This document shows, piece by piece, positions 1 through 64,000 of a DNA stretch of 64,000 nucleotides. The DNA comes from a virus. The notes below the pieces were generated by a model that saw nothing but the letters and a program-made list of their open reading frames with translations, was not told where the DNA came from and searched no databases. The stretch lies in IMG/VR virus record IMGVR_UViG_3300034200_001185, positions 62,001 to 126,000 of that record, one strand, 5' to 3'. Made by a program: the position numbers and the translations under genes. Within the stretch, counting starts at the first letter, position 1. The number at the start of each line of letters is the position of its first letter.

Positions 1-209
1 TTGATCTTAGCTTGAGATGCGTCTAAAGCCTGTTTAGCCTCTTTGCCCGCATTGTTAAGACTTGCTCTTGCAAAAGATTTAGCTTCAGATTTTGCTATAT
101 TACCTCCGGTAGCGCCTACGGCCTTTTGTACGCCGGCTAAGCTAAACGCTCTTTTTTCTAAGTAAGTTACGGCTTTATAAATTCTTGCTAATTTTGTTAA
201 ACGACTCAT
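1..209 (-). CDS. Partial small virion-like protein (C-terminus outside window)
   Basis: The leftward reading frame opens with ATG at 209 and runs off the window edge, giving 69 residues. An AGGGG ribosome site lies about 8 bases upstream. The protein is basic and Ala/Lys-rich, begins MSRLTKLARIYKAVTYLEKR and carries LTKLA and LEKRA runs. These resemble the ExxKxA motifs of several putative virion proteins elsewhere in the window (6.6, 19.7 and 20.1 kb). I do not recognise a family. It is downstream of, and probably co-transcribed with, the ribonucleotide reductase gene, with a 45-base AT-rich gap between them. Confidence 0.6.
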   Translation of the reverse strand, partial: MSRLTKLARIYKAVTYLEKRAFSLAGVQKAVGATGGNIAKSEAKSFARASLNNAGKEAKQALDASQAKI

Positions 210-254
210 ATCGTATACCCCTATTTTATGTATACGATGAATATATACTAAAAA

Positions 255-2315
255 TTATTTGTTCGCTATAAATTCACAAGCGCCACCTGAACATGCGACA
301 GACATATTTGAAACGATTTCATCTTCAGCTACTACGTCAAAGTAATCCGCGTCATTCCAATTTAAACGTAATTGATTCCACGTATTAAGCGATTCTTGAA
401 CTCTTGTTAAATCTCTAGAAGAGTCGAAATCACTTACTGATCTAAACGGTGGTTGGTCGTAGTCATAATCACCGCTTGCGGATATTAACGAAATGCCATT
501 TAAGAAATTACGGTTTTCCCAAATATACTCTTGAACAATTTCCCATTCGTCATTTCTCACTACACATGTATTTGACACGTTGTGATGCAAAGCCTCCACG
601 CGTTCTACGCCCACGCCATTTCGTACCCAATTTGTTTGAGTAAGTTTTACGAGTTCTAAAAAGTCCTTCGCACTTAAATCCGACTTTACAAGCGCATCGT
701 CTCCGACTTCGATTGGAAACATGACGCATTGATCATTTACGCCAGGTGCTGACCAAACACTAGGTACTACTGCGTGTGGGTTTGTTTGTTTAAACGCTTG
801 TAATACTGGATTAGTTTCGTTTACTTGTACATGTCTTAAATAACGTTTTGAATGTTCGGGATGAATACCAGAGGCACAACCAAGTAAGACAGCTGCGTTA
901 CCGCTAGGCTTTACGCAAGTAACTCTACTAGCTTGTGGTATATTAAGTAATTTAGCGTAAACTTTATTTGCGTTAACTGCATAATCAGCTGCTTGTTTTT
1001 GCCATTCCGCATTAAACGCAATATCTTTTCGATTTGCCATACCGGTTAAACTTACGCCAATTAAACTTTCTCTCTGTAGAATCTGTTCAGATACAGGGCC
1101 GAGGTAATCGCTTTTAATATATGTTGCTTGGATTGTTCCTAAAAAGGACGCAAGTACTACTGCTGATAGCGCTTGTTCTCTCGTTGTAAACTTAGCGCAG
1201 TTTACCTCGGTTAGATTACAAGCTTGCCAACCGCTATCATATGTATACCCCATACGTTCATACTTACTCTGATTATCAAGTATGTCGAGTGTGTACTTTT
1301 CTACAACGTTTCCAAGTTCATCTCGAATAAGCGTAGGTACCATACCTATTTCACAACACGGATTATATAAGAATTGTTTAGATTCGCTAATCACAAATCC
1401 GGGCTCCCCGAATTCCTTTGTGCTCTTAAATAATTTAAGGTAAGTATCTTTCGATGTGTTTGGTAGAATAACTGCAGATATATTTGCTCTACCGCGTTGT
1501 GGATTATCTACAAACCAATTACCGGTTTTACATGTAGCCATTTCGGTGTCATGCGCATCAAACAACACAATACAAGCTGCGCGTCTTACACCGCCAGCTA
1601 ACACTGCGTTTGAAATATGCATGACAATGTCAAAGCAGTCAATACTACGTAATCTAGTTCTGTTTCTAACAATACAAGTATCGAATAGATTACTAATTCT
1701 CTCAATACACATCTTAAGCGGTTCTGGGCCGGGTGCTAAACCGCCGATACTGATCTGACTACCTTTCTCTCGAATCTTTGAAAAGTCGAAGATTGGGTAT
1801 GTATCTCGTTGATTAAAATAAAAGCTAATAAGAGCGCCTACTGCGTCTGCCCAACCTTCGATTGTATCTTCTACAACGAATGGCTCTACCTTGCACTTTA
1901 TATCGGAACGAATGCTTGGTAGTTTATCAACGTGTACGCTTTGTACGCTAAAGCCAACGCCACATCCGCAAAGCAATAACCAAAAAGCCTCTTGGAAAAA
2001 GCGAATTCTATCGCAGTAACTTGTAGTGCAATTATAAATACGCCATTCTTTTCGAGAAATGCCTTCTCCTCCAAACTGACGCGCACGTTGTGATGATAGT
2101 ATGCGCTTATCAATCTCCGCAGATTTACAGCTATCTAAAACGGATAACAAGTCTTCTAAATCAGATTCACGTAAATTCATTTCAAGTAAACGTTTTTTGT
2201 GCATGTCGTAAATACGTTCACACGCTTCTTCCCAAGTTTCTTTTCGGTTGTCTATATTCTTAGCGTATTGCTGTGCAAAATTAAAATCGGCTAGCGCCTT
2301 TCGGAATTTATCCAT
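255..2315 (-). CDS. nrdJ: Adenosylcobalamin-dependent (class II) ribonucleoside-triphosphate reductase
   Basis: This enzyme makes deoxyribonucleotides for phage replication, using vitamin B12 coenzyme instead of a di-iron/oxygen radical. The 686-residue protein matches the monomeric class II family. An early cysteine lies at about C96. The NPCCEI segment gives thiyl-radical Cys320 and Glu322. The motif ACNLTEVN supplies the second redox cysteine (about C366). The tail ends CSGGAC, giving the C-x4-C pair that is re-reduced by thioredoxin. The family usually has NPCGEI; the second Cys in place of Gly is unusual. I start at 2315 (MDKF) because GGAG sits 8 bases upstream; a start 20 codons further up lacks one. 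A TTGACT-17-TATCGT promoter-like pair lies just upstream. Confidence 0.9.
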   Translation of the reverse strand: MDKFRKALADFNFAQQYAKNIDNRKETWEEACERIYDMHKKRLLEMNLRESDLEDLLSVLDSCKSAEIDKRILSSQRARQFGGEGISRKEWRIYNCTTSYCDRIRFFQEAFWLLLCGCGVGFSVQSVHVDKLPSIRSDIKCKVEPFVVEDTIEGWADAVGALISFYFNQRDTYPIFDFSKIREKGSQISIGGLAPGPEPLKMCIERISNLFDTCIVRNRTRLRSIDCFDIVMHISNAVLAGGVRRAACIVLFDAHDTEMATCKTGNWFVDNPQRGRANISAVILPNTSKDTYLKLFKSTKEFGEPGFVISESKQFLYNPCCEIGMVPTLIRDELGNVVEKYTLDILDNQSKYERMGYTYDSGWQACNLTEVNCAKFTTREQALSAVVLASFLGTIQATYIKSDYLGPVSEQILQRESLIGVSLTGMANRKDIAFNAEWQKQAADYAVNANKVYAKLLNIPQASRVTCVKPSGNAAVLLGCASGIHPEHSKRYLRHVQVNETNPVLQAFKQTNPHAVVPSVWSAPGVNDQCVMFPIEVGDDALVKSDLSAKDFLELVKLTQTNWVRNGVGVERVEALHHNVSNTCVVRNDEWEIVQEYIWENRNFLNGISLISASGDYDYDQPPFRSVSDFDSSRDLTRVQESLNTWNQLRLNWNDADYFDVVAEDEIVSNMSVACSGGACEFIANK

Positions 2316-2346
2316 CGTAACATCTCCGGTGAGTGAAATGTCTAGC

Positions 2347-2375
2347 ACGATACACTTACTTAATATACTAGTCAA
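2347..2375 (-). promoter_or_regulatory. Sigma70-like promoter for nrdJ
   Basis: On the leftward strand, TTGACT (2370-2375) and TATCGT (2347-2352) are separated by 17 bases. They lie 30 to 60 bases upstream of the reductase start and directly after a hairpin with T-rich tracts. Confidence 0.45.
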
Positions 2376-2409
2376 AAAAAAGGCTAAAGAGAAAAGCGGC
2401 GCATCCGCT
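2376..2409 (-). terminator. Hairpin plus T-rich tail between the 71-residue gene and nrdJ
   Basis: The stem AGCGG/CCGCT (2395-2409) has a five-base loop and is followed on the leftward strand by TTTTCTC and then by eight Ts. It fits a rho-independent terminator. Its stem sequence also resembles the dispersed CG-hairpin family of this genome, but with a longer loop (ATGCG on the mRNA strand). Confidence 0.5.
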
Positions 2410-2421
2410 CAAATCGATGAC

Positions 2422-2637
2422 TTAATCTTTACCGTTACCAGTATCGAGTTTGTCATTAATCTGCTTGAGTGTATAGATGGCGTAACCGCCAGCTGCCGCA
2501 GTCACTACCCCAATACCAACCTTTGTCCAACTGATATCGGGAAAGAAACTTGCATCTTCAGTAGCACCCCTCATACCAGGTAATAGGAAACTTGGTACGC
2601 TTGCGCTGCTTGGCTTGTTGCTGTCATTATTGCTCAT
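2422..2637 (-). CDS. Small single-pass membrane protein
   Basis: The protein has 71 residues, starting MSNNDSN at 2637, where GGAGG lies 6 bases upstream; the longer frame upstream lacks a ribosome site. The N-terminal half is polar and Ser/Pro-rich. A hydrophobic segment (about residues 37-56, VGIGVVTAAAGGYAIYTL) is followed by a short charged tail. I recognise no family. It is the first gene behind a leftward promoter and has a 5' leader of about 90 bases containing two hairpins, which suggests post-transcriptional control. It could be a lysis accessory or an infection-time membrane protein. Confidence 0.6.
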   Translation of the reverse strand: MSNNDSNKPSSASVPSFLLPGMRGATEDASFFPDISWTKVGIGVVTAAAGGYAIYTLKQINDKLDTGNGKD

Positions 2638-2660
2638 AGGAAACCTCCATTGGTTATTGG

Positions 2661-2676
2661 CACACGTAATTGTGTG
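2661..2676 (-). promoter_or_regulatory. Leader stem-loop CACAC/GTGTG
   Basis: CACAC and GTGTG pair around a six-base loop, 24 bases upstream of the 71-residue gene and close to its ribosome site. It may modulate translation. Confidence 0.35.
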
Positions 2677-2684
2677 CGAAATAT

Positions 2685-2696
2685 TGCGTATCCGCA
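2685..2696 (-). repeat. CG-hairpin element (leader copy)
   Basis: TGCG and CGCA pair around a four-base loop reading GATA on the mRNA strand. It lies in the 5' leader of the 71-residue gene. It is a member of the dispersed hairpin family described in the findings. Confidence 0.6.
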
Positions 2697-2728
2697 TGGC
2701 TATGTTTTCTGTCGCTTTTCTCTACTAT

Positions 2729-2738
2729 ATTATCACAT
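2729..2738 (-). promoter_or_regulatory. Leftward promoter, ATGTGATAAT type
   Basis: On the leftward strand this reads ATGTGATAAT, an extended -10-like box. Near-identical boxes precede the leftward genes at 6202, 12401, 50746 and 62776, which supports a shared promoter class. No clear TTGACA lies upstream. Confidence 0.55.
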
Positions 2739-2777
2739 CATTATCCGTATTTTTGCACACCCCCTCGCTAATACCAA

Positions 2778-3185
2778 TTAACCGTTCCATCTCGCTTTTG
2801 TACCACGAATATCATAATGTACCCAACCGTCAGGTCTATCGTATAATCCAAGTCCGCCTTCTTTTAGCTTACCTTCTTTAATTAGCTTTTCGATTAAAGC
2901 GTTCATTTCTTTTGGCTTCATTCCCGCAATCTTAATGTCCGCTGCTATACCGTACATATGCTGACTATTCGACGCACCATTTACGGCTTTATTACGATCT
3001 GGACTGCGATAACCGCTGATGATAGTAATCGACTTGCCACATGCATCACGAATGACTTGCAAGTTCTTTAAAAGCTCGGAAGCGTTTGCAACTAGGTTAG
3101 GCGGAATTACATCGTAGTATTCCATCTCGGACAAATTAAAGTTAGCGGTAACTTGTACGTTAGTCTTTTGTTCTTTTTTTAGCAT
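2778..3185 (-). CDS. M15-family peptidoglycan peptidase (endolysin candidate)
   Basis: The 135-residue protein has the zinc-peptidase signature of the M15 family: SQHMYGIAAD gives His76 and Asp83, and WVHYD gives His123. ISGYRSP upstream (about residues 56-62) is typical of this fold. M15 enzymes cut peptide bonds in the cell-wall stem or cross-link and are common phage endolysins. The start at 3185 (MLKKEQ) has GGAG 8 bases upstream and leaves a one-base gap after the preceding gene. No signal peptide is present, so release would need the holin-like neighbours upstream. It could alternatively be a virion-associated hydrolase. Confidence 0.82.
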   Translation of the reverse strand: MLKKEQKTNVQVTANFNLSEMEYYDVIPPNLVANASELLKNLQVIRDACGKSITIISGYRSPDRNKAVNGASNSQHMYGIAADIKIAGMKPKEMNALIEKLIKEGKLKEGGLGLYDRPDGWVHYDIRGTKARWNG

Positions 3186-3186
3186 G

Positions 3187-3828
3187 TTAATCTCCAGATC
3201 GCTTTTCGCGATCAATTAAGCGTTGTACTACTTCTTTAACATCGTTTGCATCATCACGAAGTTCTTTCATCTCTTTGTACTGTTCTATGATTTCAGCGTG
3301 TAAAGCTTTTGATGACTCTTCGTTCTTAGTTTCTATTTTAGTTTCTAAGCGTTTAATCTCTGAATCAAGTTGCGATATTTTAACCTTACTATCGGAACAG
3401 CACTTGGCTGATTCGGCTTGCTTTTTCTTTTGATATGCTTGTTGTATAATTGCTAGTACTAATGCGGATGACGCAACTAAGCCTGTAAAATCGAATGGTA
3501 GATCTGGCTCTTGTATCGGCTTATTTTCTCTAGTCTGCGTATACATAATCGGTTCTATTTTAAGAGATAGATCAATCGGATTAGGTTCTGCAGAATAAAA
3601 CGATGTATCATCGCTTGGCATACTTGGCGTATTGATTATTTTCTTTTTAATTGGTTCGTCTACCATATCGAATACAAAACGTACATTATCTCCGATAGGA
3701 CAATTAACAAAGTCATCGGTAGTAATGTATATCTTTCGATTTGGTAGATACATTAAAAAGGTACCGTTTACTTCTACAAATCGTATAGATTCGTTTTCAA
3801 TAGTACCGTCTATATTACACTTGTTCAC
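3187..3828 (-). CDS. Membrane-anchored coiled-coil protein of the lysis cluster
   Basis: The 213-residue protein has a beta-rich N-terminal domain (residues 1-60) and a Pro-rich linker. A hydrophobic segment lies near residue 120 (GLVASSALVLAIIQQAY). A Lys/Glu-rich coiled coil of about 75 residues runs to the end. Its gene overlaps the end of the holin-like gene upstream by 14 bases and abuts the M15 peptidase gene, so it is co-translated with lysis genes. A spanin-like or holin-partner role is possible, but no family is recognised and no lipobox is present. Confidence 0.6.
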   Translation of the reverse strand: MNKCNIDGTIENESIRFVEVNGTFLMYLPNRKIYITTDDFVNCPIGDNVRFVFDMVDEPIKKKIINTPSMPSDDTSFYSAEPNPIDLSLKIEPIMYTQTRENKPIQEPDLPFDFTGLVASSALVLAIIQQAYQKKKQAESAKCCSDSKVKISQLDSEIKRLETKIETKNEESSKALHAEIIEQYKEMKELRDDANDVKEVVQRLIDREKRSGD

Positions 3829-4225
3829 TTTTAATCTCGTGTTTAGCGTGTGCTTTAAGTTCTAATTCAAGTAAGCGTACCTTATCTTCTAAATCACGCT
3901 TTTCAAGATCCGCTACTTGTCTAGCAAGCTCTTCGCTCTTTGCTTGTGTAACTTCGTTCTTACGCTTTAAGAATTTAAGTGCAGCGTCTGCAAACACACC
4001 GCTTAAAAACGCAAGCCCGGCAGCTTTAATAATGAATTGCTCTTCGGTAAAAAAGTAGGCGAGGAATGCTACTACGCCAGAGCATAGATTCATATAAAGC
4101 TGACGCTTAGCTTCCGATAATGCTTTTACGGATAGGCTAAATGTCTCTTCGACAATTTGAGTACCGAATTGTCCTACGGTAGCTGACATAATAATAGCTT
4201 CAATAAGTTTATCGCTGAGTTCCAT
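3815..4225 (-). CDS. Holin-like protein with membrane segments and cytoplasmic coiled coil
   Basis: The protein has 136 residues. Two hydrophobic stretches in the middle (LCSGVVAFLAYFF and IIKAAGLAFLSGVFADAAL) are followed by a highly charged helical tail. Size, topology and position before a peptidase gene fit a holin. The GGAG before the ATG at 4225 is unusually close, so translation may be weak or tuned by spacing, as holins often require. This is an inference from architecture; no family motif is seen. Confidence 0.55.
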   Translation of the reverse strand: MELSDKLIEAIIMSATVGQFGTQIVEETFSLSVKALSEAKRQLYMNLCSGVVAFLAYFFTEEQFIIKAAGLAFLSGVFADAALKFLKRKNEVTQAKSEELARQVADLEKRDLEDKVRLLELELKAHAKHEIKSEQV

Positions 4226-4231
4226 GACTCC

Positions 4232-4681
4232 TCACTTTGCAAGTAAGCGTTGTCTTAATAAATATACGTTTGACTCGTGGTTATTAGCCGAACTCATAAT
4301 AAAGTCGTCCATTCCTAGTGACATCTCGTTTAATGATTTTAAATCAGCGTATGTCTTCTCGAACATCTTCTGTAAGCTTTCCTCAACTACAAGTGCTCGT
4401 CTTAATGGATCGTGTCCAGAATGCTCGTCTGCCCAATGTACATTATCAGATATCATTTCGATCTGATCACAACAGTCTACCGCATCGCTACCATACTTTG
4501 CAACTATCTTCTCAGCAAGCGTATCGATCTCGTCTACAACGCTTTCATAGATACGACTCATCATTTGATGATCTCCGTAAAATGTACTACCTTTAACTTG
4601 CCAATGAGAAGTTTGATGGCAGTGATACGACGCTCTAAGCGCTGCGAGTAAGTGTTGTACAAGTGCTAGTGATTTGTTCAT
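4232..4681 (-). CDS. Dps-like ferritin-family protein
   Basis: The 149-residue four-helix protein resembles Dps mini-ferritins, which oxidise and store iron and can protect DNA from peroxide. HWQVKG (His26) is the typical Dps entry motif. His38, Asp53 and Glu57 fall at exactly the spacings of the E. coli Dps ferroxidase residues (H51, H63, D78, E82). The residue matching D67 is Ser42, so metal binding may differ. It is translationally coupled (ATGA) to a 26-residue membrane peptide upstream and sits among lysis-like genes, which is an odd context. It could protect phage DNA or host cytoplasm, or serve as a structural cage; function is inferred. Confidence 0.75.
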   Translation of the reverse strand: MNKSLALVQHLLAALRASYHCHQTSHWQVKGSTFYGDHQMMSRIYESVVDEIDTLAEKIVAKYGSDAVDCCDQIEMISDNVHWADEHSGHDPLRRALVVEESLQKMFEKTYADLKSLNEMSLGMDDFIMSSANNHESNVYLLRQRLLAK

Positions 4682-4758
4682 AGTATGGCCTCGATTATCT
4701 CGTGTAGGATGAATAGTATTACAAGTATAAATGCAAATATCTTTTCTATGCTAGTCAT
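4678..4758 (-). CDS. 26-residue hydrophobic membrane peptide
   Basis: A tiny leftward gene of 27 codons lies exactly between its neighbours. Its ATG overlaps the upstream stop (ATGA at 4755-4758) and its stop overlaps the Dps start (ATGA at 4678-4681). The peptide starts MTSIEKIF, has one hydrophobic span (FAFILVILFILH) and ends in EIIEAIL. The double translational coupling and clean membrane span argue that it is real. It may be a holin, antiholin or other membrane micro-protein. No separate strong ribosome site is visible. Confidence 0.6.
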   Translation of the reverse strand: MTSIEKIFAFILVILFILHEIIEAIL

Positions 4759-5057
4759 TCGGATCTTTTACCTTGTTGTATGAGTAGTTTAATATCGCTT
4801 TTTATTTCGGCTAAATCTTTTTTCATATAATCGAGTGAAACCTTTATTTCTCGTATTTCCTTCTCGTTTTCTTCTGATTTAGTAGACAAGTAATTAGTAC
4901 GTTGTCTTTCTTCTTGTAAGCGTTCTTCAATCGTAATCATCTTGGTAGATATGCTAGTAATCGATGAGTCCATATTTAGTATATAGACGGCTAGTGGTAT
5001 GATCAGAGTCGATAGAATTTTAAACGCTAGTTCTGCTCCGTTATCTGATATTGTCAT
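4755..5057 (-). CDS. N-terminal membrane anchor plus coiled-coil protein
   Basis: The protein has 100 residues. A hydrophobic segment at residues 12-27 (ILSTLIIPLAVYIL) is followed by a long charged heptad-like helix (ERLQEERQRTNYL and onward). The layout resembles XhlA/holin-associated or inner-membrane spanin-like proteins. GGAGG lies 6 bases before the ATG at 5057. It is the first gene of the leftward lysis/Dps cluster and diverges from a rightward gene starting at 5119. Confidence 0.6.
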   Translation of the reverse strand: MTISDNGAELAFKILSTLIIPLAVYILNMDSSITSISTKMITIEERLQEERQRTNYLSTKSEENEKEIREIKVSLDYMKKDLAEIKSDIKLLIQQGKRSE

Positions 5058-5118
5058 TTTGTCCTCCGAGTGATATAGTCGAATTATGCTTTATAACACT
5101 ATAACGGAGTATACACAA
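5058..5118 (+). promoter_or_regulatory. Divergent intergenic region with TATAAC boxes
   Basis: The 61-base gap between the leftward gene (start 5057) and the rightward gene (start 5119) contains two closely spaced ATAAC boxes (around 5091-5105) just before the rightward ribosome site. Similar TATAAC boxes precede the rightward genes at 7052 and 37342. Confidence 0.3.
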
Positions 5119-5676
5119 ATGCACAAAGGCGAATTATACAAAAGAGGGCTAAGAAAGTACAACGAAGATGGCATGAATAAGATGGCGTCATTACTCGTTA
5201 CACACCACGAAAATCCAACCGCATCTCAATTTATCATGGAGAAGGCTGCTGGATTTGAAGCGCTTTGGGGCGCAATGAAGAATATGAAGAATGTACCACT
5301 TGGCGAAGGCGCTAAGGCTGTCGGAGCAGAAGCCGGTAATATACTAAAAACAAACCCTATGGCTGCAGGCGGTTTAATCGGTGCAGGCGTAGGCGCAGTG
5401 TCCGCTGGTGAAGGTAATAGATTAAGCGGTGCATTAATGGGCGGTGCTATGGGTACAGCTGCAGGTTACGGTATTAGCAAGATACCGCCAAAAGTAGGCG
5501 TACCACCTGCGGCAGCTGCAAAAGCAGAACAAGCTGCTGCTACTACGGCAGAACAAGCTGCTGCGAAGGCTACTACGACAACTACAGCAGCCGCACCTAC
5601 TCCGGAAGTAGTTAAGGCAGCGTCATTTGTGGCAAGAGAGATTAGACGAAGACAACTCGGTAAATTTATTCAATAG
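5119..5676 (+). CDS. Gly/Ala-rich putative virion membrane protein
   Basis: The 185-residue protein starts MHKGELYKRG; GGAG precedes this start by 9 bases, unlike the upstream in-frame ATG at 5086. The N-terminus carries MNKMAS and MEKAAG runs similar to the ExxKxA motif of other putative virion proteins. The middle is a glycine-zipper hydrophobic region (GGLIGAGVGAVSAGEG). An Ala/Thr-rich linker follows, and the basic tail contains RRRQ. It resembles the proteins at 6266 and 19719 in plan, which suggests paralogy. Function is unknown. The gene overlaps the convergent transglycosylase gene by 11 bases. Confidence 0.6.
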   Translation: MHKGELYKRGLRKYNEDGMNKMASLLVTHHENPTASQFIMEKAAGFEALWGAMKNMKNVPLGEGAKAVGAEAGNILKTNPMAAGGLIGAGVGAVSAGEGNRLSGALMGGAMGTAAGYGISKIPPKVGVPPAAAAKAEQAAATTAEQAAAKATTTTTAAAPTPEVVKAASFVAREIRRRQLGKFIQ

Positions 5677-6202
5677 CGTTCCATATCTTACTTATTCGTA
5701 ATTTTATTTTTGGCACAGAATACGCAAACTCTTTTGCTTGACCGCTTATACAATCTGGACTACCTGCGTATGCGCATAACATCCTTTTGGATCCTTCTCC
5801 ACGTTTGTCAGACCAATACTTAATTGCAAATACACCGCGATGAATTAGATCACAAGTAGGCTCGTATCCGTCTGCCTTATGTTCGCTCCATTCACCATTC
5901 TTATTTTCGCACCAATACTTAGTTTTAATTTGCAACGGACCTAAGCAATAACCGTTGTCTGCGTAAGTAAATCTGCTTTCGTGCCATGCGATTGCGAGAG
6001 ATAACTTAAAGTCGATGTTACTTGAAACTGAGCTTTCAATAATTTTAACGCAAATCTGAATGCGTTCATTTCGTTGTTTATCGGATTTCCAAAAAGAATC
6101 ATTTAACATGTTTCCGATAAGGGATTCGCACTTTTCCGAAAGCGGTTTAGCGTGCGATGTGCTACAAAGTAATAATAGCACGAGTAGAATATGCTTTAAC
6201 AT
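5666..6202 (-). CDS. Secreted lytic transglycosylase/lysozyme-like protein
   Basis: The 178-residue protein begins with a clear signal peptide (MLKHILLVLLLLCSTSHA, cleavage after residue 18). The mature part carries an SLT/goose-lysozyme-like core: AWHESRF supplies the catalytic Glu75 and GPLQIKTKYW the substrate-groove motif. Six or more cysteines suggest disulfides outside the cytoplasm. It probably cleaves glycan strands in the periplasm. It has its own leftward promoter about 25 bases upstream and stands apart from the M15 gene, so the two hydrolases may act at different times. A virion-associated enzyme is unlikely given the signal peptide. Confidence 0.75.
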   Translation of the reverse strand: MLKHILLVLLLLCSTSHAKPLSEKCESLIGNMLNDSFWKSDKQRNERIQICVKIIESSVSSNIDFKLSLAIAWHESRFTYADNGYCLGPLQIKTKYWCENKNGEWSEHKADGYEPTCDLIHRGVFAIKYWSDKRGEGSKRMLCAYAGSPDCISGQAKEFAYSVPKIKLRISKIWNAIE

Positions 6203-6223
6203 TCTAACTCCTTTCGTTTATAA

Positions 6224-6236
6224 GTTATCACACTTT
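6224..6236 (-). promoter_or_regulatory. Leftward promoter, AAAGTGTGATAAC type
   Basis: The leftward strand reads AAAGTGTGATAAC, identical over 13 bases to the box before the orphan gene at 12401. A similar ACGAAAGGA segment containing the ribosome site follows in both. It drives the secreted transglycosylase gene. Confidence 0.65.
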
Positions 6237-6265
6237 CCGGTTTATATTTTGAAAGAGGTAATAAC

Positions 6266-6997
6266 ATGAGTTTAATTAAGACAGCGCTCAGGTATTCAGA
6301 CACGCCCTTTGGTATGTCAGGAAGACCGGCACCGCCACCAGGCATTAACTTTACGGACGCTCCGAGAAAGGGGCAGAAGAACAATCCGGTAAAAAATATG
6401 CAAGTGCCAATTGAAAATAAAAGAGCATTGATGAAACGTAATTCGAGATCGCTAGCGAGAGCTATGCAGAGAGCAGGCGGTATGACAAGCCCAAACGGTA
6501 TGCAATTTAACGCAGTATTACAAGAACGTGGTATGAATCCAACGCTAATGGCTACTCCTAAAACACGTGGACTAGCGCAATCTATGCCAGATGATTTATA
6601 TAAGCAATCCATGTACAACGCCTTTTACGATGAGTTAGAGAAAGTCGCATTTGCAGAAGCGTTTGATGAATCAGCACAGCAAGGTCAAGCGATGCCAGAA
6701 TCAGCAGGTACTTTTAACAGAGCGCTTACTACTGGCGCTTTAGCCGCTGCTGGCCTTGCCGGTTATGGCGGTTATAGGCTTGGTAAAGGCGTAAAGAACA
6801 TGGGTAGCAAAGTTACAAATGCGATTTCTGGTAAACCAACTCCGGTAAAGAAACCGGGATCACCGTGGGTAGCCGGAGTTGCGTTAGGTGGTGCGGGTAC
6901 TTACTTAGCACACGACGCGTGGACAGGAGCAGATCGATATAAAAATCCTGACGTACTTACTGCCGGTTTAAATAATACTGAAAATAAAACGTATTGA
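6266..6997 (+). CDS. Putative virion protein with DELEKxA motif and glycine zipper
   Basis: The 243-residue protein has a basic, Pro- and Met-rich first 110 residues. A conserved-looking block FYDELEKVAFAEAF follows near residues 119-132, then a Gly/Ala hydrophobic stretch (ALAAAGLAGYGGYRLG) and a second one near the C-terminus. AGAGGTAATAAC precedes the ATG. The DELEKxA block followed by a glycine zipper is also seen in the 131-residue protein at 19719, so these may form a family of virion membrane or ejection proteins. No database family is recognised by eye. Confidence 0.6.
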   Translation: MSLIKTALRYSDTPFGMSGRPAPPPGINFTDAPRKGQKNNPVKNMQVPIENKRALMKRNSRSLARAMQRAGGMTSPNGMQFNAVLQERGMNPTLMATPKTRGLAQSMPDDLYKQSMYNAFYDELEKVAFAEAFDESAQQGQAMPESAGTFNRALTTGALAAAGLAGYGGYRLGKGVKNMGSKVTNAISGKPTPVKKPGSPWVAGVALGGAGTYLAHDAWTGADRYKNPDVLTAGLNNTENKTY

Positions 6998-7021
6998 CAA
7001 ATGATATAACATTGATATAAC
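6994..7021 (+). promoter_or_regulatory. Promoter for the tail-assembly operon
   Basis: TTGACA (6994-6999) and TATAAC (7016-7021) are 16 bases apart, a near-consensus sigma70 promoter. It overlaps the stop codon of the preceding gene. A second TATAAC lies 11 bases upstream, giving a tandem ATATAAC repeat. Confidence 0.65.
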
Positions 7022-7051
7022 TTTGACATCACTTTTTAAATCGGAGAAAAG

Positions 7052-7756
7052 ATGTCGAGTAATACACCAAAAGTAGTAAAAGCACAAGCACCTACTTTAC
7101 TGCACGCGCAACAGCAAGAACGACAACCACAAGGTTTACAATTACCAGAGATTTCGTTTTCAGATAAAACGAAGGCTGAGCTTGAAAACATATCTCGTGA
7201 GATGAAACGTGCCACAGAATCCGTTGCTACTTCCGAAAAGGTAGAAAACATGGTACCGGACGATAAGGTACTAGATCCGCTATTCGATCAATTAATGAAT
7301 CCGCCGGATTTAGCGATTGCATCAGTCGGTGCTAGAAAAAGAGCTGAATCAAATCTACGCGCTCTTAGAATCGATGACTTATTTATCTCAGGTGAAATCC
7401 ACCAAAACGTAGAAGTCATTCCGGGAAAACTTACAATTAAGTTTAGAACACTTCGTACAAACGAGGACTTGTATATTAAACGTAAGTTATCCGAAGTTAA
7501 GAACGAAGCTGCTAGATACGTAGAGGATAGAATTATCGTTATGTATATTTGCGCACACGTTGTAGATATTAACGGTGATTCATTACCTTTGCTTACAGAT
7601 GCCAACGGAAACATTCTCGATTCAAACTTTGAACAACGCTTTAAAAAGATATCCGCATTACCTCAAGTATTAATTGAGCGTATCTGGGTTAATCTTCGTT
7701 GGTTTGAAGATAGAGTACGTAAAGCATTATCGCCTGATTTTTTAGGGAATGGCTGA
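7052..7756 (+). CDS. Tail assembly chaperone, short form (gpG-like)
   Basis: The 234-residue protein has a Gln-rich start and a folded C-terminal half. GGAG precedes the ATG. Its last codons contain the slippery heptamer T TTT TTA (7738-7744) in the correct frame, four codons before the stop. A long open -1 frame follows. This arrangement is the hallmark of the lambda G/GT tail-assembly chaperones that bind the tape measure during tail assembly. The assignment rests on the frameshift and location, not on sequence similarity. Confidence 0.7.
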   Translation: MSSNTPKVVKAQAPTLLHAQQQERQPQGLQLPEISFSDKTKAELENISREMKRATESVATSEKVENMVPDDKVLDPLFDQLMNPPDLAIASVGARKRAESNLRALRIDDLFISGEIHQNVEVIPGKLTIKFRTLRTNEDLYIKRKLSEVKNEAARYVEDRIIVMYICAHVVDINGDSLPLLTDANGNILDSNFEQRFKKISALPQVLIERIWVNLRWFEDRVRKALSPDFLGNG

Positions 7757-8097
7757 CAACGCCTGTAGGTTGGGTGCGTGCTAATTTTATCTACGATACA
7801 TTAGAACATCCACCTACGCCAGGATCTCCGTTAGAAGCTGTATGTATGTATGTATTTAATTGCCGTCAGCGAGAAAAGTATATACACGCCGTTCTAATGG
7901 TCCAACCAAACGTGTCAGCCGATAACCATGAAAAACTTAAATCGCTTTTAAGTTCGTATGAAAGCGAATTATTTCCATACACGGAGAAAGAACAATGGAA
8001 AGAAAAAGAGAAGATATCGGCGATCATGGATCGGGAGATGCAAAAGGGTCCGATGAAAGTCGAATCTCAAGCTCAACCAAAGAGATCGAAACGTTAG
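7052..8097 (+). CDS. Tail assembly chaperone, frameshifted long form (gpGT-like)
   Basis: If ribosomes slip back one base at 7738-7744, reading resumes at AGG (7744) as R-E-W-L-T-T-P-V-G-W and continues to the stop at 8097. This adds 117 residues for a fusion of about 348. No strong ribosome site lies at the open start of the downstream frame, and that frame is open from the slip point, which supports fusion rather than a separate gene. By analogy with lambda, the T-like extension would contact the tail tube subunit. Confidence 0.7.
7738..7744 (+). promoter_or_regulatory. Programmed -1 ribosomal frameshift site
   Basis: Six Ts and an A form U_UUU_UUA in the zero frame (GAT TTT TTA), the optimal -1 slip sequence. 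A possible CAAC/GTTG hairpin starts about 12 bases downstream; its spacing is longer than usual. Confidence 0.75.
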
Positions 8098-8306
8098 AAA
8101 ACTTAGCAAAGTACCTAGCAGAGTTCGTAAAAGAATCTACAAAAGACAAAGTAGAAACACGTAAATTAATGCAATCAATCGAAAGCTCTCTTTCAAAGAT
8201 CGCATCTAGCGTATCGGCAATTCAAAAACAAACCGAGAAAAAGAAATCTCACGAATTGCCCGGTACAATGTTACCTCCACCACTGCCACATCCAAGGCTA
8301 AAATAA
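7995..8306 (+). CDS. Small helical protein overlapping the chaperone extension
   Basis: This 103-residue protein starts inside the -1 extension of the tail chaperone and overlaps it out of frame by 103 bases. GGAG lies 8 bases before the ATG. The sequence is Lys/Glu/Ser-rich and helical, with a C-terminal proline run (PPPLPHP). Its stop shares a base with the next ATG (TAATG). Function is unknown; the position suggests tail assembly. Confidence 0.6.
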   Translation: MERKREDIGDHGSGDAKGSDESRISSSTKEIETLENLAKYLAEFVKESTKDKVETRKLMQSIESSLSKIASSVSAIQKQTEKKKSHELPGTMLPPPLPHPRLK

Positions 8307-8686
8307 TGCTCAAGCTTTCATGTCAACTATTATCACTCGCGACAAAACATAACTTCGTAAAGAATGAAGTAGAGTACGTAGTCGAGTTAAACATACTTGG
8401 ACAAAAGATTACCGCTCAAGTATCGGAAGAATTTGTGCAATCGCTAGACAAGGCTGCGGAGTCTCAACCAAAGACAACTGAGATTGCGCCAAGACAACAA
8501 ACCAGACAACCGCAACCACAACAAGTTCAGTCAGACGACCGTAAAAAGAAAGCGCTAAGTAAATTTAGACAACGCTTAGAAGGTCGTAGACAAGAGCCTG
8601 TACAAGAAGAAATCGATTATTCCGTAGGCCACGTTGATGACTACGGTTATGACGGTTATTCAGACGAGGATATAGGTCAATTATGA
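8306..8686 (+). CDS. Hypothetical protein with Gln-rich linker
   Basis: The 126-residue protein has a beta-rich N-terminal domain (VEYVVELNILGQKITAQV). A Gln/Pro linker (QQTRQPQPQQVQ), a basic stretch (DDRKKKALSKFRQRLEGRR) and an acidic Tyr/Asp tail follow. It is coupled to its neighbours by TAATG upstream and ATGA downstream (8683-8686). The domain order looks like a small structural or scaffolding-type protein; no family is recognised. Confidence 0.55.
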   Translation: MLKLSCQLLSLATKHNFVKNEVEYVVELNILGQKITAQVSEEFVQSLDKAAESQPKTTEIAPRQQTRQPQPQQVQSDDRKKKALSKFRQRLEGRRQEPVQEEIDYSVGHVDDYGYDGYSDEDIGQL

Positions 8687-8994
8687 AAGGCGAGGATTTA
8701 ATTCGAATTGAGCATAAACTAGATGCGTTGCTTTGGTATATGCAAGAGCTAACCGGTATTCCGCCTAAGGATATTCCAAGGCAAATACCAGGTGCAGGCG
8801 GTATGACAAATGGCGTATGCCCAATCACTCGTACACCAATCTACTACCATGTGGATGTTAATTCCGGAAGCGTTGTTCGTAAAGACGGACTCACATCCGG
8901 AGTAGTCTCGTCATCTCCTATATCTATGCCGGAAGTCAAAGGTTATAGTGTCACCATACTTAATGGCGGATTAGGAGATCACGATGGCAATTAA
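8683..8994 (+). CDS. Hypothetical protein
   Basis: The 103-residue protein has a helical start (EDLIRIEHKLDALLWYMQEL) and a Gly/Pro-rich middle. The C-terminal half has beta character, with CPITRTPIYYHVDV and a GSVVRKDG turn. Its start is coupled to the preceding stop (ATGA) and it overlaps the GroES-like gene by 11 bases. Function unknown. Confidence 0.55.
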   Translation: MKGEDLIRIEHKLDALLWYMQELTGIPPKDIPRQIPGAGGMTNGVCPITRTPIYYHVDVNSGSVVRKDGLTSGVVSSSPISMPEVKGYSVTILNGGLGDHDGN

Positions 8995-9343
8995 ACTAAT
9001 GAACTCGTGGATACAAGTACGTAAGGAAGAACTCTCGAAACCTAAATCCTCGTTAATCCTAATGGAAACCAAAGCGGACAAAGTAGGTATCGCCGTAGGA
9101 CGTGTTGTTTTACTACCAAGTAAACTTACGTTTGAAAAGATTAAAAAGACAGACGACGGATTCGAGCCGGTATCTACGCTACGTACAGTAGATCCAAGCG
9201 CTATGGGACTAGCAAATAATTGCAGGATTGTATTTCGTAATTACTTATCAGGTATGCACGAAATGGAAGACGGCACCTTTCTAATCCATTGGCAAGACGT
9301 ACTAGCGATTGTACCAGAAGGTGCAGAGATTTCGAACCTATGA
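8984..9343 (+). CDS. GroES-like co-chaperonin
   Basis: The 119-residue protein follows the GroES pattern. It has an N-terminal MAIKLMNSWIQVRKEE strand and a mobile-loop region (KPKSSLILMETKADK). GIAVGRVVLLPS comes next, and the C-terminal IVFRNYLSGMHEM plus FLIHWQDVLAIVPEG matches the end of GroES. GroES caps the host GroEL barrel; T4 gp31 is the known phage example, needed to fold the capsid protein. Here it is embedded among tail-assembly genes, so it may help fold tail or capsid subunits. Identification is from motif order; identity with bacterial GroES is low. Confidence 0.72.
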   Translation: MAIKLMNSWIQVRKEELSKPKSSLILMETKADKVGIAVGRVVLLPSKLTFEKIKKTDDGFEPVSTLRTVDPSAMGLANNCRIVFRNYLSGMHEMEDGTFLIHWQDVLAIVPEGAEISNL

Positions 9344-9495
9344 AACGACTAATCTTACAACTTAAACCAGAAGATCACGAATGGCTTAAATCACATGCGA
9401 CATCTAAAAACGTATCGATGTCGCAAGTTGTAAGAGATTTAATAGCGACAGCGAGAGAAAAAGATGAGCGAAAAAAATCCCCTAGACAGTATTAA
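9340..9495 (+). CDS. Ribbon-helix-helix (Arc/CopG-type) small DNA-binding protein
   Basis: The protein has 51 residues, starting MKRLILQLKPEDH at 9340 by ATGA coupling to the GroES-like stop. The beta strand KRLILQL, the helix EDHEWLKSHATSK and the second helix SMSQVVRDLIATAREK fit the ribbon-helix-helix fold that binds DNA as a dimer. A basic tail follows. It is the only small repressor-like protein in the rightward operon and may regulate it or early promoters. The longer frame beginning at 9289 is not supported by a ribosome site. Confidence 0.65.
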   Translation: MKRLILQLKPEDHEWLKSHATSKNVSMSQVVRDLIATAREKDERKKSPRQY

Positions 9496-9925
9496 ACCGA
9501 AGATGATCGCACTCCCATCAACGGATGCGCAACTCGGACAATTAATAGGCGAACTTGCAAGCGAGAATCCAAGAGCAATCATCATCGATTTCTTTCAAGC
9601 TACAATCGTAGTGCATCCTTCTGGAGTAGGCGGAAAACCACAACTCACCGAAGATTCTATTCCGTATTTACTTGCTAACTTTCATATCGAAATGTTAGAC
9701 AGACAGCCCGTAAATGTAAAAACAGCATCGGACATTTTAAAAAAAGAATACAATTCGTGTGTAATTGTGTTTCATATACAACATCAAAAACTTGAATACG
9801 AGTTACAACTAGGAGAACGAGCATTATGGACAAAGTTAATAGCACCAAGCATAGCGTTGATCATCAAGCAAAAGACCGACCAATCCGATTGGAAGATCTA
9901 CGGATTACAGATCGAGCAGAACTAA
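9464..9925 (+). CDS. Hypothetical tail-region protein
   Basis: The 153-residue alpha/beta protein starts MSEKNPLDSIKP. It overlaps the ribbon-helix-helix gene by 32 bases at its start and the next gene by 100 bases at its end. It contains AIIIDFFQATIVVHPSG and NSCVIVFHIQHQ strands. No motif is recognised. It belongs to a run of small coupled genes between the tail chaperone and the tape-measure candidate. Confidence 0.5.
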   Translation: MSEKNPLDSIKPKMIALPSTDAQLGQLIGELASENPRAIIIDFFQATIVVHPSGVGGKPQLTEDSIPYLLANFHIEMLDRQPVNVKTASDILKKEYNSCVIVFHIQHQKLEYELQLGERALWTKLIAPSIALIIKQKTDQSDWKIYGLQIEQN

Positions 9926-10077
9926 CAAAGGTTCCACAAACTAGAGTACGCTTATGTGTAGACGAAGAATACACTGCGTGCGGATATGAGCATTCTGACA
10001 TGTCATTCGAAATTAAGGTTTCGAATAAAGTACTAGAAAATCTAGTAGAAAAGATAGGAAAACAATGGCTGAAGTAA
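9826..10077 (+). CDS. Small hypothetical protein, long overlap with upstream gene
   Basis: The 83-residue protein begins 100 bases inside the preceding gene in another frame. GGAG lies 10 bases before the ATG. The first 35 residues, encoded by the overlap, are polar and basic. The rest (RVRLCVDEEYTACGYEHS, then VLENLVEKIGKQWLK) looks like a compact domain. It overlaps the next gene by 13 bases. Function unknown. Confidence 0.5.
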   Translation: MDKVNSTKHSVDHQAKDRPIRLEDLRITDRAELTKVPQTRVRLCVDEEYTACGYEHSDMSFEIKVSNKVLENLVEKIGKQWLK

Positions 10078-10502
10078 ATCACCTCGATCAGTTTAAATCG
10101 TTACTTGCGACATTAGGATTAGAAGTATACGCAAGTCCTGTCGTAAAGGATGATACAATTTGTTGTTTATGTAGATTAAAACCGCTTACTTCTCAAGATA
10201 CTAACTTGAAAGCAGCGGAAGGGCGCTTATTGTTCTTTATTGAAAAAGCGCTAAAAAGCGAATCAGAAAACTTAGATACATGGCGTCTTCGCTTAAGTCG
10301 TCCTTGGATTCTAAAAGAAGATAAGCTTTTCTTTACTTGGGATTTTACGTTCCAAGGTAATCTACGTTTATGTTACGAAAAGCTAAAAGCGATTCCTGTT
10401 CCACCAGCACCTGGCGCAAGAGAAGGCGATGTAGCGATTCAGACAATCAAGCCAGCACGCGGATCTATTAAACAAGTTAAAGTAGGAAATCTAAGAGCAT
10501 GA
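10065..10502 (+). CDS. Hypothetical protein
   Basis: The 145-residue protein contains TICCLCRLKPL and a repeated aromatic/basic pattern (LDTWRLRLSRPWILKED, then LFFTWDFTFQGN). A Pro-rich hinge follows, then a basic C-terminus. The stop overlaps the next ATG. The sequence looks globular, with mixed alpha/beta content. No known family is recognised; a tail or head-tail accessory role is inferred from context only. Confidence 0.5.
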   Translation: MAEVNHLDQFKSLLATLGLEVYASPVVKDDTICCLCRLKPLTSQDTNLKAAEGRLLFFIEKALKSESENLDTWRLRLSRPWILKEDKLFFTWDFTFQGNLRLCYEKLKAIPVPPAPGAREGDVAIQTIKPARGSIKQVKVGNLRA

Positions 10503-11086
10503 CAAAGATTGCAACAGGAGATACTCCGGCTAGATACAAGATCGAAGTACACTTTGGACCACGTAGAACTACAAACGGTCCAAACGTAGCAGCGATTAGT
10601 GTATTTGAATCCGGTTTACACCTAGACGGCGAAGGCGATGAGCTTATGTATATTTGTGCAGAACGAGATAAAGGTTTAGCACTTAATGCACCTAATGTCG
10701 CTGACACAGATATCGTTTGGGGTAAGGAAGGTTGCGGTAAGTTTATTCCCGGTAAGAATTTACGTGCAGGCGTTGCTGTATGCGTATGCGAAAAGCGTAA
10801 AATGATGAAGAGCGAAGAGCTCACATCTACATTACTCGTAAACCTATCAACCGAAAAGATTTCAAACTTAGTAGCGTCTTGGTTTAGAAAGCTTGATAAC
10901 GATGCGGATATTTACGTTAAGTACCATCCAACGGATATTCGTTATCAAGCAATGGCAGATGCTCAAGGACTAGACAAGGCGAGAAGCTTACGTGGTTTGA
11001 CAATCTATCCGCTAAAGAATATAGTAAAGGACGTTTCAAATGGCGCAACGCTTGAAAAAAGATTCTTCGCCCTCTTCACCTGTTGA
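10499..11086 (+). CDS. Cysteine-containing hypothetical protein, possible metal binder
   Basis: The 195-residue protein has YICAERD, GCGKFIPG and VAVCVCEKRK, four cysteines spaced as in an irregular zinc site. A helical domain (NLSTEKISNLVASWFRKLD) and YVKYHPTDIRYQAM follow. It is coupled by ATGA to the gene before and overlapped by 47 bases by the gene after. The early segment HFGPRRTTNGPNVAAISVF looks like a strand-rich binding domain. Function unknown. Confidence 0.5.
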   Translation: MTKIATGDTPARYKIEVHFGPRRTTNGPNVAAISVFESGLHLDGEGDELMYICAERDKGLALNAPNVADTDIVWGKEGCGKFIPGKNLRAGVAVCVCEKRKMMKSEELTSTLLVNLSTEKISNLVASWFRKLDNDADIYVKYHPTDIRYQAMADAQGLDKARSLRGLTIYPLKNIVKDVSNGATLEKRFFALFTC

Positions 11087-11345
11087 GGCAAAAGAAACCT
11101 TACGCGATCTAATCGAACGACATAACGAGCTTACACTACGCATTGAATTTATTAATGCAGTACTAGATATGTCGAGAGAGAGCTTTGCACACCACGACGG
11201 ACTCGAACCTAAAAACATCGTGATCACTCCAGATGGTAGGCGCGTACAAGAACACATGATTGAATCTATTTTGCTTGAAATGCAAACAAAGATACTCGAT
11301 CCACTACAAAACGAATTAAAACGTTTAAACTCAAAGAAGGTGTAG
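11040..11345 (+). CDS. Small helical hypothetical protein
   Basis: The protein has 101 residues, mostly helical (RDLIERHNELTLRIEFINAV, then a second helix at the C-terminus), with a beta turn PDGRRV. The ATG lies 47 bases inside the preceding gene. The compact two-helix form resembles small assembly factors, but no homology is recognised. Confidence 0.5.
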   Translation: MAQRLKKDSSPSSPVEAKETLRDLIERHNELTLRIEFINAVLDMSRESFAHHDGLEPKNIVITPDGRRVQEHMIESILLEMQTKILDPLQNELKRLNSKKV

Positions 11346-11346
11346 T

Positions 11347-11772
11347 ATGACAAGTACAAAGACACAAGAGCGTACTAATAAGTACCCAATGACTAAAGGC
11401 GATTTACTAGAAATCGTAAACTCTCAAGCATTAACCATTCGCGCAATTATGGAACTACTTAACATAACTGAAGAGCAAGTTCGCGAAAAGGGTTTGGAAA
11501 TCATTAAGAAGCTAAAAATGAGTGCAGGCCCATACGATGATGACGATGATGGTTTTTACGACGATGATGAAGATGATGACGATTTTGATGCCGAAGATTA
11601 TGACGAGGATGATTTCGATCACGACGATGAAGACGAAGATTTTGATGATAGTGACGAAGACTTACTTGAAGATGATGAGTACTCGTTTAAGCAACAAGAA
11701 GCGCTAAAGGCTAAAATCGGAGTATCCGGTATCTCTCATCACCCAGCAGGCGCTGTCTTTTTTGGGGGTTAA
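11347..11772 (+). CDS. Extremely Asp-rich acidic protein
   Basis: The 141-residue protein has a helical head (residues 1-57, LLEIVNSQALTIRAIMELL). A run of about 55 residues follows that is almost only Asp and Glu with Tyr/Phe spacers (DDDDDGFYDDDEDDDD and onward). The tail SHHPAGAVFFGG is neutral. Such acid tracts occur in DNA mimics, histone-chaperone-like proteins and calcium binders. Codons alternate GAT and GAC, so the tract is not a simple triplet expansion. Function unknown. Confidence 0.6.
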   Translation: MTSTKTQERTNKYPMTKGDLLEIVNSQALTIRAIMELLNITEEQVREKGLEIIKKLKMSAGPYDDDDDGFYDDDEDDDDFDAEDYDEDDFDHDDEDEDFDDSDEDLLEDDEYSFKQQEALKAKIGVSGISHHPAGAVFFGG

Positions 11773-11774
11773 TC

Positions 11775-11978
11775 ATGAGTAAACTTTCGAAAAATGAGCT
11801 AGAAAAAACGGATCAAATTATCAAGGACTTTGAGCAAGCGCTGGTAACCTCAGCTAATATTCCGTTAGCCTTTAGATCGGCATTAACTAGCGCAGAAGTA
11901 GCGCTTCTTAAAACCTTTCTGATGTGGCATAAAGACTCAGAACGAGCTGTCCGGGACGGCGTCTTGGGCGATAACTAA
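11775..11978 (+). CDS. Small hypothetical protein ending the first rightward block
   Basis: The 67-residue helical protein begins MSKLSKNELEKTDQIIKDFE, includes an ELEK run, and ends in a charged tail. It follows the Asp-rich gene by 2 bases. Its last 42 bases overlap the convergent leftward gene (11937-12401). Function unknown. Confidence 0.5.
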   Translation: MSKLSKNELEKTDQIIKDFEQALVTSANIPLAFRSALTSAEVALLKTFLMWHKDSERAVRDGVLGDN

Positions 11979-12401
11979 AGCAGCTACATCTAGCGCATAC
12001 GATTTTGCCATATGTGGGAGGCAATCCAAAGCACACCTAAGCGTATTCGCTTGTTCTGGTGCAATACCCTCCATATGCTTCGCAAGCCCGTACATATCAT
12101 CTCCGCAACACGCCCAACGTAGTAGGCACCACAATACCAGATATTTACCATCACCGCCGGTTGAGTCGTATACCCTACATGACTCGAATGGATACCTACA
12201 ATACTCGAATAATTCATTAACCGAATCGTATTCGTAATCGGTATGAATCTTTATAGGCTTGCCTAGTATATCTACCGTCCAAGTCACGGCCTTACTTTTT
12301 TCTTGTGCGCCTATTGCGTATTCGCATGCGCTATCTACCACTGATACCACTGTTCTTGCGGTTAATGCTGGAAGTCCTACTAAAAATGCTAAGTCGAACA
12401 T
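11937..12401 (-). CDS. Orphan leftward gene with its own promoter (moron-like)
   Basis: The 154-residue protein is encoded against the direction of all its neighbours. The N-terminus is hydrophobic (MFDLAFLVGLPALTARTVVSV), a possible membrane or signal segment. Eight or more cysteines follow, including LWCLLRWACCGDD. The ribosome site AAAGGAAAAG precedes the ATG at 12401, and a leftward promoter lies 38-50 bases upstream. Two CG-hairpin elements lie inside the coding sequence. Isolation and early-type promoter suggest a gene expressed during take-over, perhaps host modification or superinfection control; that is inference. Confidence 0.6.
   Translation of the reverse strand: MFDLAFLVGLPALTARTVVSVVDSACEYAIGAQEKSKAVTWTVDILGKPIKIHTDYEYDSVNELFEYCRYPFESCRVYDSTGGDGKYLVLWCLLRWACCGDDMYGLAKHMEGIAPEQANTLRCALDCLPHMAKSYALDVAALVIAQDAVPDSSF
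12039..12052 (-). repeat. CG-hairpin element, coding copy
   Basis: AAGCG and CGCTT pair around loop AATA (mRNA strand) inside the orphan leftward gene. Confidence 0.6.
12315..12326 (-). repeat. CG-hairpin element, coding copy
   Basis: TGCG and CGCA pair around loop AATA (mRNA strand); this is the second copy within the same 465-base gene. Confidence 0.6.
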
Positions 12402-12438
12402 ATCTTTTCCTTTCGTTTATGTTAATATGTTGCATATA

Positions 12439-12451
12439 GTTATCACACTTT
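12439..12451 (-). promoter_or_regulatory. Leftward promoter, AAAGTGTGATAAC type
   Basis: This is the same 13-base box as at 6224-6236, read on the leftward strand. It serves the orphan gene and lies within the 72-base divergent gap before the tape-measure candidate gene. Confidence 0.65.
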
Positions 12452-12473
12452 TTAGCGAAGAATTGAGGGAAGT

Positions 12474-15400
12474 ATGATGCAAGCGCAAGGTAATTTTAAT
12501 TACGGTTGGGGCAATAATCCGAATAATCCTACAATGTCTGCGGACTTTTTAGGTGCAAATCCATACGGACCTAGCTTAGGGTATTCCGCTGGTTTAAGCG
12601 GACTTGGTGCAGCACACAATATATTTAACACGGTTAATACTGCCGGTATGTTTGCCGGTATGGCTTCAGGATTCGGCATAGGTGGATCGGGTTTAGCTAA
12701 TTTCGGTAGAATAGCAGGCGGGCTTGGTTTCGGTGGCATGGTTATGCCGATGCTAGCGCCTATGGCAGTAGGTCACGCATTTGGCGCTGCTGTTCACGGC
12801 GCCCAGCAACAAAATGCCATACATAATATTATGAATCAATCGTTTGGCAACCGAAATATGGGTGGGTATGGCGGTTCTGGTTTTAGCGGACAGTCGGCTC
12901 AAATGATGACGGAAACAATTCGTAGTATGGCAGCGATACCTGACATGCTTACAAATCAAAACGAGCTTACTAACATATTTCGTAATCTTAATAGTATGAA
13001 GCTTCTACAAGCGTCTAAGAACGCTAAAGAGATGGGCGATAAATTTAGTACGATTGTTAAAACAATGAAAGATATGGCAAGAGAACTTAATACAACGCTT
13101 GAAAACGTAATGCCTTATATCGAACAGTTTAATAACCAAGGGTACTTTCATATGAAAGACATTCGTAGAGGATCTTCTATGACTCGTGCTACAAGCGCTG
13201 TCGGTATTGGTATGAATGAACAAAATTTAATCGGATTACAACAAAGCGGTGCAGATTTAGTTCGTGGGTATGGCGGTAGAAGTATGGTAGGATCCGAGCT
13301 TATGCGAGATATGGCTGGTCAAGTAAGCATAGGCGTTCAGAAGGGGTTAATATCAGAAGAACGTTTATTTAACGTAACAGGTAAACGCGGAGAAGAGGCA
13401 GTAGGCGAGATGTCTAAAAAGATGATGGCAGCAAACGCTCGTATTATGCAATCGGATGCAGGTAAAATATTATCCGCAGCGTTGGGAAAGAAGAATGAAA
13501 ACGGAGAGTTTACAGGCGAGATTGATAAGGACCTACTCGAAAAGTTTAATAGTGGCGCACTATCATCGGAAGACATAAAATCTCTATACTCGTCTAAACT
13601 CGACAGTAGCCAAGCAGCAGTATCGTTACAAAATAATATGTCTAGAGGTATGGGCGCAGAGTTTGGTGCGAAGATGGGCGTAGGTGGTTTAGCAAAAGCA
13701 GCGAAAGCATTACTTAAAGATTCAAACTTAAGCGATGAAGAAATTAAACTCTGGTTAAAGAATACGATACAAGAAGATCAAATCGTAGTAGATGCGATAT
13801 TTGAAATGTCGGATAAATCGAAAGGGCTTGAACGAGAATTCGAGAGGCAAGTAGGCGAGGTACAAAAGAAGAATCGAATGATGTCTGCGCTTAGAGAACG
13901 TAGTCTCGGAGCCAAGTATCAGAAGTTTAAAACTAGCGTAGGTCATATTATATCATCTCCATTTGAAAGTATGGGCGGTGACTACATGACACAATTTTCG
14001 GAAGCTGGAGAATTAGCTAGCCACGACTTTGCAAACGGTAGATACCTTAAAGCTACGGGGCGTATGATAGGCGGTTTCTTTGGTATTCAGCCAACTCACG
14101 TACGTGGTAAGCTAGAAGGTATTAGCGATGAAGTTGTAGCAAGCGCAATGATGGGCGATACGGGAAGAACAACTACAAATAACTTTTCAGAAGCAACGGA
14201 TGAAGGTGTTAATAAGTTTTTAAACACATCACGCTTTGCGCAAAACTTAGATATAATTGGTGGTATAAAAGATACATTCGATGAAACGGAAATGAGAGAT
14301 TATAACGCACGTAAATTTTTCGGAACTGATAGAAAAAACATAACAGCGGATTATTTAGCAAAGAGAGAAGGTCAGAAGAGTACGACAAAATCTACTCGAT
14401 TTATAAGAGATTATATTTCGAAGGCTTTGAGTAGTGGTAAGACGGTATCTGAAATCATTCGCGGACTGAAGGAGAATATGACTCACGGTGGAGGCGATAT
14501 ATACGGACAATTACAAGCGCTTGAATCAGAAGGTGGCGGGCTTGGTAAGTTAGCAGGAGAAGTTAGACAAGGAATTAACTCGCAAATCACCAGCGGTATG
14601 GGAAGCGCTACATCGGAGGAGAGAATAGTCGAACTTACAAAACAAAGAAATAGTATGTTTGGTTCTAACTACGGCGTAGGTTTTGGCGGAGCGGAAGGCG
14701 AAGATATTATAGATCAAGGCGCTTTTGGTGGTGTAAACGATCTTGACAGTAATGTTCTACAAGAGATATTTAGATCCGGTAGTCAAGTGAGTATTCAAAA
14801 GCAGCAAGGATACGCACAACTTATGAATGCGCTTAGCAGCGACGATAAAATGGATATAGCGTCAGCTTTACGTAGTGGTGACGATAAAGAAATACAAAGA
14901 GTATTAGATTCGAAGGGCATAAAGCTTAGCGCTAGTGATCTTCAAGGCGCAACAAGAGATGAGTTTTTAAAGCTAGCTGGCGAGGTTTATAACTTAGACG
15001 CTGTGGGAAAGCACGGATATCAACAGTACATGAGCAAGCTTACGGGAAATCTTAGTGAACAGGCTTTACATGAAAAGGGTACGGCTAGAACGGATCTATT
15101 TAAATATACAATGGATAAAGATTTCGGTAGTACAGAATACGGTAAGATGTTAAGTGAATACGCAAGTAAAGGCGATATATCTAAACTTGATGCGCTTACT
15201 GGATCGCTTACGGAAGATAAACTTAAAGGTATGGAAGAGTCATCCGGCAAAGACTTAATGGTTAAACTATTTGCAGAAAAGCAGCGTATAGCCGGTTTGT
15301 CGGATGATGAAGTTACGAACGAGGCTAAAGCGTACTTGAGCGATGATCAGATTAAAGAATTAGGCATGTCTAAACTAAGAACTCGTATGACTAATAGAGT

Positions 15401-15626
15401 CGTACTTCAAGCCGGCAAAGCGTCTAGCGATAAAGATACGGATGAACTTATTATGGCTACGGCTGGTTATTCTGCTGAGGTTGCAGAAGCGATTGCGCAA
15501 GCAAACGAAACCACAGCTAGGTACATGTCTGAAACATCAAACGCAATTACTAAGCAAGAGGCGTTTAATAAAACAACCGCAGAGGCGATAGTAAAGATAA
15601 GCAACTCGGTTAAAACCGTTCCATAG
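12474..15626 (+). CDS. Tape measure protein candidate
   Basis: The protein has 1050 residues. The first 130 are Gly/Met/Ala-rich and hydrophobic with several membrane-like spans (GMASGFGIGGSGLANFG, MVMPMLAPMAVGHAFG). The remainder is long, polar and largely helical, ending in a coiled segment. Length, helicity and position between the tail chaperone genes and the hub genes fit a tape measure, which sets tail length and helps membrane passage. At the canonical 1.5 angstrom per residue it would give a tail of about 155 nm. GAGGGAAGT precedes two tandem ATGs (12474, 12477); either could be used. An internal virion protein is the alternative. Confidence 0.6.
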   Translation: MMQAQGNFNYGWGNNPNNPTMSADFLGANPYGPSLGYSAGLSGLGAAHNIFNTVNTAGMFAGMASGFGIGGSGLANFGRIAGGLGFGGMVMPMLAPMAVGHAFGAAVHGAQQQNAIHNIMNQSFGNRNMGGYGGSGFSGQSAQMMTETIRSMAAIPDMLTNQNELTNIFRNLNSMKLLQASKNAKEMGDKFSTIVKTMKDMARELNTTLENVMPYIEQFNNQGYFHMKDIRRGSSMTRATSAVGIGMNEQNLIGLQQSGADLVRGYGGRSMVGSELMRDMAGQVSIGVQKGLISEERLFNVTGKRGEEAVGEMSKKMMAANARIMQSDAGKILSAALGKKNENGEFTGEIDKDLLEKFNSGALSSEDIKSLYSSKLDSSQAAVSLQNNMSRGMGAEFGAKMGVGGLAKAAKALLKDSNLSDEEIKLWLKNTIQEDQIVVDAIFEMSDKSKGLEREFERQVGEVQKKNRMMSALRERSLGAKYQKFKTSVGHIISSPFESMGGDYMTQFSEAGELASHDFANGRYLKATGRMIGGFFGIQPTHVRGKLEGISDEVVASAMMGDTGRTTTNNFSEATDEGVNKFLNTSRFAQNLDIIGGIKDTFDETEMRDYNARKFFGTDRKNITADYLAKREGQKSTTKSTRFIRDYISKALSSGKTVSEIIRGLKENMTHGGGDIYGQLQALESEGGGLGKLAGEVRQGINSQITSGMGSATSEERIVELTKQRNSMFGSNYGVGFGGAEGEDIIDQGAFGGVNDLDSNVLQEIFRSGSQVSIQKQQGYAQLMNALSSDDKMDIASALRSGDDKEIQRVLDSKGIKLSASDLQGATRDEFLKLAGEVYNLDAVGKHGYQQYMSKLTGNLSEQALHEKGTARTDLFKYTMDKDFGSTEYGKMLSEYASKGDISKLDALTGSLTEDKLKGMEESSGKDLMVKLFAEKQRIAGLSDDEVTNEAKAYLSDDQIKELGMSKLRTRMTNRVVLQAGKASSDKDTDELIMATAGYSAEVAEAIAQANETTARYMSETSNAITKQEAFNKTTAEAIVKISNSVKTVP

Positions 15627-15634
15627 GATTAGAT

Positions 15635-15814
15635 ATGAGCGATAAAAAAGAATCTGAAAAGACGAAGCAAGAAGTACAGTATAAACTAGACAGAATGGTT
15701 GCGTCTAAAGATGCGTTATTACTTAAAACGGATATACTAACTACAAAGACTCAAGAGTTTAATAACGGAAGCCTTTTAGTACTTACAAAATTACAAACAT
15801 CGTTAGGAAGATGA
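15635..15814 (+). CDS. Small hypothetical tail-region protein (59 residues)
   Basis: A short frame beginning MSDKKESEKT at 15635 follows the tape-measure stop by 8 bases and ends at 15814, one base before the next ATG. AGGA lies upstream. The protein is charged and helical and ends KLQTSLGR. Tight spacing on both sides supports a real gene. Function unknown. Confidence 0.6.
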   Translation: MSDKKESEKTKQEVQYKLDRMVASKDALLLKTDILTTKTQEFNNGSLLVLTKLQTSLGR

Positions 15815-15815
15815 T

Positions 15816-16025
15816 ATGATCTCGTTACCAATAAATTACGGAGCTCAGCGTGTTCCACTGAGCAACAAATCGCAAGTAGATTTAATTATCGTAGATAAGA
15901 TATCAAGCGATGTCATAATAGACGTATTAGCTAAATCTATTGCGTATAAAAAAGTATACGGCGAAGATATGCCGAATCAAATAACCGACAAAATGCGAAT
16001 GCAGTGTACAAAGGTTACGATATGA
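15816..16025 (+). CDS. Small hypothetical tail-region protein (69 residues)
   Basis: It starts MISLPINYGAQRVPLS with AGGA upstream. A beta start is followed by an alpha/beta body (VDLIIVDKISSDVIIDVLAK). Its stop TGA overlaps the next ATG at 16022. The phrase INYGAQRVPL is typical of tail or baseplate joining peptides, but no family is assigned. Confidence 0.55.
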   Translation: MISLPINYGAQRVPLSNKSQVDLIIVDKISSDVIIDVLAKSIAYKKVYGEDMPNQITDKMRMQCTKVTI

Positions 16026-17335
16026 TAAACTTTATAACACCTTCGGTACTTTCACCAAAAAACATAAGAACGCTAGCGATAGATTCTTCTAAATTATCAT
16101 CGGATGTAAGTAATGGATTTGTACGTAGACCTATAAACGGTATATCTATTAAACCAGATACATACGCATGTATTTTGTATAACGGCGCTATAAACACCAG
16201 CTCGCCTATTAAAAAGGATAAGTACGATCACAACTTACTTGTACAACAATTTAGTTTAAGCCGTACTGAGAAGAGTCAAGTAATCGAAACATTTGATGGG
16301 CATTACGTTTATTTCTTTGGCGAGAGAGCACCAAATGCATCCGTAAGTGCGTTACTACTCGATACCGAAACATTCGAATGGTTTCAGCAATTCGATATGA
16401 ACTACGAAAAGGTTTACCGAGGTACTCAAAACGCAACACGTAAAGCGCCAATCTCGATTGTTATTGATGGCTTACAACTCGTTGGATATATTACTAACGT
16501 AAGTTACTCTCAAAGTGCTACGCAAGATCCATACATGGTAAACATGAACTTTAATATGATCGTAGAAAAAATAGTACACTTGTCGGATATAACTGCGGTC
16601 AAGGTAAATAAAGTAGATTCGGATAAAGAATCCGTGCTGAGAAAACTATCTAGCCAAAATCAGCTATCAAACGTTTTATCAAATAAATTTAAAAGCGTAG
16701 CAGATGAGATAGCATTCCTAGCAAACGCAGGACAGTTAAAGAGTAGCGACCCTGTTCAGACCAAGTTACAAGAAATCGTCAATGATTATAGAAATAAAAA
16801 TCCCGCACCTACATCTTACTTCGAAGCGTATCCAAACGAGTACTTGTCAGGCAAGTTTGGAAATTTAACAAACGCATCTGACTTTGATGTAATTATAGAA
16901 TACGCAGATAATATTACCGCAGCGAAGGATTTAGATTTCCTATCAAAAATTGTAAGCACGAATAGAGTAGCGGAGCTTACCGAAGAGTATAAGATGCAAG
17001 CCAACTTGGTAAACCAACAATCAGAAAACGTTGGTTTGTATATTGACTCCGTAATACAAGATCAAACCGCAGTAGACATTATAGGAGATTTATTTGGTAG
17101 CGGTGTAACTGCTGACTCATTACTACGATCAAAACAATCTGCAAGCATGGCAGCGTCTCTTTCGTTATACGGCCTACAAACACTTACATCAAACTTAAGC
17201 GAAGCAGTCGACTTCCTTGACAATACGCTTACTAGTGTTAGAGTATACGCGCTTGGAACCGTTGAAGGGATATTTGGACCGGATCGCGAAGTACAAGAGG
17301 ATCAGATAAATACAAATCTCGGAGAGTTTATATGA
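16022..17335 (+). CDS. Baseplate/tail-tube-associated protein
   Basis: The 437-residue protein starts at MINFITPSV, where ATGA overlap and AAGG fit better than the ATG at 16004. The N-terminal 200 residues are beta-rich (FSLSRTEKSQVIETFDGHYV, then DGLQLVGYITNVSYSQSA). This strand pattern is seen in baseplate hub/tail-tube initiator proteins. The C-terminal half is helical. It sits immediately before the hub gene and shares a 4-base overlap with it. A role in joining tube and hub is inferred from this context. Confidence 0.5.
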   Translation: MINFITPSVLSPKNIRTLAIDSSKLSSDVSNGFVRRPINGISIKPDTYACILYNGAINTSSPIKKDKYDHNLLVQQFSLSRTEKSQVIETFDGHYVYFFGERAPNASVSALLLDTETFEWFQQFDMNYEKVYRGTQNATRKAPISIVIDGLQLVGYITNVSYSQSATQDPYMVNMNFNMIVEKIVHLSDITAVKVNKVDSDKESVLRKLSSQNQLSNVLSNKFKSVADEIAFLANAGQLKSSDPVQTKLQEIVNDYRNKNPAPTSYFEAYPNEYLSGKFGNLTNASDFDVIIEYADNITAAKDLDFLSKIVSTNRVAELTEEYKMQANLVNQQSENVGLYIDSVIQDQTAVDIIGDLFGSGVTADSLLRSKQSASMAASLSLYGLQTLTSNLSEAVDFLDNTLTSVRVYALGTVEGIFGPDREVQEDQINTNLGEFI

Positions 17336-19722
17336 GTACGTCCTTTTTAAGAATACGATGTTTTTTAGAAGGATACGAGATACCGATCATAAGCGCATCA
17401 GTGACTGCGTCTATGAACGACATTGCAAGAGCATCCGTAGAATTAATTGCTACGCCACAAGCATTACTCATTCGTCCTAAGACATCTATTCTTATATTCT
17501 TTCTAGAAGAAGCGGTAAGACCGCCAAATAGCTCTACGTCTGAAGTCAATAATAAGTATTATAAGTTATTCTTTTCTGGCGAGGTGCACGGTATATCGAT
17601 TAATAAATCAGCCGAAGGAAGAGTGCTTACGCTAACGTGCACAGACCATTTCGAGAATTTATCGAGAGCATATACTTACTACACCGAACAGCAAGCTAGC
17701 GTATCCAATCTGATTAATACCAAAGCGTACTTTGCAGCTGCCATGATTATCCAAAATAGTATTAATCAAGCAAACTTTACGCTACTAGAAGAAGTATTCA
17801 AAGATCCGAAACCTAAGTCGATTGGGTTTACAGACGCAAAAGGAATACTTGCTGCTATGATACGCATGATTGAATTGTACACCGGTATTATAGAACAGGG
17901 TACGACAGGTGCTAATGCGTTTTTCACACACCAACAAAACCGACTTAAAATACTCGAACAGATTACAATAGCGTCAGAAGATTTAGCGCCTCTCAAGATA
18001 TTTAAAGCAGACGTATTAGCCAACTTTGTAGGAAATACATACGGAAGACTTGGCGGACTTGTTAAAGTAATCGACGTCATTCAGATGATACTTTCGATCA
18101 TAGGATACGTTAGATGTCCGAATCCATTAGCAACTACTTTAACAGGAGGTGTTGAGAAAGAGATAAGCTTAACTCAAAAAGCAATAGATGCTAGAACATC
18201 ATTTGCAGATGGTTACAGGAATAATCAAACGGTTAACGAATCTTTAAGCTCGTATTTTGGAACACCTGAAATTGCTCGAAAGATATCAAACGCAATTGAT
18301 TCAGCAGACGCATTACGTATTCTGAAGGAAAATAACGTAATAAATTCTAAAGCGTACAACTATCTATCTACTACCGTAAAAGAAAGCGATCAGTTAGAAT
18401 TTCAAGTATCAATAGACGACGTTAGATCGGTTGCGACTGAGCTTTTAAATGCAAACGAATCTGATCCAAATAGGCTACCGACAGACGACTCTGGTATAAA
18501 CGCAGTGTTTTCAACAATGAGTAATGTTTCTTCTACTGCAACACGTATTACATCAAGTAAATTAAATAGTACGTTAATGATGCCAGACTTCTTATACGCA
18601 GATCCGCCTAAGTGTAATATACTATTTCCTTGTATGTACAACATGCTTAGCTTTAATCGACAAGCAGCTGACGAAACATCAAGACTACAAATGGTTACGA
18701 ATCTACAAGAGTTAGCACCGAATGCTGCAGGCGTGGACGAGCTTACTTACTTTTCTCCGTCCTTTCCATTTTTAAACGGATTACAAGGTAAAAAGCTATC
18801 GGAGAATTTATCGGTAGATGAACTTGTGAATCAACAATCGGATAACGGTAAATCGAGAGTAGGTTTAATCATGGACCACGAAATGTTTACAGGTGTTGTG
18901 CCTGAGTTTGCAAGCATGTCAAGACTCGCTATGCTAATCGATAATGGTAAAAATTACTCAGGGGAAACAACCGAAGAGGGACTTAATGGTAAGGATGATT
19001 ACTTTACTCGTTACGCGGACGCTATGTTTATACAACGTAGATTATCGCAACGTAGTATAAGTGCGTCCGGCCCATTTAATCCGTATCCAGTAGTTGGGTT
19101 TCCAATGTTAGTAATCGATCAAACAAGTCAAGGAGCAGAAACTGAGCAGTTTATAGGCGTATTACAATCGATTACTCATAGCATATCCCAATCCGGTGGA
19201 TCTACATCTTACTCAGTGATATACGCAAGACCTGTTAGCCTTGCAGACGATGAGTTTTTTAAGTACATGGATAAAGATCTTCGTGAAGCTTTAAAACCGA
19301 AATGGTTAGAATCTATATACGATGTAGACAAGGTAGGAGATGTTTATTGGGAATTAATTGGTAGCGAATCTATGTTTGTTAGAGGTAAGGATCAAAACGC
19401 AGTTATTGCAGATTTACAAAAAGAGTATGATGCGTTAAGATCAGAACAACAACGTAACTCGTTTTATCTAAGAATGTGCCGAAGAGAGATATGCTCTATG
19501 CAGTTTGCAAAAGACGTATTTTTCCAAAAGCCTTTAAAAGAAGTCGATAGATTATCTACGATAACACAGGTATGCGTTGGCGGTGCGTCACAAAACTTAG
19601 CAAATCATACTGAAACTGTTTCGTACCCTAAAAACGAATTTGAAGAAAAAGTAGACAACCAGAGAGTAAAAGCCGTAATAGATTACGCAAACTCGCTACA
19701 GACAAGGAGCTTAGTAAAATGA
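17332..19722 (+). CDS. Baseplate hub protein (gp27/gpD-like)
   Basis: The 796-residue protein opens with a beta-barrel-like domain (FLRIRCFLEGYEIPIISASV, then FFSGEVHGISINKS and RVLTLTCTDHFENLSRAY). This is the pattern of T4 gp27, Mu gp44 and P2 gpD hub proteins. Inserted helical segments make it much longer than those relatives (about 350-400 residues). A late domain contains SQSGGSTSYSVIYARPV, again as in hub proteins. It probably forms the trimeric centre of the baseplate through which DNA passes. Confidence 0.65.
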   Translation: MSTSFLRIRCFLEGYEIPIISASVTASMNDIARASVELIATPQALLIRPKTSILIFFLEEAVRPPNSSTSEVNNKYYKLFFSGEVHGISINKSAEGRVLTLTCTDHFENLSRAYTYYTEQQASVSNLINTKAYFAAAMIIQNSINQANFTLLEEVFKDPKPKSIGFTDAKGILAAMIRMIELYTGIIEQGTTGANAFFTHQQNRLKILEQITIASEDLAPLKIFKADVLANFVGNTYGRLGGLVKVIDVIQMILSIIGYVRCPNPLATTLTGGVEKEISLTQKAIDARTSFADGYRNNQTVNESLSSYFGTPEIARKISNAIDSADALRILKENNVINSKAYNYLSTTVKESDQLEFQVSIDDVRSVATELLNANESDPNRLPTDDSGINAVFSTMSNVSSTATRITSSKLNSTLMMPDFLYADPPKCNILFPCMYNMLSFNRQAADETSRLQMVTNLQELAPNAAGVDELTYFSPSFPFLNGLQGKKLSENLSVDELVNQQSDNGKSRVGLIMDHEMFTGVVPEFASMSRLAMLIDNGKNYSGETTEEGLNGKDDYFTRYADAMFIQRRLSQRSISASGPFNPYPVVGFPMLVIDQTSQGAETEQFIGVLQSITHSISQSGGSTSYSVIYARPVSLADDEFFKYMDKDLREALKPKWLESIYDVDKVGDVYWELIGSESMFVRGKDQNAVIADLQKEYDALRSEQQRNSFYLRMCRREICSMQFAKDVFFQKPLKEVDRLSTITQVCVGGASQNLANHTETVSYPKNEFEEKVDNQRVKAVIDYANSLQTRSLVK

Positions 19723-20114
19723 ATCAACTCGAAAGACAAACTATGTGGTCAGCGTTTTCTGACGAATTTGAAAAACTTGCTACACCTACAGGAGCGCAAA
19801 GATTCGCAGTCGGATCTGGCTTAGGCGCACTAGTAGGTGGTACAGTTGGATATAAACGAGGTGAAGGCGAAACTGCAACAGACGCTATGAGACGTGGTAT
19901 GCTACGTGGTATGGCTGTTGGTGGTTTGGGTGCGTATGTTGGACCTAAGATTAAAAACTATCCTAAAGCTTACGCACATGGTATTAAGCACGTAGGTGAA
20001 AACGCTGGCGCATACAAAGCACTAGGCGGTGTTGCTGCAGGTGGTGTTGCCGCGTTAGCTGCTAAGAAAGCGATCGAGAATAAGGTTCGCCAAGACATTC
20101 AAGAAGGACATTAA
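19719..20114 (+). CDS. Putative virion protein with DEFEKLA motif and glycine zipper
   Basis: The 131-residue protein begins MNQLERQTMWSAFSDEFEKL, then A-T-P-T-G. Glycine-zipper hydrophobic stretches follow (GSGLGALVGGTVGYKRGEG and GMLRGMAVGGLGAYVG), then an Ala-rich segment and a charged tail. It shares plan and motifs with the proteins at 5119 and 6266. It overlaps the hub gene by 4 bases and precedes the sigma factor by 2. A membrane-inserting virion or ejection protein is a reasonable guess. Confidence 0.6.
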   Translation: MNQLERQTMWSAFSDEFEKLATPTGAQRFAVGSGLGALVGGTVGYKRGEGETATDAMRRGMLRGMAVGGLGAYVGPKIKNYPKAYAHGIKHVGENAGAYKALGGVAAGGVAALAAKKAIENKVRQDIQEGH

Positions 20115-20116
20115 CA

Positions 20117-20944
20117 ATGAATGAGTTAGAGAAGTTTCTACTTTCGGGAGTAGAGAAAAAAGCAAGCATGGATACGTTTGTATTAAATTCTCTAACTCCT
20201 ATGGTAGAAGGCGTTGAGCCTGTAGTATCAGACGCTGAGAAAAAGAACGAGCATGAACTCTGGAAGAAATGGAAAGAATCGAATTACAATCCGATGTACC
20301 TCCGTCCCTTACAAGACTCATTTAAAAATCTAATATTCTTTCACGTAAATAAGTGGAAATCCGTAAATATACCTACTCGCTTAATACAAGCGGAGGCTGA
20401 AAAGCAATTTATAGACGGACTTAAAACTTATAATCCAAATAAAGGTGCCGCGCTTGCTACACACTTGAACACCGTTTTAAGTAGAATGGCGAGATTTATT
20501 ATTGCGCACCAGAATATGGGTCGCGTGGTAGAAGGTCGTGCGGGCAAAGCGTTTAGTAATCTTAAGACGGCTAAGAATTTATTCATAGAAGAATTCGGTA
20601 GAGAGCCAAATGCGCAAGAGCTTGCTCAAAAGGTTTCGTTTGAATACAAGCTTGCATGTACGCCAAACGATGCTAAGGCTTTCCTAAAAGAAGATCGAAG
20701 AGACTTGTCAATTGGAGACGAAGAAGCTGATTTTACATTCGAGGCTCCAGCTAATCGTATGCTACTTATGATGTTGCCTGCGGAACTTACGCTAGAAGAA
20801 AATCAAGTATTCGAAAGATTATTTGGTATTAACGGATGTAAGAAACTTGAGAAGGGACAGATTGCGAAGCAATTACGTATACACCCGTCTAAAGTTAGTA
20901 GAATTATCGCAAGTATTCGTGAAAAGTTGGAGAAGTATCAATGA
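20117..20944 (+). CDS. Sigma-70-like RNA polymerase sigma factor
   Basis: The 275-residue protein carries a region-2-like core (residues 93-136: FIDGLKTYNPNKGAALATHL, then ARFIIAHQNMGRV). A region-3-like helix pair (REPNAQELAQKVSF) is followed by a C-terminal region-4 helix-turn-helix (residues 225-275: LTLEENQVFERLFG, then GQIAKQLRIHPSKVSRIIAS). It should redirect host RNA polymerase to phage promoters, probably late ones. It is encoded in the middle of the tail operon. Its first residues (MNELEKFLLSGVEKKAS) resemble the ExxKxA motif of neighbouring putative virion proteins, so packaging into the virion is possible but unproven. Confidence 0.8.
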   Translation: MNELEKFLLSGVEKKASMDTFVLNSLTPMVEGVEPVVSDAEKKNEHELWKKWKESNYNPMYLRPLQDSFKNLIFFHVNKWKSVNIPTRLIQAEAEKQFIDGLKTYNPNKGAALATHLNTVLSRMARFIIAHQNMGRVVEGRAGKAFSNLKTAKNLFIEEFGREPNAQELAQKVSFEYKLACTPNDAKAFLKEDRRDLSIGDEEADFTFEAPANRMLLMMLPAELTLEENQVFERLFGINGCKKLEKGQIAKQLRIHPSKVSRIIASIREKLEKYQ

Positions 20945-22374
20945 GCTGTAAGCCGATAATAAAACCAACATACGATCTTCCTAAAAAAGAAGCGTTAGAT
21001 CAGATTAAAGTAAACTTAGATTTAATCGTAAGTCAGTACAAAAGTAAGGCAAACGACTTTATTTCAAAATTTAAAAACTTGACTGGAATCGATTTAGCTC
21101 CGCAAATTGATATGACTTCGGTAAATAAGAATGATACTTCAGAAGCTAATGAAACAGCGTCTAAGGTGCAACCGAGCGTAGCTACAAATCCTAACACGAC
21201 TAAAACTACGCCATCTAAAACCGTTAAGGCTATTACGCCTAAGCGCGATGTTTCGCCTGGCGTTGCATCGGTAACAATAAAAGGTAAAACGGCGACAGGC
21301 GAGGCTAAGGAAGTAGAATTAAAATCCGCATCCGGCGTTAATAGCGCTTGGCGAGTTAACTTTATAGTAAACAAGCTGGGCGTAGAAAACGTGGATAAAA
21401 TCGGAACAACAAGTATTCCGGAATCTGAGTACGGATACAAAGTAAAATCCGATCAACCTTGGGGATATCATTGGAAAGATTGTAGACCGCCTGGATTACA
21501 TTTGTCTGCAAGAAGAGCAGCAGAATGGCAAGCGATAAAAGACCCTATTCGTAAATTTGGCGATAAAAATAAAAAGGATCAAGCGTGGACAATCGAAGAA
21601 GTATTACCAATCGATAGAGACCTATACTTTGACGCGGTTACAGCAACTACTTGGCAAAAGAGCGACGGAGATAGAGAAGAGTTTTTCGAGTGCTTGTATT
21701 TGATATATAAAGCGGAAACTTCAGAACGTTTTTCTATTCCGCAACAGAACTTCGATTTTAGACCTAAGGAAGGCGAGGTTGAAATACCGCTTTATAATCA
21801 CTTTGACGAAGGACCCTTTCCACGAAGAAAGGGTGATCTTGTAATTGATACGCCTTATCGACCCAAAGATAAGACTATAATATCTGTGTGGGGAGCGTAT
21901 CAATACACAGTAGATACTTGGCAAGATGACATGGAATACATGTATCCAGGACTAATCAGACAAAACCCATCTTGGGCTTACCCTTGGTTTGCTCCGATAA
22001 AGTATGAAAACGCTGCTAGACTATGGAAGGCTAAAGATATATGGGGCGAGATTAGATCGCTAGAATTACCGAATAGCCCATTTCATATGTCGCAGAAAGC
22101 CGCTGTTCTGTATATGTTTAATCATCGTCCGGTAATAAAAAACGCATTCATTACTAGGTATGTACAAATTCGTACTGAAAACGCTAACATAACTGATAGC
22201 ATGGAGTTGTTCTACATTACTTGGGAAGACAAGCAAGACGGAAAGACGTCATGGCTTACAAGTTCCACACTAGAAACAGGCAAGCTAGGATACAAAATAT
22301 CAAGTCCGCTATTCAACGCGGGTATAGCAATCAAAGGTTTACCACCACAATTTATACACAAGCAGGTTACATAA
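20941..22374 (+). CDS. Baseplate/tail protein with lysozyme-like domain
   Basis: The 477-residue protein has a Thr/Lys-rich linker around residues 60-130 after a helical start. The central domain contains YKAETSERFSI and later ISVWGAYQYTVDTWQ. The Glu followed by G-A-Y-Q-x-T-x-x-T-W is the pattern of SLT/lysozyme-like glycan hydrolases. It begins by ATGA coupling to the sigma factor and precedes baseplate genes. A tail lysin that opens the cell wall during injection, as T4 gp5 does, is the best inference; the catalytic Glu is provisional. Confidence 0.5.
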   Translation: MSCKPIIKPTYDLPKKEALDQIKVNLDLIVSQYKSKANDFISKFKNLTGIDLAPQIDMTSVNKNDTSEANETASKVQPSVATNPNTTKTTPSKTVKAITPKRDVSPGVASVTIKGKTATGEAKEVELKSASGVNSAWRVNFIVNKLGVENVDKIGTTSIPESEYGYKVKSDQPWGYHWKDCRPPGLHLSARRAAEWQAIKDPIRKFGDKNKKDQAWTIEEVLPIDRDLYFDAVTATTWQKSDGDREEFFECLYLIYKAETSERFSIPQQNFDFRPKEGEVEIPLYNHFDEGPFPRRKGDLVIDTPYRPKDKTIISVWGAYQYTVDTWQDDMEYMYPGLIRQNPSWAYPWFAPIKYENAARLWKAKDIWGEIRSLELPNSPFHMSQKAAVLYMFNHRPVIKNAFITRYVQIRTENANITDSMELFYITWEDKQDGKTSWLTSSTLETGKLGYKISSPLFNAGIAIKGLPPQFIHKQVT

Positions 22375-22676
22375 TGAGCGAGATTACACGAGAAGAATTT
22401 AAGACTACTAACTTATTGTTAGCGTCATTACTAGAAGCGTCCGGTGCCACAATCATTGCGATTGATATCGGAAAAAAGTTTAGTACAATTACACTAGAAG
22501 TACCTAGTTATTGTCGCGATTCACTATCATCCAAAATCGAAAGACTTGGAAGAGTTGTCGGCAGACAAGAAAGTACAGACGAGTGGAAAGACTTGTTTTC
22601 AAACACCGTGCTAGGTGATATGGAAGATAAGTACGTAAGGCTAAAGCGTAAAATTACTCGGAGCAAAGAAAAATGA
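22374..22676 (+). CDS. Small baseplate-region protein
   Basis: The 100-residue protein starts MSEITREEFKTT at 22374, where the ATG shares a base with the upstream TAA and AGG lies upstream. The longer open frame inside the previous gene is not used. It has an alpha/beta pattern (TIIAIDIGKKFSTITLEV). It overlaps the next gene by 4 bases. Unknown function. Confidence 0.55.
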   Translation: MSEITREEFKTTNLLLASLLEASGATIIAIDIGKKFSTITLEVPSYCRDSLSSKIERLGRVVGRQESTDEWKDLFSNTVLGDMEDKYVRLKRKITRSKEK

Positions 22677-23152
22677 CGAATGAAGAGATATTGAATCTAA
22701 TAGACGCAGAAGGCGAAGACAAGTTTGTCGCAGCAATGCAAGCGCTTGGGTACTATGTACAGAAGAAGCAATCTGATCCTATCGTAGATTCGTCTCTTTT
22801 AGTTACAGGAACTATTCGAATACTAGACGCTAGAGGTCATGCGCAAGTAGGTATATCCGTAATCGTTGAAACCTTACAACAAAGGCTAAAAATTACAAAC
22901 ACGAATGACGTTGATTACTATATCGGCGTATCTCGATCTACAAAAGCAATATCTATTACTCCAAACGGAGTTTGTAATGTTAAGCTTATTAAAGGATCAC
23001 GAGTTAGAGTGTTTGTAGAAAACAGCGATATCACACGAGAATTTATCGTACCTACATCAGACTTTGACATATTATCCGTACAAAGCGTTGCACCAGATAT
23101 ATACACAAACGTAATTCCCGCTTACCAATATCCAATTAGGAGCGATGTATGA
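22673..23152 (+). CDS. Beta-rich structural protein with Ig-like domain
   Basis: The 159-residue protein has a helical start (EEILNLIDAEGEDKFVAAMQ) followed by beta-sandwich sequence (LLVTGTIRILDARGHAQVGI, then GSRVRVFVENSD). The phrase TGTIRILDARG resembles carboxypeptidase-regulatory-like Ig folds, also found in the next protein. It is probably a virion surface or baseplate component. Confidence 0.5.
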   Translation: MTNEEILNLIDAEGEDKFVAAMQALGYYVQKKQSDPIVDSSLLVTGTIRILDARGHAQVGISVIVETLQQRLKITNTNDVDYYIGVSRSTKAISITPNGVCNVKLIKGSRVRVFVENSDITREFIVPTSDFDILSVQSVAPDIYTNVIPAYQYPIRSDV

Positions 23153-24030
23153 CACCGATTACCTTGCAGCTTAGAGACGAGAATGACGCAATTGTAAATG
23201 GTACAGTAAGTATATACGATCAAGTTATGAATAGAGTCGTTCAAGAGCTAACATCTTCTGGGCAAATTACAAACGTAGAACTACCGGAAGGTAATTACTT
23301 TATTCGTGTCTACTCTACCGAAGCAACGTTTAATCCTACTACAGTTATTGTAAACGGATTATCGGACGTCATTACTTATAAAATGATTGGGGCGTCAAAC
23401 GAAGTAGATATTCCTTCAGACGCTACTATGTGCAAGGTATATGGAAGAATAATCGGATTAAACAATAAACCGGTTGTAGGTGCAGTTATTTCTATATCGA
23501 ATGAAAGCGGATATGTAAATTCAGACGATGATATACAATACCTATACGGATCTGCAATTACAGACGCAAATGGTAGAGTCGAGATGACTTTGAAGAGAAA
23601 TGCGTCTTATATACTTACAGGTATTCCGCAGTATAATATCATAGAAGATGATCTACCTAGTAGCATATACGTAACAATACCGGATCAACCGATATGTAAG
23701 TTAATTGACATTATTGCACCAATACCTTCGTTAATTACACCTACGTATTTAGAGGTAGCATCCGGATCACTTTCGATAAATCCGGAAATTACACTAACAA
23801 ACGGTACTAAGATCTTGAAAAATTTTGCAAATTATATACAAATAAATTCCGACACAATTACCGCTAAGGTTGGTATCTCAGCGATCACCATAGACGATTT
23901 ACCCGTCGGAACACACGAGTTATACTTTTATGCAAAAACCTTTCAACCGAAGAAAATCGACGCGTCGGGTATCGTCAAGAGATCTGGACTACCTAAGCTT
24001 GTCGGGCAATGCACCATCATCGCATACTAA
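23149..24030 (+). CDS. Multi-domain Ig-like (carboxypeptidase-regulatory-like) structural protein
   Basis: The 293-residue protein has three beta-sandwich repeats. Domain 1 has ITLQLRDENDAIVNGTVSIY and LPEGNYFIRVY. Domain 2 has CKVYGRIIGLNNKPVVGAVI, then TDANGRVEMTL. Domain 3 ends LPVGTHELYFYAKTF. The V-x-G-x-(I/V) and D-A-N-G-R-V-E patterns are those of carboxypeptidase-regulatory-like folds used as virion decoration or baseplate spacers. Its last 101 bases are overlapped by the next frame. Confidence 0.6.
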   Translation: MTPITLQLRDENDAIVNGTVSIYDQVMNRVVQELTSSGQITNVELPEGNYFIRVYSTEATFNPTTVIVNGLSDVITYKMIGASNEVDIPSDATMCKVYGRIIGLNNKPVVGAVISISNESGYVNSDDDIQYLYGSAITDANGRVEMTLKRNASYILTGIPQYNIIEDDLPSSIYVTIPDQPICKLIDIIAPIPSLITPTYLEVASGSLSINPEITLTNGTKILKNFANYIQINSDTITAKVGISAITIDDLPVGTHELYFYAKTFQPKKIDASGIVKRSGLPKLVGQCTIIAY

Positions 24031-24427
24031 ATTTAAATTGCCGGAAGAGTACACGAAATTAGTATTGTCCGTACTCCAACGTATGATCGATGATTTAGAG
24101 TGTTATTTAACGAACACAGAAGTGCCAGAGTATCGTAGAAATGGTACCGCAGCATTTAATTGGATATTTCAACAAAAGCAAAACGATAAACAAGTCCTAT
24201 CCGTGTTTTCTATTTGTTATATGATAGGATGTGACGTATCTGATGTGCGTCAGTTAGTACTAAAGAGGCAAGATAAAAATGATAAACTACGAGCAAGAGT
24301 TGTATGTTCCGAAGGTGAACAGTTTTCAATCGTTAAAATCAAATGTGATTCGGACTTTGTGCATGCACCCGAATCTAATTTACGGAATGACGGTGTTGAA
24401 CTCGAAGAAGATTCTATCGTTGATTAA
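23930..24427 (+). CDS. Hypothetical baseplate-region protein with uncertain start
   Basis: The frame is open from 23930 (165 residues) but no ribosome site precedes that ATG; a TTG at 23999 is an alternative. The C-terminal 130 residues look like a genuine helical domain (YTKLVLSVLQRMIDDLECYL, then VFSICYMIGCDVSDVRQLVL). It overlaps the gene before by 101 bases and the gene after by 149 bases, both in different frames. Function unknown. Confidence 0.45.
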   Translation: MQKPFNRRKSTRRVSSRDLDYLSLSGNAPSSHTKFKLPEEYTKLVLSVLQRMIDDLECYLTNTEVPEYRRNGTAAFNWIFQQKQNDKQVLSVFSICYMIGCDVSDVRQLVLKRQDKNDKLRARVVCSEGEQFSIVKIKCDSDFVHAPESNLRNDGVELEEDSIVD

Positions 24428-25868
24428 TCAGTTTGAATCCTCATACGTTGTACCTACTTTAGAAAATCAATCTGAATGGGTAGCGCTAGTAGAAGTATTT
24501 TGGAACGACATTACTACTTTAATATCAGCGTTAATTGACGTACAAAACTCGTCTCAAACATTACTCAGCTCAAACGATGCTAAATACCTAAGATCCCTCG
24601 ATACATCTCTAAATATTCCGTCAAGACTTGCGTTATTGGACGGAACAGAGCAAGTATCTATACAAGCAAGTCACAACGGAAAGTTTATTATAGAACTCGT
24701 TTCTGCACCATATAGACTACATAATATGCACATAACCGTAAACAATACGTATATAGACTTACAAAGTATTGCAAAATTAGTATCTACACGCCTTCCAGAT
24801 GAGAGCGAAATCACACAACCGCTTTATATCGAATTACTTGCAGACGAGTTAGTAACTACAATCGAAATACAAAATCCGCTTCAGCCATACGTATATACTA
24901 CACTGAGCAATGATCGAATATTTTATTTAGTTGTGAAGGAATCGAGTATTGAACTTAGGCTTACAAGAAACGATCAATACCACGCATTTAAAGTAAAGCC
25001 GAATGCCACATCGATTAAATTTGGATTTACAGGACAGTACACTCCACAAGGATCGCCAATCTATACATCTGCAAGTGAGCTTGCGTCAATATTAGGCGGA
25101 AGCGTTAGTAGAACTACAAATCTAACAAGCGTTAGTATTGTTGACGGCGTATGCGATACATCAATAAGTAGGTGCACAGCGTTCTTACTTGATAGAAATA
25201 ATGAGCAAATTATAATAGACGGAAACAGAGCGTATCACTACGCTAGTACAAGCCTAAATTATAGCGGTAATGTTCGATTGGTACACGAAAAGGTTATTCT
25301 AAATTCAGAAAGCGGAATGATATACTCAATACCAAACGACTTACTTAGCAGCGATAAGTCGGATAACATCAAAACAGACTTATCATCCGTAATCAGCACA
25401 GGCGATTTAATTATTGATATAGATCAAACAGTTGCAGAAGTATTATCAAACAACACATCGATTATTCTAGATAAAAAGATTCGCCCTAGTACATGCGTTA
25501 TTCGTTTAGGCTCGTTTGATTGTTGGAAAAGAATAGTGGACGGTATTGTAATTCCACAAATCGAGTTTCCACGTCATACTGATTCAACGACTCTTAACAA
25601 TCTTCGCTATACAGCAAGCGTTATCAAATCTTTCTTAGCGAATATTAAAACGAGAATTACGAATAATCAGCTTTCGAGAAGATCCTTAATGTCAATTCTA
25701 AATCCGTTAAATGATTTACAAAGACAACACTTAGCATTTAGAGCGAATAGAGCTGCGGATATATTATTTAGCGGAGACATACAATCGTATGTTGAACTTA
25801 ATGATACAAATTATAATTATGAGATCATGCTTAAATCCGTAATCGACGAAACAAAAGCGAGGTTATAA
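24279..25868 (+). CDS. Large baseplate-region structural protein
   Basis: The 529-residue protein starts MINYEQELYVPKVNSFQ; AGAGG lies 10 bases upstream although this is 149 bases inside the previous frame. The N-terminal part is helical, the middle beta-rich (HNMHITVNNTYIDLQSI, IELRLTRNDQYHAF) and the C-terminus helical again. No family is recognised. It is followed by a single-base overlap with the next small gene. It is probably a baseplate wedge or peripheral component. Confidence 0.55.
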   Translation: MINYEQELYVPKVNSFQSLKSNVIRTLCMHPNLIYGMTVLNSKKILSLINQFESSYVVPTLENQSEWVALVEVFWNDITTLISALIDVQNSSQTLLSSNDAKYLRSLDTSLNIPSRLALLDGTEQVSIQASHNGKFIIELVSAPYRLHNMHITVNNTYIDLQSIAKLVSTRLPDESEITQPLYIELLADELVTTIEIQNPLQPYVYTTLSNDRIFYLVVKESSIELRLTRNDQYHAFKVKPNATSIKFGFTGQYTPQGSPIYTSASELASILGGSVSRTTNLTSVSIVDGVCDTSISRCTAFLLDRNNEQIIIDGNRAYHYASTSLNYSGNVRLVHEKVILNSESGMIYSIPNDLLSSDKSDNIKTDLSSVISTGDLIIDIDQTVAEVLSNNTSIILDKKIRPSTCVIRLGSFDCWKRIVDGIVIPQIEFPRHTDSTTLNNLRYTASVIKSFLANIKTRITNNQLSRRSLMSILNPLNDLQRQHLAFRANRAADILFSGDIQSYVELNDTNYNYEIMLKSVIDETKARL

Positions 25869-26065
25869 TGAAAGACTATGAGCTAGCGAGTTTAGTTGCG
25901 TCACTTGATGACATTGTAGAGCAACTAGTAGCAGACACAGTTACGCCAAACATGAGCGAAACTTTAGATCGTTGGTCAAGCGAAGTGACAAATCGCTCGC
26001 AAAGAGTTATAACGGAACTTGAACAGATACAAGAAATAGTAAGACGAATTACGGAGACGAGGTAG
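25868..26065 (+). CDS. Small helical baseplate-region protein
   Basis: The protein has 65 residues and starts MKDYELASLVASLDDIVEQL. It is entirely helical and charged. TAATG coupling links it to the preceding stop, and it is 2 bases from the gp25-like gene. Probably an assembly or linker peptide; no family is seen. Confidence 0.5.
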   Translation: MKDYELASLVASLDDIVEQLVADTVTPNMSETLDRWSSEVTNRSQRVITELEQIQEIVRRITETR

Positions 26066-26067
26066 TT

Positions 26068-26709
26068 ATGGATTTACGTGTAGTAAAACTTACAGATCTA
26101 TTAACAGTGCACAAGTACGAATATACTGCACTAAGCACTCCGTCTATATCCGTAGTTGGACCAGATCTTTCGAAAGCAGATAAGGTAGTAATAAACGGAA
26201 TGGAATCACCATCATTCGTTGTTCTTACCAAGACAAAACTGATTGCGGAAATACCAGAGTCGGAAAGAACTAAGCAATTACAAGTAACCGTTTATTCTTA
26301 TGACGCAGGTACTACTCGTAGAAATGCGCAGATCTTTTTAGGACTTGATAAGAAGGTAGGTAAATCTACCGGACAATCATACGTTGTCCAAAAGTTTTTA
26401 AAGCTATTGCTTACAAAAGAAGGATCAAACGCTTTCAACGAAAACGAGGGTTGCGCATTTTATGAGTTAGAAGGATCTACGTCTCCAAAGGACGAGCTTA
26501 TTATTGCTGCTTTAGTAAACAACGCCGTAAGCTCTGTTGAAACGTTTATACTTGAAAATCAAGGTAGTATAAAGGATCCCGCGTCCAGACTATTATCGGC
26601 AACTGTTTCTAATGTACAATGGGTAAAAGACGCACAAACAATTAACGTATCAATTAATCTAGTCAACGAGGCTGGAGAATCGATAAACATAAATACCGGA
26701 GATAGATAA
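26068..26709 (+). CDS. Baseplate wedge protein, gp25/W-like candidate
   Basis: The 213-residue protein has an Ig-like first 95 residues (KADKVVINGMESPSFVVL, then KQLQVTVYSYDAG). A gp25-like domain follows, with QSYVVQKFLKLLLTKEGSNA (compare the gp25 pattern in which a helix is followed by TxxGE) and an IIAALVNNAVSSVETFIL helix. It ends with NVSINLVNEAGES. It directly precedes the J-like protein, the usual gp25-gp6/W-J order in contractile tails. Assignment is by context plus a weak motif. Confidence 0.5.
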   Translation: MDLRVVKLTDLLTVHKYEYTALSTPSISVVGPDLSKADKVVINGMESPSFVVLTKTKLIAEIPESERTKQLQVTVYSYDAGTTRRNAQIFLGLDKKVGKSTGQSYVVQKFLKLLLTKEGSNAFNENEGCAFYELEGSTSPKDELIIAALVNNAVSSVETFILENQGSIKDPASRLLSATVSNVQWVKDAQTINVSINLVNEAGESININTGDR

Positions 26710-29700
26710 TGGCAGACATTCAAGGAATACTACGCGCAAGATTTCAATCATACGATCCCGATCTTGATATAAGCCCCGGAGGATTAATCGATACAGTCAT
26801 TATTCAACCGGTTGTAAGAGCTTTATCGGTCGATCCATTACTTACAGACACCAAGCAATTCTTACTACAGAAATTTATCGAGGCCTTTCCAAATGATCCC
26901 GTATCAGAAGGCGATGCGCTAAACGATGTTTTAATAAATGCATTGTCGTTATTCTTAGACGCATACAGACTAGAATTAAATAGAATAAAAACCGCACAAA
27001 GCATTACTAACTACGATCAGATGTCAAATACCGAACTTGATCGCTTAGCTGCGAATTGGCTTGTTTACCGCAAACAAGGTAGCCGTAGTTTTGGTACTGT
27101 ACGAGTTATTGTAAATAGACTTGCTCCAATATCCGTTACACAATCGATTGTATTTACGGCAAAGAATGGAAAAACATTTACACCAACGATTAGCTACACG
27201 GTACCTACTAATCAGCTTATGACCAACTCGATTGGATCAAATCAATATTTCATAGACATAGAAGTACGTGCGCAAACAACAGGCATAAACGGTAATATCG
27301 ACGCATTACAAATTGATACGGCTTCAGGTATACCATCGGTTGTGTCTGTTTATAACCAAAGTCAGTTTACCGGCGGTGCAGATAGCGATTCGAATGAGAA
27401 TTTATCAAGTACGAGATTATTACAATCCGTAACAGAGCGTAGTTTAGTTACAGCACGTGGTATTATTGCTAAACTAGACTCGTTGCCATCGGTTAAAAGA
27501 TCACAAGTAGTAGGCTTTGGCGATTCGGAAATGAGACGAGATCAGGTATCTGTATCTGGGCTTGGGTCATTCATCGGAATGGGCGTAGCTTATTTCGAAG
27601 ATAATTTAATTCTAATAAACTTAGGCGTAAAGAATATATCGCTATCTATCGGAAATATCGTAGTAAATAATATCGGAGAACAATTTACAATCGATGAAAT
27701 ACTTGGTAGCGATAATAACGGAATGTTCTTAAACGGTGGATCTACATTCGTAGTACGTATACTAGATAAGATCACAAACGCATACTGCTCAGATATATCC
27801 GTCTTTACAAAGGCGTCAGTAGATTTAAACGGAGAAAGATTTTATGGAAACACAAGTATAGGCGGTAGATCGGACGTGTATATTGATACATCGGATGATC
27901 AAGTATATACAACAAGTGTTCCATTAAATATATCTCACTCAGATATTAGCGGAGTAGGCGTAGAGATAAACGATACTTACGTAGACGTAACAAACTCGCT
28001 AAGTATTAAAGCGAAAGATCTAAGAAATAAGTACTTGATCATATCTGGCCCTAACTTAACATTCTCGGCTAAGATCTACGCATTTAAAATACATGATACA
28101 TTCATTCGTATTTATTTAGACTTTGTAACAAATCAGACGTTATCTGTGTCTAGCGCTGTGTGGTCAATTTGCGAAACAATATCAATACCGCTTACAGAAT
28201 CATTTACAACCGTATACCCACTCGTAGAATCAGACGATGATTTATTTGTTTACTTTAATCTAGGTGAAAGTAAGATTCGTACTACCGTTGACCTAAGACT
28301 TACTACGATTAAGGTAGGCGATTTTATTCATATAGAAGAAGCTGATTTTTATGGCGATTATCAAATCACATCCATACAACAAAACGTGCTTACAATATCA
28401 ATAAGCGTACCTGCTACATCGGGTAGACTTGCTGCTACAATTCGAAGATCTGTATCTAGCTTACCAATTCCAACTTCTTATGTAGAATCCGTTAAACAAA
28501 ATAACGCATCGATTCCATATAACAAGCTACTCGGATTGCATACTGAATCAATTGGCGGAAGTAAAGTAAATGAGAGCGGAACAGGTTTCGTATCTGGCAG
28601 TTTATTCTACGCACTAAAAGAAGTATTAACAGGACTTACAGACATTCGTACATCTTTAAAAGTAATGTCACCTTCGATTATATCCGAGTTTATACAAGAA
28701 CAAATACCGCATGATATTACGATTGACGATAGCGTAAGTATATTGTCGTTCGGATCTGCAAAGAGTTTATACGCAGACGTAGTTCTTCCAAACGACATGC
28801 TCTTACCAAATACCAATAATATATTCATCGCACTTGGAGACGTTACATCAAGTAATCTAAACGATGATTATCCTGTAATAGCAAATGACGGAGATATACT
28901 TACTATATTAAACGGAGAGAACGCTGGTAAGTATGTGATTAATCAAGTATTTCAGGTAAAGATTCCGATTCTATCTAACAACATTACGAAAGAAGGTAAC
29001 TTAGTTACAATCAAGCGTAGTAGAACACAAAGTTCCAGCGATAATAGAGCGTCTTGGAGACTTGTGTCGATTGTAAGAATTTATGGCACGTTTAAATCTA
29101 ATATATTCTCGTCATTCGAAGAATCATTTAGGCTTACAGAACAGTCGTCTACCGAAGTATCTGGATATATATGGAAGCGTTATGTAATCCAAAATCTATC
29201 GCATATACTAACCGACCAAACAGGACTTATTCAATACCCTTCGATTAGCCAACGTATTACGTCTAAGTTACAAGATTATCAAACAAGTATTGGACTAAAT
29301 GTAAACAGCGATACCGTATCGCCTGTGGATACATCTATACTTGTAAGCTCTCTTCGTAATTACGCAAACGTTAACTATGAAGTAGGATCCGCATCGGTTG
29401 GTAAGGCAAGTATTATTATGCAAGACGATGTAGCGGTAGAACTTGACGCTCCTACTTACACACCATATACAATGAATAACTTAGTAAGCGCTCTTGAAGG
29501 TAATGACTTTCAGCCGGATAACGATTTACCGATATTCACAGCGTCATTAAAAGATTCGGATCTATGTTTAAAACCAAACGTATTTACAAGCGTTCAGATT
29601 GACGTACCTGACGCAGATCCGTATGACACATCTACTTGGGGATTCGGATTAGTAGGTACTCAAGTAGGCGTAACAGTAGATAAGAGCCAAACTATCATCA

Positions 29701-31763
29701 ATCGGTTTGCAGAATCTAACGATGATCTTATTTTAGATTCGATTAGTATGTCTAAAGGCGTTGCAAATCCGTTTATGAATGATCGCCTGTGGGTATTACC
29801 AGAAGTGCATAAAGTAAATAAGTCGCAACCAATTCTTACAAAGTCATTCGCAAAGTATGTACCTTGTGCGAAAGTTAGTGGAAATACGCCCGAAGGTTAT
29901 GTAAGTTTAGCTGTCGTGCTATCTAACATAGCAAATAACTCGTATAAAAATTTTAAGGGAAAAACACAACGAGAGTTTTATGAATCGTTTAGCCAATCAA
30001 ATATTACCTACGTGTTTTATGAAATTAGCGAAGGTCAATATGAATCTGTAGATTACGTATCAATCGCTAAGGGGAATAACGCAAACATAATCGCATATGC
30101 TTATGACGCTTATTTCTATAAGGTAGATTTCGAAACATCTGTTGGCGGACTTGGTATTGCGTCTTGTATATCTGGTAATAACGCATTAACTTACGAAAAC
30201 CAATTCGATAGCATACAAGATGGAACATCGCTCTCTGGAATAGTTGGAAAGGTATTAAGAGTATCAAACGGATTAAATTCTGGATCTTACATTATTAACT
30301 CCGTTGATACTGAAACTCGTACCATGTTTTTAGACCGTTCGCTTGATTTCTCAAGTATGCCGATTAGCAATAAAGGGTTGTGCGTGTACTCTAGCGAAAG
30401 CCAAGCAGAGCTTAGAATATATGGATCGGCAGGAACAAATATCACAAACACATCAGAAATATCCTATACAGGTAATTCGGATTTAGTAAGCGGTGTTGAA
30501 TACGGAATTACTACTCGCTATATGCAGCAAGCAGACGTTGGCAGATATATTACTTTGTATAACCACGTATTGGATACAGTTTCTGGAATTATTCGAGAGA
30601 ATATAGGCTCTTATGCAATCGAAAGCATCGAAAACGTATATAGAAATAGCCCATACACCGGAAATCAAACAATCGCTTATCAAAAGATAACCGTAAATGT
30701 ACCAAGTATAAACGTAATGTTTGGATCAAACGTGCCTGAGGTAATATCCTTACCGTTTATTCTTACCGATCAGCCTGCGGTAAATACAATTTCACAAGAG
30801 GACGGAAGCACAAGCATTTCGCCGATTGTGGCATTTCAAATATTCGAGCCAAATAAGCGAGAGTATAGAATTGTAGGCGCGTCTGTTAGCGGATCTACAA
30901 TGTATGTTAGTCAAAGTACATCCCCTCACGCTCCGTCTGAATCCACAGACTCGCTCTTTATTAAGCGAGAAGGTAGCAACATTAACTTTACGCTTGATAG
31001 AAACAATCCATTAATCAGCGTAAGGCCCGGAAAGATGATACTTAAAAACCATTCGCAAGACAGCTCTCTTTATACAAATTCGATTGATGTTCAAACGATT
31101 GGGAGTGGTATACTTTATAACTCTCTAAGCGACAAGGTACTTACTTGCCATAATGAACGCATGCAAGGTCACTCATTTCGCGTGAATGATTCTGCAAAGT
31201 CATTTAGTACATACGAAGTTGCATACTTAGAATGTACGCCGATTGTAAATGACGTGTCTGTACTAAATAGCACCGCTGAAATTACATCCTTCTCGTCTAA
31301 AACTATTACCACATCTCAAGGCATATTTAGTAACTCACTTGATCGCGTAGTATGTTCGGACACAATTGCTAAGAGAATGCTTCCATGCTTTATAGGCGTA
31401 AATATTGAATATGTCGGCGGGCCTTCGGAAGATATTGTAGGTGAAAGACTCGTTAGAATTATAAACAATTGGTCAGAGTCGTCGATTTCTACATCCGCTC
31501 TAATTCGAGAAATACATAAATTAGGCGCAACTCGTGTTATTCTACCGATACATGTTTATTATGTGGTAGAAGATTTAGATCGCAAGAGACATTACCGAGT
31601 TATTAAGGACGTTCTTAGACTAGACGATAACTTGGAAATAAACGGAACACCTAGAATAGTATCTCGTAGCGTAGCAGCATACGGATCTACTAAACTTGGT
31701 GCTAGCGTAAAGGTAACTCGCGTATCACCTTACTCAACACTCGGACAAGGAGGATCGATATGA
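26709..31763 (+). CDS. Baseplate J-like wedge protein, very large
   Basis: The 1684-residue protein has an N-terminus typical of J/gp6-like wedge proteins. These features are DISPGGLIDTVIIQPVVRAL, then YDQMSNTELDRLAANWLVYR, then GTVRVIVNRLAPISV and TTGINGNIDALQI, and finally TGGADSDSNENLSSTRLLQS. The family is usually 300-660 residues; the extra 1000 or more residues are beta-rich repeats. It should form the baseplate wedge ring. It is coupled by single-base overlap to the gp25-like gene and by ATGA to the next gene. Confidence 0.75.
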   Translation: MADIQGILRARFQSYDPDLDISPGGLIDTVIIQPVVRALSVDPLLTDTKQFLLQKFIEAFPNDPVSEGDALNDVLINALSLFLDAYRLELNRIKTAQSITNYDQMSNTELDRLAANWLVYRKQGSRSFGTVRVIVNRLAPISVTQSIVFTAKNGKTFTPTISYTVPTNQLMTNSIGSNQYFIDIEVRAQTTGINGNIDALQIDTASGIPSVVSVYNQSQFTGGADSDSNENLSSTRLLQSVTERSLVTARGIIAKLDSLPSVKRSQVVGFGDSEMRRDQVSVSGLGSFIGMGVAYFEDNLILINLGVKNISLSIGNIVVNNIGEQFTIDEILGSDNNGMFLNGGSTFVVRILDKITNAYCSDISVFTKASVDLNGERFYGNTSIGGRSDVYIDTSDDQVYTTSVPLNISHSDISGVGVEINDTYVDVTNSLSIKAKDLRNKYLIISGPNLTFSAKIYAFKIHDTFIRIYLDFVTNQTLSVSSAVWSICETISIPLTESFTTVYPLVESDDDLFVYFNLGESKIRTTVDLRLTTIKVGDFIHIEEADFYGDYQITSIQQNVLTISISVPATSGRLAATIRRSVSSLPIPTSYVESVKQNNASIPYNKLLGLHTESIGGSKVNESGTGFVSGSLFYALKEVLTGLTDIRTSLKVMSPSIISEFIQEQIPHDITIDDSVSILSFGSAKSLYADVVLPNDMLLPNTNNIFIALGDVTSSNLNDDYPVIANDGDILTILNGENAGKYVINQVFQVKIPILSNNITKEGNLVTIKRSRTQSSSDNRASWRLVSIVRIYGTFKSNIFSSFEESFRLTEQSSTEVSGYIWKRYVIQNLSHILTDQTGLIQYPSISQRITSKLQDYQTSIGLNVNSDTVSPVDTSILVSSLRNYANVNYEVGSASVGKASIIMQDDVAVELDAPTYTPYTMNNLVSALEGNDFQPDNDLPIFTASLKDSDLCLKPNVFTSVQIDVPDADPYDTSTWGFGLVGTQVGVTVDKSQTIINRFAESNDDLILDSISMSKGVANPFMNDRLWVLPEVHKVNKSQPILTKSFAKYVPCAKVSGNTPEGYVSLAVVLSNIANNSYKNFKGKTQREFYESFSQSNITYVFYEISEGQYESVDYVSIAKGNNANIIAYAYDAYFYKVDFETSVGGLGIASCISGNNALTYENQFDSIQDGTSLSGIVGKVLRVSNGLNSGSYIINSVDTETRTMFLDRSLDFSSMPISNKGLCVYSSESQAELRIYGSAGTNITNTSEISYTGNSDLVSGVEYGITTRYMQQADVGRYITLYNHVLDTVSGIIRENIGSYAIESIENVYRNSPYTGNQTIAYQKITVNVPSINVMFGSNVPEVISLPFILTDQPAVNTISQEDGSTSISPIVAFQIFEPNKREYRIVGASVSGSTMYVSQSTSPHAPSESTDSLFIKREGSNINFTLDRNNPLISVRPGKMILKNHSQDSSLYTNSIDVQTIGSGILYNSLSDKVLTCHNERMQGHSFRVNDSAKSFSTYEVAYLECTPIVNDVSVLNSTAEITSFSSKTITTSQGIFSNSLDRVVCSDTIAKRMLPCFIGVNIEYVGGPSEDIVGERLVRIINNWSESSISTSALIREIHKLGATRVILPIHVYYVVEDLDRKRHYRVIKDVLRLDDNLEINGTPRIVSRSVAAYGSTKLGASVKVTRVSPYSTLGQGGSI

Positions 31764-32713
31764 GAAATCATAGCGGTGGATTTATTAACGAAGAGCATAT
31801 ATGGGATATCGGATCTCCTACTCGTGGTAGGGACGGAGACAATGCAAGGGACGCAGCAAAGAAATATAATGACCATCGTCATAGCGCTATTCTATTTACG
31901 GATGCGGTAGATTTTGCTTATTGGATAAGCGAGTCACAACAACCTGTACTCGTTGGGCCAGATGGAACAGTAGAAGGCGGTATTATTACAAACAACCCAA
32001 ACGCTGTAATTCGTAAGCACGGCGATTTAGCCTACTTTCAAGGCATACTTTGGATGTATGACGGTCAAGGCGTAGTCCCTGTTGGACGTGGCGGTGTATC
32101 ATTCGATACAGAAACACTCGAAGTGGTTTATTCTAGAAGTAGCGTAGAGTTTGCGTTTAATTCTTATAAAGTTTTATCGATGGGTGAATCTGTAGAAAAC
32201 GCATCATCACAAAAGTTAGTAGGCACAGTAGTGATCGATTATTCGGACTTTTCAGACGTAGGGTTAGGCGAGTATGCAGTAACTTTAGATATAGTAGGAT
32301 CTATCGATCCATCGCAGTTATATGCGTCTACCTTGTACTCTGATATACAAAATGTATTCGATGAACAAGGCGATCTTCCGTTGTATGTAAAATTCATAAC
32401 AACATTGCACACCATGAACGAAAATGGTAGATTTGTTGGTAGAGATGCACCGCTACAAGCAGACGCAATTCTAAACGCTTACTCTGATATTGGCGATGAG
32501 TCGATCGTTAAAATGCTAGACTTTATTCCAAATACGAAAGCTAAATACTCCTTGTACATCGAAAGACCAAGTACAGATGAGTTTTTAGCACGTTTTCCTC
32601 AGCTTGAGTTAAGTGGCGAGCAGATAATCGAGCTAGAACAAATCATTAGCACTAGCGAAGTACAGCTTTCAAAGGCTGCTATTCGAGTAACAACGATATT
32701 TACCGGAGCTTGA
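31760..32713 (+). CDS. Baseplate/fibre-attachment structural protein
   Basis: The 317-residue protein opens NHSGGFINEEHIWDIGSPTR, has a His/Tyr-rich stretch (YNDHRHSAILF) and a beta-rich middle (GDLAYFQGILWMYDGQGVV). A helical, acidic tail follows (LELSGEQIIELEQII). It has ATGA coupling to the J-like gene and a one-base gap to the next. Proteins at this position often connect fibres to the baseplate. No family is recognised. Confidence 0.5.
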   Translation: MRNHSGGFINEEHIWDIGSPTRGRDGDNARDAAKKYNDHRHSAILFTDAVDFAYWISESQQPVLVGPDGTVEGGIITNNPNAVIRKHGDLAYFQGILWMYDGQGVVPVGRGGVSFDTETLEVVYSRSSVEFAFNSYKVLSMGESVENASSQKLVGTVVIDYSDFSDVGLGEYAVTLDIVGSIDPSQLYASTLYSDIQNVFDEQGDLPLYVKFITTLHTMNENGRFVGRDAPLQADAILNAYSDIGDESIVKMLDFIPNTKAKYSLYIERPSTDEFLARFPQLELSGEQIIELEQIISTSEVQLSKAAIRVTTIFTGA

Positions 32714-32714
32714 T

Positions 32715-33311
32715 ATGCCTTTTTTAGTTCGTGATTACTCTGCGTCTGCTACAAAGTGGGTGTATTGGAAAGTAAGCGCAATACCAACTGCTTACCAAGA
32801 GTACCCAAGCGCATCTAATGTACCCGTTCAATCACTTAGCGGTAAGTTAGACGTTATACAAGAGATTGTAGCTACAAGTGCGTCTGCGTCCTTGCCAGAG
32901 TCATCCGTATGGACAGTCGATGGATTGGACTTGTATCCAAGTTATGTAGTAGACGGTCATACAGGCGTATGGGCTGTCGAGATACGTAAACAAGAAATTA
33001 AGAATTATATCGGTGTCTTAGATGACGGATTAGATACCGAGGTTGCGTATAATTCCTTGTTGTCTTATAAATTAGATGAAAACGGAAATATATCTAGCGA
33101 AACAACTTTTGACGGCCAAGTACAAGGTTTCTTAGACGACGAAGGTAATGTAGTATTTAAGAAACCAAGCGAGTATGATATACAAGAGGTAATAACATTA
33201 TTACCATCCGATGCAGCCTTACCAAACACCTTCGTGGATATTCTACCTTCATCCGTGAATATGCCGGACTTATGTTGGCAAAAAACATCGGTAGACATTA
33301 TTCTAAAGTAG
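32715..33311 (+). CDS. Structural protein near fibres
   Basis: The 198-residue protein is beta-rich and aromatic (SATKWVYWKVSAIPTAYQEY, then SSVWTVDGLDLYPSYVVDGH). Its later part has GNISSETTFDGQVQGF. It sits between the baseplate wedge genes and the fibre genes with 1- and 9-base gaps. Function unknown; a fibre adaptor is plausible. Confidence 0.5.
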   Translation: MPFLVRDYSASATKWVYWKVSAIPTAYQEYPSASNVPVQSLSGKLDVIQEIVATSASASLPESSVWTVDGLDLYPSYVVDGHTGVWAVEIRKQEIKNYIGVLDDGLDTEVAYNSLLSYKLDENGNISSETTFDGQVQGFLDDEGNVVFKKPSEYDIQEVITLLPSDAALPNTFVDILPSSVNMPDLCWQKTSVDIILK

Positions 33312-33320
33312 GAGCAGTAA

Positions 33321-33842
33321 ATGGCGAATATCATACCCGCACTATCAAATGATACGCTAGGCATTGGATCAGCCCCATGGAAAAGCGTTATCGCAAAACA
33401 AGTAAAGCTTACAAACGAAACATCAACACCATCTATTACAGAAAACGCATTGTACGTTATAAATAACGTACTTTATTTTAATGGATCTGTTGTAGGATCA
33501 AGCGTGTCATCAGCGTCTTGGAAAGCATACGAACTAGCAGTAGAGTTTGAAACCGAAAGTATGTACGAAGTTTGGGTTTCAGGTGCGAGCATAGTTGCGC
33601 CTGCAAACGAAAACTATCCAGTACAAGCAAGAGTATTGTATAACGGCGTAGAAATTCTTCCTAGCAACCTTACATTCGAAGTTGGTACATACGGCGATTT
33701 GTTTAACATCGAGCCTGGTAGTATAACTGAAATCGACCCATCCGAGCAAGGTACGAAGATAACAATTAACATCCCAGAAGAGGACGGACAAGCGTTTATA
33801 TTTGAAGTAGGCGCATCTATCCTTGTATGGAACAACGAATAG
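33321..33842 (+). CDS. Short tail-fibre protein with shared attachment domain
   Basis: The 173-residue protein begins ANIIPALSNDTLGIGSAPWK, then NALYVINNVLYFNGSVVG. The protein at 37342 has the same order (NVVPKTDNDGSRLG, then NAIYVLNNQLYFGNSVIS). This identifies a common N-terminal domain of about 65 residues, likely the attachment module for the baseplate. The rest is a beta-sandwich (VQARVLYNGVEIL, EDGQAFIFEVGASIL), possibly a receptor-binding head. Confidence 0.6.
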   Translation: MANIIPALSNDTLGIGSAPWKSVIAKQVKLTNETSTPSITENALYVINNVLYFNGSVVGSSVSSASWKAYELAVEFETESMYEVWVSGASIVAPANENYPVQARVLYNGVEILPSNLTFEVGTYGDLFNIEPGSITEIDPSEQGTKITINIPEEDGQAFIFEVGASILVWNNE

Positions 33843-33851
33843 GAGTTAGCT

Positions 33852-35255
33852 ATGCTAATATCAGGTAAACAACTAAAGAACAGTTCGATCGGTCTCGATA
33901 AAATCGTTAATCTCGACGAAGGTAAGATTATTATCGGTCAAGGTGGAGCAGCCGCATCCGCACAAGCTATCAGTGGCGATATTACACTTGCCGCGAATGG
34001 TGCAGTAGCACTCGGCGCTGTAGTAGACGGTACTAAACTCGCTGCAAACTTCTTGCAAACCCAAGCTACTTATTCCGGCGTACTTCAAGCAGACGACGAT
34101 AGGATTTCAAGCTCTTCGTTAGTAAAGAACTACGTAGACAGCGCTATTGCCGCTATACCCGGTACCACTGTAGATTACGGTGCATTAGTAGCTACTAATT
34201 CAGTAGTTACTACTTTATTCACTGGCGACCTTACTGATACGCTTCCATCTTCAGACGCAGTCAAAGCTTATGTAGATCAAAACATTCAAGGCTTGGATGT
34301 AAAAGAAGCGGTAAAGGTAACACTTACAGGCAATTCGTTGGCCGGAGCGATTACATCGATTACTCTCGGCGTAATTGAGCTGTCAGCATCGTACCCAAAC
34401 CTAATTAACGGTGTTTCAGTTTCTCTTACTGACCGCGTTCTCGTAAATACACCAGAATCTTCCGACCAAAAGTATAATGGTATTTATACTGTGTCTACTT
34501 TATGGGAAGACGGCGTTTCCAACTTACGCTTAACACGTGCTGCTGATGCGGATAACACACCAGGAACTGGCGAAGTATCAAATGGCATGTTCTGTGCCGT
34601 TCTTTATGGTACATATGCAGGTACTAGTTGGATTTTACGCGTAGCAACTGCTGTAACACTAGATGAAACTGCGTTAACATTCGTTCAATTTGCTGGTGCT
34701 ACACAACTAACAATAAAAACAGACGGCGGTTTAACAAATAGCGGTAGCAACCAACTTGCAATCGATATTACTAACTTACAAGCATTTGCAGGCTCCGTGG
34801 CATTAACTACCGATCTATTGGTGATTAATGATGGCGCGGCGTCAGGCGGTGAACGTAAAATTACTGTAGCCGACCTTATTGCTGATGTCGGTGGAAATGG
34901 GTTAACTGTATCAACAAATGGTGTCATCGCTGTTGACGGTGCTATCGTGCAAACAGTTAGCTATAGCGATTCAACAACTTCTGGCAATGCTGCTAAGATT
35001 TCTTCCGTCGCATTCAGTAGCGCACCAAACGGTAATGTACAAGTATTTGTAAACGGTATCGCACAAAACGTGTCTTACTCTACATCTTCTGGAGATGGCG
35101 ATTGCTTCTTTGCTGCATCTAGTGATACCGCACAATCAAGCGCAAGAGCTTCCGGCTCAATTCTCGCAAGCGATGTCTTGTTCTGGAATGGTACAACCGC
35201 AGGCTTTAATATCGAATCAGGAGACGAGATCAAACTCGTATATATGCCTAAATAA
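33852..35255 (+). CDS. Tail fibre protein
   Basis: The 467-residue protein has a helical start (MLISGKQLKNSSIGLDKIV) and Gly/Ala-rich beta repeats (GDITLAANGAVALGAVVDG). The sequence LVKNYVDSAIAAIP is typical of fibre shafts. A C-terminal domain (NGNVQVFVNGIAQNVSYS, then DEIKLVYMPK) looks like a fibre tip. The DNA is visibly richer in G+C than the surrounding genes, suggesting separate ancestry. Its TAA is immediately followed by the TTA of the convergent gene with no gap. Confidence 0.65.
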   Translation: MLISGKQLKNSSIGLDKIVNLDEGKIIIGQGGAAASAQAISGDITLAANGAVALGAVVDGTKLAANFLQTQATYSGVLQADDDRISSSSLVKNYVDSAIAAIPGTTVDYGALVATNSVVTTLFTGDLTDTLPSSDAVKAYVDQNIQGLDVKEAVKVTLTGNSLAGAITSITLGVIELSASYPNLINGVSVSLTDRVLVNTPESSDQKYNGIYTVSTLWEDGVSNLRLTRAADADNTPGTGEVSNGMFCAVLYGTYAGTSWILRVATAVTLDETALTFVQFAGATQLTIKTDGGLTNSGSNQLAIDITNLQAFAGSVALTTDLLVINDGAASGGERKITVADLIADVGGNGLTVSTNGVIAVDGAIVQTVSYSDSTTSGNAAKISSVAFSSAPNGNVQVFVNGIAQNVSYSTSSGDGDCFFAASSDTAQSSARASGSILASDVLFWNGTTAGFNIESGDEIKLVYMPK

Positions 35256-35771
35256 TTAGTTGTGATAAATTATAATTGTTGAATTTCCTATATTAGTATC
35301 ACCATTATCTCTGTACGTAGTAAGTTTACTAGCAGACGTAGTTTGTAATGTTTTGATTCGAAACTGAACGTTTATATCAGTTGCTGGTGCAGGTATAACA
35401 CAGTACGCTTGATATTCTCTAATGCCTGAGTTCTTTAGACCACCTGATGCTAAGACATTGTTAGGATTTGTACATTTTTGCGTGAACCAAGAAGAATTTG
35501 TAGTATTGTAAAAACCAAATCTAAAGGTAGACGCTATACTAGCGTCTACATAAGTTGTCGGTGCAATAGTTCTATACGCAATACAAGTTACCAAGAAATA
35601 GTCTAATCCGGCTTTTAGTGTTATAGTATTAGATGCGAGAGATACCTTATCCGTACTTCCAGATATACTACTAAGCGCAATAGGCGTTCCTACTGTAGTT
35701 ATAGCTGAGTTATTATTAACTAATATCTGAGAGCATTTTAAATTTAAAGTCGATAGTGGAAAGTATGACAT
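35256..35771 (-). CDS. Receptor-binding-protein-like beta protein, leftward cassette gene 4
   Basis: The protein has 171 residues, starting MSYFPLSTLNLKCSQILVNN. It is beta-rich with aromatic strands (LDYFLVTCIAYRTIAP, FRFGFYNTTNSSWF) that resemble the jelly-roll heads of short fibres and TNF/C1q-like phage receptor-binding proteins. It is the last gene of the leftward cassette and ends directly against the convergent fibre gene. Only a weak GAAAG ribosome site is seen. Confidence 0.5.
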   Translation of the reverse strand: MSYFPLSTLNLKCSQILVNNNSAITTVGTPIALSSISGSTDKVSLASNTITLKAGLDYFLVTCIAYRTIAPTTYVDASIASTFRFGFYNTTNSSWFTQKCTNPNNVLASGGLKNSGIREYQAYCVIPAPATDINVQFRIKTLQTTSASKLTTYRDNGDTNIGNSTIIIYHN

Positions 35772-35774
35772 TTT

Positions 35775-36224
35775 TTAATCTTTCAATACGAAGTTTAGTG
35801 TAAATACTGATCTCGTTACAAGGGTTGGGTAGGCAGTTGACGTGCTAACCTTACCGGTAATTACACTAGGTACACCGGTCATTATGTTGTGATTATAGGA
35901 TGATGTGGACTTAGAAAGGCTAGCGGTAGCTGTCCAATTTCCTGATAACTGGCTACAAGCTCTGCTTGGATTAGACGTATTGCTGCAATATAGTGCGGTA
36001 TTTTCGGCAGCGGTACCAGAACCGGTACCGCGTATAGATGCACCTAATACCCTTATTTCGTTATTATAAGTTGGCAAGGTCGCGCCATTACCGAATACGT
36101 GTGCGCCATTTTTGTGTACTTTCAGCGAAGATATGCTGTAAGCCCCGCTAAGAGTTTGGGTTGTATCTGTATTTGATTGTGCAATATACGCACATAGATT
36201 TTTGGTACTTCCGGTATAACTCAT
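35775..36224 (-). CDS. Receptor-binding-protein-like beta protein, leftward cassette gene 3
   Basis: The 149-residue protein is Ser/Thr/Asn-rich and beta-structured (GAYSISSLKVHKNGAHVFGN, then TRSVFTLNFVLKD). Start and upstream stop overlap as ATGA (36221-36224), with GGGAG nearby. The C-terminal strand pattern resembles the other cassette proteins. It is probably a fibre head domain. Confidence 0.5.
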   Translation of the reverse strand: MSYTGSTKNLCAYIAQSNTDTTQTLSGAYSISSLKVHKNGAHVFGNGATLPTYNNEIRVLGASIRGTGSGTAAENTALYCSNTSNPSRACSQLSGNWTATASLSKSTSSYNHNIMTGVPSVITGKVSTSTAYPTLVTRSVFTLNFVLKD

Positions 36225-36757
36225 CTATCAATCTCCCATATAAACAAAGAATGCGGATCTGCGTTTGAATCTCCTATGACTCTAAGCCCGAGTGACAAGG
36301 ATGAGCTTAAATTATCCGCGTCCATTAAAAGGGTTAACACATCGCCACTTTGAGCTGAAAATGAAGCAACGCCTAATGTATTAGATGACCCGTTTGTATT
36401 TGACGCTGTTGCGCTTATAACATTACCTTCGGAAGAGAACTGACTGTCTATTGGTACACCATTAAGATACAACGTAAGTAGGATGTTATATGATCCCGGT
36501 GTTAAGCCTGTACTAACATTAACTACGTTAATAGTCGGGGCTACGTACACTATATAGTCCTTTGCCGATAAAGTAATGTCTCCATTCGAAACAGTTATGC
36601 CGATTCCGGCGGATGCGTTGATAGAGTCAAATAGGCACTTTTGATTAAGCGCTACGCCTGTAACTGCCGGCATAGTAATATCGGTCATATTAGAAGACAG
36701 ATATACGTGAGCAAACTTTACTTTTTTAGCGTCAGGCGATTTTATCATATAACTCAT
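36221..36757 (-). CDS. Receptor-binding-protein-like beta protein, leftward cassette gene 2
   Basis: The 178-residue protein starts MSYMIKSP at 36757, where ATGA overlaps the stop of the gene before; a start four codons upstream is less likely. It contains KDYIVYVAPTINVVN, PGSYNILLTLYLNGVPID and ends HSLFIWEID, a beta-sandwich pattern. It shares the MSY start with its two downstream neighbours, suggesting a gene family made by duplication. Confidence 0.5.
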   Translation of the reverse strand: MSYMIKSPDAKKVKFAHVYLSSNMTDITMPAVTGVALNQKCLFDSINASAGIGITVSNGDITLSAKDYIVYVAPTINVVNVSTGLTPGSYNILLTLYLNGVPIDSQFSSEGNVISATASNTNGSSNTLGVASFSAQSGDVLTLLMDADNLSSSLSLGLRVIGDSNADPHSLFIWEIDR

Positions 36758-37200
36758 TTTATGTTCCAACCTGTTCCGTCGCTATCAATTACTAAGGTAG
36801 CGTACTGAGACGAGATGTCTATTTGCGTGACGCCGTCTATATATTGCTGACTTGGCGAAGTCGCAGCAACTACGGATACTAAAGCAGTCCCTCTACGCTT
36901 AATTTCAATTCTTAGATTAGCGTTGTCGCCAGCAGCCGATGGTAAATTTATGCTTACTGCGGATGACCCATTATCGATTAGATACTTAAGAGTAGTGACG
37001 GTAGTAGCGGGCGTACTGATTGTGTACGGAAAGCCTGTGTTAATTACGGTGTTTGTAATTCTGCCTTCCGCCGATCCTCCGCCACCGCTTATAGTTTGGT
37101 TTTCCCACTTACTTGTCGACGTATTGTATGCAAGCGCTTGTCCATTTGACGGGCTTGTTAAACTGATTTCTTTAATTTGCGATAGCTTTAATCTGCTCAT
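36754..37200 (-). CDS. Tail-fibre adaptor-like protein, leftward cassette gene 1
   Basis: The protein has 148 residues. The first 40 (MSRLKLSQIKEISLTSPSNG, then AYNTSTSKWENQTISG) are the attachment-type segment common in phage tail fibres. A C-terminal beta domain (LRIEIKRRGTALVSVVA, then YATLVIDSDGTGWNIK) resembles fibre-tip folds. It leads the cassette behind a TATAAT box and AAAGGATCG ribosome site. It probably anchors or caps a fibre. Confidence 0.6.
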   Translation of the reverse strand: MSRLKLSQIKEISLTSPSNGQALAYNTSTSKWENQTISGGGGSAEGRITNTVINTGFPYTISTPATTVTTLKYLIDNGSSAVSINLPSAAGDNANLRIEIKRRGTALVSVVAATSPSQQYIDGVTQIDISSQYATLVIDSDGTGWNIK

Positions 37201-37341
37201 GATCGATCCTTTGATTTCATATTTCGTATAAATTATACTACCATGTTTAACAAATAATAGACGGCTAAACTAGAAATAAGTAGATCGTAGCTATTCAATC
37301 GTATATTTGTTATATTGTACAATATAACATAGGAGCTTATA
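37201..37341. promoter_or_regulatory. Divergent fibre intergenic region with dyad
   Basis: This 141-base AT-rich gap drives the leftward cassette and the rightward fibre gene. It contains a leftward TATAAT (37232-37237) and a 22-base perfect palindrome next to the rightward ribosome site. Confidence 0.5.
37308..37329. promoter_or_regulatory. 22-base perfect palindrome (operator or stem-loop)
   Basis: TGTTATATTGT is followed directly by its exact reverse complement. It ends 12 bases before the start of the rightward fibre gene and includes a TATAAC box, so a dimeric regulator bound there would block it. Confidence 0.6.
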
Positions 37342-39126
37342 ATGACAAATCCAATTAACGTAGTACCCAAAACAGACAACGACGGATCAAGATTAGGGCG
37401 TGAAACACGCAGATGGGCGGAAGGGCATATCATCGATATTAAATCGAGCGTGCTTAGGTTACTAAATAAGGCGCTTGCACCAAGTGACACAACAAACGCA
37501 ATTTACGTTCTGAACAATCAGTTGTATTTTGGAAACTCTGTTATCAGCGGTGTATCCGAAGAATACATACAGAGTCTTATCGATGATGCGCTTGCTACTA
37601 TCGATTTCGTAGATCAAGCCGAAGCTGAGCAGATTGCGACTACAATCGCAACAAACATCGTAAACACTGCGATTAATAACTTATCTATTCCATCCAATCT
37701 ATCCGACCTAAACGATGTAAATGCTTCGGGCATACAAACTGGTGATGTGGTTACTTGGAACGGAACTCAATTTGTAATGCAAGCGCCTAATGATGTTGTG
37801 AATAATACGCTTTTGCTATCTGACGGCAGTAATAACGATACTTTAGACTTAGCAAACTCAGACGTACTTACTATACAAGGTACAAGTAACGAGGTAACCG
37901 TACAATTATCTACAAGCGTTGGTGGACAAGCATATACCATTTCGTTACCAGAAAGCATAAATGCGAAGTCATCGTCATCTCTGCAAGCTGATAAGCTTAC
38001 AACGGCTAGAACATTATCATTATCTACTGACGCATCTGGATCAGTGTCGTTTGACGGATCAGCTGATGTGTCTTTGTCCGTAGGTAGTGTAAAAGCAACA
38101 CAATTAAAGACAGCAAGAACAATCACGCTTAGCGGTAATTGCAGTGGAAGTATTTCGTTTGACGGCACCACAGATGTTACAATACCAACAACCGTTAGTT
38201 TATCTACCCAAGCCAATACGCTATCTACAGCTCGTACAATTACAATATCCGGTGATGCAGTAAATCAAGGTGCAGCGCCTAGCTTTAATGGCAGTGCAAA
38301 TGTTAATATTCCGATCACCGTAAGTAAGGCGGATCAATTAAGAACAGCGCGAAAGATAACATTATCAGGAGACGCAGTCGGTGCTGTTAATTTTAACGGA
38401 TCCGCTGACGTAATTTTATCGGCAACGGTTACAAACTCGTCTACTGCAAATCAATTAGCGACAACAAAAACTATCTCGCTAACAGGGCCCGTAACAGGTA
38501 GTGTAAATACAACCTTTTCGACAAATCCTTCGATTGCTACAACAGTACCAGCAAACGCTTTCAAGACAATTCTAACAACCAAGGTAACTACCTTGTTATA
38601 TCGAGTTAAAGATCCTAGTAGCCCATATTTGCCTGCGTCTACTAATGTATTTGATACATCCTTATCTGCGTTACTAGCCGAACCTGTAGCGGTATTCTAT
38701 ACACAAACAGGTAGTTTTAGCTCAGGGCATAGAATTGTAGGCGCTTACTTGTATTTCCAAGATGGTGGTGTGCCGGGCGTAAGTTCAAATGGCGTATCAC
38801 GAGCTATTTACGAAGATTATCGATTCACTTTAAAGTCAGGTACGATTGCGTCATCTGGCAAGATTACTTGGGTCAGCACGGTAGCTACTGGTTATATGTT
38901 ACGCAGTATTCCTACAGCAGATGTATATGATGGCGATAGAACAGACGTATCAGCCGCACTGACACCGCCAACAGGTTCTACAACTATAAATAGCGGGTCA
39001 GCACTTGGGTTATTCTTTGATAAGATCACAATTAACCGCGCCGGATTTGACGCAATAAACAACTTAAATCCATGCGCATACGGATGTACAATCAACGTAG
39101 TACTCGAAAACCTACCACTAGTTTAA
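37342..39126 (+). CDS. Repeat-containing long tail fibre protein
   Basis: The 594-residue protein has an N-terminal attachment domain (about 65 residues) shared with the protein at 33321. A helical linker follows, then five imperfect shaft repeats of about 36-39 residues (pattern A-x-x-L-x-T-A-R-T-I-T-L-S-G). The globular tip is about 190 residues with VAVFYTQTGSFSSGHRIVGA. Such repeats build trimeric fibre shafts. AGGAG precedes the ATG. It probably recognises the host surface. Confidence 0.75.
   Translation: MTNPINVVPKTDNDGSRLGRETRRWAEGHIIDIKSSVLRLLNKALAPSDTTNAIYVLNNQLYFGNSVISGVSEEYIQSLIDDALATIDFVDQAEAEQIATTIATNIVNTAINNLSIPSNLSDLNDVNASGIQTGDVVTWNGTQFVMQAPNDVVNNTLLLSDGSNNDTLDLANSDVLTIQGTSNEVTVQLSTSVGGQAYTISLPESINAKSSSSLQADKLTTARTLSLSTDASGSVSFDGSADVSLSVGSVKATQLKTARTITLSGNCSGSISFDGTTDVTIPTTVSLSTQANTLSTARTITISGDAVNQGAAPSFNGSANVNIPITVSKADQLRTARKITLSGDAVGAVNFNGSADVILSATVTNSSTANQLATTKTISLTGPVTGSVNTTFSTNPSIATTVPANAFKTILTTKVTTLLYRVKDPSSPYLPASTNVFDTSLSALLAEPVAVFYTQTGSFSSGHRIVGAYLYFQDGGVPGVSSNGVSRAIYEDYRFTLKSGTIASSGKITWVSTVATGYMLRSIPTADVYDGDRTDVSAALTPPTGSTTINSGSALGLFFDKITINRAGFDAINNLNPCAYGCTINVVLENLPLV
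37987..38550 (+). repeat. Five tandem fibre-shaft repeats
   Basis: Units begin ADKLTTART, ATQLKTART, ANTLSTART, ADQLRTARK and ANQLATTKT, each followed by a strand such as ITLSGDAVG and FNGSADV. Divergence between copies is high, so the array is old rather than freshly expanded. Confidence 0.7.
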
Positions 39127-39136
39127 GGAATAAATT

Positions 39137-42100
39137 ATGGCATACATAGGCGACTCATGTCTTAGAATTGGCGACATAAATTGGTATATCGGCGATGAAG
39201 AGTCGTTTATTCCAAACGCAAGCATATACCCAGAAGTAGCACAGGTAGCCGTTAATTCGTACCTAAGGCTAGATGCTAGTTCGTCTTACACAGACGATGA
39301 ATTAGATACGATTGATTATGTATGGGAGCTTACAGCGTCTCCACATGATTCAGCCGTAGGTATAACCACGAGTATAGTAGTTTCTAACGAAGGAACTACC
39401 GCACAAGTCCTATTTGATAAAGTAGGTGCGTATAGAATAAAATTAACCGTAAAGGGTGCAAGCGGTGGATGTAGTCAGCCGGCTTATTGCGATGTAGTCG
39501 CAGTACCCTTTATTGCGTCACACTCCGACCAAGTATCGTTTGATACTTCGTGGATATGGCAACTACTTCCTTCGTTTTGGGGAAGACTTGAAAACGTAGA
39601 CAGAAAACGTATTGAAACCTTTTGGCGAGGCACACACCAAGTAATTGCGTCTGATATTTTAGAAGCATATAACGTAGAGCAGAATCAATCGATTGCTACG
39701 ATTCAAAAAAACATTATTAAAAAATGGAAAGCTCTCGAATTAAAGTATGAACCTAACGACGCTTTATTGTTCATAGCGCCAAATAAAGAGTTTCCAATCG
39801 TAGATGAAAGCGTTGTAGTAGAATCAGGATTTGTAAAATCGTTTCGCTTAACAAATTACGAAAATACACGCACTTACGAAGAGTCACGAGGAAATAGCTA
39901 CAACGTATCAAGTACTTTAATATCCGATACAGAGTTTATTACGAATGAATTTATACCCAACTTTTCGGTAGGATCTGATGTTGTAATTACGGCGTATAGA
40001 CAAAATCTAGCCGTAATTACGTTTAATAACAAGATTGTATCCGTAGATACATTAGGATCATCGAATTTAATTACCTTATCTAATCGTTTACCTTTAGAGC
40101 AGAATGATTTACCGCTACCAACATCAATCAGCGTAGAGGTTATGCCTCCTAGATACGCAGATGCGTTTATTGTGTATACCGAAAAATCTAATTACGCTTG
40201 TAAGTTTCTCCAAAGATCGAATAAGTTCGAATTAGTAAATAAACTACCAAATCAAGGTAATGCGCAGAAAGTTAAGACACTTTCACTTATTAAATCACAA
40301 GACTTAGAAAAGCAAGGCGTAAGTGCTGGCGATATTGGGTACATTACCATATCGGACATAAATCGTAGTTATACTGCAGACGTAAAGATAAACATACTTG
40401 GCGTAGATGACGATTTTGTACTATTCGATCTGAGCAGATCATTATACGAAGAATTAGATTCCATTACTCAAATCTTTGAGAGCGAAATTTACTCTACAGA
40501 ATTGGTAAATGAGATATATCAAGCGATTACATCCGAGTCATTTATTCGAAAGTATTGCTATCAACCGATCACAAAAGGAAATACGGTTGTAGTAACAGTC
40601 GGCGGTGGCAGTAGAGAATATAGTATATCGCTTAAAAAAATCATTCGTACAAAGAGAGTACCAATAGATTCGGACATTGTTTCAATACCAAAGATTACAG
40701 AATTTATCGAAAAGACACACTTTGACGGTACAAATCTATTAACCGATTTTAGCTCTAAGCAGCAACGCAAGCCATTCGATTTAATTCAAAACTTACACTA
40801 CTACATAGAGCCAGAACAAATAAAGGGCGGTGGTATACGTAGATCCGCCTTATCGAATAATGTGCTGATTTGTTCTACATTTAACTTTGCGCAAGCAAAC
40901 ATACAAGCTGGCGATACCTTGTACATTAAATCCGGAGAGGCGGAAGGGTACTATACAATCATCGGCGTCAGTGCGATATCGATTCAAATAGATAAGGACG
41001 TACCACACTTTCGAAAGGCTGACTTTGTAATTACTCGTTTATCAAAGAGGCAGAATAAATTCGTCATATTCCATAATTCTCTTCAGCTTAAAGACACAAT
41101 TATTGATCGATTATGGGCAGAATCATCAATCGTAGATAATCGAGATACTATAGAGCTTAATTTCGGATCCTTACTAAAGTTTAAATATGATGATTGGTTC
41201 TCGCGTGGTTTAAGTACATCTTATTACAGTGCCGTTTTAGGCTTACTCCTCGCTAGAATGTCTTCACCTAGCATACGTAATATAGAACTAGCGACATCAA
41301 TCATCGCTGGCGTACCTTTTACAGATAAAAGATCACGCGTTATTGATATCGTAGAAGATTACGAAGTAGATACAGTTACAGGAACTCCGATTGAATCTAT
41401 GATGTTACTTGAAGAACTAGACGAGAATGACGAGCCTACAGGATTATTCAGATCGTTTAAATTACCTTCAATAAACAACATTCGAGACTTTAGTACGACG
41501 GGTATAGGCATAAACAACCTTACAGGCGATAGATACAAGGTAGATGATATCGTAGAACAGTACGCAGTTTTAGGACTAGGCGTCTATGTAGCCGATTTAT
41601 ATAAGGATGTTTCGATCAATCAACTTAAAGACGTAGCCGATAGACATAAGTTTAAGGTTAAAATAAACGTAGATTCCGTAGATTCGACAAGCAACGCCTA
41701 CAAGTTTATCAGCGATTTTATATTTGAAATAAAACCATCTTATACACAGTTTATTGTTACGCTATTAAAGTTTTTAACAGACGAGATTAAGATTGACGAT
41801 GACGTATTCTTCAATCTGAAAAAGATGATATTCGATAATCCATACTTACAAAGAAACACAGCGCAAGTATTTAACTTTATCAAATCGAGATATCAGTTTA
41901 ACGATGAGCCTTCGTTTATCGAGCTGAATCACAAGTATGACAGTAATGCGTCAGTTACGCCAATAAACAATTCGTTTAGTACCTTACACTCACTTGATAC
42001 TAACTTTAATAACGTACATTCCATGTATAAAATACGAACATCTAGCTCTGAAAATCCGGACTTGCTTGTATTTAGAACTAACATAGGCGCATACAATCGC

Positions 42101-43009
42101 TTTTACCCAATTCACTCGATACTTGACAATCACACAATCAAGATAAACGCTAAGATCGATATTCCATCTGCGTCATTTAGCATACTTAGACCCATTCGTA
42201 ATAAGATGTTTAGCGGTATCGTTGAATTGGACGCTACAAAGGAAGGATTTCCGCTCTCAGACATAGATTGCGAAATTGTACAAGGCGATTACGTAATGTT
42301 AATTGATGAAGGCTACGCGCCTAGACAGATTACAGGCATAAATGCTGGATATGTACAAACAAATCCGCCTATGAATTTTGGCGGAACTAAGAATACTCGT
42401 ATACAAAGAGTATCGCTTGATACAAAAGTACAATACGAAGGAGAGGTTGTAGCCGTTGGAAGTTACTGCGAGTTAGACTTACTAAACGCATATACAGCCG
42501 GCATACAACCCGGAGATATTCTAGTAGGTGGAGATCATTCGTCAAGGATTGTATGTGTATCTACAAACAATAAGGTATGGGCATGGCCACGAGTGCCTTC
42601 AGGCTCTTATCGTATTGTTAGAGAACTAGAATCAAATTCGGATGAAGAGTTTCAAGACGCAGTAGACGAATTCCAAAAGGCATATATGGATACGTCATTT
42701 CTATGCTTACGAAAGAAGGATGGAGAGTCATTTGTGGAAACCTTTGAAAACGGGCAATTTACACACGAATTTGAGTTATATCCAGGCGACATCATTCAAG
42801 TATACGGAAGTAATGAAGATGTAGGAGAAGGCATAGGCGTATATAGAGTTATCGATAAAAACCACAACGACAAATATAGGGTATGTTTTGATGACTTAAA
42901 TGGTTTATTATCGTATATAGTAATTCGTCAAGCACCGTTAAGAAGATTGTATATCGACCAAAACGGCCTTACGAACACAGTCCCCAACTTTTTTGGAATC
43001 GGTGATTAG
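39137..43009 (+). CDS. Giant structural protein with PKD-like domain
   Basis: The 1290-residue protein has a PKD-like Ig domain near residues 35-125 (LRLDASSSYTDDELDTIDYV, then GAYRIKLTVKG). A helical block follows (SWIWQLLPSFWGRLENVDRK and on to QKNIIKKWKALELKY), then a long mixed region. The W-I-W-Q-L-L-P segment recurs in tail-peripheral proteins of large phages, as I recall. It probably forms part of the baseplate periphery or fibre network. It begins 10 bases after the fibre gene and abuts the next gene. Confidence 0.55.
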   Translation: MAYIGDSCLRIGDINWYIGDEESFIPNASIYPEVAQVAVNSYLRLDASSSYTDDELDTIDYVWELTASPHDSAVGITTSIVVSNEGTTAQVLFDKVGAYRIKLTVKGASGGCSQPAYCDVVAVPFIASHSDQVSFDTSWIWQLLPSFWGRLENVDRKRIETFWRGTHQVIASDILEAYNVEQNQSIATIQKNIIKKWKALELKYEPNDALLFIAPNKEFPIVDESVVVESGFVKSFRLTNYENTRTYEESRGNSYNVSSTLISDTEFITNEFIPNFSVGSDVVITAYRQNLAVITFNNKIVSVDTLGSSNLITLSNRLPLEQNDLPLPTSISVEVMPPRYADAFIVYTEKSNYACKFLQRSNKFELVNKLPNQGNAQKVKTLSLIKSQDLEKQGVSAGDIGYITISDINRSYTADVKINILGVDDDFVLFDLSRSLYEELDSITQIFESEIYSTELVNEIYQAITSESFIRKYCYQPITKGNTVVVTVGGGSREYSISLKKIIRTKRVPIDSDIVSIPKITEFIEKTHFDGTNLLTDFSSKQQRKPFDLIQNLHYYIEPEQIKGGGIRRSALSNNVLICSTFNFAQANIQAGDTLYIKSGEAEGYYTIIGVSAISIQIDKDVPHFRKADFVITRLSKRQNKFVIFHNSLQLKDTIIDRLWAESSIVDNRDTIELNFGSLLKFKYDDWFSRGLSTSYYSAVLGLLLARMSSPSIRNIELATSIIAGVPFTDKRSRVIDIVEDYEVDTVTGTPIESMMLLEELDENDEPTGLFRSFKLPSINNIRDFSTTGIGINNLTGDRYKVDDIVEQYAVLGLGVYVADLYKDVSINQLKDVADRHKFKVKINVDSVDSTSNAYKFISDFIFEIKPSYTQFIVTLLKFLTDEIKIDDDVFFNLKKMIFDNPYLQRNTAQVFNFIKSRYQFNDEPSFIELNHKYDSNASVTPINNSFSTLHSLDTNFNNVHSMYKIRTSSSENPDLLVFRTNIGAYNRFYPIHSILDNHTIKINAKIDIPSASFSILRPIRNKMFSGIVELDATKEGFPLSDIDCEIVQGDYVMLIDEGYAPRQITGINAGYVQTNPPMNFGGTKNTRIQRVSLDTKVQYEGEVVAVGSYCELDLLNAYTAGIQPGDILVGGDHSSRIVCVSTNNKVWAWPRVPSGSYRIVRELESNSDEEFQDAVDEFQKAYMDTSFLCLRKKDGESFVETFENGQFTHEFELYPGDIIQVYGSNEDVGEGIGVYRVIDKNHNDKYRVCFDDLNGLLSYIVIRQAPLRRLYIDQNGLTNTVPNFFGIGD

Positions 43010-43570
43010 ATGAGATCAGACGTTAAAGAAATTTGTAATGTATATGTAATAGCACGAGATGGCGGAAAGGTTGTACAAGAATCAGTCGGCCATAATGTTT
43101 GGACAAACACGGGTAGAGAATATTCGTGTATGATGAAGACAATCGGCACAGACGGTCAACCAATGCGTAATGATCGTATTGCTTACATCGGTTTAGGTAC
43201 CGGTAGTCAAGTTGAGGCAGTTAGCGTAACTAAACTCGTTACTCCGGTTGCCTTTTCATCCAACGGAGATTGGTTAAAAGAAATCGACCACAGAAAAACA
43301 CAATTTGTACAAGGCGACCTTAAAACATCCGTAAGATACAGCGCGTTGTTTAAGTCCGAAGATATTAATACAGGCAATGACCAGCTTGTAAATATACGTG
43401 AGTGTGGCTTGTTTACCAACGGGTCTGCAAACGCACCTTTCACAGTCGGTGCTAGAAATGTTAAGATAATAGGCGCATCTGTGCAATCTCCGGTTGCATA
43501 CCACGCATTCGATCCTATTCCAAAGACACCTTCGTTAGAAATCGAAGTAATATGGGAGCTTAGACATTAA
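43010..43570 (+). CDS. Structural protein, fibre-associated
   Basis: The 186-residue protein has a beta-rich fold (EICNVYVIARDGGKVVQESV, then RIAYIGLGTGSQVEAVSVTK). Repeated Thr/Val-rich strands are typical of fibre-tip or tail-collar proteins, and IAYIGLGTGSQ resembles sequences in phage tail-fibre assembly regions. It lies between two giant structural genes with no or one-base gaps. Confidence 0.5.
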   Translation: MRSDVKEICNVYVIARDGGKVVQESVGHNVWTNTGREYSCMMKTIGTDGQPMRNDRIAYIGLGTGSQVEAVSVTKLVTPVAFSSNGDWLKEIDHRKTQFVQGDLKTSVRYSALFKSEDINTGNDQLVNIRECGLFTNGSANAPFTVGARNVKIIGASVQSPVAYHAFDPIPKTPSLEIEVIWELRH

Positions 43571-43571
43571 T

Positions 43572-46500
43572 ATGAAAGATCAGTACGTTAGAAGAGGTTT
43601 GCTACAAGGAAATACAACAATACAAACAGACGGAGTACCTACTCTAACAGGGCAAGTACTATTTTCGTATGTAAATGGCGAACTCATATGCGAGAATCTG
43701 CTTAACGGTAAAAACAGCGCACAGATGATTATTTACGTAGACATACTTGGCGAAGAGCGATGGGATATTATATCCTTTACATCGAATACAGCCGAGCATG
43801 TACTATCTATGATTAACGCTATTACATACGTAGATAATGAAGTTGATCCGGCTACTACTAAACCCGTATATCACGCTACGATTATAAATAGTTGCCTTGT
43901 GATTAGCGCACCAAACAGCACTTACATGAGAATTGAAGGCGTTATCAACTCTAGCGTAGCAAATGCGTCTTATGGATTTGGCTTTTCATCCGTTCCTGAT
44001 CCTAGAGGTATTTCCGTATCAGGCGAGTTGTCGTCTTCTCCGTCAAGAAATGACGCACCTTCTCATAATAAGGTTAGTTATATTTCTAAGTACGAAGATC
44101 GCACAAGTGAGTCAATTAATAGAGCAGTTGATAGCGTAGCGCTAAACGTAGAAGATATTTACTTAAACGATTCTGAAACTAGACCTAAAATCGCGTCTAT
44201 GAGTATGTCCTACAAAACCTACTCGCAAATAAACGAATATAAGAACGACAGTACCCCAAAAGCATTCTACGTACGTGCACCAGATTCAGCGCAGTATACA
44301 GCAGCAGTAGCTACAGGTAGCCACTCGATTTATACACCGCTAGAATTAACTGCGTCATATCCAACATTCCGAGATGCTTACCAAGCAACATACGCTACAT
44401 CCGTATTACCCATAAAGTACTCAATCACAGACGATAGCAATAACGAATCAATAAAAGTGGATAGAATACCAGGCGTAAGTAACGGAGGACTTACAGGTAT
44501 TCAGTCAACATTCGGAGATTCGGTATATATCAATCCATCGAACAGAAGAATATGCATCGGCGACCAAGTTCAGATCGGAAATACTTTAACCGCAAACAGT
44601 TACCTACAAGACGTAACTCAACAATACGGTAAAGTAGAAAGAGCAGGCGTATTTAAAGGATCTAATTTGTTTAAGTACTCAGGCGAATTTAATGTTATCG
44701 ATCAAATAACAATTCGATTAACCAAGGATTTACCGCCTATACTTAGACAACCCGGATTTATTATTGCTTTAACAAGCGAAAAGTTTTGCTTTGGATATAG
44801 AATCACAGCCGTAGTAGACTACGATAAGCTTATCGTAGAGCCATTACAAGACATCGAGTATAGACTTGGCGCAACAATTTTGCGTAAGGATAACTCACAT
44901 ACACTCTTGATTGGCGCAAGCGGGTCATTCGATTTATTTTTAGGCGATAGCTTACCAATCGGAACATCACTCGTACTGCCATTAAACGGCTCAATACTAA
45001 CCATCGATCCACAAATATCGTATTTAAGATCGCTAGTTACTAGTAATAATCGTAGTCTTATTCGTAAATCTCAGCGTTCAGATCAAGACTTATTCGGCGT
45101 GATCACTGAATTACTCGATAAAGTAAAGAGTATGAACTCTCCGCAGTTAAATAACGTAGTAGACTCTTTGCACGCCTTGATGAACTCATCTAGCTGTAGT
45201 AGAAGCGCTGCGTTTAGAATGCCTAACACGCCATATGCGCTAAGGCTTTCCGATACATACTCGGACTCCGTATTCGGTCCAAGGCTTAACTCAGGCGGAA
45301 TAAGTACTATATCCGGATCATCCGAAGACATAGAAAAGCTAATCATCGTAATTGCGCGACAAGGCTTAACATCTTCGGATATATCTAGCATTTCTAACGA
45401 GATATACTCTCCGGCTATAAAAAGTAAGTACCTACAAATCGCATATTACTTAACATTATCCGATATGCTAGATGCGAATACTGAAGTTACAACTGTGTAT
45501 GGAATTAAAACTATAGAACAGCTTGCACAAGAATTTAGCGGAACAGTAAACGAAGATAATCCGTTAGCTAGATTTATAAATCTACTCGTACTCTCTTGTG
45601 CCCCATTCAGTGTTCCATATAACTCGTCAACTGTAGTAACATCTGACGGTATTATAAACGTATATCCAAGTACGAATTTTAGAGTACAAGACTTGGGAAG
45701 AGACTTCGAGCTTAAATCGTCAACAGATACTTTTATCGTAAGAATGGTAGAGTTTTATACTACAAGCTCGTGTAGATTTATCGACTTAGAAACAGGGCTA
45801 AATATAAAGGACGGTACTTATACAAGTATCAGCGGACTTTTCGGAATACCTCAGCAGCAAGCGATTAACCATGTTTATTTAAACAATGGGGATAAGTGCG
45901 TTAAAGAGATAGTAATCTCGAATAACGAAAACGGCACATCATCCGCAGAACTAACTAAGTTATACGATTTAAACGTGCTTAGTAAATTTGGAATCGGTTT
46001 ATTTACAAACTCAAGTAAGACATCGTTATACATGTCATTTCCTTACGAAGAGTTCTTTACAAACTCGCAGATTAGAGCCGGACTTATATACAGCCTTCCA
46101 GTATTCGATGTATTTAGATTAACAGGCGTACACAACTTAACGCCTCAATTCACAAAGGTTGGTATCGATTACATACCAGCATACAATCACTCGTCTAGAT
46201 CCGTGGTTTATATTACGCTCATACTAAACAAGGTAAATTACAGCGGTTTTTATGAAGTAAAGCGTTGTATTCCCAATATACTTGCGTCAACTATCATCTT
46301 TGAGATCGAGGCTATAACCGGTCAAGCTGGGTATGCTCGAACAATGTCGAACTTAATTAACGATGTAGCGCAGATTACTTTCTTAGATACAGCGCCTTTA
46401 TTTGTTGTCACAGACGAAGCCTTGGAAGATATAACACCTTGCCCATCTTGTACGTTATATGAAATGACTGAATTTAATTCGTATAAAAAGGTATCTGACT

Positions 46501-48890
46501 TTAATGCATCGATTGTACAACAAAATTACGTAGATCTTAGTACGCAAAATACGGATCCAGCAGTAACAATCAACGCAAATAATTCTCGGACTGCAATATA
46601 CTTAGACAATCAAGATAGCGATTACAAGGGATTAATCTCTCGCACATCCGGCGTTGTGCCTCTAGTTAAGGTTACGGACACAACTCCGTCACTTACATCT
46701 ACCTATAACTCGATTAAGAACGTAAACTCACAAGGCGTGAGTATGGCGACCAAGTACTCAACTCGTCCTACAGTACTCATAGAAAAAACAACCGATATAG
46801 ATGAATCCGCCATAGCAATCAATCGCACCTTAGATGTAGACGCAAAATCACCGTCAAATGGTTTAGTGAGTATTCGAGATGACTCCGAAGAAGTAAGATC
46901 GGAGGTAGGCTATTGCCTTGACCAATCCGCTTTATACGTAGAAGGGAATACAATACTTAACGGTAAGGTAGCAATCGTTTCAGATAATCGAAACTCAAAT
47001 GATTATCTAACGAATAAAAACGGAACAGGTATTAATAGCGTTGGTGGCATCGATAGCCATTTAAATCCGACTACATGTGCAGCCGTATCTACAAACACAT
47101 CTGTCAATAACCAACTTACTCACGGAGAATACGAAGACGAGTTATTACCTGCTCACTTAGAGTACGGAAAGTTTCTTGGCGAGTACCATATACTAAAGAC
47201 AATCACCGCGGATAGATTTGATCTGCAAGTAGGGTCGGAACAGCAGACTTATACTGACATTCAGTTGTACTTCAACGTAGCTAGCGATATTAAAGGATCA
47301 GACCAAGGAAGATCGTGTAGACTTGAAACGCTAACAAATAAATACGAAGGTTATATTTACTCAGTAGGAAACTCAGTATGCTCAATTCGATTAAAGAGCG
47401 GATCCGTAGTATTTTCCAACTTAGTCAAGCTAGTGGTATTCGGAAGAGAATGGAACGCAAATTTACATAGAGCTTCCGTAAGTAAGACGCTTAACTTTAT
47501 CGACACAAACCGAAATTCTATTGCTGGAAGTATTTACGTAGATGAAGATGGAAACGTTATACTTCCATACCTGCGCGAAACTAGTTTTGACGCTAAAGTA
47601 TATACAGTTGAGCCTACATTACAAGGCGGAACATCGTTTGCTACAATTGTAGGAGATCTACCGGACATGAGTAGAGTAATTCCTATGTACACACCCTCGG
47701 AATCTATCTACGGATACACAGGAGACGAACCGGATTTGGATCTCAATATATACGATTATTTATTCGACCCTAACGCTAATATCGTATTTAATAAGGACTC
47801 AGAAGCATACGAAAGATTTGCATCTTCTAACTTTCCACAGCTGTCTGGTAAAATGATGTTAATACAAGTAGATTCAGACATATCCGCAATAGACATAGGG
47901 CTTAGTAATTGGACGTCTGATCCTGTAGGAGCTAGCGTAGCGAATAAGAGCTATTACTCGGAATCTTTTGTACAACCGTTATATAGAGGTAACGTTTATT
48001 TTGTATCCGAGCTTAGCGGCGTAGATATTAACGATGGTTATATGAGAGCGGATTTTAGAGTTAACGTAACAAATACTTTGTATAGACAATTCAACAATGT
48101 AGGAATTGGTTATGTATCTGAAGAAATCGGTAAATCATATAAATACTACGTAATAGGTTGCTTTCAATTATCGTGGCAGACAAACGAGACAGACGAAACT
48201 TTGGTACTCGTATATCCAGGTAATTGGTGGATAAACACTTGCCTAAACAGTTTAATGGGTAAAATTGAAAATGTTCATCTTAGATCCGTAAATTCTATTC
48301 GTGCTAAGTATGAATCTGACGACTCGTATAGCTCTATCGTAAGCACAACAGACAACTCGTTTATGACTAACTTAAGTAGTATGTACGGCAAACTTAGTAC
48401 GTCCTCATCCGTACAGTTTTATGGGAGTAGCATGCAGTACTTAATGGCGTCTACCGTGTCTAATTTATCGCATATACCAACAAATCAGTACACGGTATGC
48501 TCAGTTAATAACGTTGATACTAACGAAGGGTTGCTTAGTACATCTACGTTGTTTCCTACTTTGAACAAGACTGCGTCCGGACAAGTAGCTTCGGCTAGTA
48601 TATTATCCGCGCTCAAAGATACTAACTCTATACAAAGCTCGCAATCACCAATTGAGTGGAATTTCTATGTAACTTTTGCTGTCAATTCATGCGTACAAGT
48701 TTTAAATTCAGTACCGATTAATGCAGGCAGGTGTGTATTACCAACCAATGATTTGTTAGGTAAAAATTCCGTAATGCAGTACATAATGAGAAACGGACAA
48801 ATAGAGCAAGAGTTTAGCAGCCTAAGGCCTGAAGGACTATTTGCGACAATAAGCATAAAAGCGTACCTGAATAACGACCCACCAAATTAA
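43572..48890 (+). CDS. Giant structural protein (1772 residues), end of the late operon
   Basis: This is the longest gene of the window. The protein is Ser/Thr/Asn/Tyr-rich and predominantly beta, without clear simple repeats, cysteine clusters or membrane spans. Segments such as DILGEERWDIISFTSNTAEH and YGFGFSSVPDPRGIS suggest virion surface domains. It is probably a tail fibre, tail spike or baseplate skirt protein. A terminator-like hairpin follows the stop, where the replication block converges. Confidence 0.55.
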   Translation: MKDQYVRRGLLQGNTTIQTDGVPTLTGQVLFSYVNGELICENLLNGKNSAQMIIYVDILGEERWDIISFTSNTAEHVLSMINAITYVDNEVDPATTKPVYHATIINSCLVISAPNSTYMRIEGVINSSVANASYGFGFSSVPDPRGISVSGELSSSPSRNDAPSHNKVSYISKYEDRTSESINRAVDSVALNVEDIYLNDSETRPKIASMSMSYKTYSQINEYKNDSTPKAFYVRAPDSAQYTAAVATGSHSIYTPLELTASYPTFRDAYQATYATSVLPIKYSITDDSNNESIKVDRIPGVSNGGLTGIQSTFGDSVYINPSNRRICIGDQVQIGNTLTANSYLQDVTQQYGKVERAGVFKGSNLFKYSGEFNVIDQITIRLTKDLPPILRQPGFIIALTSEKFCFGYRITAVVDYDKLIVEPLQDIEYRLGATILRKDNSHTLLIGASGSFDLFLGDSLPIGTSLVLPLNGSILTIDPQISYLRSLVTSNNRSLIRKSQRSDQDLFGVITELLDKVKSMNSPQLNNVVDSLHALMNSSSCSRSAAFRMPNTPYALRLSDTYSDSVFGPRLNSGGISTISGSSEDIEKLIIVIARQGLTSSDISSISNEIYSPAIKSKYLQIAYYLTLSDMLDANTEVTTVYGIKTIEQLAQEFSGTVNEDNPLARFINLLVLSCAPFSVPYNSSTVVTSDGIINVYPSTNFRVQDLGRDFELKSSTDTFIVRMVEFYTTSSCRFIDLETGLNIKDGTYTSISGLFGIPQQQAINHVYLNNGDKCVKEIVISNNENGTSSAELTKLYDLNVLSKFGIGLFTNSSKTSLYMSFPYEEFFTNSQIRAGLIYSLPVFDVFRLTGVHNLTPQFTKVGIDYIPAYNHSSRSVVYITLILNKVNYSGFYEVKRCIPNILASTIIFEIEAITGQAGYARTMSNLINDVAQITFLDTAPLFVVTDEALEDITPCPSCTLYEMTEFNSYKKVSDFNASIVQQNYVDLSTQNTDPAVTINANNSRTAIYLDNQDSDYKGLISRTSGVVPLVKVTDTTPSLTSTYNSIKNVNSQGVSMATKYSTRPTVLIEKTTDIDESAIAINRTLDVDAKSPSNGLVSIRDDSEEVRSEVGYCLDQSALYVEGNTILNGKVAIVSDNRNSNDYLTNKNGTGINSVGGIDSHLNPTTCAAVSTNTSVNNQLTHGEYEDELLPAHLEYGKFLGEYHILKTITADRFDLQVGSEQQTYTDIQLYFNVASDIKGSDQGRSCRLETLTNKYEGYIYSVGNSVCSIRLKSGSVVFSNLVKLVVFGREWNANLHRASVSKTLNFIDTNRNSIAGSIYVDEDGNVILPYLRETSFDAKVYTVEPTLQGGTSFATIVGDLPDMSRVIPMYTPSESIYGYTGDEPDLDLNIYDYLFDPNANIVFNKDSEAYERFASSNFPQLSGKMMLIQVDSDISAIDIGLSNWTSDPVGASVANKSYYSESFVQPLYRGNVYFVSELSGVDINDGYMRADFRVNVTNTLYRQFNNVGIGYVSEEIGKSYKYYVIGCFQLSWQTNETDETLVLVYPGNWWINTCLNSLMGKIENVHLRSVNSIRAKYESDDSYSSIVSTTDNSFMTNLSSMYGKLSTSSSVQFYGSSMQYLMASTVSNLSHIPTNQYTVCSVNNVDTNEGLLSTSTLFPTLNKTASGQVASASILSALKDTNSIQSSQSPIEWNFYVTFAVNSCVQVLNSVPINAGRCVLPTNDLLGKNSVMQYIMRNGQIEQEFSSLRPEGLFATISIKAYLNNDPPN

Positions 48891-48902
48891 AATATAGGCT
48901 AA

Positions 48903-48914
48903 AGCGTATCCGCT
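48903..48914 (-). repeat. CG-hairpin element, convergent-junction copy
   Basis: AGCG and CGCT pair around loop GATA (leftward strand). Outer GGCT/AGCC (48897-48922) can extend the structure. Confidence 0.6.
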
Positions 48915-48918
48915 AGAA

Positions 48919-48932
48919 AGCCCCTCAGGGCT
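48919..48932. terminator. Bidirectional terminator-like hairpin
   Basis: AGCCC and GGGCT form a 5-bp stem with a 4-base loop between convergent operons, overlapping the leftward stop codon. The following T-tracts are weak (TTTC on the left side). Confidence 0.5.
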
Positions 48933-49410
48933 ATTCGGTATCGACTAATTTATCGATAAAGTTTGTGCACAGCGAGAATAAGTTATCGTGAGATTCGGAT
49001 TCAAGTTCGTATTCTAGTTCATTAATTAGAATGTCGAATTGATAACATAATTCCTTAAGATCATCGATAGCCTTCGGTGTTCGATCGGTGGTACGATCTG
49101 TTACCAATTCGTCCAGCTCCTTGAAATCCTTCTTATCGATTTCGTACAAACCAATTCCGTGACCAACGTATGAGCAATAAATTAAGAAGGACAAGTACTG
49201 ATCATTATCGATTGCGTGTGATGCTTTTTCATCAGAATCGTATGTTAAATCGAGATGCTTTAAGCCATCTTCCTTTAGTAGCTGTTCTACTCTCCCAGAG
49301 AACGCTTTTTGAGCGTCTATGAGAGTTGATGTAGCAGTATCGCTTAATTCTAAGGACATTGGTGCGAGTAAGAATAGGATCCACCTATCTTTTGGTACTG
49401 AGAATGCCAT
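48931..49410 (-). CDS. Acidic hypothetical protein, last gene of the leftward block
   Basis: The protein has 159 residues. A hydrophobic start (DRWILFLLAPMSLELS) is followed by an acidic helical body (KDFKELDELVTDRTTDRTPK, then LINELEYELESES). No family is recognised. It follows the MGLD-type gene by 18 bases with an AAAGGAAACG ribosome site. It may be a small host-interacting protein. Confidence 0.55.
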   Translation of the reverse strand: MAFSVPKDRWILFLLAPMSLELSDTATSTLIDAQKAFSGRVEQLLKEDGLKHLDLTYDSDEKASHAIDNDQYLSFLIYCSYVGHGIGLYEIDKKDFKELDELVTDRTTDRTPKAIDDLKELCYQFDILINELEYELESESHDNLFSLCTNFIDKLVDTE

Positions 49411-49428
49411 AAACGTTTCCTTTCGGTA

Positions 49429-49863
49429 TTAATACCAAGCACGTAGTTCTAATGTTTCGTCGTCAACATCTTCTGCGTAATACTTGAAGAATGTCAAGAA
49501 CGTTAGTAGATCTTCCTTAGTGTATTCGTAGTGAAGCGGTTCCAGAAATTTACGAATATCTTCGTCATGTTCTCCGCTCTTTGCCAAATCGTAACGACTC
49601 TTCATGCTTTCCCAAGCACTACGAATTTCGTCTTTAGTCCTATCCGCGTAAAGCCAACCAGATTTATCCAGTAAAGCGTCTACCATAGGTCCGTAAAACT
49701 TACCACGAAATGCTGAGCTTGTTCCGTCGTCATTCTCGTTTACGCAAGAAAACATACCGATACACAAACTACCAGGTAATTCTTCACCTTTGTAGTTACA
49801 AGCAATTAGTTCATCAGTACCGTTCTTATCGGCGTGTACCATAAAAAAGTTATCTAATCCCAT
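49429..49863 (-). CDS. MGLDxF-type phage hypothetical protein
   Basis: The 144-residue protein starts MGLDNFFMVHADKNG, an opening seen in many small phage proteins of unknown role. The middle (CIGMFSCVNENDDGTSSAFR, then YGPMVDALLDKSGWLY) looks globular; the C-terminus is acidic. Its 49-base leader has a CG-hairpin element and AAGGA. Confidence 0.6.
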   Translation of the reverse strand: MGLDNFFMVHADKNGTDELIACNYKGEELPGSLCIGMFSCVNENDDGTSSAFRGKFYGPMVDALLDKSGWLYADRTKDEIRSAWESMKSRYDLAKSGEHDEDIRKFLEPLHYEYTKEDLLTFLTFFKYYAEDVDDETLELRAWY

Positions 49864-49888
49864 GATATAATCCTTCGTTTAAAGTATG

Positions 49889-49898
49889 GCGTATCCGC
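49889..49898 (-). repeat. CG-hairpin element, leader copy
   Basis: GCG and CGC pair around loop GATA about 25 bases upstream of the MGLDxF gene start; a G-T pair can extend it. Confidence 0.5.
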
Positions 49899-49912
49899 TC
49901 ACAATTTACTGA

Positions 49913-50746
49913 TTAAGAGTTTGCCCAGCTGTCAGCGAATGGTGCTGATTCCAAAATACCCTTCGCAATCAATTCGATCTCAAGCGCCTCTGTGCCGAGT
50001 CTGAACTTCTCAACCGATTGAATGAGTGTGTCTAGCTTATCTGCTAGATCGTTCAAACGTTGTTCTGTGCTTGCGTTTGACTTTGCAACCTTTGCTTGAA
50101 AGTCTGCGTCAATACGCTGTGCTTGATCAAGCGATGCATTGATGTACTTTAGATCCGATGAAACACCTTGATCGATAGCGCTTACTCGATTTAGAATTTC
50201 CGAATTACTTGCAAGTAACTTAGAGAAATTATGCGAGATAGATACTAGCGCTCCGTTCAAAGCCTCGACTTGAACATTGATGTCGGTAGTATGTACTTGC
50301 TGCGAAACAGTTTCTACGACATGTTCTACAACAGGTACTTGTTCTACTTCTTGTACAACGACTGCTGGCTCTTGTGCGAGAGGTAGGCTTGATCGTCTGC
50401 GTCTCGCAGGCTTTTCTACTTGAGGCACTTCTACCGCTGCTGGCTCAAATGGTAGATCGGCTGGCGCTTGCTCTTCGGCTACTGCTACGCTTTGTTGCTC
50501 TTGCTGGACAATCGGAGAGTTGTTTCGAATTGCTACTGACGCAAGTGCGTCAATAAAAACATTCTTGCGGTTTGCGGGTGTTACGCGTGAGCATTGACGA
50601 GCAAGCTCGGTTGTATCGCATAAGTCTTTGCATGCAAGCATGAGGTGGGTGATTGCGACATCGCTACGTGATGCGAGTTCACGAGTGAGTGATTCGTTGC
50701 CAGATGCAACTGCGTCTAGGATTGCGATTACTTGTGGTGTAGACAT
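49913..50746 (-). CDS. Coiled-coil protein with basic patch
   Basis: The protein has 277 residues. A helical head (residues 1-75) is followed by a Glu/Val/Gln/Pro-rich linker holding a basic patch ARRRRSS near residue 115, then a coiled-coil tail of about 110 residues. G+C is higher than in neighbouring genes. AAGGAG precedes the ATG, and the gene has its own leftward promoter and a hairpin in the leader, so it can be expressed independently of the replication operon. It could be a DNA- or RNA-binding scaffold; no family is recognised. Confidence 0.6.
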   Translation of the reverse strand: MSTPQVIAILDAVASGNESLTRELASRSDVAITHLMLACKDLCDTTELARQCSRVTPANRKNVFIDALASVAIRNNSPIVQQEQQSVAVAEEQAPADLPFEPAAVEVPQVEKPARRRRSSLPLAQEPAVVVQEVEQVPVVEHVVETVSQQVHTTDINVQVEALNGALVSISHNFSKLLASNSEILNRVSAIDQGVSSDLKYINASLDQAQRIDADFQAKVAKSNASTEQRLNDLADKLDTLIQSVEKFRLGTEALEIELIAKGILESAPFADSWANS

Positions 50747-50771
50747 GATGGTCTCCTTGTTTTTGTGTTTG

Positions 50772-50783
50772 TACGTATCCGTA
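50772..50783 (-). repeat. CG-hairpin element, leader copy
   Basis: TACG and CGTA pair around loop GATA in the leader of the coiled-coil gene, 25 bases before its ATG. Confidence 0.6.
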
Positions 50784-50808
50784 AGCTATTGGGTATTACC
50801 CGTATACT

Positions 50809-50819
50809 GTTATCACTTT
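50809..50819 (-). promoter_or_regulatory. Leftward promoter, AAAGTGATAAC type
   Basis: The leftward strand reads AAAGTGATAAC, matching the other leftward promoters except for a missing GT. It is followed by GGGTAATACCC, a small hairpin at the expected RNA start. Confidence 0.5.
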
Positions 50820-50835
50820 ATGCGATACTCTTTTG

Positions 50836-51138
50836 CTACCCTTCAATCGCTTTACGATTGGTTTTGTAGCATATGGTTGCTTGAGCGTCTGTGCATACAT
50901 TATCCCTGCTTGCACAATCACCTTTACACGAAAGTATCTCTTGAAGGACTTGCCAATTCGCTTGAACGTATTTCTGAGTAGATGTTCGTATCTTCTCTTG
51001 GTTTGTAGAAACACTTGAGGGCGATATAAGCATTTCATCAATTTGCGAAATAGTTGCATGACGTGGAGCGAATTGCCCTGTCTCTTGTTTCAGAAACTGA
51101 CGAGCTTCTGTAATATTTACTAGGTATGCGCTAAGCAT
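50836..51138 (-). CDS. Small hypothetical protein with C-terminal cysteines
   Basis: The 100-residue helical protein starts MLSAYLVNITEARQFLKQET. GAGG lies 5 bases before the ATG, which abuts the RusA stop. Four cysteines cluster near the end (SCKGDCASRDNVCTDAQATI and a final C), perhaps a metal site. It may partner the resolvase. Function unknown. Confidence 0.5.
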   Translation of the reverse strand: MLSAYLVNITEARQFLKQETGQFAPRHATISQIDEMLISPSSVSTNQEKIRTSTQKYVQANWQVLQEILSCKGDCASRDNVCTDAQATICYKTNRKAIEG

Positions 51139-51591
51139 TTATACCTCGCAGTTATATATACGAATATTGACGTATTCATCTTTATCCGTTTCATTCTTGG
51201 TAAGTAATATGTTCATAAACTGAGAATCGTCTATGCCTAAGCTCTCACTTACGCCATCTTCTAGCACCTTAACGCGATTGCTAATATCAATCTTACGAAA
51301 CCGAGTAGCCGACTTTTTCTTTAGCCACGATTTAGTTTCTACGTTGTTAAAGTAGAAATCGTAGCTGATTGCGAGTCTTACATTTTCTAGCGAAACGGTA
51401 GCAAGCTCTCTACACTTTGTTGCGACTAGGCCATGTATCATATCCTTGTACTGACGACCTTCAGATGAAAGTGTTCTTCGTCCTTTATTCGTAAAGTACA
51501 ACGAGTTTACGCTCGGTGGCATGGGTATATTTTCAATCGTTGTTATCAGTGAGCCAAGGGCGTGGTTTACGCTTGTTTGTTCTGGATTCAT
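51139..51591 (-). CDS. RusA-family Holliday junction resolvase
   Basis: The 150-residue protein contains PMPPSVNSLYFTN and the RusA signature RKIDISNRVKVLEDGVSESL, then GIDDSQ. The signature's acidic residues (D-x-x-N ... E-D-G ... D-D) coordinate magnesium for cutting four-way junctions. RusA enzymes resolve recombination and replication branches before packaging. The start at 51591 has GGA 8 bases upstream; a GTG at 51603 is an alternative. It overlaps the upstream gene by about 59 bases. Confidence 0.8.
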   Translation of the reverse strand: MNPEQTSVNHALGSLITTIENIPMPPSVNSLYFTNKGRRTLSSEGRQYKDMIHGLVATKCRELATVSLENVRLAISYDFYFNNVETKSWLKKKSATRFRKIDISNRVKVLEDGVSESLGIDDSQFMNILLTKNETDKDEYVNIRIYNCEV

Positions 51592-52102
51592 CTGTTGTTC
51601 CACTCTTTACGCTATTTAGCCGAATGTTCTGTTCTTGATCTTGACCACGTAATGTAACAATACGAGAGATGACTTTGTAGTTTTGCGCACACATTGTCTC
51701 TGCCGATTCTAAGTACGATTTCATGGCTGACCACCATAACACATTATAATTAGCAATCAAATAGTCATCATCAAACTCTACGCAATCTTTTCCCTTCGAT
51801 TTGATAATCGATTGCTTGATTGCGCTAAGTGCGTCCTCTCTACATCTTAATTGGACAACAGCATCGCTTAATGCACCGTTTATATACCGAGTCCAACTGA
51901 TATGAGCAGACATTAGTTCGGCTAATTCTGACGTATCAAGTTCGTCTAGGTTTTTAGGCGGAACACCGCAATACTTATCACCGCGAAAATGCGGTTTATC
52001 TTCTTCTGACATATCGAGTTGTATGCCCATCTTTGCTAATTCGAGTTTAACCTCTTCAGGTACGGATAAGTAGGTATCGTTAATCTTCTTAACGTTAGTC
52101 AC
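51533..52102 (-). CDS. Hypothetical protein of the recombination module
   Basis: The 189-residue helical protein has a central amphipathic region (LAELMSAHISWTRYINGALS, then QLRCREDALSAIKQSIIKSK) and a basic Lys/Arg/Pro tail (TNKRKPRPWLTDNND). The layout suggests a nucleic-acid-binding accessory factor. It overlaps the Cas4-like nuclease gene by 8 bases and the RusA gene by about 59. Confidence 0.5.
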   Translation of the reverse strand: MTNVKKINDTYLSVPEEVKLELAKMGIQLDMSEEDKPHFRGDKYCGVPPKNLDELDTSELAELMSAHISWTRYINGALSDAVVQLRCREDALSAIKQSIIKSKGKDCVEFDDDYLIANYNVLWWSAMKSYLESAETMCAQNYKVISRIVTLRGQDQEQNIRLNSVKSGTTDESRTNKRKPRPWLTDNND

Positions 52103-52832
52103 CTTCTACCTCTGGCTTACATATATAATAATACTGACATGACTCGCATGACCATGAATTAGGCTCACGTGCAATCTCTTCGCCCTTAGAACAAGTAAAC
52201 ATAGCATCGAATAGCATGTTGGAAATTTCATCTTGTCTCTTTGCGTCTGCTTCTACGAGAAAGCGTTTATGCACGTCCTTGTCCTTATTGAAATAATCAA
52301 ACAATATCCACTTAGCGTTAAAGCAAGCTGCATAACAATTCGCTTGAATTTCATGCTTAGCAATTGGACTGCGCAGTGAATTCCAAGTTGCAGATGACGC
52401 AGTCTTTAACTCGTAGACAATACAATCACCTTGCTTGATATCGTCATTGATATCACGCGTAGCGGTAATGAGCGCATCCGCACTACCTGCTAGGTTATGA
52501 TCGTGTGCAAAAACAGTATCATTGATACTCTTTTCGATTTCTAGCGTAAATGGCATATCAGGTGTATCAAACACATTACGTAATTTAGATTGTACCCAAT
52601 CGTGTACCACGTGTCCGTGGTCAAATGTTCTACGTAGCCTTGGCGAAATATTGTGCTTAGGTGGCGTCTTATTAAACGCGTAATACAATTTTCTTCCACA
52701 ATCGCCAAGTGAGGATGGGTGGAATTTACCGTCGATATCCCTCGCGGATACCTTCTCGTTTTTCTTCTTGTCTAGCTCGTCAAATAGAATGTCGAGATCG
52801 AGGACGTTAAGTACTGATCTAATCGAAGACAT
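52095..52832 (-). CDS. Cas4/RecB-like PD-(D/E)XK nuclease with iron-sulfur cluster
   Basis: The 245-residue protein has the nuclease core GSADALI (Asp118), then VYELKTASS (Glu140, Lys142) and a KHEIQANCYA helix. It also has the four-cysteine cluster of Cas4 and AddB: C45 in GDCGRKLYY, then C229-x2-C232-x5-C238. Such enzymes resect DNA ends to make 3' single strands for recombination. Position beside RusA and DNA polymerase suggests phage recombination-dependent replication rather than CRISPR adaptation; no Cas1/Cas2 is near. Confidence 0.85.
   Translation of the reverse strand: MSSIRSVLNVLDLDILFDELDKKKNEKVSARDIDGKFHPSSLGDCGRKLYYAFNKTPPKHNISPRLRRTFDHGHVVHDWVQSKLRNVFDTPDMPFTLEIEKSINDTVFAHDHNLAGSADALITATRDINDDIKQGDCIVYELKTASSATWNSLRSPIAKHEIQANCYAACFNAKWILFDYFNKDKDVHKRFLVEADAKRQDEISNMLFDAMFTCSKGEEIAREPNSWSCESCQYYYICKPEVEGD
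52606..52621 (-). repeat. CG-hairpin element, coding copy (long stem)
   Basis: ACCACG and CGTGGT form a 6-bp stem around loop GACA (leftward strand) within the Cas4-like gene. A 3-bp relative (GCG/CGC, loop GATG) lies at 52472-52481. Confidence 0.55.
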
Positions 52833-52833
52833 G

Positions 52834-53046
52834 TTATCTCTTTACTCGAAACGGATCTTGTTTTCCGTTTGCAATCTTAGTTAGTGATTCGAATGGTGCT
52901 GTGCCATGAATAGGACATCGTGGTAAGCTACCAGCTATATCGAGTGCGGATCCGCACAATGGACATCCGTTAGATGCTCTCTTTTCCATCTTGTCGTGAG
53001 GAAAGCCTAATACTGCGTTCTTTTCCATCATAATTGCTACCGCCAT
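52834..53046 (-). CDS. Small zinc-ribbon-like protein
   Basis: The protein has up to 70 residues. CPLCGSALDI and RCPIHGTAP give a C-x2-C ... C-x2-H zinc knuckle. The frame opens at 53046, but ATGs at 53034 and 52989 are also possible; the last would reduce overlap with the HU-like gene from 77 to 20 bases. It lies 1 base upstream of the nuclease gene. It may be a nucleic-acid-binding cofactor of the replication genes. Confidence 0.55.
   Translation of the reverse strand: MAVAIMMEKNAVLGFPHDKMEKRASNGCPLCGSALDIAGSLPRCPIHGTAPFESLTKIANGKQDPFRVKR
52944..52957 (-). repeat. CG-hairpin element, coding copy
   Basis: GTGCG and CGCAC surround GATC, giving a perfect 14-base palindrome within the zinc-ribbon gene. 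Confidence 0.55.
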
Positions 53047-53203
53047 CTGCTTTTAAAGCGTTGCATAGTTCGTCAGAGGGGACGAAATTTACTGTCGTCT
53101 TACCTCTACTATACCCCAAACCGCTCCTTAAAACAAATAAAGTACCAACGCCAGGAATGACAAGTTTGCCGTCGCGTAATAAGCTCTTGAGTGCAAAATG
53201 CAT
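52970..53203 (-). CDS. HU-like minimal DNA-binding domain
   Basis: The 77-residue protein starts MHFALKSLLRDGKLVIPGVG. GGAGG sits 7 bases upstream and the ATG shares a base with the polymerase stop (TAATG). LVIPGVGTLFVLRSG, then TTVNFVPSDELCNAL, follows the strand pattern of HU/IHF after helix 2 (V-x-L-x-G-x-G-x-F ... F-x-x-x-x-x-L). The usual first 25-30 residues are missing, so it would be a truncated or divergent HU fold. Coupled expression with polymerase suggests a replication accessory role. Confidence 0.5.
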   Translation of the reverse strand: MHFALKSLLRDGKLVIPGVGTLFVLRSGLGYSRGKTTVNFVPSDELCNALKADGGSNYDGKERSIRLSSRQDGKESI

Positions 53204-55236
53204 TATTTCGCCTCCGCCCAATTCGGTGCGAACCCGCCTTCCGCTGTTAGCGGAACTAATAGGTCCAATCCCGGATTTTCCATTTTCTTCATTACAAGCT
53301 GATTGATCTTGCATAGTATCTCCTCGTTGTTAGGCGCTTCTACGATTAATTCGTCGTGTACTTGGAGAAGCATTCTAACCCCAAGTTCCCCGCCTTCTAA
53401 ACAATCTCCGCCTAGAAGTGGATCACGATCTATCGCAAGCATGGCCATCTTTGTTATATCTGCCGCGCTACCTTGAATAGGCGCATTAATTGAGTCACGT
53501 TCTGCCTTAGCACGAATACCTTGATTACTAGACGTGATTTGAGTCAAGCGTCTGTACCTACCGGTAAGCGTTCTTACGCAGTGCTGCGGATCCGCAACTA
53601 AATCGTATTGTACCTTGTCAATATACTTACGTACGTTTGGAAATGTATTAAACCACTCGCTAATCTTTTTCTTCGCTTCCGAGATTGTGATACCGAGAGT
53701 TTCCGATAAGGCTTTAGGGCCTTGACCGTACATAATACCAAAACCAATCGCTTTTGACGCATCACGTGCATCGAGTAAGCTTTGCATACGTTTTCTATCT
53801 ACATTAAGATCTTCGACAATAGCTAGCGCATGTTCTTTGTCAATGTTGACTTTCTTTGCGAGTTTCGTAGCTGCGCCTTCTATTTCTCCGACATCGGATA
53901 ATATCTTTGCGCCCATAGCCTCTTCGTAGCTAACACCTTGCATCTTTGATGCCGTAAAACAGTGCAAATCAAGTCCGTCAGATATTGCACCGCACATATG
54001 CTTATCACGACTCATGTGAGCCATAACACGCATTTCAATTTGACCGTAGTCCCATACGCCAAGCGCATAACCTTCGCTACACATAAACGCCTTACGAATT
54101 TCCTTACCCGCATCCCCCTTACGAGGTATGTTTTGTAGGTTAGGATTTTGCGATGATAGTCGTCCTGTAACAGTACCTGTCTGTTGGAGCGTACAATGTA
54201 TTCTGCTATCTTCGCCAATATGCTCTTGTAAACCTTCGAGATAAGTACCAACGAGTTTATCTAGCTTACGATACTCTGCGAGAAGTACGGCAGCTTCAAT
54301 ACCACGCTTTGCAAGTATTTCTAGTGTTTCAATGTCGGTAGAAGGCTTAGAGCTATCAGTGTATGCCACGGGCTCAAGTCCCATACCGCCTTCACTTTGA
54401 GGGCCGAAGAAGAAGTGTTGTAACTGCTTTACGGATCGAATATTGATTGGATACCCTGCGATTTGCTTAATCTTTCGATCTAGCTCTCGCATACGTACTT
54501 CCATAGGACCTTTCATATCAAGTAGATGCTGTGTATTGATACAAAATCCCCTACGTTCCATTCGCCACAAACATTTAGTAAACGGCATTTCAATCTTCGT
54601 AAAGTACCCAAACAGATTCTCAGTTACTCCGTATTCGGACGTATCTAGCTTTTTCATCTCTTCCGCATGCACCTCGCTTAAGTGCCAAGTGGCATAAGCG
54701 TCAAGTGTAGCGTAGCGAGCAACTAGATCGAGAGGGGCATTGATTAGACGATGAATAACTTCGCTTTCACTACGTACATTAAATACTTCGCTAAATGGTT
54801 TCATCGGTATTCCTAGAAAGTCACGTGCTTGAGATTTTAAGTCAAGCTCACCACGAATTTTTCTATTCTCGTCAATCATAAACCCCATAACTAGCGTATC
54901 CGCTACTCTACCGCGCATTTCAGGTACTGCGACGTTAGCTAACATATGCATATCGTATTTAGCGTTATGCATTACCCACACTCGATCCGAATCCGTATAC
55001 AAGTTGTGGAAGGATGGCGACATAATCAACTCTAAAGAAAACAACCAGCGTTCTTGTCCATCAGACATTGACCAGAATAACGGAATGTCATTACTGATCG
55101 ATAAGCCGGTTGTTTCCGTATCAAGTGCGAGTCGTGTCCGCCAACCACATTCCCTAGACGCAAGTTCGTTCATTAGCTGATCGAACTCACACGGATCCGT
55201 GACTATAATGGGAGGGGGAAGGGAAACGAATTGCAT
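53203..55236 (-). CDS. polA: Family A DNA polymerase with proofreading exonuclease
   Basis: This 677-residue protein is the phage replicative polymerase. The exonuclease motifs are LALDTETTGL (Asp39, Glu41), NAKYDMHML (Asp95) and RYATLDAYA (Tyr175, Asp179). The polymerase motifs are A, WDYGQIEMRVMAH (Asp395); B, DASKAIGFGIMYGQG (Lys494, Phe498, Tyr502); and C, LLQVHDELIVEA (His626-Glu628). The residue equivalent to E. coli F762 is Phe. About 50 extra residues lie between motifs A and B. No 5' nuclease domain is present. AGGAG lies 8 bases before the ATG. Three CG-hairpin elements fall inside the gene. Confidence 0.95.
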   Translation of the reverse strand: MQFVSLPPPIIVTDPCEFDQLMNELASRECGWRTRLALDTETTGLSISNDIPLFWSMSDGQERWLFSLELIMSPSFHNLYTDSDRVWVMHNAKYDMHMLANVAVPEMRGRVADTLVMGFMIDENRKIRGELDLKSQARDFLGIPMKPFSEVFNVRSESEVIHRLINAPLDLVARYATLDAYATWHLSEVHAEEMKKLDTSEYGVTENLFGYFTKIEMPFTKCLWRMERRGFCINTQHLLDMKGPMEVRMRELDRKIKQIAGYPINIRSVKQLQHFFFGPQSEGGMGLEPVAYTDSSKPSTDIETLEILAKRGIEAAVLLAEYRKLDKLVGTYLEGLQEHIGEDSRIHCTLQQTGTVTGRLSSQNPNLQNIPRKGDAGKEIRKAFMCSEGYALGVWDYGQIEMRVMAHMSRDKHMCGAISDGLDLHCFTASKMQGVSYEEAMGAKILSDVGEIEGAATKLAKKVNIDKEHALAIVEDLNVDRKRMQSLLDARDASKAIGFGIMYGQGPKALSETLGITISEAKKKISEWFNTFPNVRKYIDKVQYDLVADPQHCVRTLTGRYRRLTQITSSNQGIRAKAERDSINAPIQGSAADITKMAMLAIDRDPLLGGDCLEGGELGVRMLLQVHDELIVEAPNNEEILCKINQLVMKKMENPGLDLLVPLTAEGGFAPNWAEAK
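53585..53596 (-). repeat. CG-hairpin element, coding copy
   Basis: TGCG and CGCA around GATC in the polymerase gene. Confidence 0.55.
54892..54905 (-). repeat. CG-hairpin element, coding copy
   Basis: TAGCG and CGCTA around loop GATA in the polymerase gene. Confidence 0.6.
55190..55201 (-). repeat. CG-hairpin element, coding copy
   Basis: CACG and CGTG around GATC near the 5' end of the polymerase gene. Confidence 0.55.
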
Positions 55237-55240
55237 TTAG

Positions 55241-56302
55241 TTATCTCCTAGGTGGAGGTGCGATTGTTGTTCTTGTGTTTGCTAAACCAATCATCTTTTG
55301 GTGGAACGCTGGGTTTCGTTCTACCTTGAACAATTCGTGGAAATTTAGCGGAGTATACAAGGATGAGATGGATTCGTGGAACTGTGTTCCGTCAAACAGT
55401 GGTACTTGACCACCTTCGAATGGAATTTGTACATGGTCGATAAATGTAATATCGGCTCCGTGAGGCACAACGATTGAGGTATCTGTATCCTTACCGCGCT
55501 TTGCAAGTGGAATAACCACATCGAAAATCTCGGCTGGACGTGGATCTTGACATCTTTCACATTCGTATTCGATGTGTAGTAAACCTCTATGACCGCATTT
55601 ACATGCGTAAACTTCGCCTGCAAGCTGTTCAAGCTCTTTCTTAGTCTTGTCGGTTGTTTCCATATCTTCGATTGTGCGATTACATGCTTCGCATACATAC
55701 TTGCTTGGCGTAAGCTTAGCTGCGCGTTTATCCTTTTCGATACACATCGCACAGGTTTGACCGATTTGTTTTGCTAGATCGATCAATTGACCTGCGTGAC
55801 CTGGACCAAGTTCGAGATACCCAACTCTACCAAACACACGCTTGACGCCTTGTTCATCCCATTGTCTTCGCTGAGATGGTGTTTCAGGCTGACGATAGAT
55901 TTCGTCATTATAGTCGTTGGTGTGTAGATAGAACCAATCGAGAGCAATCACGGTGAAATAGCGCATGCGTCTTGTTGAAAAGCGCTTGTCTTCCTTATCG
56001 TATTGCAACTCACAGCTTGGGCAATGAATGGATCGATCCTTACCTTTTGCGCATAAGAACGAACGAATAAATGGCTTACCGTTCACTGTGTCCTTGAATG
56101 TATGGCGTGGCCATTCGAAGTAAGGTAACTTGATGCTTGGATCCGCATAGGAAGGATATGCACCTTCTACGAATAAAAGTGGCGTAGCCGCCTCTTCGAG
56201 TTTAATCTGCTTGAGATAACTACCGTTGTAACCAATGCCATCGCTTTCTGGCTTCTTGGCAGTTTCGTTTAACGCTTGAGATGTTCTAAACCATTGACTC
56301 AT
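55241..56302 (-). CDS. Zinc-rich protein, ssDNA-binding protein candidate
   Basis: The protein has 353 residues with cysteine pairs CPSC, CAMC, CEAC, CKCG and CERC, enough for at least two zinc ribbons. Strand-rich segments with aromatics (RMRYFTVIALDWFYLHTNDY) resemble an OB-type binding face. A basic Pro/Arg tail ends PPPRR rather than the acidic tail usual for ssDNA-binding proteins. It lies between primase and polymerase, where phages such as T4 (gp32, a zinc protein) need an ssDNA-binding protein and none else is seen here. Function is inferred from context and composition. Confidence 0.5.
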   Translation of the reverse strand: MSQWFRTSQALNETAKKPESDGIGYNGSYLKQIKLEEAATPLLFVEGAYPSYADPSIKLPYFEWPRHTFKDTVNGKPFIRSFLCAKGKDRSIHCPSCELQYDKEDKRFSTRRMRYFTVIALDWFYLHTNDYNDEIYRQPETPSQRRQWDEQGVKRVFGRVGYLELGPGHAGQLIDLAKQIGQTCAMCIEKDKRAAKLTPSKYVCEACNRTIEDMETTDKTKKELEQLAGEVYACKCGHRGLLHIEYECERCQDPRPAEIFDVVIPLAKRGKDTDTSIVVPHGADITFIDHVQIPFEGGQVPLFDGTQFHESISSLYTPLNFHELFKVERNPAFHQKMIGLANTRTTIAPPPRR

Positions 56303-57215
56303 GGTGATCTCGCTTTCTTCTCCACTGTAGTAGTGGTAATGCTGACTTTAGTGAGCTTTCTAGCTCGTCTTTCGTAAGTTCGTCAGGTTGACGTGTTGAA
56401 TAATCAACTAGCCACGTATCCGTGCCATGTTTACTTAGTATTATCGCAATATTCTCTTGACCTTTTCGACCCGCCTCATCGTTGTCTAACATGAGATATA
56501 CAGGACGTCCGTCCGATACAATCATGTCTCTCTGAGCGTCCGAGATCATTTTTCCGAGGAGTGCTACCGTACCAAGTTCACCTAGCTCGACTAGTTTTAA
56601 ACACGCCTTAAACCCCTCAACGACAATTAATCTTTCAACCGACTTAGGGACGCGGTGGTAACGCCATAAGTAGTCGTGAGAACGAGGATTGTATCCCGCT
56701 GGGCAATAGTCCATAAGCTCTCGCTTATAAACACGGTATCTTGGACCAGTTGAGTTACCAATCGATCTACCATATACCGCAACGAGTTCTCCGTTCTCAT
56801 TTCGAATAGGTATTGTGACACACTGATTAAAGGTGTCAAATCCTATTTCGTGGTCTTGTAACACGTCTGGATCAAGTCCACCTTCGATCCATGGTGTAGG
56901 CTCATAATCCCACGCATACAAAACACTCTCATCAAGTATTTGTTCTTGTTGCTTAGGTGTTTTTGTATACATGTCACGCTTTGACTCTGCAATCAAGGCA
57001 ACGATCTCTTGGGGAGCGCGTTTCCATTTAAGAGCAGTTTCAAGCGTACCTTTAGCGCCACATGAAAAACAAATAAATACCTTCTTATCAAGGTTAAGAT
57101 GACATGAAGGCGATTTATCTTGATGATCAGGCGATGGGCATTTAATGAATACGTTATTATTTGTACTCGGCTTTACTTCACCGAAATACTCCGCTATCAG
57201 TTCTCTGATGTCCAC
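56286..57215 (-). CDS. DNA primase with CHC2 zinc finger and Toprim domain
   Basis: The 309-residue protein has an N-terminal zinc finger (C26, H31, C49, C52 in IKCPSPDHQDKSPSC and FICFSCGAKG). A Toprim fold follows, with IVVEGFKACLKL (catalytic Glu near residue 200) and LMLDNDEAG (metal-binding Asp pair). It makes RNA primers for lagging-strand synthesis. It overlaps the helicase gene by 19 bases, and the two proteins probably work together as in T4 gp61/gp41 or T7 gp4. At 309 residues it is shorter than bacterial DnaG, and no separate helicase-interaction domain is seen. Confidence 0.9.
   Translation of the reverse strand: MDIRELIAEYFGEVKPSTNNNVFIKCPSPDHQDKSPSCHLNLDKKVFICFSCGAKGTLETALKWKRAPQEIVALIAESKRDMYTKTPKQQEQILDESVLYAWDYEPTPWIEGGLDPDVLQDHEIGFDTFNQCVTIPIRNENGELVAVYGRSIGNSTGPRYRVYKRELMDYCPAGYNPRSHDYLWRYHRVPKSVERLIVVEGFKACLKLVELGELGTVALLGKMISDAQRDMIVSDGRPVYLMLDNDEAGRKGQENIAIILSKHGTDTWLVDYSTRQPDELTKDELESSLKSALPLLQWRRKRDHHESMV
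56413..56424 (-). repeat. CG-hairpin element, coding copy
   Basis: CACG and CGTG around loop GATA in the primase gene. Confidence 0.6.
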
Positions 57216-58621
57216 AACTCACCTTCCGGCTCACGAGTTCTAAATTTACGTGGTTGATCTTCTCGTTTATCGCTCTTTTGGGGAGCATCAAGCGATTGAA
57301 GATGTTCTACTTGATCTTGCGTAAGGTTTACTTGATGTAGCGAAAAGTCTACAACGGGTACAAAGTTCACAGTAAAGCTTTCGATCTTTGACTCACGCAT
57401 AGCAGGTAGCGTAATTAAAATCTTTTCGCCTTCACGTGTTGGTATCTTTTGCACACGAATAACAGCATCAGCGTCTTGAATAGCAGACAAGCCGAAACCC
57501 ACATCGTTATAAGATCCCATATCTTCGCCAGCCTTACGCTTTGCACCTTCGCGGTTTGATTGAGTTGTACCGATTACAGGTATATTATACTCAGACGCAA
57601 GTCCTTTTACGTCTTGCGTAATATTTGTAATTGTTTTCCAACTTACATCGCGAGATTTAGTACGATCGTCTGACATAAGGTACACACCGTCAATAAACAA
57701 TATATCGGGTTGAAATGCATCTATCTCGGCACGAATGGCGTTTACGCCTCCACCAAATCTAGCGGAAGGCTTTACACACCGAATGTTGCGATAGTTTGAT
57801 GACTCAATTGTACTCTTTGCAGCTTCCATCTGTTCGTATTGTAAGCTGTTAAGCTCTTCGAACATTCTACCACGTTGCTCTTCGTCAAGCGTGGCTCTAA
57901 CTACGGATCCGTAGTCCATTCGGCACAGTCTAGCTAATATACGTCTATATATTTGATCTACAGGCATTTCGTTGGATACTACTAAACAACGAGCATTACC
58001 ACGTTCAAAAGGACATATCGCACCAACTTCTAATCCCATCCACGTTTTACCGCCCTTTGATGGGCCGTAGATCATTGAAAAGGTACCGCCCGACATACCA
58101 CCGGTACCCTCGTTTAGCGGATCCCAAGGATAAGGCATACCTAGCAAACCGCCACCACGATTAATTGTTTCGTAGTGTTCTCTAAATCGAGGAATAGCGT
58201 CTGCTAAATCAAGTCTCGATGAGTCAGGCATTGTTCCCTTGTTAAGAGTACGAGTAATTGCATTGAGATGTTCAAGCGCAGCTTCTGGTCCATAAGAACG
58301 TAAAAGCTCATCCAAGTCGATGATAGTTGTGCGAAGTGTTCTGCTAAGATATTCGTCCTTTAATTCGGACACAATCTCGTCAACCGACTCTTCGACTACC
58401 TCAGGTATCTCAAGTCCGGGTACCTTCTTGATCAATTTTCTAGCCGAAGGCACATTACCAATACTTCCGGGTTTAGCCGAATGGTCGATAATTGTTCTCC
58501 AAGCTAAAGCGCTCTTTACGTCTGTAAAGTAGTCGGATCCGACTCCTAGTGTTTGTGCGTGTCTTGCTGATCCATCTTGTAAGATACGACCGATCAATCT
58601 ACGCTCAAGTTCCCTACTCAT
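57197..58621 (-). CDS. DnaB-like replicative helicase
   Basis: The protein has 474 residues. The RecA-like core has Walker A GPSKGGKT (residues 186-193) and Walker B DILFIDGVYL (Asp311). The Gln-containing strand is VIGTTQSNREG, and an arginine-finger region lies near DADAVIRVQK. The N-terminal 130 residues form a helical domain as in DnaB. It unwinds DNA at the fork as a hexamer, powered by ATP. ATGA coupling links it to the gene before, and it overlaps the primase gene. Confidence 0.9.
   Translation of the reverse strand: MSRELERRLIGRILQDGSARHAQTLGVGSDYFTDVKSALAWRTIIDHSAKPGSIGNVPSARKLIKKVPGLEIPEVVEESVDEIVSELKDEYLSRTLRTTIIDLDELLRSYGPEAALEHLNAITRTLNKGTMPDSSRLDLADAIPRFREHYETINRGGGLLGMPYPWDPLNEGTGGMSGGTFSMIYGPSKGGKTWMGLEVGAICPFERGNARCLVVSNEMPVDQIYRRILARLCRMDYGSVVRATLDEEQRGRMFEELNSLQYEQMEAAKSTIESSNYRNIRCVKPSARFGGGVNAIRAEIDAFQPDILFIDGVYLMSDDRTKSRDVSWKTITNITQDVKGLASEYNIPVIGTTQSNREGAKRKAGEDMGSYNDVGFGLSAIQDADAVIRVQKIPTREGEKILITLPAMRESKIESFTVNFVPVVDFSLHQVNLTQDQVEHLQSLDAPQKSDKREDQPRKFRTREPEGELWTSEN
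57900..57915 (-). repeat. CG-hairpin element, coding copy (long stem)
   Basis: ACTACG and CGTAGT around GATC, a perfect 16-base palindrome in the helicase gene. Confidence 0.6.
58531..58544 (-). repeat. CG-hairpin element, coding copy
   Basis: AGTCG and CGACT around GATC near the start of the helicase gene. Confidence 0.55.
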
Positions 58622-58842
58622 GACTGAGGCCTTTCGCTCAAGTATTCTAGGATCGTCTTTTCGAGTAAATCTCGATAAGATTTAATGTGTTTTGTTTTCT
58701 CACCAACGAGTGGTAAATCAAAACTAAGGTTTGTGCGAATGTCCTTAATAGTAAGAACGCAATCAATTACCAACATATCGTTGAAAAATTTTATACCAAC
58801 GACTGCAAGCTTTGCACCATGCAATTCGTAGAAGTTCTTCAT
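58618..58842 (-). CDS. Small hypothetical protein
   Basis: The 74-residue protein starts MKNFYELHGAKLAVVGIKFF at 58842, where ATGA overlaps the stop upstream. The longer open frame to 59064 overlaps a better-supported gene and is rejected. It has an alternating strand/helix pattern. It lies directly before the helicase gene, with ATGA coupling, and may be a helicase-loading or accessory factor. Confidence 0.5.
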   Translation of the reverse strand: MKNFYELHGAKLAVVGIKFFNDMLVIDCVLTIKDIRTNLSFDLPLVGEKTKHIKSYRDLLEKTILEYLSERPQS

Positions 58843-59162
58843 CGCAAACTCTTTGCAGCTTCCATTGATATACGTAATTCTTCGGGCACTACGATTTGTA
58901 GTGTTTCGAAGGCTTTCTTCACAGACGCCTCGTCTTGATTTACGGTAAGAGTTACAGTGATTGCGACGGATACGCCGTTTCCATAATTCTTCTCGCTGTT
59001 TTCCATAGTCATAGAAATCTTCGCAAGTGCATTTCCAATAATTTCGTCCATGATAATCTCCCAAGGTATATCGATGTTCTTTTGATATACGGTCTTTTGT
59101 TTAGGTGTTTCGACTGTTATGTTTGCAATCGCACGAATAGTATTTACCTTTTTGTCGGACAT
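58839..59162 (-). CDS. Hypothetical protein, first gene after the hairpin leader
   Basis: The 107-residue protein starts MSDKKVNTIRAIANITVETP at 59162, with GGAG 6 bases upstream. It is a beta-rich protein (VSVAITVTLTVNQDE) with a helical C-terminus. A CG-hairpin element lies just upstream of its ribosome site. Function unknown; it belongs to the replication operon. Confidence 0.55.
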   Translation of the reverse strand: MSDKKVNTIRAIANITVETPKQKTVYQKNIDIPWEIIMDEIIGNALAKISMTMENSEKNYGNGVSVAITVTLTVNQDEASVKKAFETLQIVVPEELRISMEAAKSLR

Positions 59163-59179
59163 AAAAATCTCCACTATCG

Positions 59180-59191
59180 GGCGTATTCGCC
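59180..59191 (-). repeat. CG-hairpin element, leader copy
   Basis: GGCG and CGCC around loop AATA in the 64-base gap before the gene starting at 59162. Confidence 0.6.
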
Positions 59192-59226
59192 TTTCATGAT
59201 GTTATCCCAAGTTACTCTGCGTAATT

Positions 59227-59721
59227 TCAATCTTCGCTTTCGGTTGTATTTGACTCCTTGACAATACAACTCACGCCCACAACTCGTTCCAAAGTTTTCC
59301 AAACCTTTTTCTGCTCTTTGTCTAGCTTAGCCGTATCGATCGTAATCTTTACTGGAGGCGGATTAAGTCCGGACTCTTGAAAGATAGAATGGATTTCGGT
59401 AACAGAGTAAGGCACCTCGCGAGATAGACGTGGAATTGCGTAAAACTGAGGCACAGTGCTGTACGATCTTGGCATGTCTTCTCGATTTGCAAGCTTCTCT
59501 TGAAACAAGGATTGCGCTTCCTGCCTAAAGCGAGTTTTCTCTCGCTCAATTTCTGCTTGCAACTGATCTCGCTTATCTACTAGCGATGCCTTAATGTCTG
59601 CAAAACGTTGCAAGCTAGCGTCCCAATATTCCTCAGGAAGAAACTCACGAAGTATTCCGCCATGCTCAACGAGTTCTTCAAGCTTTTCAACTTCCTTATA
59701 TAAATCTTCGATAATGCTCAT
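59227..59721 (-). CDS. Coiled-coil hypothetical protein
   Basis: The protein has 164 residues. A long charged coiled coil (residues 1-90, DKRDQLQAEIEREKTRFRQE) is followed by a Pro-rich hinge and a small C-terminal domain (PPVKITIDTAKLDKEQKKVW). AAGG lies 5 bases before the ATG, which abuts the upstream stop. Scaffold or oligomerisation factor in the replication module; no family is recognised. Confidence 0.55.
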   Translation of the reverse strand: MSIIEDLYKEVEKLEELVEHGGILREFLPEEYWDASLQRFADIKASLVDKRDQLQAEIEREKTRFRQEAQSLFQEKLANREDMPRSYSTVPQFYAIPRLSREVPYSVTEIHSIFQESGLNPPPVKITIDTAKLDKEQKKVWKTLERVVGVSCIVKESNTTESED

Positions 59722-60390
59722 TTAAACCTTCTCGCTTAATAGTGAATCTGCTATACCCCACGCTGTTTCAAACGCTTGACAAATCTGCGAAATGACACCG
59801 TTTGAGTCATCATAATCGCCAATTCTCTCTGCGTAATCGCTAGCATGTGTATAGATTGTTGGGTAACGTACAGCCGTAAGTACTCCAGGTACTTCGACTG
59901 AGAATAGCGTATCCGCTGTTCCTACTTTTTGTGGTAATTTACTTGTACGCTTACAAAGCGATACTGCTCCCGCATGACCAAGTATTAAGATCACAAGTGG
60001 ATCAACTTGATAAATGACTTGATACAAACGATCTCTACACGCTTTAATTTCTAGTGTTTTAGGATCACGGTTATTTCCAGCATTCGCACCAGCGGTAATA
60101 ATACCGCGACAACTGACTGCCGATGTAACAAACGCTTCTTCCATAAAAACTTGCCTTGCCTCTTGACGAGTAAACCTACCGCGCTTAGATAACACAACAT
60201 CTTCAAATATTCTAACGACAAAATTCATGTCGTCTGTCATAAATGTTCCGTGTTTATCTTCAAGCTGTGTTGGCATTTCGCGAATAATTAGGACTTTAGG
60301 TCTAACGGGTCCGTTACCAATTAAAACGTTTTTCCTTGTCTTACAAAGATCGCATTGTACGCAATGATTGTACTCAGGAAGAGAAATCAT
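59722..60390 (-). CDS. Uracil-DNA glycosylase superfamily protein with Fe-S cysteines
   Basis: The 222-residue protein resembles family 4/5 uracil-DNA glycosylases. Cys10, Cys13, Cys16, Cys94 and Cys118 can supply the four iron-sulfur ligands. KVLIIREMPTQLEDKHGTFM corresponds to the catalytic motif GEAPGxxE, and ILGHAGAVSL to the later glycine-rich helix. The catalytic motif is degenerate (REMPTQLED), so base excision may be altered or lost. It could repair uracil, act as a processivity or binding factor, or have another DNA role. Confidence 0.7.
   Translation of the reverse strand: MISLPEYNHCVQCDLCKTRKNVLIGNGPVRPKVLIIREMPTQLEDKHGTFMTDDMNFVVRIFEDVVLSKRGRFTRQEARQVFMEEAFVTSAVSCRGIITAGANAGNNRDPKTLEIKACRDRLYQVIYQVDPLVILILGHAGAVSLCKRTSKLPQKVGTADTLFSVEVPGVLTAVRYPTIYTHASDYAERIGDYDDSNGVISQICQAFETAWGIADSLLSEKV
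59906..59917 (-). repeat. CG-hairpin element, coding copy
   Basis: AGCG and CGCT around loop GATA in the glycosylase-like gene. Confidence 0.6.
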
Positions 60391-60656
60391 TCTTCGCCCT
60401 CAGATTCGTCTTTAAACATATCCAAGTTTTCTACGTTATTGTCTTCGCAGTACATTCGTAGCTTTGCGCTTAGTGTGTATATATCGTACTTGATTGTGCT
60501 TGCAGTCATATACAAGGTAGTTACCGCTTCAGAGGACTCGTCAAATTCTTGACAGGCGGAACACAAGTAATCAGCTTGACGCCAAGTTTCGTCAAGTAAT
60601 TCCTCGATATCGGCTACGATGTCCTTTAGTGTTCTTTTGTTTTGTTCTTCTGACAT
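60387..60656 (-). CDS. Small acidic helical protein
   Basis: The 89-residue protein starts MSEEQNKRTLKDIVADIEEL and is mostly helical with two cysteines in YLCSACQEF. It ends in an acidic tail (KDESEGEE). It has ATGA coupling to the glycosylase-like gene and a 5-base gap after the SF2 helicase. No family is recognised. Confidence 0.55.
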   Translation of the reverse strand: MSEEQNKRTLKDIVADIEELLDETWRQADYLCSACQEFDESSEAVTTLYMTASTIKYDIYTLSAKLRMYCEDNNVENLDMFKDESEGEE

Positions 60657-60661
60657 ATTTC

Positions 60662-61966
60662 CTACTTTCTGTCATTATACTCGTATCCCCATTCCGCTAA
60701 TCTTTTCTTACACTGACGCATAAGAGCGCCACACATATGAATACTCGTATCCGAGATAAAGATTGCGATAGGGTTTAACTTGTGTTGGTGTTTACGTTGG
60801 ATTCTTCCAAGTGCTTGTTGAAGTATATTACCGTGTGTCTTTGCACCAAACGGTGTCATGATGATTAAACACGATAGCTCTGGTACGTTAAGCGCTTCTG
60901 CAGCAACATCTAACGTAGCAAAGCTAACCGGATTATTCGCAATATTATCACGCCGAAGTTCCGCATCTACATCACCGCAGGCAATACCGCTTTCTGGGTA
61001 TAAAGTGCTCATATGCTTTACATGTTCCACACTATGCGTAAGGCATAATACCTTATGACCATTGCTTACATAACGATCTATTTCTTTTTGAATAAGATTG
61101 TTTCTATTCGTTAGCGTACCAAGCCATGCGCATAACTTTCTGTGATGTATTTCGCCTGATCTATCCTTAGCATCATCCGTTACGTCATCTTCCGTCAGTC
61201 CTGTGTCAATAAAATAAATACTTGGTATTAACTCTTGAGACGTATTGCTAAAGTGTACAGGCCCTATATGATACTCGAAAGCTCTCTCGTATCCATCTTC
61301 TCTCTTAGGTGTAGCAGATAATCCGTGTCTTTTACCGTAGAACATTGGACATACTTTGTGAAACATTGGTGCGGATAGGTGATGACACTCATCGAATACA
61401 ATTACGCCAAATGATTTAGCAAAGTCTTGTGGTAGCGTATCCGCTTTACTACTAAGTGTGTTTATTGATGCGAGCACAATAAACTTATCTTCGTATTCCC
61501 ACTTTTTACCTTGTACGATACCGATCTTACTTTCTGGTATATCTAAGTGCGTTTTAATCTCATCAATCCACTGCGAGATTAGATTAACTCGATTAACAAT
61601 TACGATTGCTTTCTCCTGTTCGAGTGCAATGTAGTTAAGCGCAACAACTGTCTTACCATGACCACAACCTAAGTTTAAAATACCGTGACCATGACTAACC
61701 ATAGACAAAAGAGCGTCTTGCTGTTGTGGACGTAATTTAGTCTTAGATACAATCGGTAGCTTTTCCCAAGTAGGACGAATATCCTCAAATGGTTCTATGG
61801 GATCCATGAAATGAAGCGGAACTTTAACGTGATTGCCTACCAATTCTGCGTCTGACGGTAAGTCTCCGACCATAAGCGAGTACTTAAGTACTTTAAAGTT
61901 TACCTTTTCCTTTGGTAAGTATAGGTAGTTTGATAAGTACGATACTCCGTCTTTAAACTCAGTCAT
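60662..61966 (-). CDS. SF2 DNA/RNA helicase (UvsW/DECH-type)
   Basis: The 434-residue protein has LRPQQQDAL (Q-like entry), Walker A GCGHGKT (Lys105) and motif II FDECHHL. Motif III is LSATPKRED and motif VI QQALGRIQRK. This is the order of Rad25/UvsW-type helicases that remodel forks, R-loops and recombination intermediates. In T4, UvsW switches origin-dependent to recombination-dependent replication, and the nearby RusA and nuclease genes fit such a role. It has ATGA coupling to the HTH gene. Two CG-hairpin elements lie inside. Confidence 0.88.
   Translation of the reverse strand: MTEFKDGVSYLSNYLYLPKEKVNFKVLKYSLMVGDLPSDAELVGNHVKVPLHFMDPIEPFEDIRPTWEKLPIVSKTKLRPQQQDALLSMVSHGHGILNLGCGHGKTVVALNYIALEQEKAIVIVNRVNLISQWIDEIKTHLDIPESKIGIVQGKKWEYEDKFIVLASINTLSSKADTLPQDFAKSFGVIVFDECHHLSAPMFHKVCPMFYGKRHGLSATPKREDGYERAFEYHIGPVHFSNTSQELIPSIYFIDTGLTEDDVTDDAKDRSGEIHHRKLCAWLGTLTNRNNLIQKEIDRYVSNGHKVLCLTHSVEHVKHMSTLYPESGIACGDVDAELRRDNIANNPVSFATLDVAAEALNVPELSCLIIMTPFGAKTHGNILQQALGRIQRKHQHKLNPIAIFISDTSIHMCGALMRQCKKRLAEWGYEYNDRK
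60744..60755 (-). repeat. CG-hairpin element, coding copy
   Basis: CTCG and CGAG around loop GATA in the SF2 helicase gene. Confidence 0.6.
61434..61445 (-). repeat. CG-hairpin element, coding copy
   Basis: AGCG and CGCT around loop GATA in the SF2 helicase gene. Confidence 0.6.
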
Positions 61967-62352
61967 TTAATTACGTCTCGAAGTTTCTTCTTTAGATCGG
62001 CTAAACTCTTAAACGATTCATCTTCAAGCGAATTGATTAAGCTAGTAAGTTTAGATGAGTCAATTACGATTAGCTTTTCGTCATAACCTTCGTTATCAAC
62101 GAGTGCTCTGGCACATAAACGCTCTAACTCGAACTGTTCTGCGTCGGATAAGCTGTATATTGTAGCTAAGTAAGCTCTGCTTTGCTTATTTGGAATACGT
62201 TCTCCTACTTCAAATAATCGAAAGCTCTCGGACGTGATATTGATACCACGTGTTTTAGCAAAGGCTGCTACGTCAACTAGTGTTTGGAACTTTAAGCGTA
62301 TTCGCTTAGTCTTAATGAACTCTGCGAGTTCTTGCATCTTTTTACTCTTCAT
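61963..62352 (-). CDS. XRE-like helix-turn-helix protein
   Basis: The protein has 129 residues. The N-terminal 75 fit a Cro/C1-type HTH: MQELAEFIKTKRIRLKFQTL, then VAAFAKTRGINITSESFRLF and EVGERIPNKQSRAYLATIYS. The C-terminal part is an acidic then basic helical segment. It is the second gene of the large replication operon and may regulate it or the late switch. It overlaps the upstream gene by 11 bases and the helicase gene by ATGA. Confidence 0.65.
   Translation of the reverse strand: MKSKKMQELAEFIKTKRIRLKFQTLVDVAAFAKTRGINITSESFRLFEVGERIPNKQSRAYLATIYSLSDAEQFELERLCARALVDNEGYDEKLIVIDSSKLTSLINSLEDESFKSLADLKKKLRDVIK
62293..62308 (-). repeat. CG-hairpin element, coding copy (long stem)
   Basis: TAAGCG and CGCTTA around loop AATA near the start of the HTH gene. 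Confidence 0.6.
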
Positions 62353-62776
62353 CGGACATTACCTTATGTCGATAGTTTTCTCTTGACGCTACGATGAGCG
62401 AATGTATACGCTCTGTAGTCACTTGTGCTATATCATGAACAAGATACGTTGTAAACTGTCCAAATATAGGTTTGTTGAAATTAAAGTCAACGTCTGCTGC
62501 GCGTATGACACCTCCACGCTGTGCTGCCACTGGTACTGCAGCGGTTGTTGCAGGTCTTACGGGTACTCCTGTTGATACGTAGTTACTAGCCGGCGTTGTT
62601 GGCGATGCTGCTCTTGGTCTTGTATAATAGCTCACGTTATTTCTCGCTTTCTCGTCTATGGCTTTACTGCATTCGTGTCTAAATCCGCATCCGGAACACG
62701 CAGAACTACTTTCATTAAACTCAGAGTCATTCGCAAAGCAATCTGGCTTGTCGGATGATTTAGTGTAATAGCTCAT
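62342..62776 (-). CDS. First gene of the replication operon, cysteine-cluster protein
   Basis: The 144-residue protein has an N-terminal cysteine cluster (C13, then CSGCGFRHEC near residues 27-36), which could bind zinc or an iron-sulfur cluster. A Pro/Thr/Ala-rich linker and a C-terminal helical domain follow (YLVHDIAQVTTERIHSLIVA). The phrase SYYT occurs twice, before and after the cluster. GGAGG lies 11 bases before the ATG, behind the leftward promoter at 62810. As the first leftward gene it may act early; function unknown. Confidence 0.55.
   Translation of the reverse strand: MSYYTKSSDKPDCFANDSEFNESSSACSGCGFRHECSKAIDEKARNNVSYYTRPRAASPTTPASNYVSTGVPVRPATTAAVPVAAQRGGVIRAADVDFNFNKPIFGQFTTYLVHDIAQVTTERIHSLIVASRENYRHKVMSDEE
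62684..62695 (-). repeat. CG-hairpin element, coding copy
   Basis: TCCG and CGGA around loop GATG (mRNA strand) in the first gene of the operon. Confidence 0.5.
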
Positions 62777-62809
62777 TTATTGGCTACCTCCTTTGTTTGT
62801 CTGTATGCT

Positions 62810-62820
62810 ATTATCACAGA
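62810..62820 (-). promoter_or_regulatory. Leftward promoter of the replication operon, TGTGATAAT type
   Basis: The leftward strand reads TCTGTGATAAT, matching the other four leftward boxes. The surrounding TTATC/GATAA dyad (62811-62823) could also bind a regulator. It lies about 35 bases before the first gene. Confidence 0.6.
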
Positions 62821-62880
62821 TAATTGACTATTAAATTGATCCTACTTATTGTATAAGTTACGTATTACAAGGAGCTTATT

Positions 62881-63741
62881 ATGAAGATTTTAAACCGATA
62901 CCCCGTAGATACTCCGCAACAAGTTAAGCATGCTTCGGACTACTTTGACGAATACTACAACGACTTTACCGTGTCCGATCGAGTTAATTTTGCACAAGGC
63001 TTAGTTAAGGCAGCGGAGTTTCACGGTGTTGAAGTTACAGATCGTGTTGAGGAATACACAGGCGTACCAAGAGAAGATATTACCGTTGGTATTCACATGC
63101 GAAATTATTTAACTGGCGGATATGCGTCAGATGCATTAAACGGTATTCAAAAGATTGCGTCAGTTGTGGATCCGCATGAGATTGTTTTATTACTCGAAGA
63201 ATTTGATAAACAAAACCAACTCGAACGTCATTACCACCGTATGCCTGATCCGTATCAAACTGTATTTGTAAAAACCGCAGAAACACTTAGAGACGAAGTA
63301 TGGCGTGGCCCAACCGACTCATTACGCCAAGATAAATTCGAAGTATGGGTTAGATCTCCTAAGAGTAAATCTATATTACAAGAAACATTTACACCCGACT
63401 TAGCGATTGAAATTATTCGCAATCCTTGGGAAATATTTATGTCTTTACCCGATCCACATAAACAAATGATCGCAAGACTTGTGAATGATAACGTAATTGA
63501 CAATCTCAATAACTCCGGTAGAAGTTTATATGATTACGATGGCGCGCTTACAAGCGAACAACTTGACGAATCTCCAGAACAACAACTTAGAAGATTACAT
63601 ACACGTCATTACTCCGGCGGTCCTTCATCTATGACAGGCGTTATGGAAGGTGGTGGCGTACAAGGCGATCCTATGAATCGTATTGCAGCAAGCGTATTAC
63701 ACGGCATCAAGGATAAACAAGATAGAATGCGTAGGACATAA
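62881..63741 (+). CDS. Putative virion protein with repeated KxA motifs
   Basis: The protein has 286 residues. AGGAG precedes the ATG after a 104-base divergent gap. A mostly helical N-terminal region has GLVKAAEFHG, GIQKIASVVD and FVKTAETLRD, echoing the ExxKxA runs of other putative virion proteins. The C-terminus is Gly/His/Met-rich and ends in basic residues (KDKQDRMRRT). TAATG couples it to the next gene. Rightward orientation suggests a second structural region, perhaps head genes, beyond the window. No family is recognised. Confidence 0.55.
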   Translation: MKILNRYPVDTPQQVKHASDYFDEYYNDFTVSDRVNFAQGLVKAAEFHGVEVTDRVEEYTGVPREDITVGIHMRNYLTGGYASDALNGIQKIASVVDPHEIVLLLEEFDKQNQLERHYHRMPDPYQTVFVKTAETLRDEVWRGPTDSLRQDKFEVWVRSPKSKSILQETFTPDLAIEIIRNPWEIFMSLPDPHKQMIARLVNDNVIDNLNNSGRSLYDYDGALTSEQLDESPEQQLRRLHTRHYSGGPSSMTGVMEGGGVQGDPMNRIAASVLHGIKDKQDRMRRT

Positions 63742-64000
63742 TGCTTAGAAAAGACTTTTTTAGCAACGAAACTACTCATGCGTATTGCTTAGGTATTGCA
63801 TGCGACAATCTATTCGGTATAAATTGGCTCGAATGGGAGCCTAAAACCGTTTACCAAGGAATTGCCGAACTCGGCTATCAACCGGTATCCGAAACGAATG
63901 CACAAAAATTACATGCGTATAGAACTGGTGTTGCTACGGTATTACCTTGGACTGATTGGCTATCCTTCGAAAGCACAATCAACGGTTTAAATGGCGTAAT
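63741..64000 (+). CDS. Partial rightward gene (N-terminal 86 residues)
   Basis: ATG at 63741 shares a base with the preceding TAA. The visible protein starts MLRKDFFSNETTHAYCLGIA and continues with WLEWEPKTVYQGIAELGY and TVLPWTDWLSFES. It is aromatic-rich and globular-looking. The frame runs off the window, so the family cannot be assigned. Confidence 0.6.
   Translation, partial: MLRKDFFSNETTHAYCLGIACDNLFGINWLEWEPKTVYQGIAELGYQPVSETNAQKLHAYRTGVATVLPWTDWLSFESTINGLNGV

Follow-up and report, generated by a model that had tools for sequence, protein, structure and literature searches.

The leftward replication transcripts of a tailed DNA phage carry many copies of a small element, a self-contained hairpin of 4-5 bp with an RAYN tetraloop (most commonly GAUA), and these hairpins point to an undescribed recognition signal rather than to chance. 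The window analyzed is a stretch of 64,000 nucleotides belonging to a 133.5-kb phage contig. We favor, with a rough probability of 0.35, the reading that the dispersed hairpin is recognized on early transcripts by one factor and most likely sets the fate of early mRNA, the labels 'early' and 'late' being assigned from gene content and promoter-like sites.

A preliminary description had listed 17 hairpins, and all of these were found with the loops and stems it gave (a 3-bp stem at 49889 and a GATG loop at 62684 among them), but seven further sense-strand copies in the window had been missed and are marked as additional. The features are as follows, in window coordinates.

62810..62818 (-): promoter-like TGTGATAAT ahead of the replication operon, putative start of the hairpin-bearing transcript
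62684..62695 (-): TC-CG-GATG-CG-GA, 4 bp, first gene of the leftward replication operon
62293..62308 (-): TAAG-CG-AATA-CG-CTTA, 6 bp
61434..61445 (-): AG-CG-GATA-CG-CT, 4 bp, helicase gene
60744..60755 (-): CT-CG-GATA-CG-AG, 4 bp, helicase gene
60303..60316 (-): TAA-CG-GACC-CG-TTA, 5 bp, additional
59906..59917 (-): AG-CG-GATA-CG-CT, UDG-like gene; homologous position of the relative has AAAGCGGATTCGCTTT, 6 bp
59180..59191 (-): leader hairpin GG-CG-AATA-CG-CC, core to ATG 19 nt, 107-aa ORF next
58531..58544 (-): AGT-CG-GATC-CG-ACT, 5 bp, DnaB-like helicase gene
57900..57915 (-): ACTA-CG-GATC-CG-TAGT, 6 bp, DnaB-like helicase gene
56413..56424 (-): CA-CG-GATA-CG-TG, primase gene, same place in the relative
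55563..55572 (-): weak T-CG-AATA-CG-A, 3 bp, additional
55190..55201 (-): CA-CG-GATC-CG-TG, polA start
54892..54905 (-): TAG-CG-GATA-CG-CTA, polA, same place in the relative
54628..54639 (-): TC-CG-AATA-CG-GA, 4 bp, polA, additional
53585..53596 (-): TG-CG-GATC-CG-CA, polA
52944..52957 (-): GTG-CG-GATC-CG-CAC, intergenic
52606..52621 (-): ACCA-CG-GACA-CG-TGGT, 6 bp, PD-(D/E)XK-like gene
52472..52481 (-): weak G-CG-GATG-CG-C, 3 bp, additional
50772..50783 (-): leader hairpin TA-CG-GATA-CG-TA, core to ATG 27 nt, 277-aa gene, Shine-Dalgarno AAGGAG
49889..49898 (-): leader hairpin G-CG-GATA-CG-C, 3 bp, core to ATG 26 nt, 144-aa gene
48903..48914 (-): AG-CG-GATA-CG-CT, immediately beyond the final leftward gene and a hairpin resembling a terminator
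12315..12326 (-): TG-CG-AATA-CG-CA, lone leftward gene that has a promoter-like TGTGATAA, additional
12039..12052 (-): AAG-CG-AATA-CG-CTT, same lone leftward gene as the 12315 copy, additional
2685..2696 (-): leader hairpin TG-CG-GATA-CG-CA, preceded at 43 nt by a TGTGATAAT site, additional

The leftward replication block has 23 CG-RAYN-CG cores on its sense strand, and in 18 of them the stem is extended by two or more complementary outer pairs. Dinucleotide shuffles of the block at 48.9-62.8 kb yield 0.24 such hairpins (maximum 2 among 300); the earlier rough estimate was less than one per block by chance. The coding parts of the block contain 14 hairpins versus 0.61 in codon-preserving shuffles (maximum 5 among 500). 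Rightward genes had been described as free of fully paired copies, and on their sense strand none of 8 cores in 42.7 kb and none of 5 in another 33 kb is paired; an equal density was seen neither in these genes nor in codon-shuffled sequence. Many cores are supplied by CG-containing codons (GCG and ACG), but shuffles that preserve codons and protein, or dinucleotides, contain 20-70 times fewer hairpins, and both kinds of shuffle rule out chance, codon usage and base composition as the source of the hairpins to the point where we give this explanation practically no weight. The mean spacing of 766 nt agrees with the 0.8 kb reported before, with copies dispersed inside and between genes, and the intervals are more regular than expected at random (CV 0.54 vs 0.93, P = 0.005). 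The copy at 48903 lies beyond the operon-end terminator and counts against the early-mRNA-fate reading.

Within the hairpin the two inner pairs (C-G and G-C) are invariant, the outer two must pair with any base pair accepted, and a fifth pair is only partly required. The R-A-Y-N loop and an orientation that follows the direction of transcription, both proposed at the outset, hold. Among cores with an RAYN loop, 35 of 45 with the CG/CG inner combination are paired and 0-2 for each other combination seen, and when every inner pair and loop size was scanned without bias, the sole class to emerge as enriched was CG with a 4-nt loop (p = 9e-14). The covariation of outer pairs was likewise upheld, being strong for pairs 1-2, weaker for pair 3 and absent for pair 4; its score over outer pairs 1-3 is 0.482 versus 0.139 in shuffled data, and slid registers all score low. 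The flanks of the 26 non-leader sites have no conserved sequence, which indicates that the hairpin is self-contained. The stem probability in context is 0.86 versus 0.59 for the same cores with random flanks, to which longer stems contribute. Covariation, the earlier argument for RNA or cruciform structure, identifies a hairpin in one strand, but alone it does not distinguish between RNA and DNA as the folded molecule. There are few G-U wobbles, and they stand out no more clearly than A-C, while folding in context is nearly equal for sense and antisense (0.86 vs 0.78, p = 0.16), so that the strands are not separated and the case for RNA over a DNA hairpin falls short of proof. The earlier remark that no described phage element of this form is known agrees with a search of Rfam covariance models against window positions 48500-63500, which gave no match up to E = 1.

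Restriction of the hairpins to the replication block, as first described, proved too narrow, because a second early block, likewise leftward (genome 45-57 kb), and lone early-looking genes are also marked. In the second block nearly all copies are in leaders, mostly just 5' of Shine-Dalgarno sites and with 22-30 nt from core to ATG. Orientation follows the gene, also in the plus-strand copies at genome 37816 and 38680. Hairpins occur within 350 nt of 7 of 13 TGTGATAA promoter-like sites, versus 0.9 expected, and host-like TGTGATAAT sites precede several units. In the leaders at genome 53028 and 51082 the hairpin and the predicted transcription start overlap; if transcription began canonically, 7 nt downstream of GATAAT, the outer 5' arm would be missing from the RNA, which counts against the early-mRNA-fate reading.

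The sole close relative found is a 20-kb phage contig with a PolA of 64% identity, and searches with primase, helicase, RNA polymerase, RNR and a 353-aa protein yielded only this contig as close, the single relative being a weakness of the early-mRNA-fate reading. Eight of its 10 cores are paired, all on the sense strand and with GATN loops, and codon shuffles of it yield 0.16 hairpins where 7 are observed. Three sites (in the UDG-like gene, primase and polA) are conserved in position and the rest have moved; the prediction that pairing would persist at homologous positions holds for these three, while most others turned over as whole sites, as is expected of many redundant sites that act additively. 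Among approximately 85 distant PolA loci, 9% of cores were paired, near chance, and no hairpin class of comparable strength was seen. In Vibrio phage D181 and part of Salmonella phage Arash, the top local class is a different one, GG with a 7-nt loop, and it coincides with tRNA clusters. Among the matches listed by a leader-motif pattern scan of IMG/VR, those fetched resemble chance.

The phage proteins include PolA, a DnaB-like helicase and a tail sheath, and a rightward block encodes the phage's own multi-subunit-type RNA polymerase with beta and beta-prime type domains, the search for a T7-like polymerase having covered part of the ORFs; a crAss-like identity, suggested by giant ORFs, was dropped given these proteins. 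No RNA-binding protein, RNase or antiterminator was recognized among the phage proteins scanned, and the binding factor is hence hypothetical; antiterminators as small as N-like peptides would escape such a scan. The predicted structure of a conserved 144-aa Cys-rich protein had a mean pLDDT of 44, too low for use.

The phage polymerase could be packaged and act early, and it might initiate on extruded or single-stranded DNA hairpins in the style of the N4 virion RNA polymerase. The 22-30 nt from core to ATG in leader copies leave room for a short leader, the hairpins at genome 53028 and 51082 would be complete as DNA and not as RNA, and the distribution of copies over early and replication genes is comparable to that of T7 class II promoters. 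N4 promoters are likewise short early-gene hairpins with a conserved loop and inner stem and outer bases that are free if paired (PMC4496689). However, they have a 3-nt loop, occupy only a handful of positions ahead of early genes (N4 needs few) and serve a single-subunit T7-like polymerase, whereas here there are a 4-nt RAYN loop, dozens of sites, many of them in genes, and a multi-subunit-type enzyme; neither a 3-nt loop nor any size other than 4 nt was enriched. Promoters of the N4 type start transcription at a fixed distance downstream; in-gene copies here have no downstream start-site signature, copies every 0.8 kb in genes and one past the operon end are ill-suited as promoters, and several units already have host-like sites before them, which together make such promoters unlikely. 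We know of no promoter of this type in the multi-subunit polymerase family. In lambda, boxB is a sense-strand hairpin near early promoters, but its loop is a GNRA-like pentaloop and each operon has a single such site, against many RAYN tetraloops, also inside genes, in this phage. The lambda nut system also involves a boxA beside boxB and an N-like protein. Processive antitermination, with the nascent hairpin recruiting an elongation factor that carries RNA polymerase through long early operons and reloads at each copy in a nut-like or LoaP-like way, would fit the sense-strand restriction, the first copies near promoters, the small hairpins and the long operon, and LoaP, a NusG paralogue, offers the precedent of one small leader RNA hairpin (dfn) recruiting an antiterminator (PMC12691694). 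The dfn hairpin, however, has a UNCG-type loop and occurs once per leader, known systems have 1-2 sites per operon in untranslated leaders, and the phage loop is neither GNRA-like nor UNCG; NusG family proteins (PF02357) are absent from the phage at E <= 1, a host factor being possible, and a terminator scan gave just one terminator-like site on the leftward strand of the 14-kb block, so that we regard antitermination, too, with doubt. The RfaH ops element resembles the hairpin in its G-G-T-A tetraloop (here G-A-T-A), its sense strand and its action in transcription (PMC5995543), but in ops a single base pair forms the stem, within a bubble of 10-11 nt for which the covarying 4-6 bp of the phage hairpin are too long; identity with RfaH/ops was rejected on stem length (4 bp supported by covariation) and the lack of a NusG homologue.

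A hairpin 5' of the Shine-Dalgarno site, alone or protein-bound, could raise or repress initiation of translation, and in 12 of the 13 leader copies the core stands 9-18 nt from the Shine-Dalgarno site, a distance kept even with a large gap; most copies of the replication block, however, lie deep within genes, beyond initiation control, and this role is improbable. Even spacing and one-strand bias might also suggest a single-strand DNA replication signal, such as lagging-strand priming or protein loading, but the absence of paired copies from the sense strand of 75 kb of rightward genes and the plus-strand copies that follow their genes make this very improbable.

Early and replication transcripts of the phage clade carry the hairpins and late transcripts do not; the series begins close to the 5' end, in many cases directly ahead of the Shine-Dalgarno site, and continues about every 0.8 kb in genes and gaps. 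Under the favored early-mRNA-fate reading, the hairpin would fold in nascent early mRNA, one RNA-binding factor, probably phage-encoded, would bind the loop and inner pairs, and the many copies per message would jointly determine what becomes of early mRNA as a group, whether it is protected or, at the early-to-late switch, processed and turned over in a timed way. The acting molecule is probably RNA and a dedicated binding factor seems reasonably likely, while mRNA fate as the output is tentative. RNA phages have many dispersed packaging stem-loops that act together and share a short motif in the loop while their stems vary, but there they package RNA genomes, and the carrier here is a tailed DNA phage. 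The sites of T4 RegB are also restricted to early mRNA, intergenic near Shine-Dalgarno sites and sometimes in genes, but RegB cleaves unpaired GGAG/GGAU and is inhibited by secondary structure (PMC3014915), whereas in this phage the hairpin itself is conserved, the first G of GGA is paired and AATA loops contain no GGA.

It is possible, though doubtful, that the hairpins form a phage-wide early-transcript code of dozens of interchangeable copies, placed in leaders as well as coding genes, with one dedicated reader, either an RNA-binding protein that treats early mRNA as one class or a phage multi-subunit-type RNA polymerase that initiates at DNA hairpins. We have not found dispersed redundant hairpins, selected within the coding sequence of one gene class, described for tailed phages. 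The 8-nt core with its 4-bp stem is an affinity bait for finding the factor and, if true, the reading would give a handle on early/late separation in a phage with its own multi-subunit-type RNA polymerase.

All 17 hairpins that the preliminary description had listed in the leftward replication transcripts were recovered at their positions, and further copies were found as well. Each hairpin consists of a CG-RAYN-CG core flanked by outer pairs, and cores with at least two further Watson-Crick pairs are referred to as paired. In the replication block (leftward genes, window 48.9-62.8 kb), 18 of the 23 sense-strand cores were paired, and on the sense strand of the rightward genes none of 8 (42.7 kb) and none of 5 (33 kb) were. 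Dinucleotide shuffles of the block yielded a mean of 0.24 paired hairpins and a maximum of 2 (300 shuffles) against the 18 observed, and codon-preserving gene shuffles yielded 0.61 expected (maximum 5 in 500 shuffles) against 14 observed. An unbiased scan of all inner dinucleotide pairs combined with loops of 3-9 nt singled out one class only, CG around a 4-nt loop (22 paired among 50, 3.2 expected, p = 9e-14), the runner-up class reaching p = 0.002. When the loop was RAYN, 35 of 45 cores with CG/CG inner pairs had an extended stem, compared with 0-2 for each of the 14 other inner pairs that occurred. The loops of paired copies were GATA (16), AATA (6), GATC (6), GATG (2), AATT (2) and others found once each, and hairpin spacing within the replication block was more even than random (P = 0.005).

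A second leftward block outside the window (genome 45-57 kb; genome coordinates are window coordinates plus 62000) contained 9 paired cores among 12 (p = 1e-5 in the unbiased scan), with most copies located in leaders. Genome-wide, the distance from core to SD was 9-18 nt in 12 of the 13 leader copies examined and 38 nt in the remaining one. Two arrangements are listed below.

Genome 50419, 51810 and 52467, minus strand: three near-identical leader cassettes, each a CG hairpin followed by AATCG-(A-rich SD loop)-CGATT-ATG
Window 48913-48935: AGCCC-TGAG-GGGCT-TTCT, a terminator-like sequence where the leftward operon ends, with a CG hairpin directly after it on the leftward strand

The cassettes could place the Shine-Dalgarno site in the loop of a second hairpin. 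A plus-strand leader copy at genome 37816 precedes a plus-strand gene at 37852, so the element tracks the gene and not the strand, and lone early-looking genes within late blocks bear copies as well (e.g. window 11940-12401). Three minus-strand 4-bp copies antisense to late genes (genome 17247, 20286 and 25727), slightly above chance in number, may reflect either antisense transcripts or coincidence.

The collections searched contained a single close relative, a 20-kb contig whose PolA is 64% identical and whose replication genes follow the same order. Eight of its 10 cores were paired, in sense orientation (loops GATA 5, GATT, GATG and GATC), and its coding sequence held 7 hairpins versus 0.16 in codon shuffles. 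Pairing was kept at all three shared homologous positions (PolA, primase and UDG-like), the UDG-like site having changed its loop from GATA to GATT with a longer stem. Other sites occur in one of the two phages only, often where the protein sequence differs too; selection thus looks to favour many hairpins rather than one at each exact position. In distant phages the paired fraction was near chance (9%).

Covariation was analyzed in 45 sense-strand cores from both blocks and the relative, chosen regardless of pairing. Watson-Crick pairs were found at outer pairs 1-4 in 40, 39, 23 and 10 cores (shuffled means 14.7, 14.1, 12.0 and 10.7), counts that overstate independent events since some cores are related copies (the leader cassettes and the three shared positions). 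All four Watson-Crick pair types were nevertheless seen at each of the two outer pairs, and an independent pair counter scored covariation at 0.482, compared with 0.139 after shuffling and no more than 0.156 when the register was slid. Non-leader copies showed no conserved sequence outside the core and its pairing.

The window covers bases 62001-126000 of a 133,533-bp IMG/VR record of a tailed phage. The phage gene set includes a family A DNA polymerase, a DnaB-like helicase, a DnaG-like primase, a UDG-like protein, a ResIII helicase, a class II ribonucleotide reductase and a tail-sheath protein. A cellular-type RNA polymerase, with beta C-terminal and beta-prime domains in one 1279-aa ORF (genome 38-3877, outside the window), places Vibrio phages D181/D148/D69 and Salmonella phage Arash as nearest named relatives, at only ~30% identity. 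No trans factor for the hairpin was recognised among the phage proteins scanned. By eye, a 129-aa protein (window 61966-62352, minus strand; 40% conserved in the relative) resembles XRE-type helix-turn-helix regulators. A Cys-rich 353-aa protein between primase and PolA (window 55244-56302, minus strand; 61% identity in the relative) had no match in Pfam or the named phage collection.

Thirteen promoter-like TGTGATAA sites occur genome-wide, one at window 62810-62818 (minus strand), and judged by their sequence they would be host-type extended -10 promoters. Many hairpin-bearing units have one upstream, and a paired hairpin lay within 350 nt downstream of 7 of the 13 (0.9 expected). These sites, a recurrent promoter-like TGTGATAAT, stand upstream of leftward or early-looking units, and a hairpin follows them more often than chance.

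Three observations weigh against asserting RNA with confidence: sense and antisense strands fold about equally, wobble pairs are uninformative, and the two minus-strand hairpins at genome 53028 and genome 51082 overlap the start of transcription that TGTGATAAT would predict, which would truncate an RNA copy there. They leave real room for promoters recognised as DNA hairpins by the RNA polymerase that the phage itself encodes. The polymerase gene lies in a rightward block and its product could be packaged. Such a recognition mode exists in N4, whose promoter stem is conserved inside and free outside (PMC4496689), the same logic as in the hairpin described here. Antitermination in the sense of LoaP (PMC12691694) is also possible, although no NusG-family gene was found in the phage and terminators are few on the leftward strand.

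No Rfam family matched the hairpin, and no such element appeared in the open-licence papers searched. For every known kind compared, one or more of the defining features tested did not hold for the hairpin, so it was filed under none of them, but in general kind as a protein-recognised hairpin with an unusual distribution, dispersed, early-only and in-gene. Orientation, confinement to early-looking blocks, 5'-proximal first copies, repetition along long messages, redundancy and turnover are consistent with a factor-binding element read repeatedly per transcript. The reading we favour, tentatively and at a probability of about 0.35 for the full chain, is that an RNA hairpin would form in early messages, in many copies along the long ones, that a dedicated factor would bind it, and that the bound factor would set the fate of early mRNA.
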